In this document: positions 1 to 64,000 of the stretch, one piece after another | Numbering within the stretch: the first letter of the stretch is position 1 | Layout of the letters: the number at the start of each line of letters is the position of its first letter | Origin: Polytrichum commune | Lineage: Eukaryota; Streptophyta; Polytrichopsida; Polytrichales; Polytrichaceae | Assembly (NCBI GenBank): GCA_950295325.1 | Contig: OX485807.1 | Location: 1,798,501 to 1,862,500, forward strand | DNA length: 64,000 nucleotides | Direction: 5' to 3' | Position numbers and translations under genes: made by a program | The notes under the pieces: generated by a model | The model's database searches: none | Told to the model about the DNA's origin: nothing | The model's input: the letters and a program-made list of their open reading frames with translations, nothing else

Positions 1-3000
1 ATATTTGTGAGAATATAATAAAGTTAAGATAATGGAAGTTGAGGAGGCAAGGGGAGGAGACAAACCAGGAGGCTTTTGTGTGTAGTGACAGATTGGTTGA
101 TAGTGACGGCAATAACGTCACTAAGCAAACTCATTTTTTGCGGCTAATCCTTTCTTGCGAGAGTTGGGGTGCGATTGTGTGGGTCAGGAAGAGCAACTTC
201 TGGGGGTGGAGAAGAGTGTGAGTTGAGGTCGTACACTTGCAGGTTGCGCCATCCTGTTCATAAATTTTTGTACACTCAAAGAGTGGTATACCAATGGCCC
301 ACTTGAATCCACGAAGCTGTGATGGGGAGGAAGAGTTGTGGGCAGGGGAGGCAGGTCATGCACCCGGTTCAATTGAACAACTGCGTTCGATGCAGGCGGC
401 GGGATTGGGGTTTGTAATGCCAACATACATGGGCACTGTAGATGATAACCAGGGAGGAGGTAATGATCCACTTGTGACTGTCCAGAAGGAAAGAGATGCA
501 AGGTTGGATGAGAGGGATAATGTGGGATTAATTGGGAGAATTGTAAGTGAGGTTGTAAATGAAGTAGGTGTTGTTCGTGCACTTGATACATGTAGGTTGG
601 AGTCAGTAGTTAGGGAGGTGATTGCAGCAATTGCAGAGAAGTCTTTGCATGTCGTGGGCGGAGACAATGGTACTATTATTCTACCTGCAGGGAGGTTCGG
701 TTTGAAGGCGCATGTAGACAGGGAGGCCCAAAGTGATTGGTTTGAAGGGGAGGATGAAATGTTCCGTGTAGGAAGTGAAGGGCGTAATCAAGCCCTGGCT
801 GTGGGGGCAAGGGCCTTAGGAATGCATCACTTGGGCCGGAGTGAGAACAAGCGGTCATTGCTAGGGAAGGCAAGGTGGACACAACCTTCCGAAGAAGGAG
901 GCAGCAGTGACCATGAAAAAGATTCAGCAGATGACGAAGTTCAAAGTCCACAACCTAAAAGACGGAGAGTCTTACACAAGAAAGTAGTGGCAGCTGCAGA
1001 AGGTGGGAGTTCCGAATTGCAGGTAAGGGATGGGGCTTTGAGGGGGGTTTCAAAGAAATCAGGCAGGGATAGTTTCATGTTAAAGAGCTGCAATGACAAC
1101 ACAAATAAAAAATCAGGGAAAAAACAAAAAGAAATAACAGTGGAGGTGAGGATCAGCAACACAGGCGAGCCCATTGGGGAGTTCTGGAAAGCAATGAGGC
1201 ATTACGCGTATTCATATGCTCCGAGGTACTTCCCATGGCACTTGAAGTGGTCCGAGCAAGATAAGAGATTAAAGAGTTCTTTTGTTAGGAAATTAGAGTC
1301 CAAATTTGGTGGCGGGTGGAATGACACAACTGTCATGAAAGCCATTTCAAAACTGATGAGGAGGAAGAGGTTGTGGGCAAGGTCTTTAATCAGAGAAGAT
1401 GGAGGGAAAGCAGAAAAACCAGTGGCTTGCACATTGGCATCGTGGGACTCTTTGATTGCTCAAGAGGCTCTCAAACACGAGGACGCAACGTTCTTGAGAG
1501 CAAAGAACGCTTTGAAAGCGAGGTTGGAAAAAAAAGCTTTCCACCACTTAGGCACACGCGGGGTGAAGGGCACCTACACGAAGTTTGTAAGCACACTTAC
1601 CATCTTATGTAATTGAATTTTTTCATGTGAGAAATTGTGGGGATTGGTTTTTGTACGGTTTTGTGCCAGTGCGTATTGTTGTGATGCCTCCCAGGGAATG
1701 CATGTAGTTTCTGATGGGCTATAAAAAGCAGCTTGGACAAAAAAGACTCGAAAGAAAGAATTTGGCTCAGGGGATCATGAAACTCGACTTTGGCTCAGGG
1801 GTTCATGTGGGTTCATTGAAAGTTAGAAGAGACTTGGTTATGTATGGTCTAGGTATTGCAGAGGGTGTTAATAACCTGGCGTAGTCTCTGTGGTGAATGA
1901 CAACTGCAGTGTACGCTCAACGTATCATGCTAATAAATGGTCCTTTGAATGTGATGTGGTGCAAGAAATACAAGCTCCCATGAATGAGCCCAAGTAGCCA
2001 GATGCGAACTTGTCTATGTGTTAATGTTTGCAGTGACTAGATAGAAGAATTTGGTAATTAAACCTTTGATTCATGTTGGATGTGCGCAGTTTGAGCGCTT
2101 CGGAAGGCACATGTTGCCTGATGAGATGGACCAGGCAAAATCTCAAGGCTGGAACGCATTATTGAAATCTCTGATGAACAAAACAAATATAGAAGGCGAC
2201 AACCTTTGTACGGGGGACAGAATTGCAGTTGCAGTTGAAGGAGGAAGTTCCAAGAGTAGTGATAGGAGCGAGCCTGCTATTGATGGTAATTCCGATAGAG
2301 CAGGGGAAAGTGAAGATTTGTGTTAGATGGAAGCCTATGGTAGCCTAAATTGTGTATATTTATTTTCGGATGAAGTGCACATGGTGTATAACTGAGATGA
2401 ATAAAAGATCATGCATGAGCTAGCTCATGAACACAGTCGCCTCATGCACTATGAATTTTTGACATCATGAAATCTAAGTGGATGAATGACATGAGAAGTT
2501 ATTTTCCTACTATTTGTTTTTTTTTTCTTGAGACAGAAGGCCTACATGCCAACGCCATGTTATCCGTCAGGTAGAGAGAAGATTTCACAGCCTAAACCCT
2601 GAACCGCCAACCTCTTCCTTGAGATTTGGGTACCTCTCCACGTTCATCCGGTAGTTTAGGGTCATCTCGGACCATTTTTTTCTACCATTTGCCAAACCCT
2701 AAATCCATCCACAGAAGATTTTGTTTCACCTGTAATAACCCACCAGCTGGCATAGTGTGGATGGTACTCGAGATCCCTAAAGTACAAAGAAAAGTTTAAA
2801 ACCGGCGACCGAAGTAAATTCTCAAAATTACAGTTCGTCGCAAATAAATCATGTTGCGCAATTTACTGTGGCACGTTCCTTAGGTACGTCAGTTAGTAGT
2901 ATTTGTCAGATCTCACACCCAATTGTAAGGCGGGATACTCGGGTTTACTATGAAAAGGGATATCCACAGTAGTGACGGGTTAGATGTCACAAAAACCCTG

Positions 3001-3135
3001 AAATAGTGACATCACCATAGTGACGCTTGTAGTGACACCTAGTTGTTACTTATAATTGGCAATGCTTTGGTAAAATGTAGTGTAAGCAGCGACATCTTTC
3101 ATGTCACTACGATACAAAGACTCCACTAGTGCACC
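1..3135 (+). mobile_element. Possible CACTA (En/Spm)-like element around a transposase-associated gene
   Basis: Copies of TAGTGAC lie on both sides of the gene at 294-2326. On the left they are at 83-89, 101-108 and, inverted as CGTCACTA, at 116-123. On the right they are at 2970, 3004, 3018 and 3030, with inverted GTCACTA at 3103-3109. Short subterminal repeats in both orientations around a transposase-associated gene are typical of plant CACTA elements. I could not define the terminal CACTA sequences or a 3-bp target duplication, and the left end may lie outside the window. The boundaries are therefore nominal and the call is an inference. Confidence 0.3.
294..2326 (+). CDS. Hypothetical protein with a transposase-associated-like C-terminal domain, two exons
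   Basis: Exon 1 is 294-1586 and exon 2 is 2090-2326. The intron of 503 bp runs from GTAAGC to GCGCAG and joins phase 0 to phase 0, giving about 510 residues. The first ~230 residues are acidic and low in complexity, followed by a basic patch near residue 224 (PKRRR) that could be a nuclear signal. Residues ~300-380 are rich in Trp and basic residues. Their pattern (FPWHLKWSEQDK, FVRKLESKFGGGW, KLMRRKRLW) resembles the plant transposase-associated domain often found with En/Spm elements. A second segment after the splice (FERFGRHMLPDEM) fits the end of that family. It may be a transposon accessory protein or a domesticated gene. The ATG at 294 is the first in frame. The family call is from memory and moderate. 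Confidence 0.5.
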
Positions 3136-5429
3136 TTGTTACAAAGCTTAGAGAGCAATGTCTCTACTATCTTGTTCCAAAGTGACGTCCTCATCATCAT
3201 GAAGAGTGACATTGATACCACTCTTCTCCATCCGATCAAGAGCAAATTGTTGACCGTCAAAATGTCTCATATTGGAGACACCCACATGGGAAATGTTCTC
3301 CATTTTACTCTCGTGAGAATATTTACTCATCATGATCTTTCAAATGGATTTTGTTGTTCTAACATCCATGTGTGTTGACATCAAAGGAATCAACCATGTA
3401 GGATCTGGATAAAATTGCGCACTTCTGCACATTTGAAACAATGTGTCAGGATGACTCACACCCAAAATGTTTCTTCATGCAAAATTTTGCCCATTCATGA
3501 GCCCTTTGAAGAATGTTGGTATGAGACAAACTATCACGATTCTTGAGACCTACCTTGCTGAATTTCGCTCGCTCCATCTTCCCCTCATTTATATTATCGG
3601 AAGGCACATGATAACGCACAAACTTAAAGTAATCCTCCTCATTGTCCTTCATACAATAGTCAATCATACCAAAAGTATGTGCAATCCCTTATCTCTCAAC
3701 TTCTTACAAGACACAACGTGTTACAAACCTTAATTCTTTTAAATTCTTCCAAAATATATTTGGAATGAACCACCCAACATCGAGGCCTTTGGAGTCCACT
3801 AAGGCTTGAATTTCATATTATATGATCATAAGATAAAATTTGATGTTTCTACTCTTGTCCATGAACCTTTTATGCCTCCACCATGCCGGGTTGTCTTAAG
3901 TTTATCCAAAGCAAAGGCGTACTTTTACATTGATACATAACTGCAAAATTGATAACATAATTAATGAACTCTATGCTTTTATTTTGAACTCAATGTAAAC
4001 CACGATTTATTTTACTTGTAGTCAACATGTACCAATAATGGCTCACATTACACTCCTCATTTAAACTTGAGCGTTTTTGTTCAATTGGTACAACTATCTT
4101 AAATCACCAATCCTAGAAAATGATGAATTTCCATTTGATATCAAAGGTGTTCTTGCACATAAAGTAAGAGGTATTGTATGAGGCCTCAAAATTTTCACCT
4201 CATTAAATGGCTTGGATATGGACATGTCCCATCAAAGGAAATTGATCCTATCCTAGCCACCTTGATTTTTTCGTTCAAGACATGTAAAATTCTAAAATTG
4301 CCCTTCATCGCCATCTGGAAATGCTTATGATTCGATGCACCTCCTCTCTCAACTAAGTACAATCTAACAACACAATGCTCTTCAATGAACCTCCTCAATC
4401 CAACCAAAAGTTTGATATCTATTATCAAACCCCCCCAACAATAGTCACAAAAGCTTCAAAATACTTTAAACAAGCATTAGGTGCGGCTTGCATTCTAGGA
4501 GGCATCTCACAAGAAAATATAAAATAAACAAATGAAATACAAAACAATTAGTAAGATAATCTTATCAAAAATTGATCGTTGAACAATCCATGCTCCGAAT
4601 AGCACTACATGCATACATAAAACGTAGCTTGTTGTCATTGCTAGTCACTTGTTAGAACCTGCATCCGCTGCTTTCTTTTCCGGGCGGCACCCTTGCCCAC
4701 CAAATGTCCCCCTGCACCAACGTGGCTCATTGTATGTAGTGTGGCTCTTTGCATCCCATGGTAGCCAATGGCCTATTTCCTTTGTTATAGAATTCTAGGG
4801 TGGCATGAACTGCTAATCAATGCACAAACACACTACTTATTGGACAAGTTTACTTCTATGTTTCTTGTTCTTACTAAGGCAATTCATTGGCTTGCATGTA
4901 ACATGTTCAATCTCTTGGAAACCATATACCTAGTCATTAAAACTGAAGCTTACTAACTTCATCTCCAAATGTTGTTCAAGCACTTATAGACCAATAGACA
5001 CACAACAATGTGGGATTCTTGACTTGCTTGAGCCACACTACACCACATATTGTATTTAGTGTCATCAATTCTATTTGTCTTGCTCAATACTAATCATAAG
5101 CCTTGTATGTAGTGTCATCAACATGAAATGTTAAACCTAACGTTATTTGTCATTTTTTGTCAAAGAATTTGGCTATTATGGATCTACAAAGTTGTAATTC
5201 TTGTCTATTACTAAGTGATTTTCCATCCAAATATAAATAATCCATGAAAACATTTCATTAAAAAATGTTAGGATGCAAAATATAATAAACTTATTTTTAG
5301 CAATTGGCATTTGATGAACTAGAGGTAAGTTGAGATAACAATACTTGTAAATTTACTCATAAGAAGTGTCATTAAAAGTGTTATCATAGTAACATAAAGT
5401 ACTATATGACACTAAATACAATAGTTTCA
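2327..5429. other. Intergenic, decayed repeats; no gene recognised
   Basis: AT-rich sequence with only short open frames. Beyond the TAGTGAC cluster near 3.0 kb, AGTGTCAT or its complement recurs at about 5060, 5110, 5370 and 5408, suggesting more remains of the same kind of element. Nothing here reads as a recognisable protein. Confidence 0.5.
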
Positions 5430-5885
5430 TAAATAAATAAATAAATATAACACCCGTATATTACATACCGGCGTGAATGTGAGCCCGTTAACTCTACACT
5501 GATCACGGTTCCCGTGATGCAGTATAGGGCGTTATGCCTCCTTTGGGAGGTGGGCTCTGGTGTAGTGCTAGCTTGCCCCCACCTTATGGTGGGAGGACGG
5601 GGGTTTGTTTGTTGTCAAGTTTCCTTTTGTTCAAGACCAGGTAAGTAAGGTATTTGATGGCATTTTGGTGCATGTTTTTCATGAGATTCTTTATGTGAGT
5701 TTTGGGGATTTTTAGCTCTATTAGTTGTTCAATGGGGTTCTCATGTATAGCTCCTCGTACTCCGGCTGTAATGGTAATGAGGGGGTTTGTTTTCTAGCCT
5801 TTGTTCCGTAGTGTGGTGATTAGTGGGTCGTATTTGGTGTGTTTGTGTGTGCAGGCTTGTTCAGGGAATCTGTCATGGCAGTGAT
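5430..5885 (-). mobile_element. 5'-truncated non-LTR retrotransposon (LINE), 3' end only
   Basis: On the minus strand, 5880-5584 reads as 98 residues followed by TAA. The pattern is that of the extreme C-terminal part of LINE reverse transcriptase proteins of algae and early plants: HTKYDPLITTLRNKG, then ITAGVRGAIHE, then HQNAIKYLTYLV. The frame is open apart from one TAG where these proteins usually have Trp (GGC-TAG). The 3' UTR (5583-5450) contains three stem-loops. The element ends in a short (TTTA)n tail at 5448-5430, as expected of LINEs with simple-repeat tails. Truncation at the 5' side near 5885 is typical of target-primed insertion. I found no clear target-site duplication. Confidence 0.7.
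5502..5593 (-). other. Three tandem stem-loops in the LINE 3' UTR
   Basis: ATCACGG (5502-5508) pairs with CCGTGAT (5512-5518). CCTCC (5537-5541) pairs with GGAGG (5546-5550). CCCACC (5578-5583) pairs with GGTGGG (5588-5593). All three are perfect with 3-4 base loops and lie between the stop codon and the simple-repeat tail. Such 3' structures can be recognised by the element's own reverse transcriptase; that role is inferred. Confidence 0.6.
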
Positions 5886-6731
5886 TTCATGTAGTTCTCA
5901 TAGCGACACAAGGACAATGCACTCAATGAATGGAGATATATTATGCATAGAAACTTTATGCAAACTGACAATGTGCAAAATCACATGTATTCACCTACAC
6001 AATTCATCCACATGAACTAAATTAAAAGTTTGGCTTACTTAAATTTGTTAGCTCACTCAACTAATGTTTTTGTAATTGTCAAAGAAAACTCAAAAAGTAA
6101 CAATTACATTCTGATCCTTGTGTACTATGTAGATATCAAAAGCTCTTTCTTTAAAATTTCCTTCCTCCATATGGTGTTGATCACTTACTTGACATATAGA
6201 CATCTCTCATTAGTATATAAACAAACCACATAATTGTTTTTAGGGTCGTGAGTTTGGCTTGAGTTAGAGATCCACACCACTGTTGGATTGATATCATATT
6301 TTTTTCGGTACCTGTATTGACGATGGGTATTTGATGGTGATTTTGTTTTCAGTATCAATCGAATCTCTATACCATGCAAGAATCTTCACACCCAGGTAAA
6401 ATTATTAGGTCGATATCAATATGGTTGAGAATAATCTCAATCCAAATACTAAGTATACAAAGATTCTCTAACCTTGAGATACCCTCAATAGCTGCCATTA
6501 CAATTTTGATACCCATGTGTATGTTCTTTGACACATTAATGGGTATAGAGTATTGATACCCATGCATTCACCTATATACCCGGTGCAACAATAGTCCACA
6601 CTTCCAACAAGTCCAAGTAAGTGCCACGAGGGCACCCGAGTGGCAGTGCTGAGTTGGAAGTATGAGGGCGAAGTGGGAGTAGTCCATCTACACATCCTAT
6701 CCAAGGCCTTCCTCTCAACCACTCAGGCGCT

Positions 6732-6780
6732 GCCACGTCATCTCATTCGGATTCTCCCCTTCATTGGCCTCCGCGATAAG
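6732..6780 (+). promoter_or_regulatory. Upstream elements of LHCII copy 1
   Basis: GCCACGTCA (6732-6740) is an ACGT-core, G-box/ABRE-like site. An inverted CCAAT (ATTGG) lies near 6763, and GATAAG (6775-6780) matches the I-box of light-regulated plant genes. GATAAGACC lies about 105 bp before the ATG, where copies 5-7 carry ATAAGAAC. The GTGGACCCAG module of the other six copies is absent here. Confidence 0.5.
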
Positions 6781-6883
6781 ACCCCCTTCCCCAATGAAGC
6801 TCCCGCTCCAACTCTCTCAATCCGTCGACACCTCTCTCGCTCCCCGCTTGCTTGAATTGTAGCGGATTTTTGGAATTTCAGCC

Positions 6884-8182
6884 ATGGCCGCCGCTACTGC
6901 ATGCGCCTCCACCGCCTTGGCAGGCCAGAGCCTGCTCAGGCAGAGCAACGAGCTCGCCCGCAATGTCAACCTCGGCGAGGCCCGCGTCACCATGCGCAAG
7001 TCTGCCAGCAAGTCCCCCGCCAGCGGCAGCATCTGGTCAGTGCTCTGCGTTCAGATTATTGTCCCTTCTTTCGAGTTCGTTTTGTTGACGTTTGGCTGTT
7101 GAATTCGTGGTAAGGTCTGGTGGAGCGTGGCAACCCGAGTTTTTTACTGTTTTAAAACGGACTTGGGTGTTGGAGAGAGTCATGTTTGAGTTTGGCTTGG
7201 CAATTCTAGCAATCACGGTGAAGAATACAGGTTAAGTAGCAATACAAGCAATCCTACCCTGCAATGTGGGTGATGCAAGCTGCATAGCTTGGGATATGTC
7301 GTTCGCTCCTTGCTTTGCTAGAGGCTTCTTGTGTAAGCGGCAACTGTCGGCAGAGGTGTTGGGGTTCACAGCAAAGGAGAACATTGTAGTTATCATCATT
7401 TACTTAGCCATGTCGACCCGGGTCTTCATTGTCGTCGAGAAATCATTCTTGGAAATAGGGTATCTGTGAAGAGGTCTGAAACAATTACGTTGCTCTAGAG
7501 AAGAGCTAAACCTGAAATTTGGCTGTGCAGGTACGGTGCTGACAGACCCAAGTGGTTGGGCCCCTTCTCTGGAGAGACCCCCTCATACTTGAACGGTGAG
7601 TTCGCCGGAGACTACGGATGGGACACCGCTGGACTCTCCTCCGACCCCGAGACCTTCGCCAGGAACAGGGAGCTCGAGGTCATCCACGCTCGCTGGGCCA
7701 TGCTCGGAGCTTTGGGATGTTTGACCCCCGAGTTGTTGGCCAAGAGCGGCACCAAGTTCGGTGAGGCTGTGTGGTTCAAGGCCGGAGCTCAGATCTTCAG
7801 CGATGGAGGTTTGGACTACTTGGGCAACCCCAGCCTCGTGCACGCTCAGAGCATCTTGGCCATCTGGGCTTGCCAGGTGATCTTGATGGGAGCCGTAGAG
7901 GGCTACCGTGTTGCCGGAGGACCTTTGGGCGATGTGACCGACCCCATCTACCCCGGAGGCTCATTCGACCCCTTGGGTTTGGCTGACGACCCCGACACAT
8001 TCGCTGAGTTGAAGGTGAAGGAGATCAAGAACGGGCGATTGGCGATGTTCTCGATGTTCGGGTTCTTCGTGCAGGCCATCGTGACCGGAAAGGGACCATT
8101 GGAGAACTTGAACGACCATTTGGCTGACCCCGTGGCCAACAACGCCTGGGCATACGCCACCAACTTTGTTCCCGGGAACTAG
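6884..8182 (+). CDS. LHCBM: Major LHCII chlorophyll a/b-binding protein, copy 1
   Basis: Exons 6884-7035 and 7531-8182; the 495-bp intron starts GTCAGT. The product is 267 residues, a normal LHCII length. It binds chlorophyll a/b and carotenoids in thylakoids and forms the photosystem II antenna trimer. The first ~36 residues are a Ser/Ala-rich chloroplast transit peptide starting [15 protein letters not shown]. The mature N-terminus has RKS at 38-40, the usual phosphorylation region. WYGADR (51-56) is the trimerisation motif, and its Trp codon is split by the intron. Helix B carries EVIHAR (100-105), helix C begins near 153 with chlorophyll-ligand Gln and Glu, and helix A carries EIKNGR (215-220). 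The C-terminus is [11 protein letters not shown]. All pigment-ligand positions I know are intact. The exon 1 and intron ends resemble copies 6 and 7, but the promoter and 3' UTR do not. Confidence 0.97.
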
Positions 8183-9662
8183 ACTCACTGTTGATGTGTA
8201 ATGTACGTGAGTGGGTCCAAGGAAACGATGTGCAGCTTAATGTTTTGTAATTTAAAGCCTCCATTCCATCAACCTTGCTTCGGACATGTGTCTTTGACTC
8301 GCCTCTGCCCTAGATTTAATTTTCTCTGCTAGTTGTTGTGAAGATTGGTAACTCTCAAGTGTGGACTTTCCTTGCTGGTCATGCATTCGTAAGAAACTGG
8401 ATTCGTTGTAATGCATTTCGCAAAGAATTCGCTCTACAGCAATGCAATTTGTTGCAATCAAGAACTTGGTGACGCAGTCCATATTTCCTTTTGAATGTGT
8501 CCTTGTGGTGGTAGGTCTCCGATGCTCACTTGACCACACACCAATTCAATATGCTTATCCAACTAAGCATACTATTCGATTAACACCCGCATATCTTAGA
8601 CGTGAATGTAACCTTGGTCTGGAAAGGCAATGTGTAAGAAAATCAGAGTTGCACAATGTGAAATTTCTTTACAATCCTGCGCTAAGTAATTTTTTCTCAA
8701 AAATTATCTGTGTTTTATCTTTATGGCGTGGAAATTAACAAACTATTGCTTTGTGAACTTCAATGGAATGATGTTGGCACGTAGAAACTTCTGGCAAGCT
8801 CGAAAGTAATGAACGACTGCGTTGTATTGTATCCGTTCTCCTGAACTGTACTGTGGATGAACTTGACTTCAGAATTACTTCGAGACTTCTTGAGAGTGGT
8901 CTTTACCGGTGCAACATTTGTGAGACTTATGTCACTATGTAGGCATTCCAGCTTGGAGTATTACATAGCAGAATGTCTTTTTGGAACAAATAACTTTATT
9001 TGACAAAAAATTCTGTCAAACTGAATGGCTCACATTAAACACATAGGTAGTACAATATGAAGAGCACAACCTTAACGAAGTAGCAATGGTGGTGGTGATG
9101 CTGCGTCATGGTGGTGACATTTGTGAGTGTCATCAAAGTGACCCAAACTCTTGTCACCAAAAATTTATGCTGAGGGTTTGCAGGTAATCTACACTATACT
9201 AAACATTTGAGTTAGTGTGGTATGAAAATTGGTATGCCATGTTTCTCAGTGGTTTTCACAACTTGTCATGTAAGTTAGCACCAAGTCTCTTATGACATCC
9301 TTCTATTTGCCACCAGGTGGTTAGTGTTGGTTGATGATGAATAGTGTGACATTCTAAAACAGATGTTTAATATAGTCACCAATGTATGAGATATTAGAGA
9401 AGCAATTCACACCATCTGAGTACAGATAACGTTCCTTGTTTTTGTCAGTAATGCAACAATGCTAAATGTATTGCATGGGCAGACCATTTCTTTCGGAGGG
9501 GAAAGAAGAGGGTGGGGTTTCTGTAATGAAATATATGCTCATGAAACACTGCAAAGAGTATGGAACCCTAACTCCACCTTATTGCTGTAATCAGATATTC
9601 CAATTTGCTAGGTCAAATAATTATTATAACTCAAAGACTTTTCAAGCACCCCTCTTAATAAA
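8183..9662. other. 3' UTR of LHCII copy 1 and intergenic DNA
   Basis: The 3' UTR starts at 8183. It lacks the AGAGGTTGTGGAGATT element of the other copies; TGTAATGTACGTGAG near 8200 may belong to the polyadenylation region. From ~9060 to 9180 there are repeated GTGACA/TGTCAT motifs. No further gene is seen. Confidence 0.5.
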
Positions 9663-12393
9663 TCATGCATTGGCTGCTACAACATTGTAAGACACTTTAG
9701 TAATTCCTTTCTTGACACGAATCTGTGTAACCTGCACCCAACAGTCGCCACTCTCAGAAATTCAGTGTTTAGAAACATCCACTAGTAAAGCACATACCTA
9801 AATGGAGCTTAGTACCTCTCTTGGGCAAGTTTTTGAAATGATCATCTAATGAAACTACATGAAACTTCAGTCATTTTTTTAAAGGTGCGATATCAAATCC
9901 CAATTTGTTTAGTGAAGATAATATGTATTACAGACACATGGTTCATTGTAGAGATATCATGATCTTGTGGTGGTACTACGTGTGTAACAAGTTGACATAG
10001 TTTGGAAGTGATTGCACCTCGGTAACTCAACAATCTCTATTGCATTAAGGTTGATCATGAAGTAATATCAAAAACACAGAACGTAGAATGAACTACCTTT
10101 ACGTCTCCAATTTCCGAGATGTCAGCTACATGCGTCCCTCCACAAGGACATCCTGGATTCTCACCTAAGCAAACAATCCGTGGCCGACTGTCCTGCACCA
10201 CGAGCATCATAGTTATCATTAAATTCTTCACCCTTGCTGTACATGTCAACTTTGACATTTAGTTTATATTTTGCCAACTCTATCGAGGCAGAGAATTTCC
10301 TTCACAACAATCACATTTTCAAGACAAAGGATCCATGAAGATTTTCTCAGGACAGGCTCAACAAAGACCTTAGCGATGTAGTCAGGTAATGTTCCACCAC
10401 ACAAAGCTGCAGCTTCAAAATAAGGTAATATCTCAGCTCGCACCTGCAATACATTTTACAGATTGATGAGAATGATGCAACCGCAGGTACACCACACGGA
10501 AGATGAACAACTACAAGGCTTTCAAGTTTTATCAATCAAAATACATCCAACTTGCCAGCACATCTGTGAAGTCAAACCAAAAAGAGTTAGAAGCATACTG
10601 TTGAGACCACCCACAGTAGAAGAACAAGAAGCTCCCAATTATTGATATGCAATCGATGTAAACCAAATGTTGAATAATAGATTCCATGCCTTTATGGATT
10701 AACTGGTAATATAAATTTGCAACAAGGAATTTGAGGTTAGTTCATTATTTGACCAAGATAGTAGACCCATAGTCATGATGTTTCAAGGAGTTGCAATTAA
10801 GCAACACTACTTTGAGACAAAATTTCAGTTGTGGTTGTATACAACTGGAGATTCTGGGATTAGGTGAAGCAGGTTAAAACCTTGAAATTTAATGTACCTG
10901 GCCACCACATTTGATAAGACGATTTGCATCCAACTCTAAGGCAACACGCTTGCTCTCCAAGTCTTTTGATGGGATGGCTCCCTTGTACTCTACAAAAGGG
11001 CTGGATCAAAATAAAACAAATCAGAGAATGAAAAATTGAGGAACTCAGGTGCATCACTCTAAATGTATAGTCATAGACATAACAAGAAGTGCAAACTAGG
11101 AGATCTCGTACCCATCAGGGAAGTGATGTCCTTTTCCTGGCTCCAATGAACCCAATCCAATGTGTCTCATACATGAATCAAGCAGGTGCCCAGCTGAATG
11201 TAATCTGCACATATGTGACACATCCCAAATGATTGTTGTAGCCAAATTTTGGAGCAAAAATAACTGCTGAACACCCTAGCTTCCAGACTCTTCAAAGAGA
11301 ATGACATTTTTGCAAAAAAACTATCCATAGACAGGGATTCTAGAAGAGAATAACTGACCTAGAATTGTGTTGACGACGAGCACCATCCACAAATATGTTT
11401 ACTTCTTGTTTTGGTTGGAAGAAACTAGCCTCACCATCATTGCTTCCATCAAATTTACCATAATGGTATACCTGCATGAGGTGATCACTCTTTAGGTGTT
11501 AAATCATGTGCCACCCACCAACTAAATAAAAAAATAAAAAATAAAAACGCATCAGCTAAACTTATGGAAAACCTAAAGGCTCATGTCAAACTTTGCACTG
11601 AAACAAACTCATGCCTCAAAATGAAGGTTTCTTTACCCTCACTTTGAAGATGATGAACACGCAGGTCACTTGCTATGACATCAGGAAGAGTCTTGAAGCT
11701 CACTACTCCGGATTTAGAGCGAACATCGGTGACACAAAAGTTGATGGTTCCATCCAATGACACTATGCTGCCTGTATCGCATGGCTGGCCTCCGCCCTGT
11801 GGATACAGTATGGTTTGATCCAAAATGACAACATGCCGATCGCTTTCCTGTTTAAGAGAAATTGGCCAAGAGAACGCAACAATTTTAGAAGCTTGCACAT
11901 ATGAAACATGCTATCGAAACATCCCACACTCCTCACCATAGCAAAATCATGCTGACGTTGAGAGAAATTGTGGACAAATATCTTGAAGAGCTTTTTCTGC
12001 GACAGAGGGAATTTCAAGGAGGGTAACACTCAATCTCATTCAAGAAGTCTTTAGTTTCAAGGTAAGGAGGTCCTTAAGCCCTTGCTAACTTGGTTTCATA
12101 ACCCAACTAAACCCAGCTAAAACCCCTCTTGCCCATACTCTGGCTCGTGATTCTTGAAACTTGTTGCCCACATCGCACAAGAGACACCGACCACACGGAA
12201 AACCCAACTAGAAATTTACTGCCGCGAAAGCACTGACGCTAGGCATCGCAAGAAGCCCACAATTCTGTCTCACCTTCGTCATCGCCAAAACCACAGCGGG
12301 GGCTTGGAGCTTCCACATGTCATCAAAATACACCAATTTCGTGGCTGCGCACTCCACGGCATTGCCGCTCCCATTCTCTCCACCTCCCTCCAT
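9663..12393 (-). CDS. AARSD1: Alanyl-tRNA editing protein (AlaX/AARSD1-like), eight exons
   Basis: Exons in transcript order: 12393-12274, 11847-11704, 11471-11359, 11204-11112, 11000-10898, 10443-10369, 10192-10097, 9731-9663. All join in phase to give 270 residues and a TGA stop. The family is free-standing editing domains that hydrolyse Ser or Gly mischarged on tRNA-Ala. Seen directly: plant-like start ATKLVYFDDMWKLQ (~17-30), GGGQP (58-62), the zinc site H-x3-H in LHSAGH (His128, His132) and CGGTH (Cys233, His237). LEPGKGHHFPDGPFVEYKG and CGGTLPDYIAK are also typical. There is no aminoacylation or tRNA-binding domain, so it is a trans-editing factor, probably cytosolic. Introns are GT-AG, though the donor after exon 6 (AAG-GTCTTT) is weak. 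No sign of decay. Confidence 0.93.
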
Positions 12394-14341
12394 TGCTCCT
12401 CGATCACCACAACGGCAGACCAGTTTTCTTGCGATAGCAATTACACGCTGCCAACAGCCTGGGTACCAAAATGTGGTCTTTCTGCCGCAGCTTTTGAATA
12501 TGAACAACTTACCGACTTTGAGGACAAAGAGCACGTGCAGAACTAACAAAAGCTAATTTAAAATTTCTCTCCGCACCCCACTTCTCGTAGGATATGAAAC
12601 ACGCAATTTGTGCGAGAGAAGTAGGAAATTCAAATTGTGGAGTCCGTAGCCATTTTGCCTCATCATACCAATATCTTATTGATTATCAGAGTGAGGATTC
12701 TCATGCTCACCAAGTGGTCATGTCTAGGTCCTCCAATTATGTTCACTATTGAGCCTAGAATAGTTAGCATATTTTGAGCATTCTCTTGTGATGAAGAGTC
12801 CACATCTTGGGATTTATGCACATTTACCTCACCTATTGATTGCGTAGTCTTCAATGTCATTGCAACTTCCAAGGGGTTGCAAAGGCACAACTTTTGAAGT
12901 TGGAGCCTTCTTAACGTAAGCGCCGGGTAATTCCATTGCTTACCTCAACGGGGCATCTAAATTGGAGTGGTGAGGTGGGTATAAGAAAAGACACCAAAAA
13001 GACTTATGTTTAATTTGAAGAGATTGGATTTTGTGCTCAAAACTTGTTCATCATTCTAGTAGAATCAATAATCAACACAATAAGTGCTTGCTATGTATTG
13101 AATTTCATGGCAATTATGCCCTATGGAACATGGAACACAAAACACAACTGAGAATTTACAAGATCGTGTTGGGCCTACATATTAAATAAGACATTATGGG
13201 AAACTTATATAAGATAGTGTTTAGGTTGAAGAGTTTGCTAAATTTTAGGATTGGCCTAAGACACAATGCAAATTACTATCTTTGGGGTGTTGTGAAATTG
13301 GTGATTAGCATGAAGTTTCCAACCAAGCGTTAAATTGGGGTGTGAATTAATTGTTCCTATAGAGATTGGAGGCTTTCAATATCTTATTTTCCAATGTACA
13401 AATAATATGATATCACGATGAAAATAGAATAAGTTTGTTTGTTTTTAATTTTAATTTTGTGATAGAGGATGCCTTAAATTATGGTTTCTTCATGGACATT
13501 GAACAAATATGATCTTTTGGGGGCATAAACCTCACAAATGTATACTTGGTTGACATGAACTCCTCATGTGAAGAACCTTTGGGGGGAGGTTCCATCTCAT
13601 AAATCTCCCCCAATTTTGAATTGTAACCCTATTTATTTCATGCAGCTATGGTCCATCCCATATGTATATATTGTACCTAATCTAAACTCTCATTAAATAC
13701 TCTTTTGTATTGGACAGGTTATGATCTCATTTGCATGCTACTAGGCTTTAAAAGTGTGGAATGATCATATTAAGACATGTTTATGTGTTTATATTACGTG
13801 TGCTCCCACATATGCAAGTATAACTGTTAATATGAAGATTTCTCATCTAAAGAAATAACATTACTGAACTTTTACAATAATGATCTTCAATTTTCTAAGA
13901 GGTAGTGGGTCATATACTCTTACTATTCAAACACATGGGAGTCATCAAAGATAGTGTTAAGCAAGTTGGTTTTTCAAGAAGATATTATACTCAAATTACT
14001 ATGGGCACAAGCCTATAACTGTTATGAGCTCACAAAAGCATGGCCATGGCCTACCTAATGTTATTTACTTCCCAACAAGTATTAAGCATGTGCAACCATG
14101 AATGGATTGAATTCAACTCAATCTTTAACGCAAAAAACACATGAAGTTTGAGATGCCCACTAAGGTATTTGGGTGTTAGGGTGAGTATTCATTTAGGCCA
14201 CTCGCCCACCAAATTCTAGTGGGAATAAGGATAAACTTGTCCAAATACAGATGGAATCTGGTGGGGGTAGGGTTTGTATGTACCAACTAGCTATTCTCAT
14301 CATTTCAAATCCAAGCCCACCTGCTAACCTCCGCCTCTAAG
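12394..14341. other. Intergenic; no gene recognised
   Basis: AT-rich non-coding sequence after the upstream region of the alanyl-tRNA editing gene (~12.4-12.6 kb). No recognisable protein, RNA gene or clear repeat structure was seen. Confidence 0.5.
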
Positions 14342-14860
14342 TTACCAAGGATGGACCTCTTCTTTCAATTCTTTGGTCACTGACACTTGTAAGTTAAAAT
14401 GAATCAAATGAACTTGGGTAGCTTCTTTTAACATATTTTGAATCTTTTCTTCATGGTCTATTTTGTTTTCACCAATTTTTTCTTTAGACTGTAGAATATC
14501 CAAGTTGTTTGTGTCATTCTCTACATGATCATTGAATTCTACTTGCTCCTCTTCATTATGTATATATGCTTCTAGGATATGAAATGCATCTATATATCTG
14601 ATATCATCAAATATTTCTGATGATGTCTTTTTCATATCTTCTTCTGCACATTTTACCCAATTCAAGTCGAATTCATCATCATGTATGAAGCACAAGTTGT
14701 GGAGGTACAAACAAGCTATAACAATATCTGGGATAGTTCGTAAGGGCATATAAATTCTCTTCAACAACATTCTCCTCTTCCCCTTCAAGATGCCAAATGC
14801 ACGTTCAACTACTATCCGAGTGTTTGATTGGATAAAATTCCAGTATTGTTATTCTTTTGA
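14342..14860 (-). pseudogene. PIF/Harbinger-type DDE transposase, C-terminal fragment
   Basis: The minus strand reads NTRIVVERAFGILKGKRR, then LLKRIYMPLRTIPDIVIACL, then YLHNLCFIHDDEFDLNW. This is the C-terminal hallmark of HARBI1/PIF transposases (DDE_Tnp_4), including the last catalytic-region helix (VVERAFGILK) and the LHN motif. After it comes an acidic tail ending near 14342. Upstream (14860-15000) the frame breaks up, so the first two catalytic Asp residues are not visible in an intact frame. I consider it a relic of a cut-and-paste transposon. Confidence 0.75.
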
Positions 14861-15054
14861 GAGACATGTCTTTTTTCCCTTAAAAAATTAATAAAACCAG
14901 GGACGCATAGGATATACAAAATCTTCGATGAATTTGTATGGTAAAAAAACTCCATTCATAGTTTCTTTTTTCAATTTCTGATTTTTGGAATAAAGACCAG
15001 TCATGTATACTTCCTGCCCAACCGAAATCATAATTCCAAAATATTAATTCCAAG

Positions 15055-16229
15055 CAAATTAACAGTATTGTTCATTGTAGTTGCACTCACATGCTTCATT
15101 ACAGAGCCGGCTTGGTGCCACCACTGATCCAAAGAATCATAGTATTTACATTTCCTGAAACCGAATTGGCGAGTTTGTCCTCTTTGTATGACTTAAAAAC
15201 AATTTCAAATTTCTTGTGATATGCTTCAGTATTACGAGAAAATCCAGAAATTACAGCTAACATTCGTGCTTTAAGTCAAACCCATGTATCAACTCCTGCT
15301 CAAAATGAATTATAACATTAGAATTTTATGCAACATGATGTGTTGGATCGTGTTAAGATGCTTAAAAACATGTCCTTAACTTTCAAAAATGACATTGAAA
15401 TATTTAAGGTAATACATGCTTGGGTTAGGTAGAATATAAAAACAATGTATGGATCTTCTAGCATCAAGGAAAGAGAAAGAATGTTGGTTGGTGAAGTGTA
15501 GAGATAAGGATTTAAAGTCATGAGGTCCATGGTTCGACGCTTGGTGGTGTTGTTTTGACCAAAATCCCATTCCATTTGAAATTCAAATGGCGGAAGGGGG
15601 GGGCACATATTGGGGCCAAACCGGCCTTTCTTGACTACTAGCGAAGGCAAAGGCATCAAAAGGCATATGCCTTTTGCTAAAAACAACTACTATATAACAA
15701 ATAAAATTAATGAATAAATTGGTGATATACCTTTTTTTTTGCATTCTTCTCAAACTCCGGCTGCATCTTCCCTCGAAGTGCGATCAAGTGCTCAACTTCG
15801 TTGTCCAACTAATTTTTCTTTTTTTCGCCTTCTTTTACTTCTTCTTCCACCTTCACCTTTGTAGCTCTCGTCTTTGTTGGGGTTTTTCTTCTTTCCTACT
15901 GCATCTCTTTTCTTGTTTAGGGGTTTGGCATAAGGTTCTACAATTTGCCTGTCACTCCTTTTATCTACTTCTTTTCCTCCAACATCTATGTTGTCTTCAT
16001 AAGGTTCAAACTCTCCAATCAAGTTTCTATTAGTTGAAGAATTCGGATTGTAAGATGTAAAGACATTAGTTGCAAATTGACTTGGTTGTTGAAAAAAATT
16101 CTCATTACCAGCGTCGTCTTCATCTTGGCTATAAATAAACGGAAGATGCGAATAACCAACCATCTTGCAAAAAAAGGTTCTACACACAAATTTCTCACAC
16201 ATGAACCTCCAACTTGCCTCTACAACCAA
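15055..16229 (-). pseudogene. Harbinger accessory (Myb/SANT-like) protein remnant
   Basis: On the same strand and upstream of the DDE fragment. The stretch 16229-15720 encodes an acidic then Lys/Arg-rich protein (KKRDAVGKKKNPNKDE, GGRRSKRRRKK). It ends with NEVEHLIALRGKMQPEFEKN, then a possible GTATAT donor. After a gap, 15250-15060 reads EAYHKKFEIVFKSYKEDKL, then CKYYDSLDQWWHQAGSVMKH. These are typical of the second (SANT/trihelix-like) protein of plant Harbinger elements. Frames are interrupted and intron borders uncertain, so it is called a broken copy. Together with the DDE fragment it implies one element of at least 1.9 kb. Confidence 0.55.
15483..15545 (+). mobile_element. tRNA-derived SINE-like head
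   Basis: TTGGTTGGTGAAG (15483-15495) resembles a pol III A box region and GGTTCGACGC (15531-15540) matches the B box, spaced as in a tRNA. The head has the same layout as the SINE-like sequence at 32.9 kb. It does not fold as a complete tRNA by eye. The 3' extent is not defined. Confidence 0.4.
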
Positions 16230-16349
16230 GCAAGAGAGCGTCGAAGTGAAAGAGGAAGAACCAACTGCCTCAATAGGTTTTGAACATGGCAGGCTTTCAA
16301 TCTAACGGTTTAGATTTCTTTAAGGAAAAAATATTTTATTCAAGTTAGG

Positions 16350-16417
16350 GTTCTCCGGAGGCCAAGTTTCTTGTCCAAGGGTTTGAGTTTGCCAAAGAAA
16401 CTTGACCACCGGAGAAC
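16350..16417. repeat. Hairpin MITE-like inverted repeat
   Basis: The left arm at 16350-16373 (starting GTTCTCCGGAGGCCAAG) and the right arm at 16394-16417 are inverted repeats matching at 21 of 24 positions, with a 20-base spacer. This is a foldback structure, probably a small MITE or its terminal part. Confidence 0.6.
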
Positions 16418-16492
16418 TCCCCTTCAAAAAAATGTCGTCACATTGGCAACCATGTCATTTTTTCATCCATGTATAAAGTTCTCCACCAAAGG

Positions 16493-16610
16493 ACTCTTGG
16501 CCGTAGTGTAAACCACCACCGGCCAAGAGTGTCACTCTTGGCCAATCAAATTTCAGAATTCCCCTTGAATTCTTCTCCGGTGGAATTCTGCACCGTAGTG
16601 TAAAGCGGCG
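16493..16610. repeat. Nested inverted and direct repeats
   Basis: ACTCTTGGCC (16493-16502) pairs perfectly with GGCCAAGAGT (16521-16530), which is followed by ACTCTTGGCC again (16534-16543), so two alternative stems are possible. CCGTAGTGTAAA occurs at ~16501 and again at ~16592. With the adjacent hairpin this looks like a small nested foldback element. Confidence 0.5.
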
Positions 16611-17587
16611 CTCAGCCTCCCCAAGAGCTCCGCCCTCCACCATTGCAATGTGTGGAATGTGCGAATTTTGTATATGTATCTCAATTGGTGATGAGTGCAA
16701 CATACGTCAGTAATGATCTAAGCACTAACTCCTTTCCATCAATCAGTCACATGACAACTGATAGACGCATGTGTATTCCATTCATCAGACGCAATGCTAG
16801 CAACTTGGCAGTGCGAGGTGGAACAATGGACAATGTTCGCATTGTTAGCAACAATGTTGTCAAGTTGTTAACATTGTTAGCAACAATGTTAGCAACAATA
16901 TTGTCAAAGTCCGAGGTGGAAACAATGGACATGTTGGGCTTTGACAGGGTGCTAATGTATCTACGAAATATTGATAGTTGTTGATTATTGCCAAGGAGAA
17001 GTAGGGCTTGAAACTATCTCAATGAACCATAGAATGCGCTACATCAAGTATGTGCTGCACGCACTGCTTAAGATAATAGATTTATCAGAGTGGGCATGCT
17101 GGTTAGAAAGTGAAGAAGTGTTCTGGATTGATATGCACTGAAACAAAGTCTACAATGAAGTATAAATACCCGACAAAGTGTACCCTACATTTGCATACTG
17201 ATAGGTAGCTTTGTATGAAACAACGATACATGGTAGATTTCAAGGCAATACAGGCACACCTGTAAAATTGTCACGGTATTTATCTCTTCACATACCTGCC
17301 GGAAGGATTAGATGTTCTTCCATACTATGCTCAGTTGCAGTCACCTGTGATGCCAATTGTATTTATACAAGAATTAAATTTCCTTGCAGAAATGAACTGC
17401 TCATATTAGAGAAAATGAAAGTCGGTAAGAATTTAGAGGGAAGCGCAATCTACACCTCTTCATGCTGAAATCAGGAGCAGGTAATACAGAAATTCTCGAA
17501 GTTTATACATTGTAAGATACTATGGTAAAGCCGCCAATAAGTCTGGCCTTACAGGAACTTTGATTGTTTCATGGATTCTTTCAAGAG
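16611..17587. other. Intergenic, partly low-complexity
   Basis: From ~16840 to 16910 GCAACAATGTT and GTTAACATTG variants alternate, a short self-complementary repeat. The rest up to the 3' flank of LHCII copy 2 shows no gene. Confidence 0.45.
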
Positions 17588-17680
17588 AATCTCCACAACC
17601 TCTCGAGCACTACCCACTACACAGATGCTCAATCAACAGAAGATATCCTTTGCTTTTCCTGGCTCAGACCAATATTTGAT

Positions 17681-19143
17681 CTAGTTCCCGGGAACAAAGT
17701 TGGTGGCGTATGCCCAGGCGTTGTTGGCAACGGGGTCAGCCAAGTGGTCGTTCAAGTTCTCCAATGGTCCCTTTCCGGTCACGATGGCCTGCACGAAGAA
17801 CCCGAACATCGAGAACATCGCCAATCGCCCGTTCTTGATCTCCTTCACCTTCAACTCAGCGAATGTGTCGGGGTCGTCAGCCAATCCCAAGGGGTCGAAT
17901 GAGCCTCCGGGGTAGATGGGGTCCGTCACATCGCCCAAAGGTCCTCCGGCAACACGGTAGCCCTCCACGGCTCCCATCAAGATCACCTGGCAAGCCCAGA
18001 TGGCCAGGATGCTCTGAGCGTGGACGAGGCTGGGGTTGCCCAAGTAGTCCAAACCTCCATCGCTGAAGATCTGAGCTCCGGCCTTGAACCACACAGCCTC
18101 ACCGAACTTGGTGCCGCTCTTGGCCAACAACTCGGGGGTCAAACATCCCAAAGCTCCGAGCATGGCCCAGCGAGCATGGATGACCTCGAGCTCCCTGTTC
18201 CTGGCGAAGGTCTCGGGGTCGGAGGAGAGTCCAGCGGTGTCCCATCCGTAGTCTCCAGCGAACTCACCGTTCAAGTATGAGGGGGTCTCTCCGGAGAAAG
18301 GGCCCAACCACTTGGGTCTGTCAGCTCCGTACCTGCAAAGCCAAAATGCATGTTCAGCAATTTATGTAACCAACATACTGAACCACTAAGAACCACTCTC
18401 ATACATAGATATAAATGGGTATCTATGCTGAAACCGAAACACAGTTTCCCCATAGCCACGCAGAGATTAGCAGTAAGAATTCCTCCCTCATACCCACACC
18501 TGTAACATCAATTTCTCCTTCCACTCAGACTTCAAGATCGAGGAGACTGCCTATTCCTTCAACACTATGTCCTTCACTTACAAGATCCTTTCAAAACTAC
18601 ACACGTCTGGACATGACCACGGAAATACTGACGACCGCGATTCTTTGTGCTCTGAACCAAGACTGGTGAGATATCAATTTCCATGACCGCAAGAAATATA
18701 GAGCAGAGGGAGCATATGACACAGTTAGGGTTTTGAGGTGATGTGTAGCCTAATAGTCCCCGCAGTCGCAAACATTGCAATGTGGCATGGTTGCTTTCAG
18801 AATTGTGTTGTTCGGCATGGTTGCTATGAGTGCGAAGTCAAAACGCATCCACGGCTCCTTTTCTCCAGGATGATACAGAGCTAGAAGTCCAAAATCCCAC
18901 TTTCGACAAGGCTTCATAAAAATTCCCAACAGCCACGCATGATGAAATCAGCTAGAACACACAAGAAGTGACCCGAATGCTGAGTACTCACCAGATGCTG
19001 CCGCTGGCTGTGGACTTACTGGCAGACTTGCGCATGGTCACACGTGCCTCCCCAAGGTTGACATTGCGGGCTAGCTCATTGCTCTGCTTGAGCAAGCTCT
19101 GGCCTGCCAAGGCGGTGGAAGCGCAAGCTGTAGCGGCGGCCAT
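17681..19143 (-). CDS. LHCBM: Major LHCII chlorophyll a/b-binding protein, copy 2
   Basis: Exon 1 is 19143-18992 and exon 2 is 18332-17681; the 659-bp intron starts GTGAGT and is the longest of the seven. The product is 267 residues with stop TAG. Exon 1 gives [20 protein letters not shown], the same N-terminal type as copies 1, 6 and 7, with LLKQ in place of LLRQ. The exon 2 protein (217 residues) matches copy 1. Upstream are the CCAATC/GTGGACCCAG module (19318-19284) and ATAAGAACATCC (19234-19223). The 3' UTR element AGAGGTTGTGGAGATT lies at 17603-17588, 78-93 bp after the stop. All ligand and trimerisation residues are kept, so it should be functional. Confidence 0.97.
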
Positions 19144-19283
19144 GGTTGAAGGTTCCAACCTCTGCTGTAGATCAAGATGAAAATGAGGAAGGAATGCACT
19201 TGGCTGTAGAGAACAGCAGTAAGGATGTTCTTATGGGAGTTGGGACTAACAATCAATGAGAGAAAATCAGACCTGGTGTGAAA

Positions 19284-19318
19284 CTGGGTCCACAAAGTGA
19301 ACGGAGTTCGATGATTGG
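19284..19318 (-). promoter_or_regulatory. Conserved LHCII promoter module, copy 2
   Basis: CCAATC, 19 bases, then GTGGACCCAG on the gene strand, 141-175 bp before the ATG. ATAAGAACATCC follows at 19234-19223. The same arrangement recurs in five other copies. Confidence 0.75.
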
Positions 19319-19439
19319 GTGCACTTACCGGAAATCCCTTAAAGTGACAACATATCTTTTGCGGATAAGGTACTGGATAGTATTTCAAAATAGTACAGAG
19401 AATCTCTAGCTCCATCTACTACAGGAGCATAAATACCTT

Positions 19440-21427
19440 TCATCTGGATACAGTCCATCCAGGTACAAACAACTCAATTTCCACATGTCCTACATCACTT
19501 ATATGAATGATTAAATTAGCAACTGTGGGTGAAAATGTGCGCACATTTGAATTTGCCAACGTCAAGATACTTTTCTCAGAGACAGTGAGTTCGAAGTAAT
19601 AATCTATCGAACCAGCTCAGGATAATGGCTTGACGGACTTGCTAAGTTTGAGGCATTTGCATCTACAATTTGAAGTTTCGGGTCATTCTTTGGTATCTGA
19701 GCATGCGCGGATTGATTGGCGTGATACAAAATCTGCTGATTTATTGTGTGCGCAATCTGTGCCCTACTGAGACACGAACACACAAAGAATCAGTTGCAGC
19801 GTTGTTATGCGCTTCGTTTCTTCTAGCTTTCGCATTCTTAAATGCTGGGAAAGTATAGATGTTCTTGAGGCCAGAGCTGAGATTTGGAATCCAGTGTGTC
19901 ATCATATGAGAATTTTTATTCGATTGAAGTGGCGTATTTAACAAGGTTTCGATTTCATGTGGAAATAACATCGACTAAAAATTTAGTTATCTACAATATT
20001 ATAGTGAATCTTGGGGACTCTGAAAACGGAAGTTTGCAATGGACTTCAAATTGATGATCCTTAGTGGTTCCTTTGGACTCTATTGATTCTTAGGAATATG
20101 GAGCGGATATAGGAAAGATTGAGGGAACTCGCATGATCAGAAACAACGAGTTACTCGCAAGCCAACAGTAATTGAAAAAATTAATAATGAAACAGTTTTA
20201 AAAGCCAAAGTTCGAAATTAAAGAATTATTTTTCCAAACTCCCCCTTGGACATGGTATACGTGATTTCCTAGTCCCAGATACATAGAGTATGTTGATCCA
20301 ACTTTTGTAGTTGTGGGCCCCCTCCTATACGATCTCTAAGCTTGAAAAGAAAATTGAAGCCATTTCAGCACAAAAGCAATCACACTCATGTCAGGATTTG
20401 TTGGACACCTCCTCGGTGCCAAGCATATTCCAAACATCCTGTTTTGTCGAATAGGATTGGGTTGCACACTTTGTATCAAGTGGTCCAAAACCAAGTGCTC
20501 GATGATACTTCTGCATATCTGTAGGACGTACAGTGAAGATCGAGTGTTTGATGCAAAGGAGATTCTAGTACTTGATTCTTGTGTCCTCGAACTCGTACGA
20601 GGAGGAAATAATTGTCCACTTCTGGTTACCTGTAGTTACTCACCTGGACCCTGGGGGACAAATCTGCCCCTGTGCATGTTGTAAAACACCGAAGACGAAC
20701 TATCGTAACATGGATTCTAAAGATTTTGATGACAGATGGCAAGCAGAGGGGTCACAATCAACCATTAGGTCTGGTTGCTGCGTGGGGATAGAAAACTGCC
20801 TCAAAGTCTGCTTGAAGACAACTCAAAATCTTGCAAGAGAATGCATACTCATTTCCTTGACCTAATCTTTCGATAATATAATGAGTGACGTTTCACCTTC
20901 TGGATAAATATCATACGGAAGAGAAACATCCTTGGTTTGTGCCATGACATAATGGACATCAGGCACTAATGCACAACGGTCTCATGTTCTCTACATCCGC
21001 AGTTAGTTTTATTTCACATGCATATAGAACTTTTCTAATGGCAAAAGCCAGGGCTAAGCTTTGCCTTCATAGTGTGAACACATTGAAGAGGAGTCAACTG
21101 CAGGTTCCACTGCAAAATTCATCGACGAAAGGCAATATATATGACGGGAAAACAGCACTGCCACAGGTCGCTGTCCAGAAAAATTAGCACTTGATCAATT
21201 TCTAGAGGACTCCGTGTCAATGGATATTGCAATTCACAACCACCTCAACAATTCAGATTCCTTAAAACAGCTGAGTTTATTTTGACAGCCAGGGTAGTAG
21301 AACACTCCCCGGAAGTTGACAGATTGCGAAATTGCAAGTGCACAGCAGTTCTAAAGACTTGTGATGAAAGTCACATTGCCTATTCTCTACAAGAACTCTG
21401 TGGTTGTTTCATGGATTCTTTCAAGAG
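19440..21427. other. Intergenic between LHCII copies 2 and 3; no gene recognised
   Basis: Mixed-composition sequence with short random frames only. The right part (~21.35-21.45 kb) is the 3' flank of copy 3 and resembles the flank of copy 2 (shared TTTCATGGATTCTTTCAAGA). Confidence 0.5.
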
Positions 21428-21530
21428 AATCTCCACAACCTCTCGAACACTACTACACATTCTCAATCAATTAACCCTATGCAGATAGGATATTCTTCAC
21501 CTCTCTATTCCTCAACCATAGACCTGCTCT

Positions 21531-22619
21531 CTAGTTCCCGGGAACAAAGTTGGTGGCGTATGCCCAGGCGTTGTTGGCCACGGGGTCAGCCAAGTGGTCG
21601 TTCAAGTTCTCCAATGGTCCCTTTCCGGTCACAATGGCCTGCACGAAGAACCCGAACATCGAGAACATCGCCAATCGCCCGTTCTTGATCTCCTTCACCT
21701 TCAACTCAGCGAATGTGTCGGGGTCGTCAGCCAATCCCAAGGGGTCGAATGAGCCTCCTGGGTAGATGGGGTCCGTCACATCGCCCAAAGGTCCTCCGGC
21801 AACACGGTATCCCTCCACGGCTCCCATCAAGATCACCTGGCAAGCCCAGATGGCCAGGATGCTCTGAGCGTGGACGAGGTTGGGGTTGCCCAAGTAGTCC
21901 AAACCGCCATCGCTGAAGATCTGAGCTCCGGCCTTGAACCACACAGCTTCACCGAACTTGGTGCCGCTCTTGGCCAACAACTCGGGGGTCAAACATCCCA
22001 AAGCTCCGAGCATGGCCCAGCGAGCATGGATGACCTCGAGCTCCCTGTTCCTGGCGAAGGTCTCGGGGTCGGAGGAGAGTCCAGCGGTGTCCCATCCGTA
22101 GTCTCCAGCGAACTCACCATTCAAGTATGAGGGGGTCTCTCCGGAGAAAGGGCCCAACCACTTGGGTCTGTCTGCTCCGTACCTGCAAAATTCAATGTTA
22201 GGCGACAAATTTCAGAGAGAATTTACTAAATTCAGTGCCATTTTATACACAACTTAATCAGGAACGGATTGTCCGTTGTTCCGCTACTCTATTATAATAA
22301 AGTCTGAACGGAATGAGACTTCTTCGAAGTGACAAACTAAGTACTATTTAATCACAAGATTTCGCTAGAGAGAAACCTATTTTACTTCACTGTTGATTTG
22401 CAAAAACAGATTTGTCCACACCCACGTGTAAATTTCAATGCAACAGAGAATTCAGGTGAAGGTGTACCAGATGCTATCGCTGCTTGCGGACTTGCTGGCC
22501 GACTTGCGCATTGTGACGCGGGCCTCGCTGGTGCCCACCCTGCTAGCGAGCTCATTGCTCTGCTTCAACAGAGACTGGCCGGCCAAGGCAGTGGAAGCAC
22601 ATGCGGTAGCGGCCGCCAT
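21531..22619 (-). CDS. LHCBM: Major LHCII chlorophyll a/b-binding protein, copy 3
   Basis: Exon 1 is 22619-22468 and exon 2 is 22182-21531; the 285-bp intron is the shortest of the set. The product is 267 residues with stop TAG. The N-terminus is the second type ([20 protein letters not shown], then ASSDSIW). Exon 2 differs from copy 1 mainly by Asn for Ser at 152 (NPNLVHAQ). The donor after exon 1 reads GTACAC, unlike GTCAGT or GTGAGT in the other copies. The promoter module is at 22848-22815. The 3' UTR element is at 21443-21428, 88-103 bp after the stop. The reading frame is intact; splicing efficiency is the only doubt. Confidence 0.95.
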
Positions 22620-22814
22620 AGCTGCACTGCTTGAAGAACGGGCTGTAATACTACAAACAAGATTAGTATTGAAGAAAGAAGTTGCTCTGCTTGTCTGTAC
22701 GAGAACAATGAAGGGCTTTATTTTGCAACTGAGATCGCTATTGAGTGTGATGAGTAGCAATCACTTTTGGAAGACAGGAAATCTGGTGACCAATGAGACG
22801 GTTGGGTAATTCCA

Positions 22815-22848
22815 CTGGGTCCACAAGTGAGAGGAGCTCGGCGATTGG
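22815..22848 (-). promoter_or_regulatory. Conserved LHCII promoter module, copy 3
   Basis: CCAATC, 18 bases, then GTGGACCCAG, 196-229 bp before the ATG. Copies 3 and 4 share a further CCAACCG.CTCA.TGG just downstream and have AATAAAGC or ATAAAAGC TATA-like sequences instead of ATAAGAAC. Confidence 0.7.
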
Positions 22849-23889
22849 ACTCTGCGTGATCCTTGATTTTTCGATTTGCAGATAGAAAAGCAGATACTAA
22901 CTGTAGATACCAATGATATTGAACTATCCTGGGTGGGCCGGTTTCGTACAGGAAAGAAGTTTCTAAAAGTATTCACAATATTGACTATTGTGCCTCGTTT
23001 TTACTATGATAAGACATTTGTGGAAAATAGTCTACATGACGTTGTTGACGTTGTGTAATTTCAAACAAAAATAAAGAATATATTGCAAATTTAAGGAGTA
23101 AAAACGTTATTAGAAAAATTGACGCGTTGTAAGTCATATTTATAAACCACTAGGGCTAGATCCCGAAAATCTCATAAGAGTCCTTGTAAATTCACAAATT
23201 AATCTTTGCAAATTTTTTGAGACAGCTCTATATGTCAAATGTGTATATGCAGCTAGCTTGTGGTTTGCGTGCATTTTTGACAATTTTTTAATTTTTTTTT
23301 GACATTTGACATGCAAAGACTTACACACCAAAAAAATGCACATCAATCGATAGGCATAATGTAGGATTTGACGTGTAGTGTGACCTGTCAAAAAAGAATA
23401 TGCACATTAATTGACACATCATAAATTGAAATGACACATACTACCAGGCAACCAAAAATGAGATGGCATCTTAAAACAAAATGTAAATGACACTGACATT
23501 CATTTTGGTATTGCAAACATCAGGTGACACTTTGTATAAAAAGGTGAACATCAATTGTCAACACAGCTTTGGCCGAAACCCTGAACCTCCCCCCCCCCCA
23601 AATGTTTCTAGTTTTTTTTTTCCACTCCTTTGAGCCAAGGTGCCTTCACAAGAAATGAAAATCTTCAGGAATGTCGACAACAAATCACATGGAAACAACC
23701 CTCAACAGAGTTGCTCAAATACAAATTTTCTTCTTCATCTATTCATATAATTCACACACCTACATGAGCAGGGAAGATTGAGTCGCATCCCAGTTTACAT
23801 CAATGCTACTACTTAAAGGTCAAGGAGATCTCTCCCCCGGGACTTGTGCCCAAGAACTTGCACATTATGCTATGCAATACGCTACAGCC
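22849..23889. other. Intergenic; no gene recognised
   Basis: AT-rich, with a C-run at ~23591-23599. From 23.2 to 23.5 kb TTGACA/TGTCAA-type motifs recur, without a definable repeat unit. Confidence 0.45.
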
Positions 23890-24994
23890 TTACGTGTTCT
23901 TCGACCTCAAACGCTTTAATCTCAGACATACCAACAGAATGAACAATGCAAATAAGAAACCTCCAGTGGCAACGAGACTGATGCCTGCGACAGTTTGTGG
24001 CTTCAGACCTGGAGAATTAGAGGGCGTGGAATTGCCGGGAGTGGGAGCCGGTGAGGGATTAGGACTTGGAGGGGGAGGAGGAGTAAAATCTGTGCTAAAT
24101 TGCCAGTCGTGGATAATATGCGATCCTGCACACCCATCGTGAGTTGATCCAGAAAAACCTACATACAAATGATCAATACGAGAGAACACTTGGGTCAAAT
24201 CTACCGTGAACGATATGGCGAAATTGGACTTCGGCCCCGTGTGGAGAGTTGCAGTAAGACCGTTAGAATTGCCGTTGTAGTCTACGAGCAGGGTAATTGT
24301 TTTATTGGAAACGTCGGCGTGGAGTGCGTTATTGCAATGCGTTGCACAATCAACTAAGTTTTTTCCCGTCGCACATATTGATGGTTCTATTGGAGCTATG
24401 CTCCATGCTATTAACGAGGGCAGCCAAGTGGCAGGAACTATTGTCATTGAATCCAGTCTCGGCGTTGCGATATGTGTCAATCTCAATGGCAAAAACGTGA
24501 TTTCCCGGGTCTCCGTTGTTGTTTGTGCTGTTGAGGATTCCCAAGTAGCCCTTGCTGTCCCAACCTGGATTGTAGATGTTGCCAGATATTATGAAAGCCA
24601 TGCCATCACCCAGTGGACAGGAATTATTTCGCCCTTGGGCAACGGAGAGGCTGGCATAGGTGCTGAAGGAAGCAAAACTACTGTTTGTGGCAGTATCCTG
24701 CAACTGAACTGAGTTTATGTAAAACGCTCTTCCAGAACTTGCGCTGTTGGAGTTGATCCCGTTGTTGTTCAAGATAAGCTTGCCATTGGTGATAATAACA
24801 TCATCCTTCTTGACAATAGTACTCTGGTTCCCATCTGTGAAGTTTGAGGCGAATGAAAAAACAGGCTGCATCCCGCTTGCTAATACGACTACGCAGTATG
24901 AAGAAGAGACGTACAAGAGACATGCACAGATTAATCTCCATAGCAGTCCTATTGAGCCAGGCTGCAGGCGACCTGCAGACCTTGAAGTAGACAT
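23890..24994 (-). pseudogene. L-type (legume-like) lectin-domain membrane protein with a one-base frameshift
   Basis: The gene runs 24994-23890 without introns, about 367 residues if the frame were continuous. The order is: hydrophobic signal segment (~15-40); legume-lectin beta-sandwich with GDGMAFIISG, the metal-site pattern FAIEIDTYRNAE and a following NDNSS; several N-glycosylation sites; a Pro-rich linker (TPPPPPSPNPSPAPTPG); one membrane helix (VAGISLVATGGFLFALFILL); and a short basic tail (LKRLRSKNT). It resembles the extracellular part of lectin receptor kinases without the kinase, so it should bind carbohydrate at the cell surface. The reading frame shifts by +1 at a run of six A (gene strand) at 24364-24359; one base fewer would make it continuous. 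The shift may be a real mutation or a homopolymer sequencing error. Confidence 0.85.
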
Positions 24995-27900
24995 GGTTCC
25001 TCCTGCTGCTGATCTCGCCGTCTACTATAACAAAAGGTACATGGAAGTTGCCAAGCGAAGTCTCCTGTGAACACCAAAAACTATGATGCAAGGTATTATA
25101 TTGATAGTGAGCCACTGCATATTGTGTCACTAGTGTTCGGATCATCACAAACATATGTGTATTCTAAAGGATGTAGTCAGAGGCCATTCAGATTTCGTTC
25201 TTGGTTTCAACCGATTGGTTTTCATCAGATACCGATAGGAAGTTTCTCCGACGATATTTCACAAAGAATATTGACGAACTTTGTTACCCGCTCGAGCAAC
25301 CTTTGAACTCAGACCGCTATCTCAATCTCTTACAACTACCTCAACCGCTCAGCCCTAACCCTCCTCGTCACAACCTACTTATCATTTCATTAAGTCGACA
25401 ACTTACACTCCTTCACAGAACAAAGTTTATTGCAATATCCTCTAGTTGGATCAATCCACCTCCTTTTCTCTTTCTGATCTCCCACACACACAGGCTCTCA
25501 ATTGCGTTCACAACCATCTGTAGGAGAAGACAGTGCCGCTCAAAACAAAGTCCGAAGCAGTGAGAAGAACTCCAGATGGCAGAGAATCGTCAGAAACTCA
25601 ATCGGTAGCCGAACCCTCGGTGCAATAATTGTTCACCGATTGTCGGTAGGCCTGGAAGTCGTCCCCGACTCCCCGTTGTACAAGTTGCAGAGATTTGTCG
25701 GCCAAGCGGCCGGAGAATGAGTACATATATCGGGCGTTTTTTTTAACAATGTATGAATTTGATAGTCGTGAGAATGGGATATTTAAATGTAAAATATATT
25801 ATATTAAAAGTTGCCACTTGTTGAGTCAGTGACACACTCTTCAGGACGTGTTGGATGTCCCCTTTTCGAGGCTTCAACTGAAGTTCACTTTTTGTAACCA
25901 GGACCCAGGCGGTGTTTGTACTTACAGTTTCAGCCTATGGAGTTACAGAAGTCTGTCTGTGCAGTGGAATTTGAAGCACCTCTTGTGCTTGTTTGATGGT
26001 GAAAACAGGGGGGTTCTACAATAGTATGTTGGATTTTGTGATTGATGTTGCACAATGCACACTAGGTCAAACTTTTGTGACAGAGTGAGCCTGTGACTTC
26101 ATCCATTAAGTCTCCAACTACTAAATTCTCCATACCCTACCTATTCTCTGGAATGCCTCTATCCCAGAAAACAGCAAGAAATAAGAGAACTGGTGGACTT
26201 CAATGTACAACACCAAACACAAAATCCAATATAAAAATATAGAGTTTCCACTACTGTAGTGTCCGGGAGATTTTGAACAAAATCAGTTGAGATCCAAGTA
26301 TTTCCAATTCCAACCAGTTGCATATTGATATCCTTCGGTTTTCCTTTTATTAATTTAAGGTGTATTCTGTAGATTCCTCTCAAATGATGGATGATTTGCC
26401 TAAAGTCTTGGACTTCAACTTGGTGATTTCTCAAACTCAACTGGCTCATCTGAAACTAGCGGTCGGTTCTCCGTGGCTCTATACCCTATACCCCATCAGA
26501 GTGATTCCTTAAATTGCCTCTATATTAGAAAACAGAAAGAAGCAAGAGAAGTTATGGACTTTGATATTGGACCTGAGTTTTAAAATAAGGTCTATGTCTA
26601 ATTTGTTCCATACGATCCAACAAAGGGTAATGTTTAATAATACAGAATCAATGTTTTGTACAAAACATGAATTACTGTGGACTGAAAATATAATATGAAT
26701 ATTATACCCAAACACCAATATTTTGTGAACATGTAACCATTTTAATTTTTGGATATTAATAGTTTATTGATTTTAAGCCACTTTAATTTTCAACCCAAAT
26801 TGTCATAAAATAAAATGGGTCATAGTATTTGCTACCCATGCTAACTTTCAGCCCACAATAAGTGTGAATTTGGATATAGGTCCCGACGGGTGAACATTCA
26901 CAACACCTAAGTTTGATGAGAGGGGATGGTGAAAACACTTATTATTATTTAATATTTTATTTCGTAGTTTATATTAAATAAAATTAATTCTTAAATTGTG
27001 GTCGAAGACCCTGAATGAATCCTACAATGAGCTTATATTAGAATGAATTAACAACAAAATTGTAGGAGGCATGCTATTACTTTTCCCCCACTCTAGATTT
27101 TGTGAAATGAAATCCGGTCTCAACTAGAAGAATGTGCCCACTATTATGTAAAATAGTATTGGTTAGTTAAGGGATCCCTAAAATATTTTAGATGCTTATA
27201 TTCGCATTTTTACCATGAGCAAGGGGAGGCTTCCACGACACGAACGAGAAGTATTCGCGGAAGATCCGCATCTCATGTTCAGATGGAAGCAGAAAGCAAA
27301 GTGGTCTTGAGTTAGCTGGTTGCATTCGGGATTGCCAGTACTTTTGAGATGACCTAGCTTGTCAAATGCTCACGTTCATATTATTGCAACTTATGTACTT
27401 GTCAGGAGAATGGAACAACGTGATGCAACGGTTGCGACCACACACATTAAATACTTGATTTTGAAGTGGTAACCCAAGGGCCTCGACCGTCTTTGGCAAA
27501 AGCAGTTTTGCTTTTGTGTACACGAATACATGGTGTGGAGATACAGATGGATTGAAGAGATTTCGGGGAGATTTCGAGCAGATGTCCAGAGATGCAAAGT
27601 GCACTGCAAACAGATGACACAGCTTCTCCAAGAATCTATATGGAAAGTGAGAGGAAGAATCTTCCTTGGAACCCCAGGTAAGTAAGCTGGTCCTGTAAAG
27701 TTACCACCGCATTGTAGCCTCTTGGGAGATGCTTACTAAGCGACGTTGCGAGGAGAAATCGATTAAATGCGGCTATGTGCTTAAGAAGATAACAAAATTG
27801 ATCTTTTGTGATTCATGCAGCACCCTGCACTGCCATTCCCACACCTCGCCTGAGCTGGCTATGAGAAAATTTGTGATGAGGCCGCTTATAAGATCTTTTT

Positions 27901-28312
27901 AATTCCTTCATGTGATGGGTGTTGGACAATTCCACTGCACGGACAGTGCATTTCACTCTCTCCAAGCGTACATGGACCCTATGTCTAAATTCAGGACACA
28001 TCTTCCACAACAGGATGGCGTTAAATGTCGGACACAAAAGTATTGCGAAGAAACTAATAAATAACGGCTCAGCATAACATGTCCAGTGAACAATGTGTCC
28101 AAAATCCAGACCCAATTACCACGAACATTAGCATTCCAAGCCATTTTATCTACTCATATTTTCAGAAACTAATATCTTTATTATAAGAAACACGTCATTA
28201 CTATTACAGCCAGATTTATAACCATGGCTTGCGCAAAAAAATTAATAATACCCGCAAAAGATACCAAACCTTAAAAAGGGCCCTGTCATTATTTGCTGAT
28301 ATTTCCCAGCTC
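24995..28312. other. Intergenic between lectin gene and LHCII copy 4; no gene recognised
   Basis: Two related stretches at ~26148 and ~26515 share CCTCTAT...AGAAAACAG.AAGAA..AAGAGAA, a diverged repeat pair about 370 bp apart. Elsewhere only short random frames occur. Confidence 0.45.
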
Positions 28313-28414
28313 AATCTCCTCCAAAACCTCTATAAATATTCTACACGGACGATTTTGTCCCAAAACCTTTACATTACAAGACTGCTGACTGCTCAGACGA
28401 CATCCACACTCCGT

Positions 28415-29646
28415 TTAATTCCCGGGGACGAAGTTGGTGGCGTATGCCCAGGCGTTGTTGGCCACGGGGTCAGCCAAATGGTCGTTCAAGTTCTCCAATG
28501 GTCCCTTTCCGGTCACGATGGCCTGCACGAAGAACCCGAACATCGAGAACATCGCCAATCGCCCGTTCTTGATCTCCTTCACCTTCAACTCAGCGAATGT
28601 GTCGGGGTCGTCAGCCAATCCCAAGGGGTCGAATGAGCCTCCGGGGTAGATGGGGTCCGTCACATCGCCCAAAGGTCCTCCGGCAACACGGTACCCCTCC
28701 ACGGCTCCCATCAAGATCACCTGGCAAGCCCAGATGGCCAAGATGCTCTGAGCGTGGACGAGGTTGGGGTTGCCCAAATAGTCCAAACCGCCATCGCTGA
28801 AGATCTGAGCTCCCGCCTTGAACCACACAGCCTCACCGAACTTGGTGCCGCTCTTGGCCAACAACTCGGGGGTCAAACATCCCAAAGCTCCGAGCATGGC
28901 CCAGCGAGCGTGGATGACCTCGAGCTCCCTGTTCCTGGCGAAGGTCTCGGGGTCGGAGGAGAGTCCAGCGGTGTCCCATCCGTAGTCTCCAGCGAACTCA
29001 CCATTCAAGTATGAGGGGGTCTCTCCGGAGAAGGGGCCCAACCACTTGGGTCTGTCTGCACCGTACCTGCATAGACAAATTCGCATATCAGCTCACACAC
29101 CAAGTGTTTCAAGGCAACTCTAAACAAATCGAAGCACAATCGAGAATCCCTAGAGGCAAGTGGAACCTACTCCGCACGTGGCATTGAGACTATCGCAGCA
29201 ATGGAGGTCCACTAGGCCATTACTTTAAATAAGCCAATCCATTGCAGAGAACGTCTCTTCAAGAGTACGGATGCAGAAGTAGGGGTCCGGGTAATGGCTA
29301 GACCATAACCAACTTCCGAATGCACTCAAAACTTCTCCACTTACTTACATGTGCTCTAATTGTCCTTACACTGAATACGAAGGATGATACAGAACCGCTC
29401 AATTTACCCAGAGATGTAGCAGAGAGCATAGAATATTAGCCCCAAGTCCCAGGAGCCGACCACAACTTACTCAGAATCAACCAAAAGTGGTGTATGTGAA
29501 ACTCACCAGATGCTGTCGCTGCTCTGAGACTTGCGCATGGTCACACGGGCCTCGCTGGTACCCACCTTGCGAGCGAGCTCATTGCTCTGCTTCAATAGAG
29601 ACTGTCCAGCCAAGGTGGTAGACGCACAGGCGGTAGCGGCGGCCAT
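28415..29646 (-). CDS. LHCBM: Major LHCII chlorophyll a/b-binding protein, copy 4 (shortened N-terminus)
   Basis: Exon 1 is 29646-29507 (140 bp, 12 bp shorter than most) and exon 2 is 29066-28415; the 440-bp intron starts GTGAGT. The product is 263 residues with stop TAA. The N-terminus is the second type ([11 protein letters not shown]), but MRKS is followed directly by QSSDSIW: four residues are missing between the phosphorylation region and the trimerisation motif. The transit peptide has STTLAG rather than STALAG. Exon 2 carries Asn152-equivalent, as in copy 3. The promoter module is at 29849-29815. The 3' UTR element is a longer variant, AGAGGTTTTGGAGGAGATT, at 28331-28313. The frame is intact, so it is probably functional with an altered stromal N-terminus. 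Confidence 0.95.
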
Positions 29647-29814
29647 GGCTGCAAGCTATAGAACTGAATGTCCTCTGGCACTGAATTCAGTCGAGGAAAA
29701 TTGCTCACTTGAGGAGGAGATGACGAAGGCGGGAGCTTTTATGATTGCAAGAGTGGATGTTGAAACTCGCGATCGAACGACAGAATTGTGTTGACCAGTG
29801 AGGCGGTTGGATTA

Positions 29815-29849
29815 CTGGGCCCACGAGTGAGCGAACGACTGGCGATTGG
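29815..29849 (-). promoter_or_regulatory. Conserved LHCII promoter module, copy 4
   Basis: CCAATC, 19 bases, then GTGGGCCCAG (one change), 169-203 bp before the ATG. Confidence 0.65.
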
Positions 29850-32263
29850 ATCATCTTCCTGGGTATTGCATGAACAGCTTGATTAAGATAGCAGAATCCA
29901 GATAGGCTTGTAGATAGGACGCCTGGATCCTCCGAAGTTCCGGGTCGCAGTTCGGAAAGAGTTTCAACAACCGTGAGGCAAAGGTTGAACGTAGTTCTAC
30001 GTAGGTGTATATTTTAGAAAGCCTATATTAAGAATGTTGACGAAGAGGTAGATGTACAAAAGCGGGCTTTAGGATTTAGAGAAAATTTTGACAAATAGAT
30101 GTGTTAGTTTCATTCAATTCATGTTTTCGTCCATTATTGTCATATGGTGATAGTCCACAATGAATAATTTGTCCATTCTTGTTACGGTTTGCATTTGGGT
30201 TCTAGGACAAGCTAGAGGTTTTTGGAGTGCCCATGGGATTCTTTGAGTTTATCTCTCTGGATTGTGGCTATGTCATTGTGCTCTTATTGTTGTTTGTTTG
30301 ATGTAATTTTTTAGTTACATCCTATGAATGAAAATTTGTTCCATGACTTTCTCATTGGAAAGTGAAAGTGGATTTTATATGTAATGATATCCCTAGTTTT
30401 TTACCACTTTCTTTTTACTTTTATGCATGATAGTTTCTTTTACTTTTCCCTTCTCCCTCCCTCTCACTCCAAGATCACACCTATTTGAGAGGGAAACCCG
30501 AACTGCATCCAATCTTCTCAACCCTTTCCCATTATGAAAATCGCAAGCAATCTGTAACCACCGTGCCTTGGCAAGAAAGCAAGTTGCATTGCCAAATCAT
30601 GCCAAGAAACCATTATCAAGAGGATTTATAGGACTCCTCTTGTGGTCCTTGGCGGCCTTTACTCGATTTCTCTCCTGGTCCTTTATGTGAGCTTGACTCT
30701 TCCATGTGATGGAGTTGAGTTCAAGCTGATTGTCTCTTGACTTTCTTTCGATGAATAAAGAGTTACCTTTGCTTGCAATACAGGGTGGTCATAGAGTTCA
30801 ATCAACTTTTGTCATGTAGTCGGTGTAGTGTAGTTGACGTAGTATAACCAGTACGGTGTGGCCGGTGCGGTGCAGCTACATGTTCGATCTTGGTAGAATA
30901 TCTCGGTTTATGAGTGAAGTTGTTTGCTAGGAAAGAAGATTAAGTATGTGCGAAATAATTTGATTTGAGGTATGTGTGGAATAGTCTGCGATATTCTCTA
31001 TAAAATTCTATGTGTTTTAGTACTAATTAAGGGCCTATTTTCATTATGGTTTATATTCTTTATGTCTAGTGAAGACATTTATCATATTCAAATTAAAATC
31101 TTAGTATAAATACATGAATTCATTTTCTGGCCTTCCTTTAATACATATACATTTGTTTTCTCTATATAGTCCCTGTATATAGGAGGTTTAACTTCGTAGT
31201 GACCCACGCAAGTCAATTAAGTTTCCAATGAAGAGTTCACCCACTAGGCCCTTAAAAGACATTGGGTCTCAACATACAACCATATACATAATTGATATGG
31301 CCTTCATCAAGGAGAAAATAAAATTATACTCAAACTAGACATTGAGGACCAAAATACGTACAATGTGTGCATTTGCATCCAAGGGCACCCAAACAACATA
31401 TTTGAACTTAAATTTTTCAACAATATCAAATTATTTAACTTATTCAAATAGTACACTTGAAGAATAAGTTGATTTTAGATAGGATCAGCTTTGACATGAT
31501 TACCTAAAAATGAAAGTATGTAGCTCTAGATATCACTCTATTTTTTGGCTTGGACATGCCTAGTATGGGCCTCTTAGACGGTGAGAGGTTCACCATTTTA
31601 GGTTCAATAATCAACATTGTTTTTATTTTATTTTATTTTTTTGGGGGGGGGGTCCATGTGACCTTCTTATAGCTCATTGTCAACCGAGACTTTGATATTT
31701 CATAACAAATCAAGATTAGTTCCATTATCAACCAAGGTCACTTCTTCCAACCCAATGCATGAAGAGAAATTTGAGCTAGCTTGATCACTATCCTAATTTC
31801 TTTATTTCTTGATCAAATTTTCATTGAAATGCTTCGCTCATTTTTTGTACTTTTACTTCATATCACACAATTTGAAATATGATTCAACAAGTTGCCTAAA
31901 GTTTTGATTTTGATTCAGCAATTTGGGAAACATGAACCAGTTCATCTATAAATAGTTGTTGGTCTTCCGTTTCAACAAATCAATCCAATCTAGAACCCTA
32001 GTTCCAACTTGAAGTCTCCTAAGATTAAGCTCCCATTACCTATATACTATCATACATATGTTTTTCAATAAACCATGATTCTTTGACAAATTTATCACTG
32101 CTAAAGGAATGATCTATTGAGCATGATTTCACTTGTAGACTTGTCGGTGCCCAAAAACTTGGCAGTCAGGATAGTTGATGGCTGCAACAAGATTAATTAA
32201 CCCATAGGGAGGGGAGTATAGAAGGAGAGAAGCAATGAGTTGAGGGAAAGAACATCAATTATT
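29850..32263. other. Intergenic; no gene recognised
   Basis: AT-rich sequence with a T-run then G-run at ~31620-31652. No coding or RNA gene is seen until the U6-like sequence. Confidence 0.5.
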
Positions 32264-32361
32264 GTCTCTTTGAAGACATTTGATAAAAATGGAATGATAT
32301 AGAGAAGATTAGCATGGCCCTTGCCAAAGGATGACATGCATAAATTGAGAAATGGTCCAAA
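32264..32361 (+). pseudogene. U6 snRNA retropseudogene
   Basis: The sequence follows U6 over its whole length: a 5' stem-loop (GTCTCTTTGAAGACATT), the conserved GAGAAGATTAGCATGGCCC, GGATGACATGCATAAATTG and the 3' end GAGAAATGGTCCAA. Most differences I recall from functional U6 are C-to-T changes, several at CpG sites (for example ACGATACAG became ATGATATAG). The 3' end continues into an A-run rather than the T-run that terminates pol III. The plant upstream sequence element (TCCCACATCG) is not seen. This fits a reverse-transcribed, methylated and decayed copy. Confidence 0.85.
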
Positions 32362-32699
32362 AAAATGTCCTCTTTTTGGCAACTAGAATTGAGTGACATT
32401 CAGGTAGGGCAATGTGAGCCCGAAATCGTACTCACATTAATCCTTAATCGCAAAAAACATGGCTAACACGTCGATTTCATGGTTGATAGAACTAGTAGGT
32501 GATGGGAAAGGTAAGGTGTTAAATATCTCGGTGGAATTAGGCTAAAAATAAATAAAAATGATTAGGAACTTGGAGAGAAATTAACCTTAGGGGACTAAAG
32601 GGGAATAAGGCATAAGCGTTTCATGGGGAGTCTAGTAAAAGCATGCTTAAAAGGACCAAGAAAAACCAATAGAATAAGAGGAGGGGGTCATGACGATGA

Positions 32700-32893
32700 C
32701 CGTTATTTATTGAATGATATTTACACGGATAGCTCAGGAGGATGGGTAAGAGCCGGTTGGTTGGATACTAATTTCCTGCCTAGAAATCACTAGCCAAGTC
32801 ATGTGTAACACATGAAACGATCACACGAACTCGACGGGAGTCGAACCCGGACCGTTTAAAGTGTCGTACAAATTCCCTCCCTCAACCAACCAA
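32700..32893 (-). mobile_element. tRNA-derived SINE-like element
   Basis: On the minus strand, TTGGTTGGTTGAGGG (from 32893) resembles an A box region. GGTTCGACTCC (32847-32837) is a near-perfect B box, with CGGTCC and GGGAGT flanking it as in a T-arm. The body continues to about 32700, where ATTCAATAAATAA may be the 3' tail. No full cloverleaf or CCA end is seen, so it is not a tRNA gene. The start layout matches the copy at 15.48 kb. Confidence 0.5.
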
Positions 32894-33000
32894 GGGAACA
32901 TGACTTGGTGACCACAACCATAACGACTCACAACTTATACCACAACGCGAGCGTGATTACTTGGTAACAACTATGGTGGGTTACTTTTATCGTATCTAAT

Positions 33001-33027
33001 TATCTATCTATCTATCTATCTATCTAT
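33001..33027. repeat. (CTAT)n microsatellite
   Basis: Six to seven TATC/CTAT tetranucleotides in a row. Confidence 0.9.
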
Positions 33028-33039
33028 GAATTTTATTTA

Positions 33040-35430
33040 TCTATGAGGCTAGGGGGAGAAGAAGTCAATGGAAGAAAAGGGAAAGTGGGTTTGGAAGGAG
33101 GAGAGGCCAAAAGAAAAGGTCTTGACCCGTTTTTCTCTCGGGCGGCCCGAAAGATGCCGGGCAACCCGGGAAAAACGGTAGAGGTTGGAGGGGTCTCCGG
33201 AGGTAGAGGAAGGAGCCTCATTATGCAAGTTTTGAGAAGTAGAGGAGAGGGAGAGAAATAGCAAGAGGGCGAAGCCCTGCCAAAATGCACTCATGAGAAG
33301 GAGAGAAAGGGGAGAGGGGCGAAGCCCTGCCTCATGGTGGATCAATGCATGTAGAAGGTAGGAGGTAGAGAGCTCATTATGCATAATGCAAGTAGGAGAA
33401 GAGGGGAGACGGAGGAAGAGAGGCGGAAGTGCTGCCTCATTTTTCTTTGGGGATTCTTTTTAGTGCATAGGCTTGTTGTGTTGACCCAATGCAGATCGGA
33501 GAAGGTGGTGGAAAGCACGCGCAATAAGAGAAGGCGTGCTGCCCAACAAGGGATGGTGTGCGCTAAGGGTTGAAGGGAGAAGTTGTGAATCCGACGGGGT
33601 GAAGAGCCTGGAGCCCCAAAGAGCGAGCACTGGCATGCGTAAGGAGAGCAGGGACGAGCCTCTGGCAGTGAGGTGGTAGCGGATGGTGGATCGGCACGGC
33701 AGCAAGTAGGAGGAATCTCACGTTGAAGGATCTAGAGGAGAGGAAGAGGAAGACAGTGAGGGAGAGGATGCGGAAGCCCTGCTGGAATGGATCGAAGGCA
33801 TCGAAGGAGCAGGGAAAGGATGTTGTGCGCGACAGGGCGAGGATCATGAAGGGAAGAAGGGAGGCCCTGTGCGGAGGGGAAGGCTTCCGCTTGAACATGG
33901 ACGCATGCAACCCTGCTCAACTGCAGCGCAGGCCAAAGGAAATCCGCCATCGAGGGCAACATGAGACTGCGATCCCTCCTCTGTAGCCAGGCCCATATGC
34001 GGTAGTTGGGAGCACTGATGGGTGGCCAAAGGAAGATCGAAGGAGGTGACACTCGCGGCCAATGTCCAAGTGGTTGTTCACTGCCGATGGAGGAGACTAA
34101 GAGCATTCAGGGGTAGCCCCAATGCGAATCTCCCTGGTCCGATGGAGTCGGTGCCACTCAACCTACTTTTGTTCTTTCTTTTCTTTGCCTTCAGATTGCG
34201 GGCCCAGTCTAGCACAGTGGCGCTGCTGCGATGATCGGGAGTTGTCTTGCGCTGCAGACATTTTAAGGTCGCCCTGACTTAACCATCAATCCACTCGGTG
34301 AGTTCGTGCTACAGGCAGCGCGGCAGATGAGGTGAGTAAATAGAGCGAAGGGAAGAGCAAGAGGTGGAATCGATGTATCCGCACTCATGTAGCGGCAGTC
34401 AGTGCCACGAGCTTAGTTAGTTTGGTTTCAGGCAGTGAGCGGGTGGAAGGAGTTCAGGCATGGCTAGATTGCAAGCTGGGATGACGTTCTTGCCGTTTAG
34501 GAAAGTGTGTGGGTAGCTGCGTTAATTCTGTGCAGGGATTCTCTTCAGCGTCCGAGAGTGATTATCATTGCTCCGGGCGTAAGGGGAGAGGCGACTTTTC
34601 TTTGGTCTTCGAGGTGTATGGCCAGGTTCGCAAAGACTTGCAATTGGCATTTTGCTCGGAGTCAACGATGGGGGTCATGGACGATTGGAGTTAGACGCTT
34701 TTATTGAGTTTGACCATTGAGAAAAGGGGGGAACGTCCCCAACAAGGGAAAGAACATACGGTGGCGGAAAGTTCAGCCACTGCTTGTAGAGAGGAGGTGG
34801 CAGAGATCGAAGGAAGTATACTGGGCTGCTAGGGGGAGTCCGAAGAATGGATTAGTTTCGGCCACTGGTTGGGAGAAGGTGGCATCAAGCCGACTGGTTG
34901 CGGGAACCAAGAAGGAGTTGCACGTTGCGTGGGAAGACTGTGGAGTGGCAGTTCAAGGGGGAGCCGTCTGTTACTGGGCTTGCAGCTCCCTCGTTGTTGT
35001 GAAGGTTGCCTCATCTAAATGCCGGCACTGTGGAAGTGGTGGATTAATGCGGGTACAAGTAGACGCAGCTTAGGCAAACAGAAGGTAAGGGTAGAATTGG
35101 TAATGGAGTTAGATTCCCCTCTAGTGGGGGAATGGAGCAATTAGGACAGGGTGTGGAATGAACTCCAGGGATTAGGCGAAAATTGATAGGTTATGGACAA
35201 AGAGCATTTGTGAATGCTTGTTTGGTTAATAAGAAAGAAAAAGGTGTTATATACACCACTTCTCTCAATCTTTTCTTTGCTTGCACTTGTGATTGCGTAA
35301 TGGAATGTAGCTCATGATCCCTCACCCGGACTAGGACGCAATCGAAGGGTGAGGGGGATTGATGCTCACAGGCAACAATAGAGCCCTATCAACACAAGAT
35401 GGCTATGGGCGAAAATATAATGGATAAAAA
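33040..35430. other. GC- and purine-rich intergenic segment; no gene recognised
   Basis: The composition is unlike the surroundings: GGAG and GAAG runs from 33.0 to 34.0 kb, then mixed GC-rich sequence to 35.1 kb. Many frames are open by composition but none resembles a known protein. The end, 35.1-35.4 kb, could be a decayed LTR, but no PBS, polypurine tract or matching second LTR was found. Confidence 0.4.
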
Positions 35431-35439
35431 AAATTTATG

Positions 35440-35830
35440 TCAATATCCCAAATCCTAAGTCCCAAGTCACTTGAGGTTAATCTATGCAATCTCAGCTGTT
35501 GAGAGCATGGAAGTTAGGACTTACCACTTCATACGCCAGGGTCCCAAGTCCTAAGTCCCAAGTATGACAAGGATACCTACATAGCAACACTTTTTGGAGG
35601 TGAGGCTTGAGACTTGTGTTAAGAATTAGATCGAGCAAAAAGATAGATCCAATCTTAACATAAGTCCCACAAATATTTTTGCATAAAATAATCAAGATCC
35701 GACTTTAATGATAATTAACTATACTTTAATAGTTTCTTATTGCTCAAAAGTTGGGACCTTGCCTCCATGTTGGGACTTGCTAACATGAGTGGGACTTGGG
35801 AGCCCATGTGAACCGGCCCTTGGTGAACAA
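35440..35830. repeat. AAGTCCC-rich repeat segment
   Basis: CCTAAGTCCCAAGT or close variants occur at ~35453 and ~35549, AAGTCCC at ~35663, and the inverse GGGACTT at ~35781 and ~35803. Inverted copies at the two ends suggest a small non-autonomous element, but no clean terminal repeat is defined. Confidence 0.35.
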
Positions 35831-37762
35831 AGACCATGACTATAGGTGTAGTAGCACAGAATATTTTGATAACAGTCTACCAACGTCTCGGATCCAATGA
35901 ACGGGGAGCACCGAACTTTAGTTACGAGCTAGCTGAAATTTTTTGGAGATTTCCGAATGAGTTTGCAATGATTCGGACGAGGTATCGACTTAAAATTATT
36001 AAGGTCGGAAAATTGACCGGTTCAAATGAGAAAAGATCGGCAATATAGCCGGTTGAGGCATCATATTTTAGGATATTTACCGAGCCAATTTTTAAATTTT
36101 AGGCAAGTAGCCGAAGGGACTAGGGATAGGGCGGAAATTTTTACTAGGGTAATACTAGAGTCATGACTCATAAGGTCAAGAACCATGGAGGCTAATTAAT
36201 TTAGGGTTGGTTCCGTTCATTGGGCCGATTAGGGTTTTGAGGCTCTAAGCACCCAAGGACCCTCTCTCACGAGTATAAGGAGTTTGAGTCCTCTGTGCAA
36301 AGTATCTCACTCCTCTCACTCCTCTACTGGGATTTCTCTCTGTGCTCTTTCGCTACTACTCTTCCGCTTCTGTTTGTTTTTGCATCCACCTGCAGCGATC
36401 CACTTGCGATCTAGTTGGAGACATCTGTTTCGGAGGTCCAGTTCAAAGGTCCAGTTCGGAGGTTAGGGACTCCATAATCATCAGGTTCGAACTCACTCCA
36501 ATTCGGTGCATCTTGCGCTCAGTTTTTCGATCCTCTGAAGTTTAATTGCCCCCCTGCAGTGATTTGTGTGCTTCGGGATCCAGGTATATCATATACCAAC
36601 TGTCTCAATCATACAAGAACATTGTGTCATTTGCGCAAGTAGCTAGCGATTGTAGATAGTTGCCCGGTGATGAAGCTAGTATTGTTCGATGTAATTTATA
36701 GATGGTCATAGATCACATTCTGCAGCATTGCGGGGTTTTGAGCAGGAAATGTCCTAAGGTGGAAGGACAGGTTATACCCTTGATTAATTTGCAGCCCAAT
36801 CATTTCACTATGTACTATGCGAAGAACTACACTTCAGGAGTCGATCGGTATCCATCTAGGGTCGCAGTGATTTTCAACATTCTTCAGCAGTTCGGAGTGC
36901 CACTTGTAATCAAATACCAACTTGCTGCCTCTTCATGACTGGTGAGTTTACGAAGATCGATCAGTCGCCTAGTTTTCCACAGAAATATCAGATGCAAGTT
37001 TATGGCTACTCATCAGTGATGATGAGTAGTTAATTGACAAGGTTTTAAGATATTTACCGAGTCAAATACCGGTTTTTATATGCTAATCCTTCACGTTATG
37101 TGTCTTCTGCAAGTGATGCATCTTGTTCAGTAAGTTCAATTATGTTTTCTAATTCCGAGGATACGGATGTTTAAAAGTTGCATGTATTGTTGTACTAACT
37201 AGCCTCTAAATAATGTATGAACCCTTTTTAAATTTATATATATTTTTAAAGGCTAAATCCTTGGCCCCAAGTTGGTGGGGGCTTGGCAAGGTTCAAATCC
37301 TTCCAAGGATACCTGGATTTTCTATCAACACAAATTCACCTCTTTAAAAGCATAACACCAATTTTTTTTTACAATATTTAAAAAAACAAATCCGACATAA
37401 AATACAAATCTTCGGAAACATACCGAAATGAAATTCAGAAAGTCAGAAAATTACCGAATGGTAAAGTTAAATATCGGTTTTTAACCGAGAATAAAAATTG
37501 GATTTAGGTAGCTTCCGAGTAAAAAAATAAAAATCCGAATGTCTTTATAAAAGACCGGAAATGTACCCATTTTTGTATAAAACTCCCCGAACTGTGCTCG
37601 GATCGAAGAGATTCGCCAAGGTAACAAAGTATAACATCCCATTCACAGTTTACGGAGAATGTCGAGGCAACGAGTAAATCATGAGCAACAGATAAAGTTC
37701 CAATCCAGATTTCTATCCGCAATGCAAAATTTGTCTCGATGTGGGATTCGCGGGAAGTGCAC
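35831..37762. other. Intergenic upstream of LHCII copy 5; no gene recognised
   Basis: ATTTACCGAG and ACCGGTTT-type phrases recur near 36.05, 37.05 and 37.45-37.55 kb, hinting at one diverged dispersed repeat. At ~37292-37320 AAGGTTCAAATCCTTCC resembles a pol III B box (another possible SINE scrap). No protein is recognised. Confidence 0.4.
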
Positions 37763-37796
37763 CCAATCACCATCCCCGTGCACTGTGTGGACGCAG
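37763..37796 (+). promoter_or_regulatory. Conserved LHCII promoter module, copy 5
   Basis: CCAATC, 18 bases, then GTGGACGCAG (one change), 154-187 bp before the ATG. ATAAGAACGTCC follows at 37847-37858. Confidence 0.7.
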
Positions 37797-37949
37797 TTGG
37801 TCGAAATTCAGATTTTCTCCGATCAGTCAAGTTCACTGCTCTCCTAATAAGAACGTCCTCACCATCATTCGTCTTAACCTAATTTTTCCATCGCCATCTT
37901 CACACTTTGATCTGTAGCGAAGAGTTCATCTCATAGTTCAGTAGTAGCC

Positions 37950-39229
37950 ATGGCCGCCGCTACCGCATGCGCATCCACTGCCTTGGCAGGCCAGAGCTTG
38001 CTAAGGGAGAGCAATGAGCTCGCACGCAAAGTGGGCGCCAGCGAGGCCCGTGTGACCATGCGCAAGACCGCCGGCAAGTCTGCCAGCAGCGACAGCATCT
38101 GGTGAGTATGACTTGTGTAGAGCTTATTTCACTCTGTGAAGAGTCCAGCTCAGTAGGCGATTGCAGTTTCGTATTATTGGAATGTGTGGAGGTCAAATTT
38201 CGATGTGGTATTGTAGCGTGTCAGTTTTGGATTAGAATTTGCAATTAGCCTGTTGATAAGTTTGGAAGTAGTATACCGATCGCCATCAGTACACATTCCG
38301 TGATTTCGCATGTGCACACTTTAAATCTAAAATGATAGTGTGAACCTATTTCATACTTTGCATCTGCCCTTCTGGTCGACCATGTGATCACCGTTACGTC
38401 GAGGGCACAATGTATGGGGCCACTTTGACCTAAATGCATTGTATCTTCCAGCCACTCAGTGCGACACGCTGAGAAGTCTACAATAACCTCACAGTATTAC
38501 ACAGTCTCATAACAGTATATGCGTACTTCTATGCAAAGTTCCCGCCCTTTATGATGTGTGATTTTTTGGCTGTGCAGGTACGGTGCAGACCGACCCAAGT
38601 GGTTGGGCCCCTTCTCCGGAGAGACCCCCTCGTACTTGAACGGTGAGTTCGCTGGAGACTACGGATGGGACACCGCTGGACTCTCATCCGACCCCGAGAC
38701 CTTCGCCAGGAATAGGGAGCTCGAGGTCATCCACGCTCGCTGGGCCATGCTCGGAGCTTTGGGATGTTTGACCCCAGAGTTGTTGGCCAAGAGCGGCACC
38801 AAGTTCGGTGAAGCTGTGTGGTTTAAGGCCGGAGCTCAGATCTTCAGCGATGGAGGTTTGGACTACTTGGGCAACCCCAGCCTCGTCCACGCTCAGAGCA
38901 TCTTGGCCATCTGGGCTTGCCAGGTGATCTTGATGGGAGCCGTTGAGGGCTACCGTGTTGCCGGAGGGCCCTTGGGCGATGTGACGGACCCCATCTACCC
39001 CGGAGGCTCATTCGACCCCTTGGGATTGGCTGACGACCCCGACACATTCGCGGAGTTGAAGGTGAAGGAGATCAAGAACGGGCGACTGGCGATGTTCTCG
39101 ATGTTCGGGTTCTTCGTGCAGGCCATCGTGACCGGAAAGGGACCATTGGAGAACTTGAACGACCATTTGGCTGACCCCGTGGCCAACAACGCCTGGGCGT
39201 ACGCCACCAACTTTGTTCCCGGGAACTAG
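37950..39229 (+). CDS. LHCBM: Major LHCII chlorophyll a/b-binding protein, copy 5 (Thr-type N-terminus)
   Basis: Exons 37950-38101 and 38578-39229; the 476-bp intron starts GTGAGT. The product is 267 residues with stop TAG. The N-terminus is the second type ([20 protein letters not shown], then ASSDSIW). It is the only copy with RKT rather than RKS at the predicted phosphorylation position. Exon 2 and the 3' flank for about 900 bp resemble copies 6 and 7, not copies 3 and 4, so the gene looks like a mosaic. The 3' UTR element is at 39293-39308, 64-79 bp after the stop. Confidence 0.97.
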
Positions 39230-39308
39230 ATGAAATGGTTGCGTGTCTGAACAGTCAGTGAGCAGGAGAAAGATTCTATGTAGAACTTCTCTAGAGGTTG
39301 TGGAGATT

Positions 39309-40223
39309 AGTGAAAGTCAATGAGGCAATCTCGGAGTACTGGTTGAAAGAGGGCCATTATTTGCCATGAATCATCTGTTGTGGCAGCTAGTTGTTATTGT
39401 AAGTATTGTGACATTTGATCGTGAAACGTGTTTACTCATAAGAAGGTTTTGCAATTACCGACTCCGGGCCGACTAATAAATGTTGTTGTTGCAAAGAAGC
39501 AACCTGGCTGAAGTGGCTCTGCAAACAGAACTGTGATCAATCTTAATCCGTAATTTGCTGGTCTGTAATTAATGGCCTTCGTTCCCCAGTCTTTATGGGA
39601 TAAGATGTGTGTTTGGTCCACTGTTTTGGTCTAGAATTTTACCCTATGCCTTGCAGTTGTGGTTTTGGTCAAGCCTGCAACTGGAACTGGCGCTTATTCA
39701 GTATTCGCGACTCGTTTTTGAACTGTAACCAAGCTAAAATGTAGAGAAGCCAGGCAAATCTGATACGCTGTGACTGTTTTGTTCGATGTCCTTCCTGAAT
39801 AGGGTTCAAGTATAGGAACAATAAGGACGGAGAGGGGAGGATGTTGAGATAGAATGCTTATATGTGGGTTGTGTATGTGCATACGTGTCTCGGAAATCTT
39901 GCATTCCTGTTGAGTGGGTATAGTTTTGGTCTCTAGCTATATGTTATTGATGATGATAATGACAATGAGATGACCATCTGCTTGCTGGCTTGGGATTAGA
40001 CTGGCAGGCTTCACATTAACCTAGAGGAGATAGATCACGGAACGTGGGTGCGATAGGTAATTCATTCTCAATAAATGTTTTGGGACACACAAGACGATCT
40101 ACCCTCACAGTGCTTGCATGGCACTGCAAGTGAATATGCCACCCAGAAGCATATGTGGCAGCGGAGAAAAAACTGAGGGCAAGGCCACTCACCCTGCATC
40201 CGCATCTGCATCTGCACTTTTAC
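39309..40223. other. 3' flank of LHCII copy 5, shared with copies 6 and 7
   Basis: Recognisably homologous to the flank of copy 6 up to ~40160 (matches 44392-45340), for example the AGCAACCTGG and CACACAAG.C regions. No gene is present. Confidence 0.6.
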
Positions 40224-40503
40224 ATCCGCGATGCAGATGCAGATGCAGGGAAGTGCCCCACTCACACTGGCATAACTGAAATTTGGATGAAGAAATTTGG
40301 GGGAGGTGCAGAACTCCCTGCATTTCCTTGAGTTATGCAGGGAGCCTGCTATCAACTAAAAGAATCCGCGATGCAGATGCAGATGCAGGGAAGTGCCCCA
40401 CTCACACTGGCATAACTGAAATTTGGATGAAGAAATTTGGGGGAGGTGCAGAACTCCCTGCATTTCCTTGAGTTATGCAGGGAGCCTGCTATCAACTAAA
40501 AGA
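40224..40503. repeat. Perfect 140-bp tandem duplication
   Basis: 40224-40363 and 40364-40503 are identical by eye. The unit contains GATGCAGATGCAGATGCAGG, whose inverse lies just upstream (~40190-40216), giving a long imperfect hairpin. Perfect identity implies a very recent duplication or an assembly duplication. Confidence 0.9.
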
Positions 40504-40559
40504 CAAAGAACCGGTTGAGAGAAATTACCGGTTGAGGCTTGGGGTTCATGAAACTTACC

Positions 40560-41250
40560 CTTCACGTACACATGAACTGCTTGAGGGTAAACCAGGATAT
40601 AATTATATTCACGTGCACATTACGGATGAGTTTGAGAAATAACCGGTTGAACCGGTTGAGGTTTAGGGTAAACCATGAGATAATTCTAGTTACGTGCAAA
40701 TTACGGATAAGTTTGAGAAATAATCGGTTAAGGTTTAGGGTAAACCAGGAGATAATTATATTCACGTGCACATTACTGATGAGTTTGAGAAATAACCGGT
40801 TGAGATTTAGGGTAAACCAGGTGATAATTATATTCACGTGCAAATTGGGGATGAGTTTGAGAAATAACCGGTTGAGGTTTAGGGTAAACCAGGAGATAAT
40901 TATATTCACGTGCACATTATGGATGAGCTTGAGAACTAACCAGCTGAACCGGTTGAGGTTTAGGGTAAACCAGGAGATAATTATATTCATGTGCAAATTA
41001 GGGATGAGTTTGAGAAATAACCGGTTGAGGTTTAGGGTAAACCAGGAGATAATTATATTCACATGCAAATTACGGATGAGCTTGAGAAATAACCGGTTGA
41101 GGTTTAGGGTAACCCAGGAAATAATTATAGTTACGCATGAAGCATGGATGAGCTTGAAAATAACTAGTTATAGTTTAGGGTAAACCAGGAAAGAAATACT
41201 ACTTACACATGAAGCACATATGAGTTTGAGAACTAACCGGTTGAACTTCA
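40560..41250. repeat. 72-bp minisatellite, about nine units
   Basis: GGTAAACC anchors start at 40586, 40667, 40739, 40811, 40883, 40964, 41036, 41108 and (as GGTAAACC again) 41179. Spacing is 72 bp, with 81 bp twice where the 9-bp AACCGGTTG-type piece is doubled, and 71 bp for the last. Units contain the perfect foldback GGTTTAGGGTAAACC (embedding plant telomere-like TTTAGGG), the palindrome AACCGGTT and, in most units, CACGTG or a variant. Because nearly all steps are multiples of three, long open frames run on both strands (214 and 168 codons). I regard these as by-products and not genes. Confidence 0.9.
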
Positions 41251-41499
41251 TGACTTCGGAAAACTACAAATCATTTTAGAGGGAATTCTGATGAAAGCAA
41301 TGCAGAATGAGTGGCAGTTTTGCCTGGGTCTGCATCTGCATTCTGGATGGAGGCCACTTTTCATTCCCGGATGCAAATGCAGATCCAGGAACGATTGGGC
41401 TTGCTTTGAAGCAAGAGTTTTAACTCAAATTAGCCGCGTAACCTACAATTTAGTTAAGTGTGTGGCCATTGGAAAGAGATTATGAACAGTAATTTGTGT

Positions 41500-41880
41500 T
41501 AAGGATTAAATGAATTGAATTTGATCTTAAAGTCTAGGAAGCTAAAGGCTTATGGGATTGAAAGTATATTGGGATGGTTTCCAACCAGGTAATTTCGTAC
41601 AGTGGAGGAGTGTGGTATCCTCCGTGAATAGCGGCTAGTGTCAACTTGGTGGTCCAATTGAAAGAAAGACTTGAGGCTTCCAAATAATACATTCTCAATA
41701 GTGATGGAAATTTATCTCTCATGGGATTATATAAGGGACACTCAAACTCAACATGTCTCATTTTAATCCGCATTATACGAGCAAAAGTTACATAATCTAC
41801 AATCTCTAGAGATAGGGACACTTGACCACCGTCTAATTTCAATGAGAAGTCTATGATTTGAGGTGCGGTAAGCAACAATG
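41500..41880. repeat. Dispersed repeat, copy A
   Basis: Shares phrases in the same order with 57.41-58.1 kb: AATTGAAT...TTTAAAG.C...GGCT.ATGGGA, then GTGGTA.CCTCCGTGA, then GGTCCAATTGAAAGAAAGAC. Probably part of an unidentified retroelement, decayed. Confidence 0.55.
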
Positions 41881-42848
41881 ATCTTGCATTCTTGTGGTGT
41901 CAATGGTTGCTTCAAGTACAACTCATATTACTATTTGAGAAAATCCAATGAAATTTTTCATGGGGGGCATCTTATTTATTCTAAGCATTGCATGTCTTAT
42001 CTCTGCAAAAGCTGGAACTAAGTAGTAAATATAACTCTGTTTTAGTCAAGAGTCTCACCATTACTTTATCAGTGCACTTATAAACCCATCGGCCAGGGTA
42101 TCCTAATGAACTCATTCAGGATGTCAAGGAACACATTGCTCCATTGACTACGATTACACCTCAGTGCATTCAGCAATTGTAGAGAAGTACCAACCAGAAA
42201 CTCCTGTTAGGAAAATGAGGTCGAGAAATCCTGTTTGGTGATATTTTCTTCAACTAAACATTATTGTTGAGTTCATGCTATTCTGGATTTTATTATCCAG
42301 ATGATTGCCTGACCATTATGCCTCCCAGCATAGATGGAAAGAATTGCTACAAGACACATCAAGAAGAGCATTTAACGACATTGCAATTCCTGCAACGGAT
42401 TCTTTTTCAAATCTCATAAATCGCCAGACTGTAGTTACATTTTTGCCTTCAGAGATGGGTGTACTGGTGTAACCCCATTATCTACTCAGATAGTAAACTC
42501 TGAAACGATACCAGTCTGTCGCTTATTGTGCACGTTCACAAAAGCTATACCTACCCTAGCACTGGCACGGACTCTCGCACAGTTTACAAGTTCTCATGTG
42601 TACTTTATGGATGAACGACGTGAAGGGTCTTGGATTTCGGAGGCAGAGAGCTATCCAAGTCTAATGAGATTCCAATTTCGCCAGTGTCTATTGTCCTGGA
42701 CAAAATTTCCTCTCATGGACATTTGTCGTTACCCAGGTGTGGACCAGCGACTTGCAGTACATGCAGTAAGTTTCAAAATCTGGAATTCTATCTTCATTCT
42801 GGATTTCATTCTGATAGGTGTGTTGATATTTCCCGGGAACCAGCGCAA
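41881..42848. other. Upstream region of LHCII copy 6
   Basis: From ~42170 onward it is homologous to the upstream region of copy 7 (from ~45650), for example GAGAAGTACC.ACCAGAA and CAGTGTCTATTG.CCTGGAC. No gene. Confidence 0.55.
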
Positions 42849-42883
42849 CCAATCACCGACCTCAATGCACTTAGTGGACCCAG
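42849..42883 (+). promoter_or_regulatory. Conserved LHCII promoter module, copy 6
   Basis: CCAATC, 19 bases, then GTGGACCCAG, 162-196 bp before the ATG. A second CCAATC follows at ~42892, and ATAAGAACATCC at 42941-42952. Confidence 0.75.
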
Positions 42884-43044
42884 TTCTTCTGCCAATCGGA
42901 TGTTTGATTTCTTCTTGAGTCTCACAGTTCTCCACAGTGAATAAGAACATCCACATCGCAGCACACTTTGAATTAGTGGCAGGCTCCTCACCGTCTTCAG
43001 CATAACCTGTAGCAGTGGGATTTCGATTCTCAGTCATTGCAGCC

Positions 43045-44313
43045 ATGGCCGCCGCTATCGCATGCGCCTCTACTGCCCTGACAGGCCAAAGTCTGCTCAG
43101 GCAGGGAAACGAGCTCGTCAGCAATGTCAACCTCGGCGAGGCCCGCGTCACCATGCGCAAGTCTGCCAGCAAATCCGCCGCCAGCGGCAGCATCTGGTCA
43201 GCGCTCAGCACTTGGATTACGTTCTCCTTACTCCCAGTTGTTTCTTTTCTGTCTAACGCTTGAAATTCTGGTGAGCTCTGGTGTAGCGTGGAATACTGAG
43301 TCGGTATCCGTTTCTCTACTTAGGTGCTAGATAGAGCTGTGTTTGGGTTTGGGTTCGTCATTTTTGTCACCATTATCCACACTACACGTTAGTAAAGGAT
43401 TCCTTTCTGCGATGCGTGCAACATAAGGAATAGAGGCGACACTTATGACATTTGTTTCCTGCTCGGCCGTATGGTTTTTGTGAAAACCTTAATAGCCTGC
43501 TCAGGCGTATGCGTTCAGGGCATACACGGGCACTTTGGGTAACGGTAGCTCTGTAGCCATGTCGACCTGGGACCCAGCGCCACAACGAAAACCGTGCGTA
43601 GTTCGTCAGTCAAGAGCTTGGTCACAATTAGGAGAGCTAAACACGGAATTTGGCTGTACAGGTACGGTGCAGACAGACCCAAGTGGTTGGGCCCCTTCTC
43701 CGGAGAGACCCCCTCGTACTTGAACGGTGAGTTCGCTGGAGACTACGGATGGGACACCGCTGGACTCTCATCCGACCCCGAGACCTTCGCCAGGAACAGG
43801 GAGCTCGAGGTCATCCACGCTCGCTGGGCCATGCTCGGAGCTTTGGGATGTTTGACCCCAGAGTTGTTGGCCAAGAGCGGCACCAAGTTCGGTGAGGCTG
43901 TGTGGTTCAAGGCCGGAGCTCAGATCTTCAGCGATGGAGGTTTGGACTACTTGGGCAATCCCAGCCTCGTCCACGCTCAGAGCATCTTGGCCATCTGGGC
44001 TTGCCAGGTGATCTTGATGGGTGCCGTTGAGGGGTACCGTGTTGCCGGAGGGCCCTTGGGCGATGTGACGGACCCCATCTACCCCGGAGGCTCATTCGAC
44101 CCCTTGGGTTTGGCTGACGACCCCGACACATTCGCTGAGTTGAAGGTAAAGGAGATCAAGAACGGGCGACTGGCGATGTTCTCGATGTTCGGGTTCTTCG
44201 TGCAGGCCATCGTGACCGGAAAGGGACCATTGGAGAACTTGAACGACCATTTGGCTGACCCCGTGGCCAACAACGCCTGGGCATACGCCACCAACTTCGT
44301 TCCCGGGAATTAA
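43045..44313 (+). CDS. LHCBM: Major LHCII chlorophyll a/b-binding protein, copy 6
   Basis: Exons 43045-43196 and 43662-44313; the 465-bp intron starts GTCAGC. The product is 267 residues with stop TAA. The N-terminus reads [19 protein letters not shown], then AASGSIW, with small transit-peptide changes ([21 protein letters not shown]) relative to copy 1. The intron ends resemble copies 1 and 7. The 3' UTR matches copy 7 almost base for base. It contains the element at 44377-44392, which can form the stem TCTCCA/TGGAGA. Confidence 0.97.
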
Positions 44314-44392
44314 ATCAAATGGTTATGGGTCTTAACAGTCAGTGAGCAGGAGAAAGATTCTTTCGAGAACTTCTCCAGAGGTTGTGGAGATT

Positions 44393-46292
44393 AGTGAAAG
44401 TCAATGAGGCAATCTCGGAGTACTGGTTGAGAGAGAGCCATTATTTGCCATGAATCGTCTTTTGTGGCAGCTAGTTGTTGATTGTAAGTAGTGTGACATT
44501 TGACTGTGAAACGTGTTTACCCTCAACAAGGTTATGCTATTAACGGCTCCTGGTCCACTAATAAATGTTGTTGCAAAGAAGCAACCTGGTTGAATGGGCT
44601 TTGCAAACAGAACTGTGATCATTCTCAATGCGTCACCTGATTGGCAACTTATGGCTTGTTCCTTCGTCTTAGTGAGAATGTGAATGTCTTTTTCACTGTT
44701 CTAGCATGGAATTATTCACCTATAACTTGTGGTTATGCTGATGATCGCGGCTTCAAATAGAATTGACTATTGTCCAGAAGTGTAAATATATTTGACGTTG
44801 GTTGAATTAACATCACGATGGGAAGAGAAACTCAACCTTAAATGTACAGGTCAGATGAATCTGAGTTTCTTTAATTTTGTATTGTACTTCAATTACCGAA
44901 TAGTGCACTAATTTCAAAGAGTAGTAACAAGAAGGACGAAAAATAGGATGACGTTAAGAGATGGTGCCTTTAAAGCGCTTGTCCATTGTCTTACATGTTC
45001 TTGGGAAATATCGCTTTCCTGTCGTGTGGACAGTTATCTGGTACGCAGCTATATGACAAGCTGATGATTAATTTCCTACCTGCTGACCGACCGACCATCC
45101 TAAGCTACGAAGTTGAGTGTCAAGAAGTTGAGTTCCTTCGGAATATGTAGGCCTTCGGAATACATCGCCAGTTACAGGCTAGAGCAAGTAGATGATAAAA
45201 TGTAGGTGCGATGTGTGTAATTAATTCACGTCAAACATTGTAGTGGGTCACACAAGGCATGAAAGCACTCTCAAAGTGGTTGTATAACAATGCAGGTGAT
45301 GCAGTCACCCCGAAGCATCTGACGTAGTGTAGTCATAATTGGAGCAGCTTCATCTTGTATCTACGTAAGCAACAAATTTCCCGGGTGTGTTTGCCATTGC
45401 ACAATGATCGTGAAGAGAAATTTATTTAAGCAATGTAATTATAATGGAGGCCTCTGATGTCTTCCAAGCATGACATTGCCCAGGCTGTGCAAAGCGGGAA
45501 GTAGTAACTAGAACTGTAGTGTAGCCAAGAACATGAATGTCAGTTCGATTCTGAACTCATGTACAATGGACAAAGGTTCGTCGAGTTTTTCAAACACAGG
45601 TGAGGAGCCAAATTTATGATTAAACCTCAGTGGATTCATCACAAAGATCTTCATTTGTAGAGAAGTACCCACCAGAAGATCCTGTTAGGAAAACTGGGTA
45701 GAGAAATCTTGATTGGTGATTTGTTTCTACAGATGGCATGATTCTTGAGTTTATGTTGATTTGCTTCTCAATTGCCAGTCGATGCCCTGCGCATTATGTC
45801 TCCCGGAATTCATGGACTCAATTGCAACAAGACACAAGAAGAAGATAATAAGTTACAACGACATCGCAAGTTCTGAACGAATCTTTTGCAAATCTCATAA
45901 ATCCATAGAGTTTTCTTCGGGGATGGGTGTAACCCTGTTACTTACTCAGATAGTAAACTCTGAATAGTTATCAGCTGGTCGCTCGTCAGTGCACGGAGAA
46001 AAAACCTATATCTACCCGAGGATTGACTCTCTCATTTAATACTCTCATTGTGTATTCTGAATGGATGAAAGAAGTATAGGGTCTTGAGTGGGGGTTCAAT
46101 GTCGGAGGTAATTTCAGAGGGGTAGCCCAATTCCAATTGCAATCCAGCCAGTGTCTATTGGCCTGGACAAAATTCATTTCATATCATGAACATTTGTCGT
46201 TAGCCAGGTGTACGCTTGTCACCACGAGCGCTTATGCACTAATGATTCTGGAACTCTATCTTCAACCTGGATTTCACAAGGAACCAATGCAA
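44393..46292. other. Duplicated flank between LHCII copies 6 and 7
   Basis: The left part to ~45340 is homologous to the 3' flanks of copies 5 and 7; the right part from ~45650 to the upstream region of copy 6. This shows the tandem duplication unit is about 3.45 kb. No additional gene. Confidence 0.6.
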
Positions 46293-46327
46293 CCAATGAC
46301 CGATCTCAAACCACTCTGTGGACCCAG
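46293..46327 (+). promoter_or_regulatory. Conserved LHCII promoter module, copy 7
   Basis: CCAATG (one change), 19 bases, then GTGGACCCAG, 158-192 bp before the ATG. ATAAGAACATCC follows at 46382-46393. Confidence 0.75.
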
Positions 46328-46484
46328 TTCTTCCCCCAATCGTCTTCTCTGATTTCTTCTTCGGTCTCCATCTCCACTCGCATAAGAACATCCTCATAGC
46401 AAATCTTCTCAATTCAGAGTGTCCTTTCAGCGTCTTCAGCTCAACCTGTAGGGGACTCTACATTTTCACTTAAGAATTGCAGCC

Positions 46485-47762
46485 ATGGCCGCCGCTACCG
46501 CATGCGCCTCCACCGCCTTGGCAGGCCAGAGCCTGCTTAGGAAGAGCAACGAGCTCGCCCGCAATGTTACCCTCGGCGAGGCCCGCGTCACCATGCGCAA
46601 ATCTGCCAGCAAGTCTGCCGCCGGCAGCATCTGGTCAGTGCTCTGCATTTGGGTTCCATTACCTTCTTGTCGAGCTCATTTTGTTGTATCCGGCGGTTGA
46701 AATTTTGGTGAAGTCTGGTGGAGTGTGGGAGTTTGCTGTGTATCATCTCGGGTGTGAAGGAGATTTGTGTCCAATTTTCGCTTAGCAAGTCTAGTGACCT
46801 TAATCCAGAACAAAGGTCAGTAAGCAATGCAAGGAATCCTACATTGTAATGTATCCGACACTGGGATGGTGTAGGAGTACACGCGACCCTCGCAGCCATG
46901 GTTCTAGTAAAAACATAAATTGCTGGCCTAGGTGTATGGATTCAATGCATAGAGGGTAACTATAGGTAGGGTGTGGGTTTAAGTCGTTGCGTAGCCTTGT
47001 CGACCCGAGCTCCAGTGTCGCAGAGACACCTGATGTGCAGTTTTCATGCGAAGAGTGATGATAAATACATTGCTCACAAGGAGAGCTAAATCCGGAATGT
47101 CGCTGCGCAGGTACGGCGCAGACAGACCCAAGTGGTTGGGCCCCTTCTCCGGAGAGACCCCCTCGTACTTGAACGGTGAGTTCGCTGGAGACTACGGATG
47201 GGACACCGCTGGACTCTCCTCCGACCCCGAGACCTTCGCCAGGAACAGGGAGCTCGAGGTCATCCACGCTCGCTGGGCCATGCTCGGAGCTTTGGGATGT
47301 TTGACCCCAGAATTGTTGGCCAAGAGCGGCACCAAGTTCGGTGAAGCTGTGTGGTTCAAGGCCGGAGCTCAGATCTTCAGCGATGGAGGTTTGGACTACT
47401 TGGGTAACCCCAGCCTCGTCCACGCTCAGAGCATCTTGGCCATCTGGGCTTGCCAGGTGATCTTGATGGGAGCCGTTGAGGGCTACCGTGTTGCCGGAGG
47501 GCCCTTGGGCGATGTGACGGACCCCATCTACCCCGGAGGCTCATTCGACCCCTTGGGTTTGGCTGACGACCCCGACACATTCGCGGAGTTGAAGGTGAAG
47601 GAGATCAAGAACGGGCGACTGGCGATGTTCTCGATGTTCGGGTTCTTCGTGCAGGCCATCGTGACCGGAAAGGGACCATTGGAGAACTTGAACGACCATT
47701 TGGCTGACCCCGTGGCCAACAACGCCTGGGCATACGCCACCAACTTCGTTCCCGGGAATTAA
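46485..47762 (+). CDS. LHCBM: Major LHCII chlorophyll a/b-binding protein, copy 7
   Basis: Exons 46485-46633 (149 bp) and 47111-47762; the 477-bp intron starts GTCAGT. The product is 266 residues with stop TAA. Exon 1 is the copy 1 type but has [19 protein letters not shown] and lacks one residue before the splice (KSAAGSIW against KSAASGSIW in copy 6). The 3' UTR is essentially that of copy 6; the element is at 47826-47841. It is the last member of the head-to-tail array 5-6-7. Confidence 0.97.
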
Positions 47763-47841
47763 ATCAAATGGTTATGGGTCTTAACAGTCAGTGAGCAGGA
47801 GAAAGATTCTTTCGAGAACTTCTCCAGAGGTTGTGGAGATT

Positions 47842-49731
47842 AGTGAAAGTCAATGAGGCAATCTCGGAGTACTGGTTGAGAGAGAGCCATTATTTGCCAT
47901 GAATCGTCTTTTGTGGCAGCTAGTTGTTGATTGTAAGTAGTGTGACATTTGATTGTGAAACGTGTTTACCCACAAGAAGGTTTTGCAATTACCGACTCCC
48001 GGTCGACTAGTGAAGGTTGTTATTGCAAAGAAGCAACCTAATTGAATGGGCTTTGCAAACAGAACTGTGACCATTCTCAATGCGTCATCTCCAGTTGGCA
48101 ACTTGTGGCTTGTCCCTTTCGTCTAAGTGAGAAGGTGAATGTTTTTTCACTGTTCGAGTATGGAATTATTCACCTATAACTTGCAGTTGTGCTTATGGTC
48201 ACGGCTGCAAATAGAACTGACCATTTTCCAGAACTGTGTAAGTATATTTGACGTCTGGTTGAAAAAATATCACGGTGGGAAGAAACATCCAATGAGAAAT
48301 GGAGAGGGCAAAATCTGAGCGTTTGTGATATTGTTTTGGATATCGAGCAAGGAACTGTTTTCAAAGCATAACAACAGGAAGGACGAAAAGTAGGAAGATG
48401 TTGAGATAAGCGACCTAAAAATTGCTTGTGCATTCCTGTCGTGTGGGCAAATCTCTGACACACAGATACATTAATTTGTTCAAATAGGTTTTCGCTAATT
48501 CATTTCCAGTCCACACTATTTTGGATTTTTGTTATCACAGTAACATTATACGCGAAATTTGTTATACTATGGTTGGCATACGGTTTAATTAACAAAGTTT
48601 CAAGTTTCCATGATCTGATTTAACTCAAAAGTAGTTTGCATGGGTAGAGCGACAACCTATTCACGAAAGCAACATAATTGCACATAACAATGTATGTGAC
48701 AAGCACATGATTTATTTCCTACTTATTGACTATGACCACAAAAAGTTTAGGAGTTCCAGCCGATTTGTATAGAGTACTCTATAATGGACGAAATGCTTGA
48801 CGTCTTCATTCACACTCAAATCATTGAACAAGCGATTGGTCATAAGAATGCTTTGCCCTAGTATTATCTTGCACATGTCGTCAATTCTTGTTGGTTGTCC
48901 AACCAAGACTAAACCTAGGGTTCATAAGACACCAATTTACATCAACAGTCATTTGCAATTGGGCTCCACTTGAAAAGTGAGGTACTAACACTATATGTAA
49001 CCAATTTTGGTTAGTCGCCCATATCAAAGACCACACCTTAGGTCCCTTCCCATATGACCAATAAATAAGGTCTTCTATACATTATAGAAGTGGTTGTGTT
49101 GTTTGACATCCGCGTCCAAGAATACCCATCGCCATAAAGTGTTTTGAATCTTAATCATATTCAAATTAAATCCATTTATAAGCATCTAGTTTATTCACAA
49201 TCCTTGGTTCATTCTTCTAAGTCATTGGCTCATTCTTCTAAAAAGTTAATCATCTAAATATAACATAAAGTAAAAGAATCACATTTTACTTTACAATAAA
49301 AGATGAAAAGGACATGCTCAAAAGAGCTTCGAAGGCCATAGTATAGAAAGTCATGCAGTATATCTAGTTGGGTTTAAGTTAGGATGGGTATAGCTGATCT
49401 ACATTGTATGCATATGTTTATCACACACTTGAGAAAGGTTTATTACGGAACCTCAAGCTTTCCTTGATTGGTGACTTGTCCAAAACATTATATAAAGTCA
49501 AGTGTTGAGTACAGCCTATCCAATTGAGTATGACCGAAAGACTTGACAAAAGGAAGAGGAAGGAAGATGGAGCCTAAAGCCCACTTAAAACAATCTACGT
49601 TAGCCTAGGTTAATCTTAAGAGAAAATGTAAGGTAGCTTAACCTATTTTAAGACAGCTGAGTTAGTCATAATTGCAGAAATATATCTGATAGGTTAGAGT
49701 CTATAATTGCTTGTTGTTCATAGTGCCCAAT
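47842..49731. other. 3' flank of LHCII copy 7 and intergenic DNA
   Basis: Homology to the flanks of copies 5 and 6 continues to about 48.5 kb. Beyond it, AT-rich sequence without a recognisable gene leads to the WD40 gene. A 5' UTR exon of that gene could lie here, since TTCATAG precedes its ATG closely. Confidence 0.5.
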
Positions 49732-50964
49732 ATGATTGGGAAGGCTAGGATTCAACCCAAGGATGAAGAAGACAATGATGGCAACAACAAAGACAACACT
49801 CTGCAAATCAATCAACCAGATGACATTCTGAAAGAAATTGATCTGGATGAAGAAGACCTTCCTGATGCAACTGAAGTGGAAGACAATGATGACTTAGCAA
49901 TGGAAGAATGTGATGCAACAATTAATGTTCAGGTTGATGATTCTATCCATAGTTTTCAAGGTCATCTTGGACCTGTTTACGCTGTGGCTTGTAGTCCTAC
50001 AACTTCAATGTCGGTGGCAACAGCAGGGGAGGACGAGCTTGTGTATCTATGGCGCATTGGCGATGGAGAGTATTACCACAAGCTTCAAGGACATACGGAC
50101 TCAGTGACGTCGTTGGAGTTTAGTGCAGATGGTAGGCTCCTAGCATCAGGAGGATTAGATGGTGTTGTGAATGTTTGGGAAAGTTCTTCCGGAGATTTGA
50201 AGTGCAAGTTGGAAGGACCTTCGGGAACGGTGGAATGGTTACAATGGCATCCCAAAGGCAACCTTGTGTTGGCAGGGTCGGATGATTGCTCATCATGGCT
50301 TTGGAATGCAGAGAGAGGCTCCTGCATGCAAGTGTTTTCTGGTCACAGTGGAGGAGTGACTTGCGGGAGTTTCACCCCAGATGGGAAGATGATTTGCACA
50401 GGGTCAGAGGATGGAAGCTTGCGAGTTTGGAATCCCAAATCGGGTGAGAGTGTTCATGTTGTCAAGAGAGGCCACCAATTTCATAGTGAGGTTTTGACAT
50501 GTATGAGCGTCTCCCATGATTCTCGTATAGCCATCACTGGCTCCATGGATACCAAAGCTTGCCTTGTGAACCTACAAAGTGGAGACCCAATCACCTCGCT
50601 TGCCGGACACTCAGACTCAATACAATGCGTCCGTTTATTGTCTGAGTTGAACCCTAGTTTGGCTATAACGGGTGCACTTGATGGACAACTTATCATTTGG
50701 GATTTGCAAACTGCGGTGATCCGCAATACTTGTGAGCACGAGGATGCGGTGCTTCAACTTCTATGGTCTCCCACATCGCAACTCATTTGCTCTGGCTCTT
50801 CAGACGGAAAGGTGCGCATATGGGATCCTCGGACAGGAAATTGCGAGCACGTATTCCAGGGTCATTCGGACCAAATCCAAAGTTTGGCTTTATCCAACGA
50901 TGGAAATTTTATTCTCTCTGGATCTGATGATCATAGTGCTCGGGTATTTGCAATGTCAAACTAA
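49732..50964 (+). CDS. AAMP: AAMP-like WD40-repeat protein, intronless
   Basis: A single open frame of 410 residues from the ATG at 49732 (start MIGKARIQPKDEED). Residues ~1-75 are acidic with the family signature DEEDLPDA. Eight WD40 blades follow, starting DDSIHSFQGHLGPVYAVACS and ending DGNFILSGSDDHSARVFAMSN; GH and WD dipeptides are visible in most blades (GLDGVVNVWES, GSEDGSLRVWNP, GSSDGKVRIWDP). The architecture and length match angio-associated migratory cell protein homologues (plant members ~400 residues; a related fungal/animal scaffold role in ribosome assembly has been proposed). The lack of introns is notable beside the intron-rich neighbours and may indicate a retrocopy. An upstream non-coding exon is possible. 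Confidence 0.92.
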   Translation: MIGKARIQPKDEEDNDGNNKDNTLQINQPDDILKEIDLDEEDLPDATEVEDNDDLAMEECDATINVQVDDSIHSFQGHLGPVYAVACSPTTSMSVATAGEDELVYLWRIGDGEYYHKLQGHTDSVTSLEFSADGRLLASGGLDGVVNVWESSSGDLKCKLEGPSGTVEWLQWHPKGNLVLAGSDDCSSWLWNAERGSCMQVFSGHSGGVTCGSFTPDGKMICTGSEDGSLRVWNPKSGESVHVVKRGHQFHSEVLTCMSVSHDSRIAITGSMDTKACLVNLQSGDPITSLAGHSDSIQCVRLLSELNPSLAITGALDGQLIIWDLQTAVIRNTCEHEDAVLQLLWSPTSQLICSGSSDGKVRIWDPRTGNCEHVFQGHSDQIQSLALSNDGNFILSGSDDHSARVFAMSN

Positions 50965-52048
50965 AATTACTTTGACTAATTTTCATATCCATCAAAGTTT
51001 ATGAGATTTCTGTACTTTATGTTAAAAAAGCCTTAGGGAAGCCGATTTTGAGCTACAAGTTACGTTGTAATTTGAAGGCAGTTATCTTTTTATATGAAGA
51101 TTATACACAGTGCTTTTCTTCCCCTTATGTTGAGAAGTACCTTGCATTATATGCATCATTTGTGTGATAAGCCACATGGCAGTTGGTGTTTTCTAAAGGT
51201 ACTAGGGTCAAGCAATGTTAGAGCTGAAAGATTTTGCAGGAGACTATAAGCCCCAGCAGCTGGATTTTAATGAGGATGACTAAGGTAGAGGGTGCTTATA
51301 CCACACTTTAAACAATTTAGCCTATTTTGGGAGTCCATTTGGGATAGCTTGGGAGTGTCTTGCTCATGAAGGAAATTTAAGGCACAGATCAGTTCAATAT
51401 ATATATTCGGTTGCTTATGCAAATTGATTGTAGTCAGATTCATCCTCAGTGTTCACGTCACTATTTGAGGCATTTATTTCAAGTAATGTCACTCCTTGTT
51501 CACAAATCTGGGTGTATAAAATGAAATGTAAGTAGACTGGAGGTGAAGGATTTAAGAGAGAATAATGAACAGGATCCCAGTAAGGTGGCTCTGGATATTT
51601 CACAAAATCCACCTGAGTCCTGAATACACATTGTTCTATGAAGTCAAATTTCTTCAAACTTGTCAATTTTCTTGATGTCAACACTTCTCTGAGCATTCTC
51701 CACATTCTCAACAATGAAGTGACCTAACTCAATAACAAACTCCAAGTAAGCTAATTCAATTGGAAGGGAAAGCTCCAGTGGTTAACGATAGGTTGAAAGA
51801 ATAAAGAATATCTAAAGCTGAAACATGTCATGCATAATCTCATCAATACCTACATATGTGTAAAGTCAGGTTATATCCATTAGCAGAACCTTCTTGCAGA
51901 AACACATATCACATTCGCTGTAGAACCTGTCAAATTTTCAGAATGAACAAGCAAATTATAGCAAGATGGCAACTTTTAGCTCCTTGGACAGTGCAAAATA
52001 AAAGGCCTCTACAAATTCCAGCCAAAACCTTAATACACTGCAATTGCT
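50965..52048. other. Intergenic between WD40 gene and succinyl-CoA ligase gene
   Basis: 3' UTR of the WD40 gene, then AT-rich sequence. No gene seen except the LHCII-like scrap that begins at 52049. Confidence 0.5.
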
Positions 52049-52120
52049 CTAGTTCCCAGAAAACAAAAGTGGGTGGCTAATGCCCAAATTTTATCACAGC
52101 TTGCATCCTTGAGCAGATTG
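52049..52120 (-). pseudogene. Relic of an LHCB gene 3' end
   Basis: The plus strand at 52047-52086 matches the 3' end of LHCII exon 2 (minus) at roughly four of five positions, beginning CTCTAGTTCCC and including GGGTGGC and ATGCCCA. On the minus strand one frame gives IWALATHFCFLG against [11 protein letters not shown], then a frameshift before the TAG. No earlier exon 2 sequence is recognisable upstream. It may be an eighth, decayed copy reduced to its last codons, or a chance match. Confidence 0.4.
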
Positions 52121-52516
52121 ATCACTCAAGTGTGGTCGTAGCACCACAGAACACTGTTCTCATGTGACCTGTATTTGATCAAATGCGATACCAAATGATA
52201 ACCTCTTTGACTGGACACACAAGTCACCTTGGTTATTTGTAGGCCACTTCAACATCTGAAATACAGGCAGTCTGCAAACAATCAAACTTAACCTGCACCT
52301 AGAATCCACAGCAGAGTATTCAAGTGGACAGTCCTTATATGGACAATCATCAGAGGCCCATGATTCGATGAGCACCGTAATGTCGTGAGCTCAGCAAACA
52401 ACCACCAAGGTGCCTCCTTCTTGCTGTCCACTGGTCTTCCAACCACCTGGAATGATGTCTCTTGGACTCTTTCCTTCTAACATTACGCCGTATCCACAGC
52501 TGCTTTGGCATATCAT

Positions 52517-55500
52517 CTACCTATTCAGAGCTTTCACTGCCTTCTTGGCTGCATCATCAAGGTCTTCAGCTGTGATGATGGTCATTCCACTTTCCTGACC
52601 GATACCACCCAAACACATTACCCACATCTGTTAGCACTTCCTGTAATATTCTGTTAAAAAAAAAAGTGAGGATATCGATGCTAAATTCATGTCTTTATTT
52701 TGACCAACTTTGCATCAAGTTAAACACCATCAGAGCCTAGTAAAATGGAGCCAGTTATGTGTACCTTCAGGATAGTCTTGCCAATGTCGACATTAGTGCC
52801 CTCCAATCGCACCACAAGTGGGACTTCCAACTTCACCTGCCAATGGTCACAGATTCAATATTAGAGCCTCGTGCACCAATTTGGCATCACATTCCTGGTC
52901 CAAATTCATTTACAACTTATGTTCCAAGACTAACTGTTGGACCAGCCAGTGATATCTAGAGGAAATCTGGGATTGTGGCACCTGTTTAGCAGCATTTACA
53001 ATGCCAGCTGCAATGACATCGCACTTCATGATCCCACCAAAAATATTCACCAAAATTGCTTTAACTCTCTCGTCAGCAGTCAAAATTTTGAAAGCTTCCA
53101 CCACCTGCAGACACAGACCGTGGTTTGATCATTCCACTTGTGCTCTAACAGATATTACCTGAAATCGGATGTCAATTCAGCTCACAAGAGTTGCCCATCA
53201 GTTCAAATACCTGGACCTATACTTCTTAGAGATGTGTGCCATTCCTGCTAAAGTCCAAAGGAAAAGCATCAACATCCCCAATTCCCTACTAGACCTTATC
53301 AGATATTCTTACACTTTATCTATCTAAAACAGAGTGTGATACATTTCAGTACTGAAGTGCAGTGACAAACGACCAAAGATTACAACCACTAAGACTCTAG
53401 GAAAACTTGCATAAGTAAGCCACTTGTGACATCAGAAAATACCTGTTGCTCAGATGCATTGCCGCCCACATCCAAAAAGTTCGCAGGTGTCCCACCACTA
53501 AGCTTGATGATGTCCATGGTGGCCATGGCTAGCCCTGCTCCATTTACCATGCATCCAATCTCACCATCTAGACCAATATAATTCAAATCCACCTTAGCAG
53601 CTGCCACCTGGATCATACATCCCACTCGTCAAAAGTCAAAAGTAAAAGTGAAAACAACATCTGAAAATTAAATATCCTGAACCCTGCTCATCCTGAAAAA
53701 CCAAGCAGCATACACATAAGCTTGGAACTCCCAAAACAACCTGGAGCATGATGGCTTGTGCTCTAAATCAAATGTTTTATGTAGTAAAGAATCCAAAGCA
53801 TTCATATAATAGCAATCATCCTTTTACTGCGGTCCATACAGACATACCTCACGAGGATCCTCTTGAGTTGTGTCCCGCATTGCAAAGATCTCCTTTTGGC
53901 GAAATGCAGCGTTGTCATCAAAGTTGAGTTTGGCATCAGCAGCCACTATCTGCCCATCCGAAGTTTCTGCCAAGGGATTGATCTGCCACCAGAGAAAATG
54001 GACTTGTTGTTAAAATGAAGGTGCTCATACCCACACTCCTCACTCACAGATCATTGCAGACATTCGAATCTTAAGAACATCATTCATAACAGGTGAAACT
54101 GGGAACACATCCATTGCACATCGGGCAGTCCAAAAATCTGACTGGATATTACAATGGAATTTTGATAATTCAGGTCAAGTATTTTGACACTGCAGTACAT
54201 TCAGACATAGCCATACAGCAATATGAAATACATCTAAAATATGCCCTAGAGACGCAGACTTCAAAATCCTATACATGGTGGTAAAGGCTGTTAACTTTAA
54301 TAAAATACTTCTTCAAAACAGCATTTGGGTGAGTAGAAGTACTTCAACAAGAGTGCAGTCCGTCTCAGTGAATAATTTGTACAGTTTCTTCACTTGCTCC
54401 ATGCCATCCTTCAAAGCTGCCTTCTTTGGTGCTAGGCCCTTCACAACCTTCTCTGCCTCTGCATCAGTGATTCCCTTGTTGATGTTTACTGGCACCTGTA
54501 AACATGGGGCTCATATTGTCATCTCCAGAACCCATGTAACTATGTGGCAGATGGGTAACAAATGGCCAAGATGATCATGAAGAGCCAAGAAGCCTACATC
54601 TATCCATGCAAAAGCATAAGACCTTGACATACTTCAAGAGAAAGACAATAACCTTGATAATCTGGTCAGGATACTTCTCAGCAAGATCCTCTATACTGGT
54701 GCCTCCTTTCGCACAAGCAATAATAACCTGTTGGTTCATCATACACCATCCGCTGCCACCAGATTCAGTTCACAGCTCCACTGCTATACATGCTCAATCT
54801 GTCCAAGTAATACCTACCTACCTACCACCTATCATCCTCCCTAGAAGAGATTGCAATCCAGATTTATAAAACATGTAAAACATTGCCCATTCCTGTGAAA
54901 AAGGATGAGGCACTTACAGGACCAGCACTAGCTCGATCCAAAGCGATGGCAAAATACATCTCATTGATAAGAGCCAGTTTTTGACACAAAAAAACCTGCA
55001 CTCAACACAGTTTTGATAAGCTATGTCAAAAGTTTGCCTTGCTTTTATGTGAATGTTTCCTAAAACAACAAAATCTGCTCCAGATCCTGTAATGATCTTC
55101 TTCTCACTTCCAATCTAACCTCATCATTTCTCTCCAAGTCTTGTTGTGCCCACAGCAAGGATAAGTTGACTACCAAATTGAGATTCTACATGCTGCTAGA
55201 TGCACATTCAAAACTCCCACTACAAATAACTTCCAAAACAGAAACAAGCTCCATAACAATACCTTGTTGACTGGCTTTCCCTCTGCTCCAGTCTGCTTAG
55301 TCACCAATATCTGTCCCAGCATTTTCCCTGCAAGGATAACTCACAAGGATGCTTTGTCATCACCATGCTTGCTCTCACGAGTTTTTGAAACTTCTTGATT
55401 TGCATCCCCAAGAGAAAATTTCGACAATCCAGCACCCCAAGAGTAGCAAACTGATTTACATTATCACTGTCATGATCCAACCTGCTCCTAAATCGCCATG

Positions 55501-57167
55501 CAAGCTTTACCTAAACCTCCAAGAACCATTTAAAAAGTTCTGAAATTCCATGCCAGCTCATGATTTTAAGATCATCTCGCATAAGAGGGTCGATAACAAC
55601 ATCCACAAGCATAAAGCATGGAGTTCATGAATCTTTGACTTTCAGTGTCTTAGAGTGTCCACACTTAGCAATGTAGATGCTGCAACCACATACCTGCGAT
55701 TTCCTCCACCTTATCTCTCTTGACAATATGAACACCTCCTTTAAGACCATTCTTGAAAGTGCCCAACCCTCGCCCACCAGCCAACACTTGACTTTTCACC
55801 ACCAACTGCAAATTGTAATTGTACCATCTCCCCCTAGTTAGATCTCATGTGCAAAAGTTAGTGCAGTCAAAACCATCCTTCCAAGAGACATGTGCTTAGC
55901 AAGCTTGCACCTGCTCAAGTTGCAAATTACCATCCCTAAAACAGGTCAATGACATGAGAAGGCTGAAAACCTGCTCTCACCTCCTCGTCCTTTGGGAACT
56001 GCTCCTTCAGAACCTTGGCTATCTCGGACTTTGAAGATACCACGACCCCCTTGGGCACATTCACCCCAAACTTGCTCATCAACGCTGCGCCCTGAACGCT
56101 CGAAACAAGAAGAAACCCTAATCAGCATCCCATACCATTTCTACAAATTACTTTGAAATATATCCCAGGCCTTCACAGCCCCAATTGAATAATTTCGTCT
56201 TTACTAAATTGATTTTCCACAATGGCAACCTAATGGCATGCAGGACACCACTCTCTGCAAATTTACCAACACAAGAAGTCTGCATTCAGGATAATCTCTG
56301 CAATCACGAACACACATTGCCAAGAAGAACCATATAGAAGCGATCGCCCGAACAATGAGGCAAGTCGTGATGCCAACGACCAAACGCCTTGTCAACTAGA
56401 TTTCCCTCTTACCATTTTCCATCATGGGCTACCAGATGTGACACCACGACATAGGAGGTTTAGTTACACACCAAGGTAGAGGTTTGAAGGATCGTTTTTC
56501 CTTGGAGACATGTAAACCACCATTCTCCGCAAATTCACAACAGAAGTCCACATCCAGGTCCGGAAATTGCCAGAAAGACCTCATATACACGCGACCGTGG
56601 CTACCAGATGTGACACACCGACATACAAGGTCTAGGTACGCACCAAGGAGAAGGTTTGAAGGATCGAATTTCCTTCGAGATCACATAAAACTGTACCAGC
56701 TCCTCGCAAAAATGAGAAAGAACTCAAGGGGAAAAAAGGATTGGAGAGTTTCGATGAACGGCAACCTAAATGACATGCAGAATGCCATTCTCCGCAAATT
56801 CACAACACAAGAAGTCCACATCCAGAACCACAAATCGCCAGAAAGATCCCATATGCGCGCGATCGCCGCAAGAATGCGCCTCTCTCTCTAACTATCTCTC
56901 TCTCTCTCTCTCAAACCCTCTTATTGCTCCCAAACCCTAATTTGCCAAACGGCGCAAGGAAGTCCCGACACAAGTGAAGACGAGCAAGTGGATGAGCACC
57001 TGGTACTCATGGATGTTCAGGAAACGCTTCTGCTGTTGCTGCCACGGCGTCCTGCTTCGGTCCTGAAGCTCTGATGCCTGCGATCCAGCGGGCAAGTACG
57101 ACGACACGGAAGAGCGCGCTGCAGCGGCCGCACGGGCCGCCACCCGCGTCGCAGCTCCTCGCACCAT
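52517..57167 (-). CDS. SUCLA2: Succinyl-CoA ligase (ADP-forming) beta subunit, mitochondrial, twelve exons
   Basis: Exons in transcript order: 57167-57000, 56091-55981, 55805-55694, 55327-55263, 54995-54918, 54727-54653, 54495-54343, 53982-53848, 53607-53443, 53104-52982, 52836-52765, 52594-52517. All introns are GT-AG and phases agree, giving 444 residues and a TAG stop. With the alpha subunit it converts succinyl-CoA to succinate with ATP formation in the TCA cycle. Residues 1-~48 are an Arg/Ala-rich mitochondrial presequence. The ATP-grasp part starts [13 protein letters not shown], followed by [17 protein letters not shown] (nucleotide loop, ~94-110), CTLVEINPLAET (metal-binding Glu/Asn, ~251-261), the ligase part with [12 protein letters not shown] (~316-327) and [10 protein letters not shown] (~374-383). 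Intron 1 (908 bp) carries imperfect repeats and a (CT)n run. Confidence 0.97.
56204..56912. repeat. Imperfect repeats and (CT)n run in intron 1 of the succinyl-CoA ligase gene
   Basis: CTCYGCAAATT.AC.ACA..AGAAGTC occurs at ~56253, ~56525 and ~56789. A second unit, CTACCAGATGTGACA followed by GGTTTGAAGGATCG, occurs at 56429 and 56601. The copies diverge by up to ~20%. A (CT)n tract lies at ~56880-56912. Confidence 0.7.
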
Positions 57168-58110
57168 CGCTACTGCCGCAGAAGAGAAGCAGATTGTGAC
57201 GCAGCGATGTAGCTCCTCTCAAAATCGAAGCTTGCCTTTCTCTCTCTCTGTCTTGATCTCTGTGTCTGTAATTGTTGTGCCTCCGGGCTCTCCCCTCCAA
57301 TGCTCTTGTTTCCGACCTCCCATACTTGGTAGGTTGGTTGTTCGTTCCGTGGCTGGTCGGTAGGTAGATAGGTGGGTGGGTAGGTAGGTATGAAAGACTA
57401 ATCTCAATGAATTGAAATAAAGTTGATTTTAAAGCCCAAGAGGCCAAAAGGCTCATGGGACTAAATTACATCAAGATGGTGTCCAAACCGGCTAATTCTT
57501 CATAGTGGCGGTTTGTGGTAGCCTCCGTGAGATAGAGGCTAAGGGTCACTTCACACACAAGAATGAGAGCCCGTGACCATTACACTTCAAGCACTCTCAT
57601 TGGTGGAAATGGTGGAGTCAGTTCAAGTTCGCTTCACATTATGCTTGAGAGACCAATGGAGTATGTGACTGCAAGATGGATGTAAAGTCTACATGGATGC
57701 CTACATGACATCGAATGGATCATATTTCATCGTCACTTGGAATAGTTTCAAAAACCACCTCTTGGAGGTAGGCCTAACACAAAACCGGGAGACCGTGGCA
57801 CTCCAAACGCTCACAACCATAGATTTATTCTAATTTATCATGTGTGAGGACCCGCATGGATAGAAATTCATTGAAATAGCATTTGGTTGAGGGCCCAATC
57901 ACATATGACTTCACACTACACTTGAGGGTCCATGACCACACAACATGATTTTGGAGGTGTCTTGGAACAGCCTTTGGACACTTTCTTTTGACACAATTTC
58001 ATGGCCACTGCTCTTGGCTCATGTGTGAAGTGGCCCTAATATCAACTTGATGGTCCAATTGAAAGAAAGACTTGAGACCCCCTAATACTACATGCTCAAA
58101 TAATGAGTGA
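57168..58110. repeat. 5' region of the ligase gene, GGTA-type microsatellite and dispersed repeat copy B
   Basis: 57230-57250 has a TCTC run on the promoter side. GGTAGGTAGATAGGTGGGTG-type repeats lie at 57355-57390. From ~57410 to 58110 the sequence shares phrases with 41500-41880 (GTGGTAGCCTCCGTGAGA near 57510; GGTCCAATTGAAAGAAAGAC near 58050), interrupted by extra sequence. Confidence 0.5.
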
Positions 58111-58659
58111 TTCAAATAGTGAATGACCAGTGGTTGGAACCAATGTTGTAAGGTAGGGAGATGAGTCTTAAATGGTTAGTTCTTCTCATTTGCCGTGAAA
58201 TACAACTTCGATTAGCAAACTCTTCTTAAATGTTGGTTGATCCGGGAGTATGGAAATCCAATTCAATTGCGGCGAAATTTGGAGTCCGTCCTAAGTTGAT
58301 ATGAATATTAAAGGTGATAGTGATGGAGCCATGACTCAATCACATAAAGTATGTGGGTGTTATTTGGATCATTTTTTCTTGTTCTGTATTTTTTTATTGA
58401 TCAAATTTACATCTTCAAACTTTTGTTGTATTGGCAGATCTACTATGAAGCGTCAACAAAAATCAAATTGAACCTCCCCTAATTTTGTCACGGTTATCAT
58501 AAGTTTATGATCGTTGATTCCTATGAATACATAAGTCCTCCCAATGATGTTCACTTTTGGGTGTGGAGTAGTTAATCGATTTTGAAGATGTAGTCTAATC
58601 TCTCTTAGACTTTAATCTTTATTGTGTTTGTTCTTTGATCCTCACCTAACCTCACGTGA

Positions 58660-59255
58660 ATCAAATGTATAGAGATGAGACTAAAATCAATCGATTTTCA
58701 ATTTGATGGTCACGTTTGGTGTTGGGTGAGGGACGGAGAATCTCAATTACAAGTTCATCATGTGAGTCAAATAGTTAAACATGAAGGTGGTGCAATTTTT
58801 GTGTGGGGTTGTATGACTTCATGTGGCATGGATTACATGTGCAAAATAGAGGGGAAGATGACACAAGCTCTCTATCTCATAATTCTTCAATATGAGGTCA
58901 TGAAAACAATAATTGAATGGTACCATTTCAACCTTTCTTGTGTCATATTTCAACATGATAATGATCCTAAACATACTGCAAATTAGTCAAGCAACGGTTG
59001 TCAATGCAAAGTTTGATGTACTTACTTGGCCTCCTCAAGCACCTGACCTAAATCCAATCGAGCATGTGTGGGCACTTGTGAAACATAAATTAAATGAGTA
59101 TCCAAAACCAACCAAAGGAATGCTTCAATGATGGGAATGTGTGGAATTTCTTTCCATTCCACGACTCATGAGCAGTGTCACAAAAGCTTTATCATAGCAT
59201 GCCCAATCGTATCCAAGTTGCTTTAGATCCTAAAGGAGGGTGGATAAAGTATTGA
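58660..59255 (+). pseudogene. Tc1/mariner-type transposase relic
   Basis: Frames with stops and shifts together follow a Tc1/mariner transposase: RDETKINRF with the first catalytic Asp region (~58672); HVWCWVRDGESQLQ; GGAIFVWGCMTS; VIFQHDNDPKHTA (second Asp); a frame change at ~58983; then FDVLTWPPQAPDLNPIEHVW with the final acidic residue; and an end PNRIQVALDPKGGWIKY-like at ~59205 with TGA at 59253-59255. The N-terminal helix-turn-helix region upstream is too decayed to read, and no terminal inverted repeats were found. The element cannot be active. Confidence 0.8.
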
Positions 59256-62198
59256 TCTACATGTAGATGTAGTTTACAAAATTGAGTAAATGTATATAGT
59301 TCTCTTCAACACACTATTTTTGCATGTGTGGTTTTGTAGTAGACATTGGACTTTGGAAATGATGTACTATACTACGATTGTTAACTTACACAAGTGAGGG
59401 TTTGTATGTTTTTGTTTTTATTTGCATGGCATTATGTGTGACAATTGATGTAGTGACTCACTACATCAATTTTGAGAGTTCGTGTATATTAGCATTTAAA
59501 ACCAATTTTAGACATTGGTAATAATTTGATGTGAAATCCAAAATCCGATTCTAGATACCAAGCATGTGCAATTGTATGTACCACTATATAGAACAATGTT
59601 TTATACCATGACAATGTAACACTACCAATCCAACATTGGTTGAAACAAACCTCAAATTCAAGCTTCATTTATTGAACATATGTGAAGCAAACTTATGGAC
59701 ATGAGGTCAAAGATCACGTCCATAATAATAATAATCAGTCCTTATATACAAGATCTTGACCTTGAATTATGTAAGTATTTTCAAGATAAAATCAAATTTC
59801 AAAAAAATCACATAATATTAGAGATGACACTTGTTTGCGTGGACATTTTTGTAAGCATGTTATGGCAAAATATGTTGACTAACAATCAAGAAATCTCCAC
59901 AATCCTCAAGAAGAGTTGACCTTGCATGCACCCATACCACAAAACCACAAACACAATGAGGATATTGGTGTATACTAGGTGTCTACAACCATGATCATCT
60001 CTTTGTTATCGTTATCACATTAGAAAATGAGATACAAAAGCATTTATACACAATAATCACAATATGAATCAACTCCTTTAGTTGATACATTTCTATGAAC
60101 TACATTCTTCAAAAAAACCATGTTTGTCTTGGATCAACATGCACTCTCATGCTCCATACTTGGCAGTTGTTTTCCATGATCTTTATATTTTATATTATAT
60201 TTCTTGAACTTAAGATTTATCTTGAAATGGTATGTTGTGAGTACTAAACAATGATAAATGTTAAGAATGCAATGCTAGGTATGTTCAAATAGAAGAAAAG
60301 ATCCAATCAATGGCAACAAATACAAATTATACCACCAATTGATAGAATGTGTATGATGAATGTCATAATGAAAAACAAGGAAAAGGAGCGAATCATGAGT
60401 GAATGTAGACCATTGATGACTACGACTTATGTGAATATATAGAAATATTTGTATAAACATAATAATACATATATGAGAGTTATATTTGCACTTTTAATTG
60501 ATGCACGTTGCAACTCAAATTATTTTGAAGATATGTCAAGGAGAACTGGAAGCACATGATGGAATCTGAAATGGGGTGAACGATTAGAAAATTTAGGAAA
60601 CTATGTGGGTGGGTTCAATTACAAGGTTCACTTGATCCTTACGAGGAATTACTAGAAAACATGTAGTATTAACATAGCATCCCTTGTTGATTAGAATTAA
60701 ACTTTGAATTTCATATAAGAACATAGGCATGGACTTAATACATATTGTTGTGTGGGGAAATTCAAAATACAATAAAAAGGTCCCAAAAAAAATATGTAGG
60801 GGAAGGGCATGCACCTTGTGAAATTGGTAGTAGATGTTTATTGTGGCTACCTAAACATTAGGCAAAACCTTAAATCACGAGTCATTACAATGAATGCATC
60901 ATCTGCGGTCATGATGTAAACTATTGTGTTTCATGTGGTCTTTTTTTGGTTTGATTAATTATAAAAAATAATTAAGTGTCTATAAACACTAGGCAAATAA
61001 TGGCATCATTATATTGGAATAGTACAACCAACTTTAAGCCCCCTACCATTTGCAACACATTATTTTAAATCGCTATTGTGTGTTCTAGGGGAATATGGTT
61101 GCAAGAATGTTTTGATTTAGATGTTTGCTTAGGGTGACGTACTAGGGTTTTTCTTCTCGTCATTGTCTACTTACAATGTGTTGGGTATTTTAGGTCATGA
61201 AATCTATGTCCAAAACCAGATTTAGGCATTACCTTTTGAGCAATACTTTTAATGATAAAAGTTGAAGATCTCATATTGATATTCTATATTTGAGTGCCTA
61301 CAATAGAGGGCACCATGAAAAACATCCAATTTAAACAACACTTTGCTACTACTTTTAGGGTTTGACCTAAAAATTGATGGTTTTAGTATACCAAAGCATT
61401 TTTTCCCACATACTTGACCATGCTTGCTCCCCACCAAATATATCTTCATGTTTAGAATTTACTTGCTTATTATTTGATCTATTGAGATTTACATGCTTTA
61501 GATAGCATGAACCTTTCTTATTGTCAAGCTTTGGTTATGTCTTGTTTGCATTGGCAGGGCGTATGCCTTAAGCTCCACACTTGAGAATTGAGTTGTTGAG
61601 GTTAACGCTTATGTGCTCATTGGTCGTGCAAGGTTGGCAACATTGTGAATCCATTAAGCTCGACCACTAGGCATCCCCTGTTGCTACACAACGGGTTGCC
61701 TTGAACTAATTACATTGGGTTTGCGTTGGAACTTGGAATGCTTTTAATCATAATGGATTTGTATACATACACTTCTATTGTTGGAGCCTATGAAATTCCT
61801 GATAACACAAAAAATGCTCTCAAATGCATTAAATATTTTAACATTTTTTGTGCCATTGCTTACATTTAACCTCAAGGATAGTTTTTAGAACCTACATGAA
61901 AATTTGGTTGCATCCATAATAGATGCAATCCCATCATCTATCCAAGGAAACATATATTGCAAAAGTTGTCCAAGTGTTGCCATGTGCTACTGCTGGGCAA
62001 CCACCTTGCACTTTAATATTATATTTTTCTACATCCAACACTTAGAAAACTCTATATTACTCATGACTTTATTGTGGTCTAATTTATACACAACAAAACG
62101 TTCATTCTTTCTCAAATTTCATGTCCAAAAATCACCAAAACAACTAGTATTGTTGGACAAAATTTGGGGTGGTTTGAGAACGGAAACTTGAGGTTTAA
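59256..62198. other. AT-rich intergenic DNA; no gene recognised
   Basis: Includes a near-perfect palindrome at 59443-59471. The rest up to the GST gene shows only short random frames. Confidence 0.5.
59443..59470. repeat. Perfect 14-bp inverted repeat
   Basis: AATTGATGTAGTGA (59443-59456), one base, then its exact inverse TCACTACATCAATT ending at 59470. It contains TAGTGA/TCACTA, as in CACTA-like ends. Confidence 0.85.
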
Positions 62199-63630
62199 CT
62201 ACTTGTTGAAGCTGCAAACTGTCATGCCTTTCGCTGTAGCTGGTCGTGCCTTGCATCGCTCTATATATGCCATCACATTGGTGAAGCTGGCAAGTTCTAA
62301 CTTGTTTGTGTTGTCGTACATTTCCTTGGCGGAGTGGAGCCATGGGAAGATGGCCATATCCGCGATGGAGTAACCGCCATCAATGATGAAGTCACGCCCT
62401 TCCAGCCGCTTATCCAACACCCCTAACAAACGCTTCACCTCCGACGCATATCGCTCCACAGGGTAGGGGTCCAAGCACTTGTCCTTGGCCCATTTAAAGA
62501 AATGCCCAAACTGATGTAGGTATTACACACACCATCCAAATAAACTCTCTCGTAAGCATTTGTTTTGTTCTGAATAAATTCATAACATCCATAGCATTAA
62601 ATACGTTTATAACACAAAAGTTGCTCCAAATCAATGCTCCTCAACTAAAATGTTACAGTGTACCAGATTCTCAAGGCGTTGACCCCTACTAGTGCTACGA
62701 TTTGTTGACACTGGAAGACAATCTACTATCTCCTTCAACTCGGGTCTGCAAAGGGGGGTTGTGTAGCAGAGTAGCATGGTTGCCTTTTGCACTCGTCACA
62801 AGCATTTCAAATCCTTATCACACCTATCAAATGTGCATCATGTGTACATTTGATGGGCATTTGACAAGCTTCTGACGGGTTCAAAAAGCAACCTTGACAA
62901 GCAAACTTGGATCGAAGGTTGAGTTTTATGTATGTATATATGTATATTAATTACATGTAACATACCTGACCGAACATGGGTCCAATTCCTCCCATCTGGA
63001 AAAACAGCCACTGAATTGTCTCCCACTTGAGCCTAGGGTCGTTCGAGAGGAATTTCCCGTCCCCTTTCTTCTCAGCAAGGTACATAAGAATCGCACCACT
63101 TTCCATGATGTTGATGGGCTTTCCATCTGCAATCCAAAGTCACACGGGAAATAATCGCTCTTCCAGAAGCGGGAGACCAGAAGCCATCACATGCACAATT
63201 GCAAGGTCAAAACTCGGTGGTTACAACAAAATTTATCCATTCAAGCTCACACTAACTACTCAACTATCAGTCACATGTGAACTCTCGAATAGAAATGACG
63301 TCCACCTTCCCTGTATTGTAGAATGAAGACTTCGGAAACAAACTCAAGGAGCTTTGGGTAGTTTAACACCTAAGACAGCACTTTGTTCACAGCTTTTGTC
63401 CACTTTTACCACGAACATTCCTAGGACCTGGTAGATTGCCCAAATTAGTTCCCTGTGAAACTGAAATTGTCCAGAATCCGTGGCTGACCTGGGCCATTAG
63501 GGTCCACCAGCGCAGGAATCTTGGAGTTCGGGTTGATAGCGATGAACTCGGGAGTGAATTGCTCATTCTTCATGATATTGATAGTGTGAGCATCGTACTC
63601 GTACCCCATTTCTTCCAGTGCGATACCCAC
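62199..63630 (-). CDS. Glutathione S-transferase, Ure2p-like class (5' end not found)
   Basis: Three exons are read: 63630-63489, 63126-62966 and 62510-62199, phases joining to 204 residues with TAG. The first begins VGIALEEMGYEYDAHTINIM after a GCCGCAG acceptor, so an upstream exon with the start Met and the first beta strand (where the catalytic Ser/Cys would lie) is needed. It was not found before the right edge and is probably outside. Visible: NPNSKIPALVD with the cis-Pro of the thioredoxin-like fold; IMESGAILMYLAEKKG with the Glu-Ser glutathione contact; an all-helical C-terminal domain (WLFFQMGGIGPMFGQ, RYASEVKRLLGVLDKRL, YSIADMAIFPWL). These match bacterial/fungal-type Ure2p-like GSTs, a class present in mosses. 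The alternative in-frame ATG at 63687 would replace the expected N-terminus with unrelated residues, so I reject it. Confidence 0.88.
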
Positions 63631-64000
63631 CTGCGGCCGATCACCACGAAATACAAGTGAGCCTAATTCATTTACTTCAATGGACATCTATGTTTGAGCG
63701 GTGTGTGGTTAGGGCCAGAACGAACACCCAAAAAGGCATGTGTTTTAGAAGAGATTGGTCTACGTGCTCAAATATTTGTTGACCATTCTAAGATCAATAG
63801 TCAACATAAATGGGGGCACCTGTATGATCATCATTCAGTGAGAACAAGAATGTTGACCTTCACATGAGCTCCATAATTTTGAGGAAAATGGTTATGGCAC
63901 AATTTGGATCTGCTATTCATCTTGCACAAATTGTGTGCTTCAGACCCTACAAGAACTGGATGCAGAGCTAAAAGCGTCCATTTAAGACCCGCTTTGTACC
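63631..64000. other. Probable intron or 5' region of the GST gene
   Basis: No start exon of the GST family is recognised here on the minus strand. The segment is most likely intron 1 running past the edge. Confidence 0.4.

Follow-up and report, generated by a model that had tools for sequence, protein, structure and literature searches.

Our analyses support a conserved, two-part and LHCII-specific promoter module in Polytrichum commune, in which CCAATC and GTGGACCCAG are held apart by a fixed spacer of 18 or 19 bp. The window (the whole stretch of DNA that was analysed, 64,000 nt) covers half of a 14-gene LHCII array on C5, with seven further intact LHCII genes directly to its left. Since this array encodes 14 near-identical proteins under promoters that are otherwise diverged, it provides a ready-made phylogenetic footprint.

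A spaced two-part module upstream of LHCII genes

The initial annotation had described the module at six of the seven LHCII genes of the window, and its six coordinates were all correct on recheck (Table 1), the only gene without a copy being G1. As it had also reported, the spacer is either 18 or 19 bp (2/6 and 4/6 window copies, respectively) and the module falls within 140-230 bp of the ATG; CCAAT starts 175-229 bp before it. CACT, which it had described as usual, stands directly before (N)GTGG in all six copies. The complete pattern CCAATC-N18/19-GTGGACCCAG, which had been attributed to all six genes, is exact at three of them only (G2, G3 and G6), while G4, G5 and G7 carry one mismatch each. 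Its flanks are "otherwise diverged" in most gene pairs, but G6 and G7 are an exception, with clear homology between their distal promoters from -600 to -280 (z 72.5).

Table 1. Genes and promoter elements located in the window.
Feature	Positions	Strand	Detail
G1, LHCII gene	6884..8182	+	two exons; ATG at 6884; without module
G1 proximal promoter	6763..6780	+	inverted CCAAT (ATTGG) and GATAAG; without CCAATC-GTGGACC module
G2, LHCII gene	17681..19143	-	two exons
G2 module	19284..19318	-	CCAATC-N19-GTGGACCCAG, exact; leave-one-out score 31.2
G2 TATA/I-box-like element	19223..19234	-	ATAAGAACATCC, 91 bp before ATG; second conserved alignment block
G3, LHCII gene	21531..22619	-	two exons
G3 module	22815..22848	-	CCAATC-N18-GTGGACCCAG, exact; leave-one-out score 31.0
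G3 ATAAA element	22710..22721	-	diverged form, 102 bp before ATG
G4, LHCII gene	28415..29646	-	two exons
G4 module	29815..29849	-	CCAATC-N19-GTGGGCCCAG, one mismatch (29815-29824), GTGGNCCC kept; leave-one-out score 26.7
G4 ATAAA element	29731..29742	-	diverged form, 96 bp before ATG
G5, LHCII gene	37950..39229	+	two exons
G5 module	37763..37796	+	CCAATC-N18-GTGGACGCAG, one mismatch (37787-37796), GTGGNCCC broken; leave-one-out score 31.0
G5 element	37847..37858	+	ATAAGAACGTCC, 103 bp before ATG
G6, LHCII gene	43045..44313	+	two exons
G6 module	42849..42883	+	CCAATC-N19-GTGGACCCAG, exact; leave-one-out score 29.2
G6 element	42941..42952	+	ATAAGAACATCC, 104 bp before ATG
G7, LHCII gene	46485..47762	+	two exons
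G7 module	46293..46327	+	CCAATG-N19-GTGGACCCAG, one mismatch (CCAATG at 46293); leave-one-out score 29.0
G7 element	46382..46393	+	ATAAGAACATCC, 103 bp before ATG

Over the whole array, 8 of the 14 promoters carry a strong module, 2 an intermediate and 2 a weak one, and the remaining 2 have none. The two module-less promoters (G1 and L001, which lies outside the window) represent a different promoter type, the proximal promoter of G1 being common to both (proximal z 130). The spacer measures 18 or 19 bp in 11/11 full-length copies, while the distance from the module to an ATAAR element further downstream ranges from 46 to 92 bp; the module of L002 has a spacer of 8 bp only.

This ATAAR element forms the second conserved block of the promoter alignment and each of the 11 full-length module copies has it downstream, at 77-110 bp from the ATG. 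Its conservation there, together with the match of both module halves to known transcription factor consensuses, makes it most improbable that the module is a transcribed 5'-UTR element acting on the RNA and no promoter site, even if a position at most 230 bp from the ATG and always on the sense strand would suit such an element. An AGATAG block was detected in 8/12 genes, and neither the evening element AAATATCT nor ACGTG cores were enriched just upstream of the module (0 and 1 occurrences, respectively). Light-responsive units of angiosperm Lhcb promoters are made of GATA repeats, CCAAT and I-box/TATA elements, and the order AGATAG block, CCAAT, ATAAR resembles theirs; to our knowledge, GTGGACCCAG between CCAAT and TATA is no part of the angiosperm scheme. 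No dissection of a moss Lhcb promoter was found in a limited open-access search.

The three exact matches to CCAATCN{18,19}GTGGACCCAG in the window compare with none in 100 window shuffles. No further exact match exists anywhere in the 407.8 Mb genome, all three lie before LHCII genes and a reversed-pattern control gave no match, so that a chance origin was rejected. The module lies far above genomic background. When up to one mismatch was allowed, the N19 form gave 16 matches genome-wide, of which 6 fell in the array and 1 in an orphan LHCII-like promoter, a single repeat accounted for 3 and the other 6 lay elsewhere; the reversed control gave 2. The N18 form gave 5 matches, 2 of them in the array, vs 5 in the control. 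The looser pattern CCAATN{17,22}GTGGNCCCAG matched 28 times vs 6 in the control. Five of these matches fall in the array, two repeats contribute 12 and 3, respectively, and the remaining 8 are near control level, so that this pattern alone is not specific. An orphan module copy on C1, which has no LHC gene next to it, keeps 15/16 bases.

Conservation of the module beyond inherited similarity

Copies of a promoter might resemble each other only from recent duplication or conversion, with no function involved, and several features of the array fit such passive homology: promoter homology extends for hundreds of bp in G6/G7/L004 and in G2/L005/L006, exon 2 is homogenised (8-25/627 nt differences among G1-G7), recombination between promoters and gene bodies occurred in L007 and the orphan copy keeps its module without an LHC gene. 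We nevertheless consider this explanation largely refuted and improbable. Local scores compared to shuffles revealed no residual homology in intron 1 or the distal promoter for 59/91 gene pairs, and yet 27 of these diverged pairs still match proximally, GTGGACC being within the best local match in 25/27 and three pairs (G2-G3, G3-G6 and G3-L004) matching over the module alone. Moreover, gene conversion would not leave both half-sites unchanged while altering the spacer that separates them. These local scores replaced global pairwise identity with lenient gaps, which was uninformative (0.73 for shuffled and most real pairs).

When 12 promoters were aligned, the best 35-column window of the region from -500 to the ATG was the module itself, with a value of 0.60 vs a median of 0.34 and maxima of 0.49 in intron 1, 0.40 from -900 to -500 and 0.36 in 30 shuffles. 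An alignment-free comparison of 11 proximal regions also returned GTGGACCCAG as their best shared 10-mer (90/100, against 75 in distal regions and 73-75 in three shuffles). Column identity over the 11 full-length copies reached 0.80 for CCAATC and 0.83 for GTGGACCCAG vs 0.45 for the mid-spacer, both half-sites being more conserved than the spacer and the flanks; L002 was left out of this comparison and of that of shared 10-mers, and separate half-site figures for representatives were obtained from 7/11 copies (without G7, L004, L006 and L007). In MAFFT pairs, module identity exceeded flank identity in 64/66, a count that includes L002, whose pair values are meaningless because its module is misplaced there. 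The module is more conserved than its flanks and than the neutral intron, as expected of a functional promoter module, and its conservation is not only inherited similarity.

Distribution among LHC and RbcS genes

Upstream DNA was then scanned at 14 LHC loci besides the array and a second LHCII pair on C7 (selected from 58 LHC matches, ELIP-like ones left out) and at 9 RbcS genes in 10 loci (from 19 RbcS matches), and the module was not seen upstream of any of these loci and genes, whose start codons were unmapped. The best score was 12.9 at the LHC loci, and 17.7 (about 1.2 kb upstream) and 14.5 at the RbcS genes, vs 27-31 for strong module copies. Single intermediate scores are not decisive, because the 17.7-bit match of the RbcS gene L030 exceeds the leave-one-out score of the module copy L006 (17.0). 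In the C7 pair (97% protein identity), L009 carries a strongly decayed module homologue and L008 has none (its best z vs array promoters was 1.1), so that this pair works without an intact module. We count this against the explanation that we favour below, as we do the orphan copy on C1, the 8-bp spacer of L002 and the loss of an intact CCAAT in three module copies.

Since the module is absent from 2/14 array genes, decayed at C7 and found at none of the scanned LHC and RbcS loci, it is not general to light-regulated genes, and a general module for such genes is not supported by the upstream DNA scanned. The module is confined to this LHCII family, and the decayed homologue retained by L009 suggests that it may have arisen before the C5 array and the C7 pair separated.

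Candidate readers of the two half-sites

The reading that we favour, with a probability of roughly 55%, is that the module would be a core-proximal activator unit of the ancestral LHCII promoter, with CCAAT bound by NF-Y or GLK and GTGGNCCC by TCP. Gene duplication would have multiplied this unit, and selection would have retained it as changes saturated the sequence around it. NF-Y would bind CCAAT, or alternatively a GLK factor would bind CCAATC, and a TCP factor, most likely the one class II (TCP10-like) member found, would bind GTGGNCCC, which starts about 25 bp after the start of CCAAT. The rigid spacer would hold both proteins in a fixed relation, and both would act on the TATA/I-box-like ATAAR element and so drive the array genes strongly and in concert, possibly in response to light or plastid state.

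The initial annotation had suggested a possible light-response module and had not recognised the partner of CCAATC, which can now be matched to GTGGNCCC, the published binding consensus of class II TCPs (Kosugi and Ohashi 2002, cited by PMC9335043), and which looks like a docking site for a TCP-type regulator. The variable A/G of the module copies falls on the N of this consensus, which is intact in 8/12 copies (broken in G5, L003, L004 and L006) and occurs in 8/14 array promoters vs 0.36 expected from shuffles. A genome search for TCP genes found two, one per class (TCP10-like and TCP15-like), the class II gene having its PF03634 domain at C3:42624336 (TCP10 E 5.7e-27 vs TCP15 2e-5) and the class I gene lying at C4:55336714. 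The module nevertheless differs from a TCP site in several respects. The TCP4 site named in the PDB and used in the literature, GTGGTCCC, has T where module copies have A or G (PMC7187390). The seventh base of the GTGGNCCC stretch varies in 4/12 copies, which is not expected of a strict TCP site, and the module copies continue with a conserved AG beyond the CCC that closes the TCP consensus. The jaw-2D line lacks CIN-TCPs. LHCB1.1, 2.1 and 2.4 are lower in the 6B line but not in jaw-2D (PMC7187390), so that class II TCP control of Lhcb is unsupported in Arabidopsis. Limited open-access searches found no paper joining GTGGNCCC, TCP and light-harvesting, no occurrence of GTGGACCC in related literature and no TCP link to bryophyte LHCII expression.

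CO-type complexes bind CCACA. The second half-site might then be occupied, with NF-Y at CCAAT and no TCP, by a CONSTANS-like/NF-YB/NF-YC complex on TGTGG, whose reverse complement is CCACA and which is present in 8/12 copies. This appears very unlikely, as the base before GTGG varies (T, C or A) and the conserved GACCCAG after GTGG would be left unexplained.

Turning to the CCAATC half-site, CCAAT is intact in 9/12 module copies (missing in L002, L005 and L006) and the CCAATC core in 8/12, the sixth base C being kept in 8/9 intact copies. NF-YA is encoded in the genome (PF02045, two exon pieces at C7:2960400-2961291), and in Arabidopsis, LEC1/NF-YB9 was reported to bind the LHCA1 and LHCB5 promoters (PMC5042435). 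The module CCAAT occupies the classical place of a plant CCAAT-box, tens of bp upstream of a TATA-like element (a review puts the box near -80, PMC10328392), but it differs from such boxes in being tied by a fixed spacer to a second site.

The same module could instead have its CCAATC read by a GOLDEN2-like (GLK) factor and not by NF-Y, with TCP or an unknown partner at GTGGACCCAG, a reading that we consider rather unlikely. CCAATC is a putative GLK-recognition element (Waters 2009, as cited in PMC5130987 and PMC4859062) and is present here in LHC gene promoters, but the element as described there has no GTGGACC partner. At C4:45829139, the genome encodes a GLK-like DNA-binding domain (88% identity over 57 aa to an approximate query), and the conserved sixth base fits as well. 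RGATTCY, which we take to be a GLK motif, lies at most 110 bp upstream in 4/12 genes vs 0.7 expected in total, which is still only a third of the genes. Against a GLK factor, G7 has CCAATG, and CCAAT with a conserved C at base 9 suits NF-Y too. If GLK were the reader, the module would be less a general CCAAT box than an element of chloroplast biogenesis or plastid signalling.

The promoter logic of antenna genes is poorly known outside seed plants, and this array offers a natural experiment, with one gene-body type under three promoter types (module-less in G1/L001, module-bearing in G6/G7/L004 and module-bearing in L007). We tentatively suggest that a rigid composite site for TCP and NF-Y (or GLK), older than the split between the C5 array and the C7 pair, may be the ancestral LHCII antenna switch in this lineage. 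TCP binding, if confirmed, would connect LHCII expression with a small TCP set in a bryophyte. Antenna gene dose would then be set directly by a plant-specific growth regulator that has very few genes here (the two TCPs found), and cell proliferation or differentiation would be linked to light harvesting in a bryophyte.

LHCII genes of the C5 array and their promoters

A protein search of the genome (407.8 Mb in 64 contigs, those with matches including seven large, chromosome-size ones, C1-C7, a number reminiscent of mosses with n=7) placed full-length second exons of 14 LHCII genes on C5: the window, C5:1798501-1862500, contains seven (genes G1-G7), and another seven lie outside it (L001-L007). 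Two further LHCII genes, L008 and L009, were placed on C7. The broken copy L010 has its exon 2 pieces about 1.4 kb apart with other sequence between them, and the start of its exon 1 is not recognisable. Each of the seven window genes has two exons, the short first one ending in SIW. Over a 627-nt stretch of exon 2, they show 8-25 differences, with 4-13% of fourfold sites and 0-1 amino acids changed, unlike their introns and promoters, which have mostly diverged beyond recognition; this is a pattern pointing to gene conversion confined to the coding exon.

Features of the array, its surroundings and the C1 orphan promoter (positions without contig prefix are window positions)
Feature	Location	Remarks
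L001-L007, LHCII genes just left of the window	C5:1751661-1782593	all minus strand; protein search
L007, mosaic LHCII gene	C5:1782494-1784700	
L010, broken LHCII copy	C5:1767650-1771600	protein search
L021, orphan LHCII-like promoter, near-perfect module	C1:6218194-6218228 (L021:1495-1529)	
Exon 2 of G1-G7	17681-47762	
Second LHCII promoter class, G1 copy	G1 6584-6883	also in L001
Perfect 140-bp tandem duplication	40224-40503	
72/153-bp spaced repeat array	40581-41160	open frame of 214 codons on +, 168 on -

The initial annotation had described six CCAATC-N18/19-GTGGACCCAG modules in LHCII promoters of the window, and all six lie where it placed them, three being exact and three carrying one mismatch. 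The three exact sites are also the only exact matches genome-wide. When one mismatch was allowed, the 19-bp spacer gave 16 matches (six in the array, one in the orphan promoter on C1, three in copies of one repeat and six others) versus two for the reversed pattern, and the 18-bp spacer gave five (two in the array) versus five for the control. Given these counts, the strict-form pair is specific to LHCII promoters, and looser forms are at background level.

Using a two-block weight matrix with leave-one-out scoring, the best site fell at the equivalent aligned position in all 12 promoters of G2-G7 and L002-L007. Eight of them scored 26.7-31.2, followed by L005 (19.8), L006 (17.0), L003 (13.3) and L002 (12.8). 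Since non-module sequence of the window scored up to 14.1, and an RbcS locus among the 38 scanned reached 17.7 at a site well upstream of the gene, L002, L003 and perhaps L006 are identified by alignment rather than by score. The proximal promoters of G1 and L001 have no module; they resemble each other (z = 130, local alignment score against shuffles) and are of another type. This second class has CCACGTCA, ATTGG and GATAAGA nearly unchanged between the two genes, which flank the array as known on either side.

Conservation versus shared descent

All 91 pairs of the 14 array genes were compared over the distal promoter (-600 to -280), the proximal promoter (-280 to ATG) and the intron, homology being recognisable at z >5 and residual homology absent at z <3. 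Distal promoters were homologous in six pairs and introns in 22, and 59 pairs had residual homology in neither. A proximal match persisted in 27 of these 59. The highest-scoring local alignment spans the GTGGACC of both genes in 25 of those pairs, and for G2-G3, G3-G6 and G3-L004 it is limited to the module. The module was also the top 35-column window in the 500 bp upstream (0.60; median 0.34), versus maxima of 0.49 for introns and 0.36 for shuffles, and GTGGACCCAG was the top shared 10-mer in an alignment-free search.

The fixed spacer that had been proposed held up: its length is 18 or 19 bp in 11/11 copies, though the mid-spacer sequence is not conserved (0.45, versus 0.80 and 0.83 for the half-sites, across 11 copies), and the distance from the module to the next element varies twofold. 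Conserved halves, a free mid-spacer and a constant length look like paired protein sites with fixed geometry.

L007 has a proximal promoter of the G4 type (z = 45.8), yet its intron is unlike that of G4 (z = -0.2) and belongs with those of G1, G7, L001 and L004 (z = 27-49); promoters and gene bodies of the array have been reassorted among copies.

Module traces outside the array

L009 matched G6, G7 and L004 (z = 10.9, 7.7 and 6.0) over a region confined to the module stretch, with CCAAAC in place of CCAATC and GTGG lost, while comparing L008 with the array promoters gave no trace of the module. From the L009 match, the module seems to predate the split of the C5 and C7 LHCII loci and to have then decayed on C7. 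L021 keeps 15/16 module bases, and its homology to G5, G6 and G2, at about 70-75% over 70-140 bp, extends past the module. No LHC gene lies near it among the genome-wide LHCII/LHC protein matches; it may be a relic or a promoter now serving something else, and its retention either points to recent loss of its gene or is a mild argument against strong constraint.

Neighbouring elements and candidate binding proteins

Between the module and the ATG there is another conserved block, best represented by (N)ATAAGAACATCC and likely a TATA or I-box element; in 11/11 cases it stands 46-92 bp downstream of the former and 77-110 bp before the latter. AGATAG, a GATA-type site, is repeated about 40-70 bp above the module (11 occurrences in 8/12 genes versus 0.74 expected from 300 single-base shuffles), the eight genes not being independent cases because they fall into related groups.

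The genome search found only two TCP genes, whose proteins have TCP10 and TCP15, respectively, as closest solved structures and which are class II-like and class I-like. The second half of the module is probably a TCP site: GTGGNCCC, the class II TCP consensus given in PMC9335043, is intact in 8/12 module copies and occurs within 300 bp in 8/14 array promoters versus 0.36 expected. Against this reading, base 7 differs in four copies, the AG following it is conserved and, in PMC7187390, Arabidopsis LHCB1.1, 2.1 and 2.4 were lower in a 6B line but not in jaw-2D. CCAATC would fit NF-Y and, equally, a putative GLK element, as it is termed in PMC5130987 and PMC4859062; both an NF-YA and a GLK-like gene are present in the genome, and LEC1/NF-YB9 bound the LHCA1 and LHCB5 promoters according to PMC5042435. 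Altogether, the module is a real, LHCII-specific and selectively kept composite promoter unit; neither site is new by itself, and what is new is their pairing and fixed spacing.
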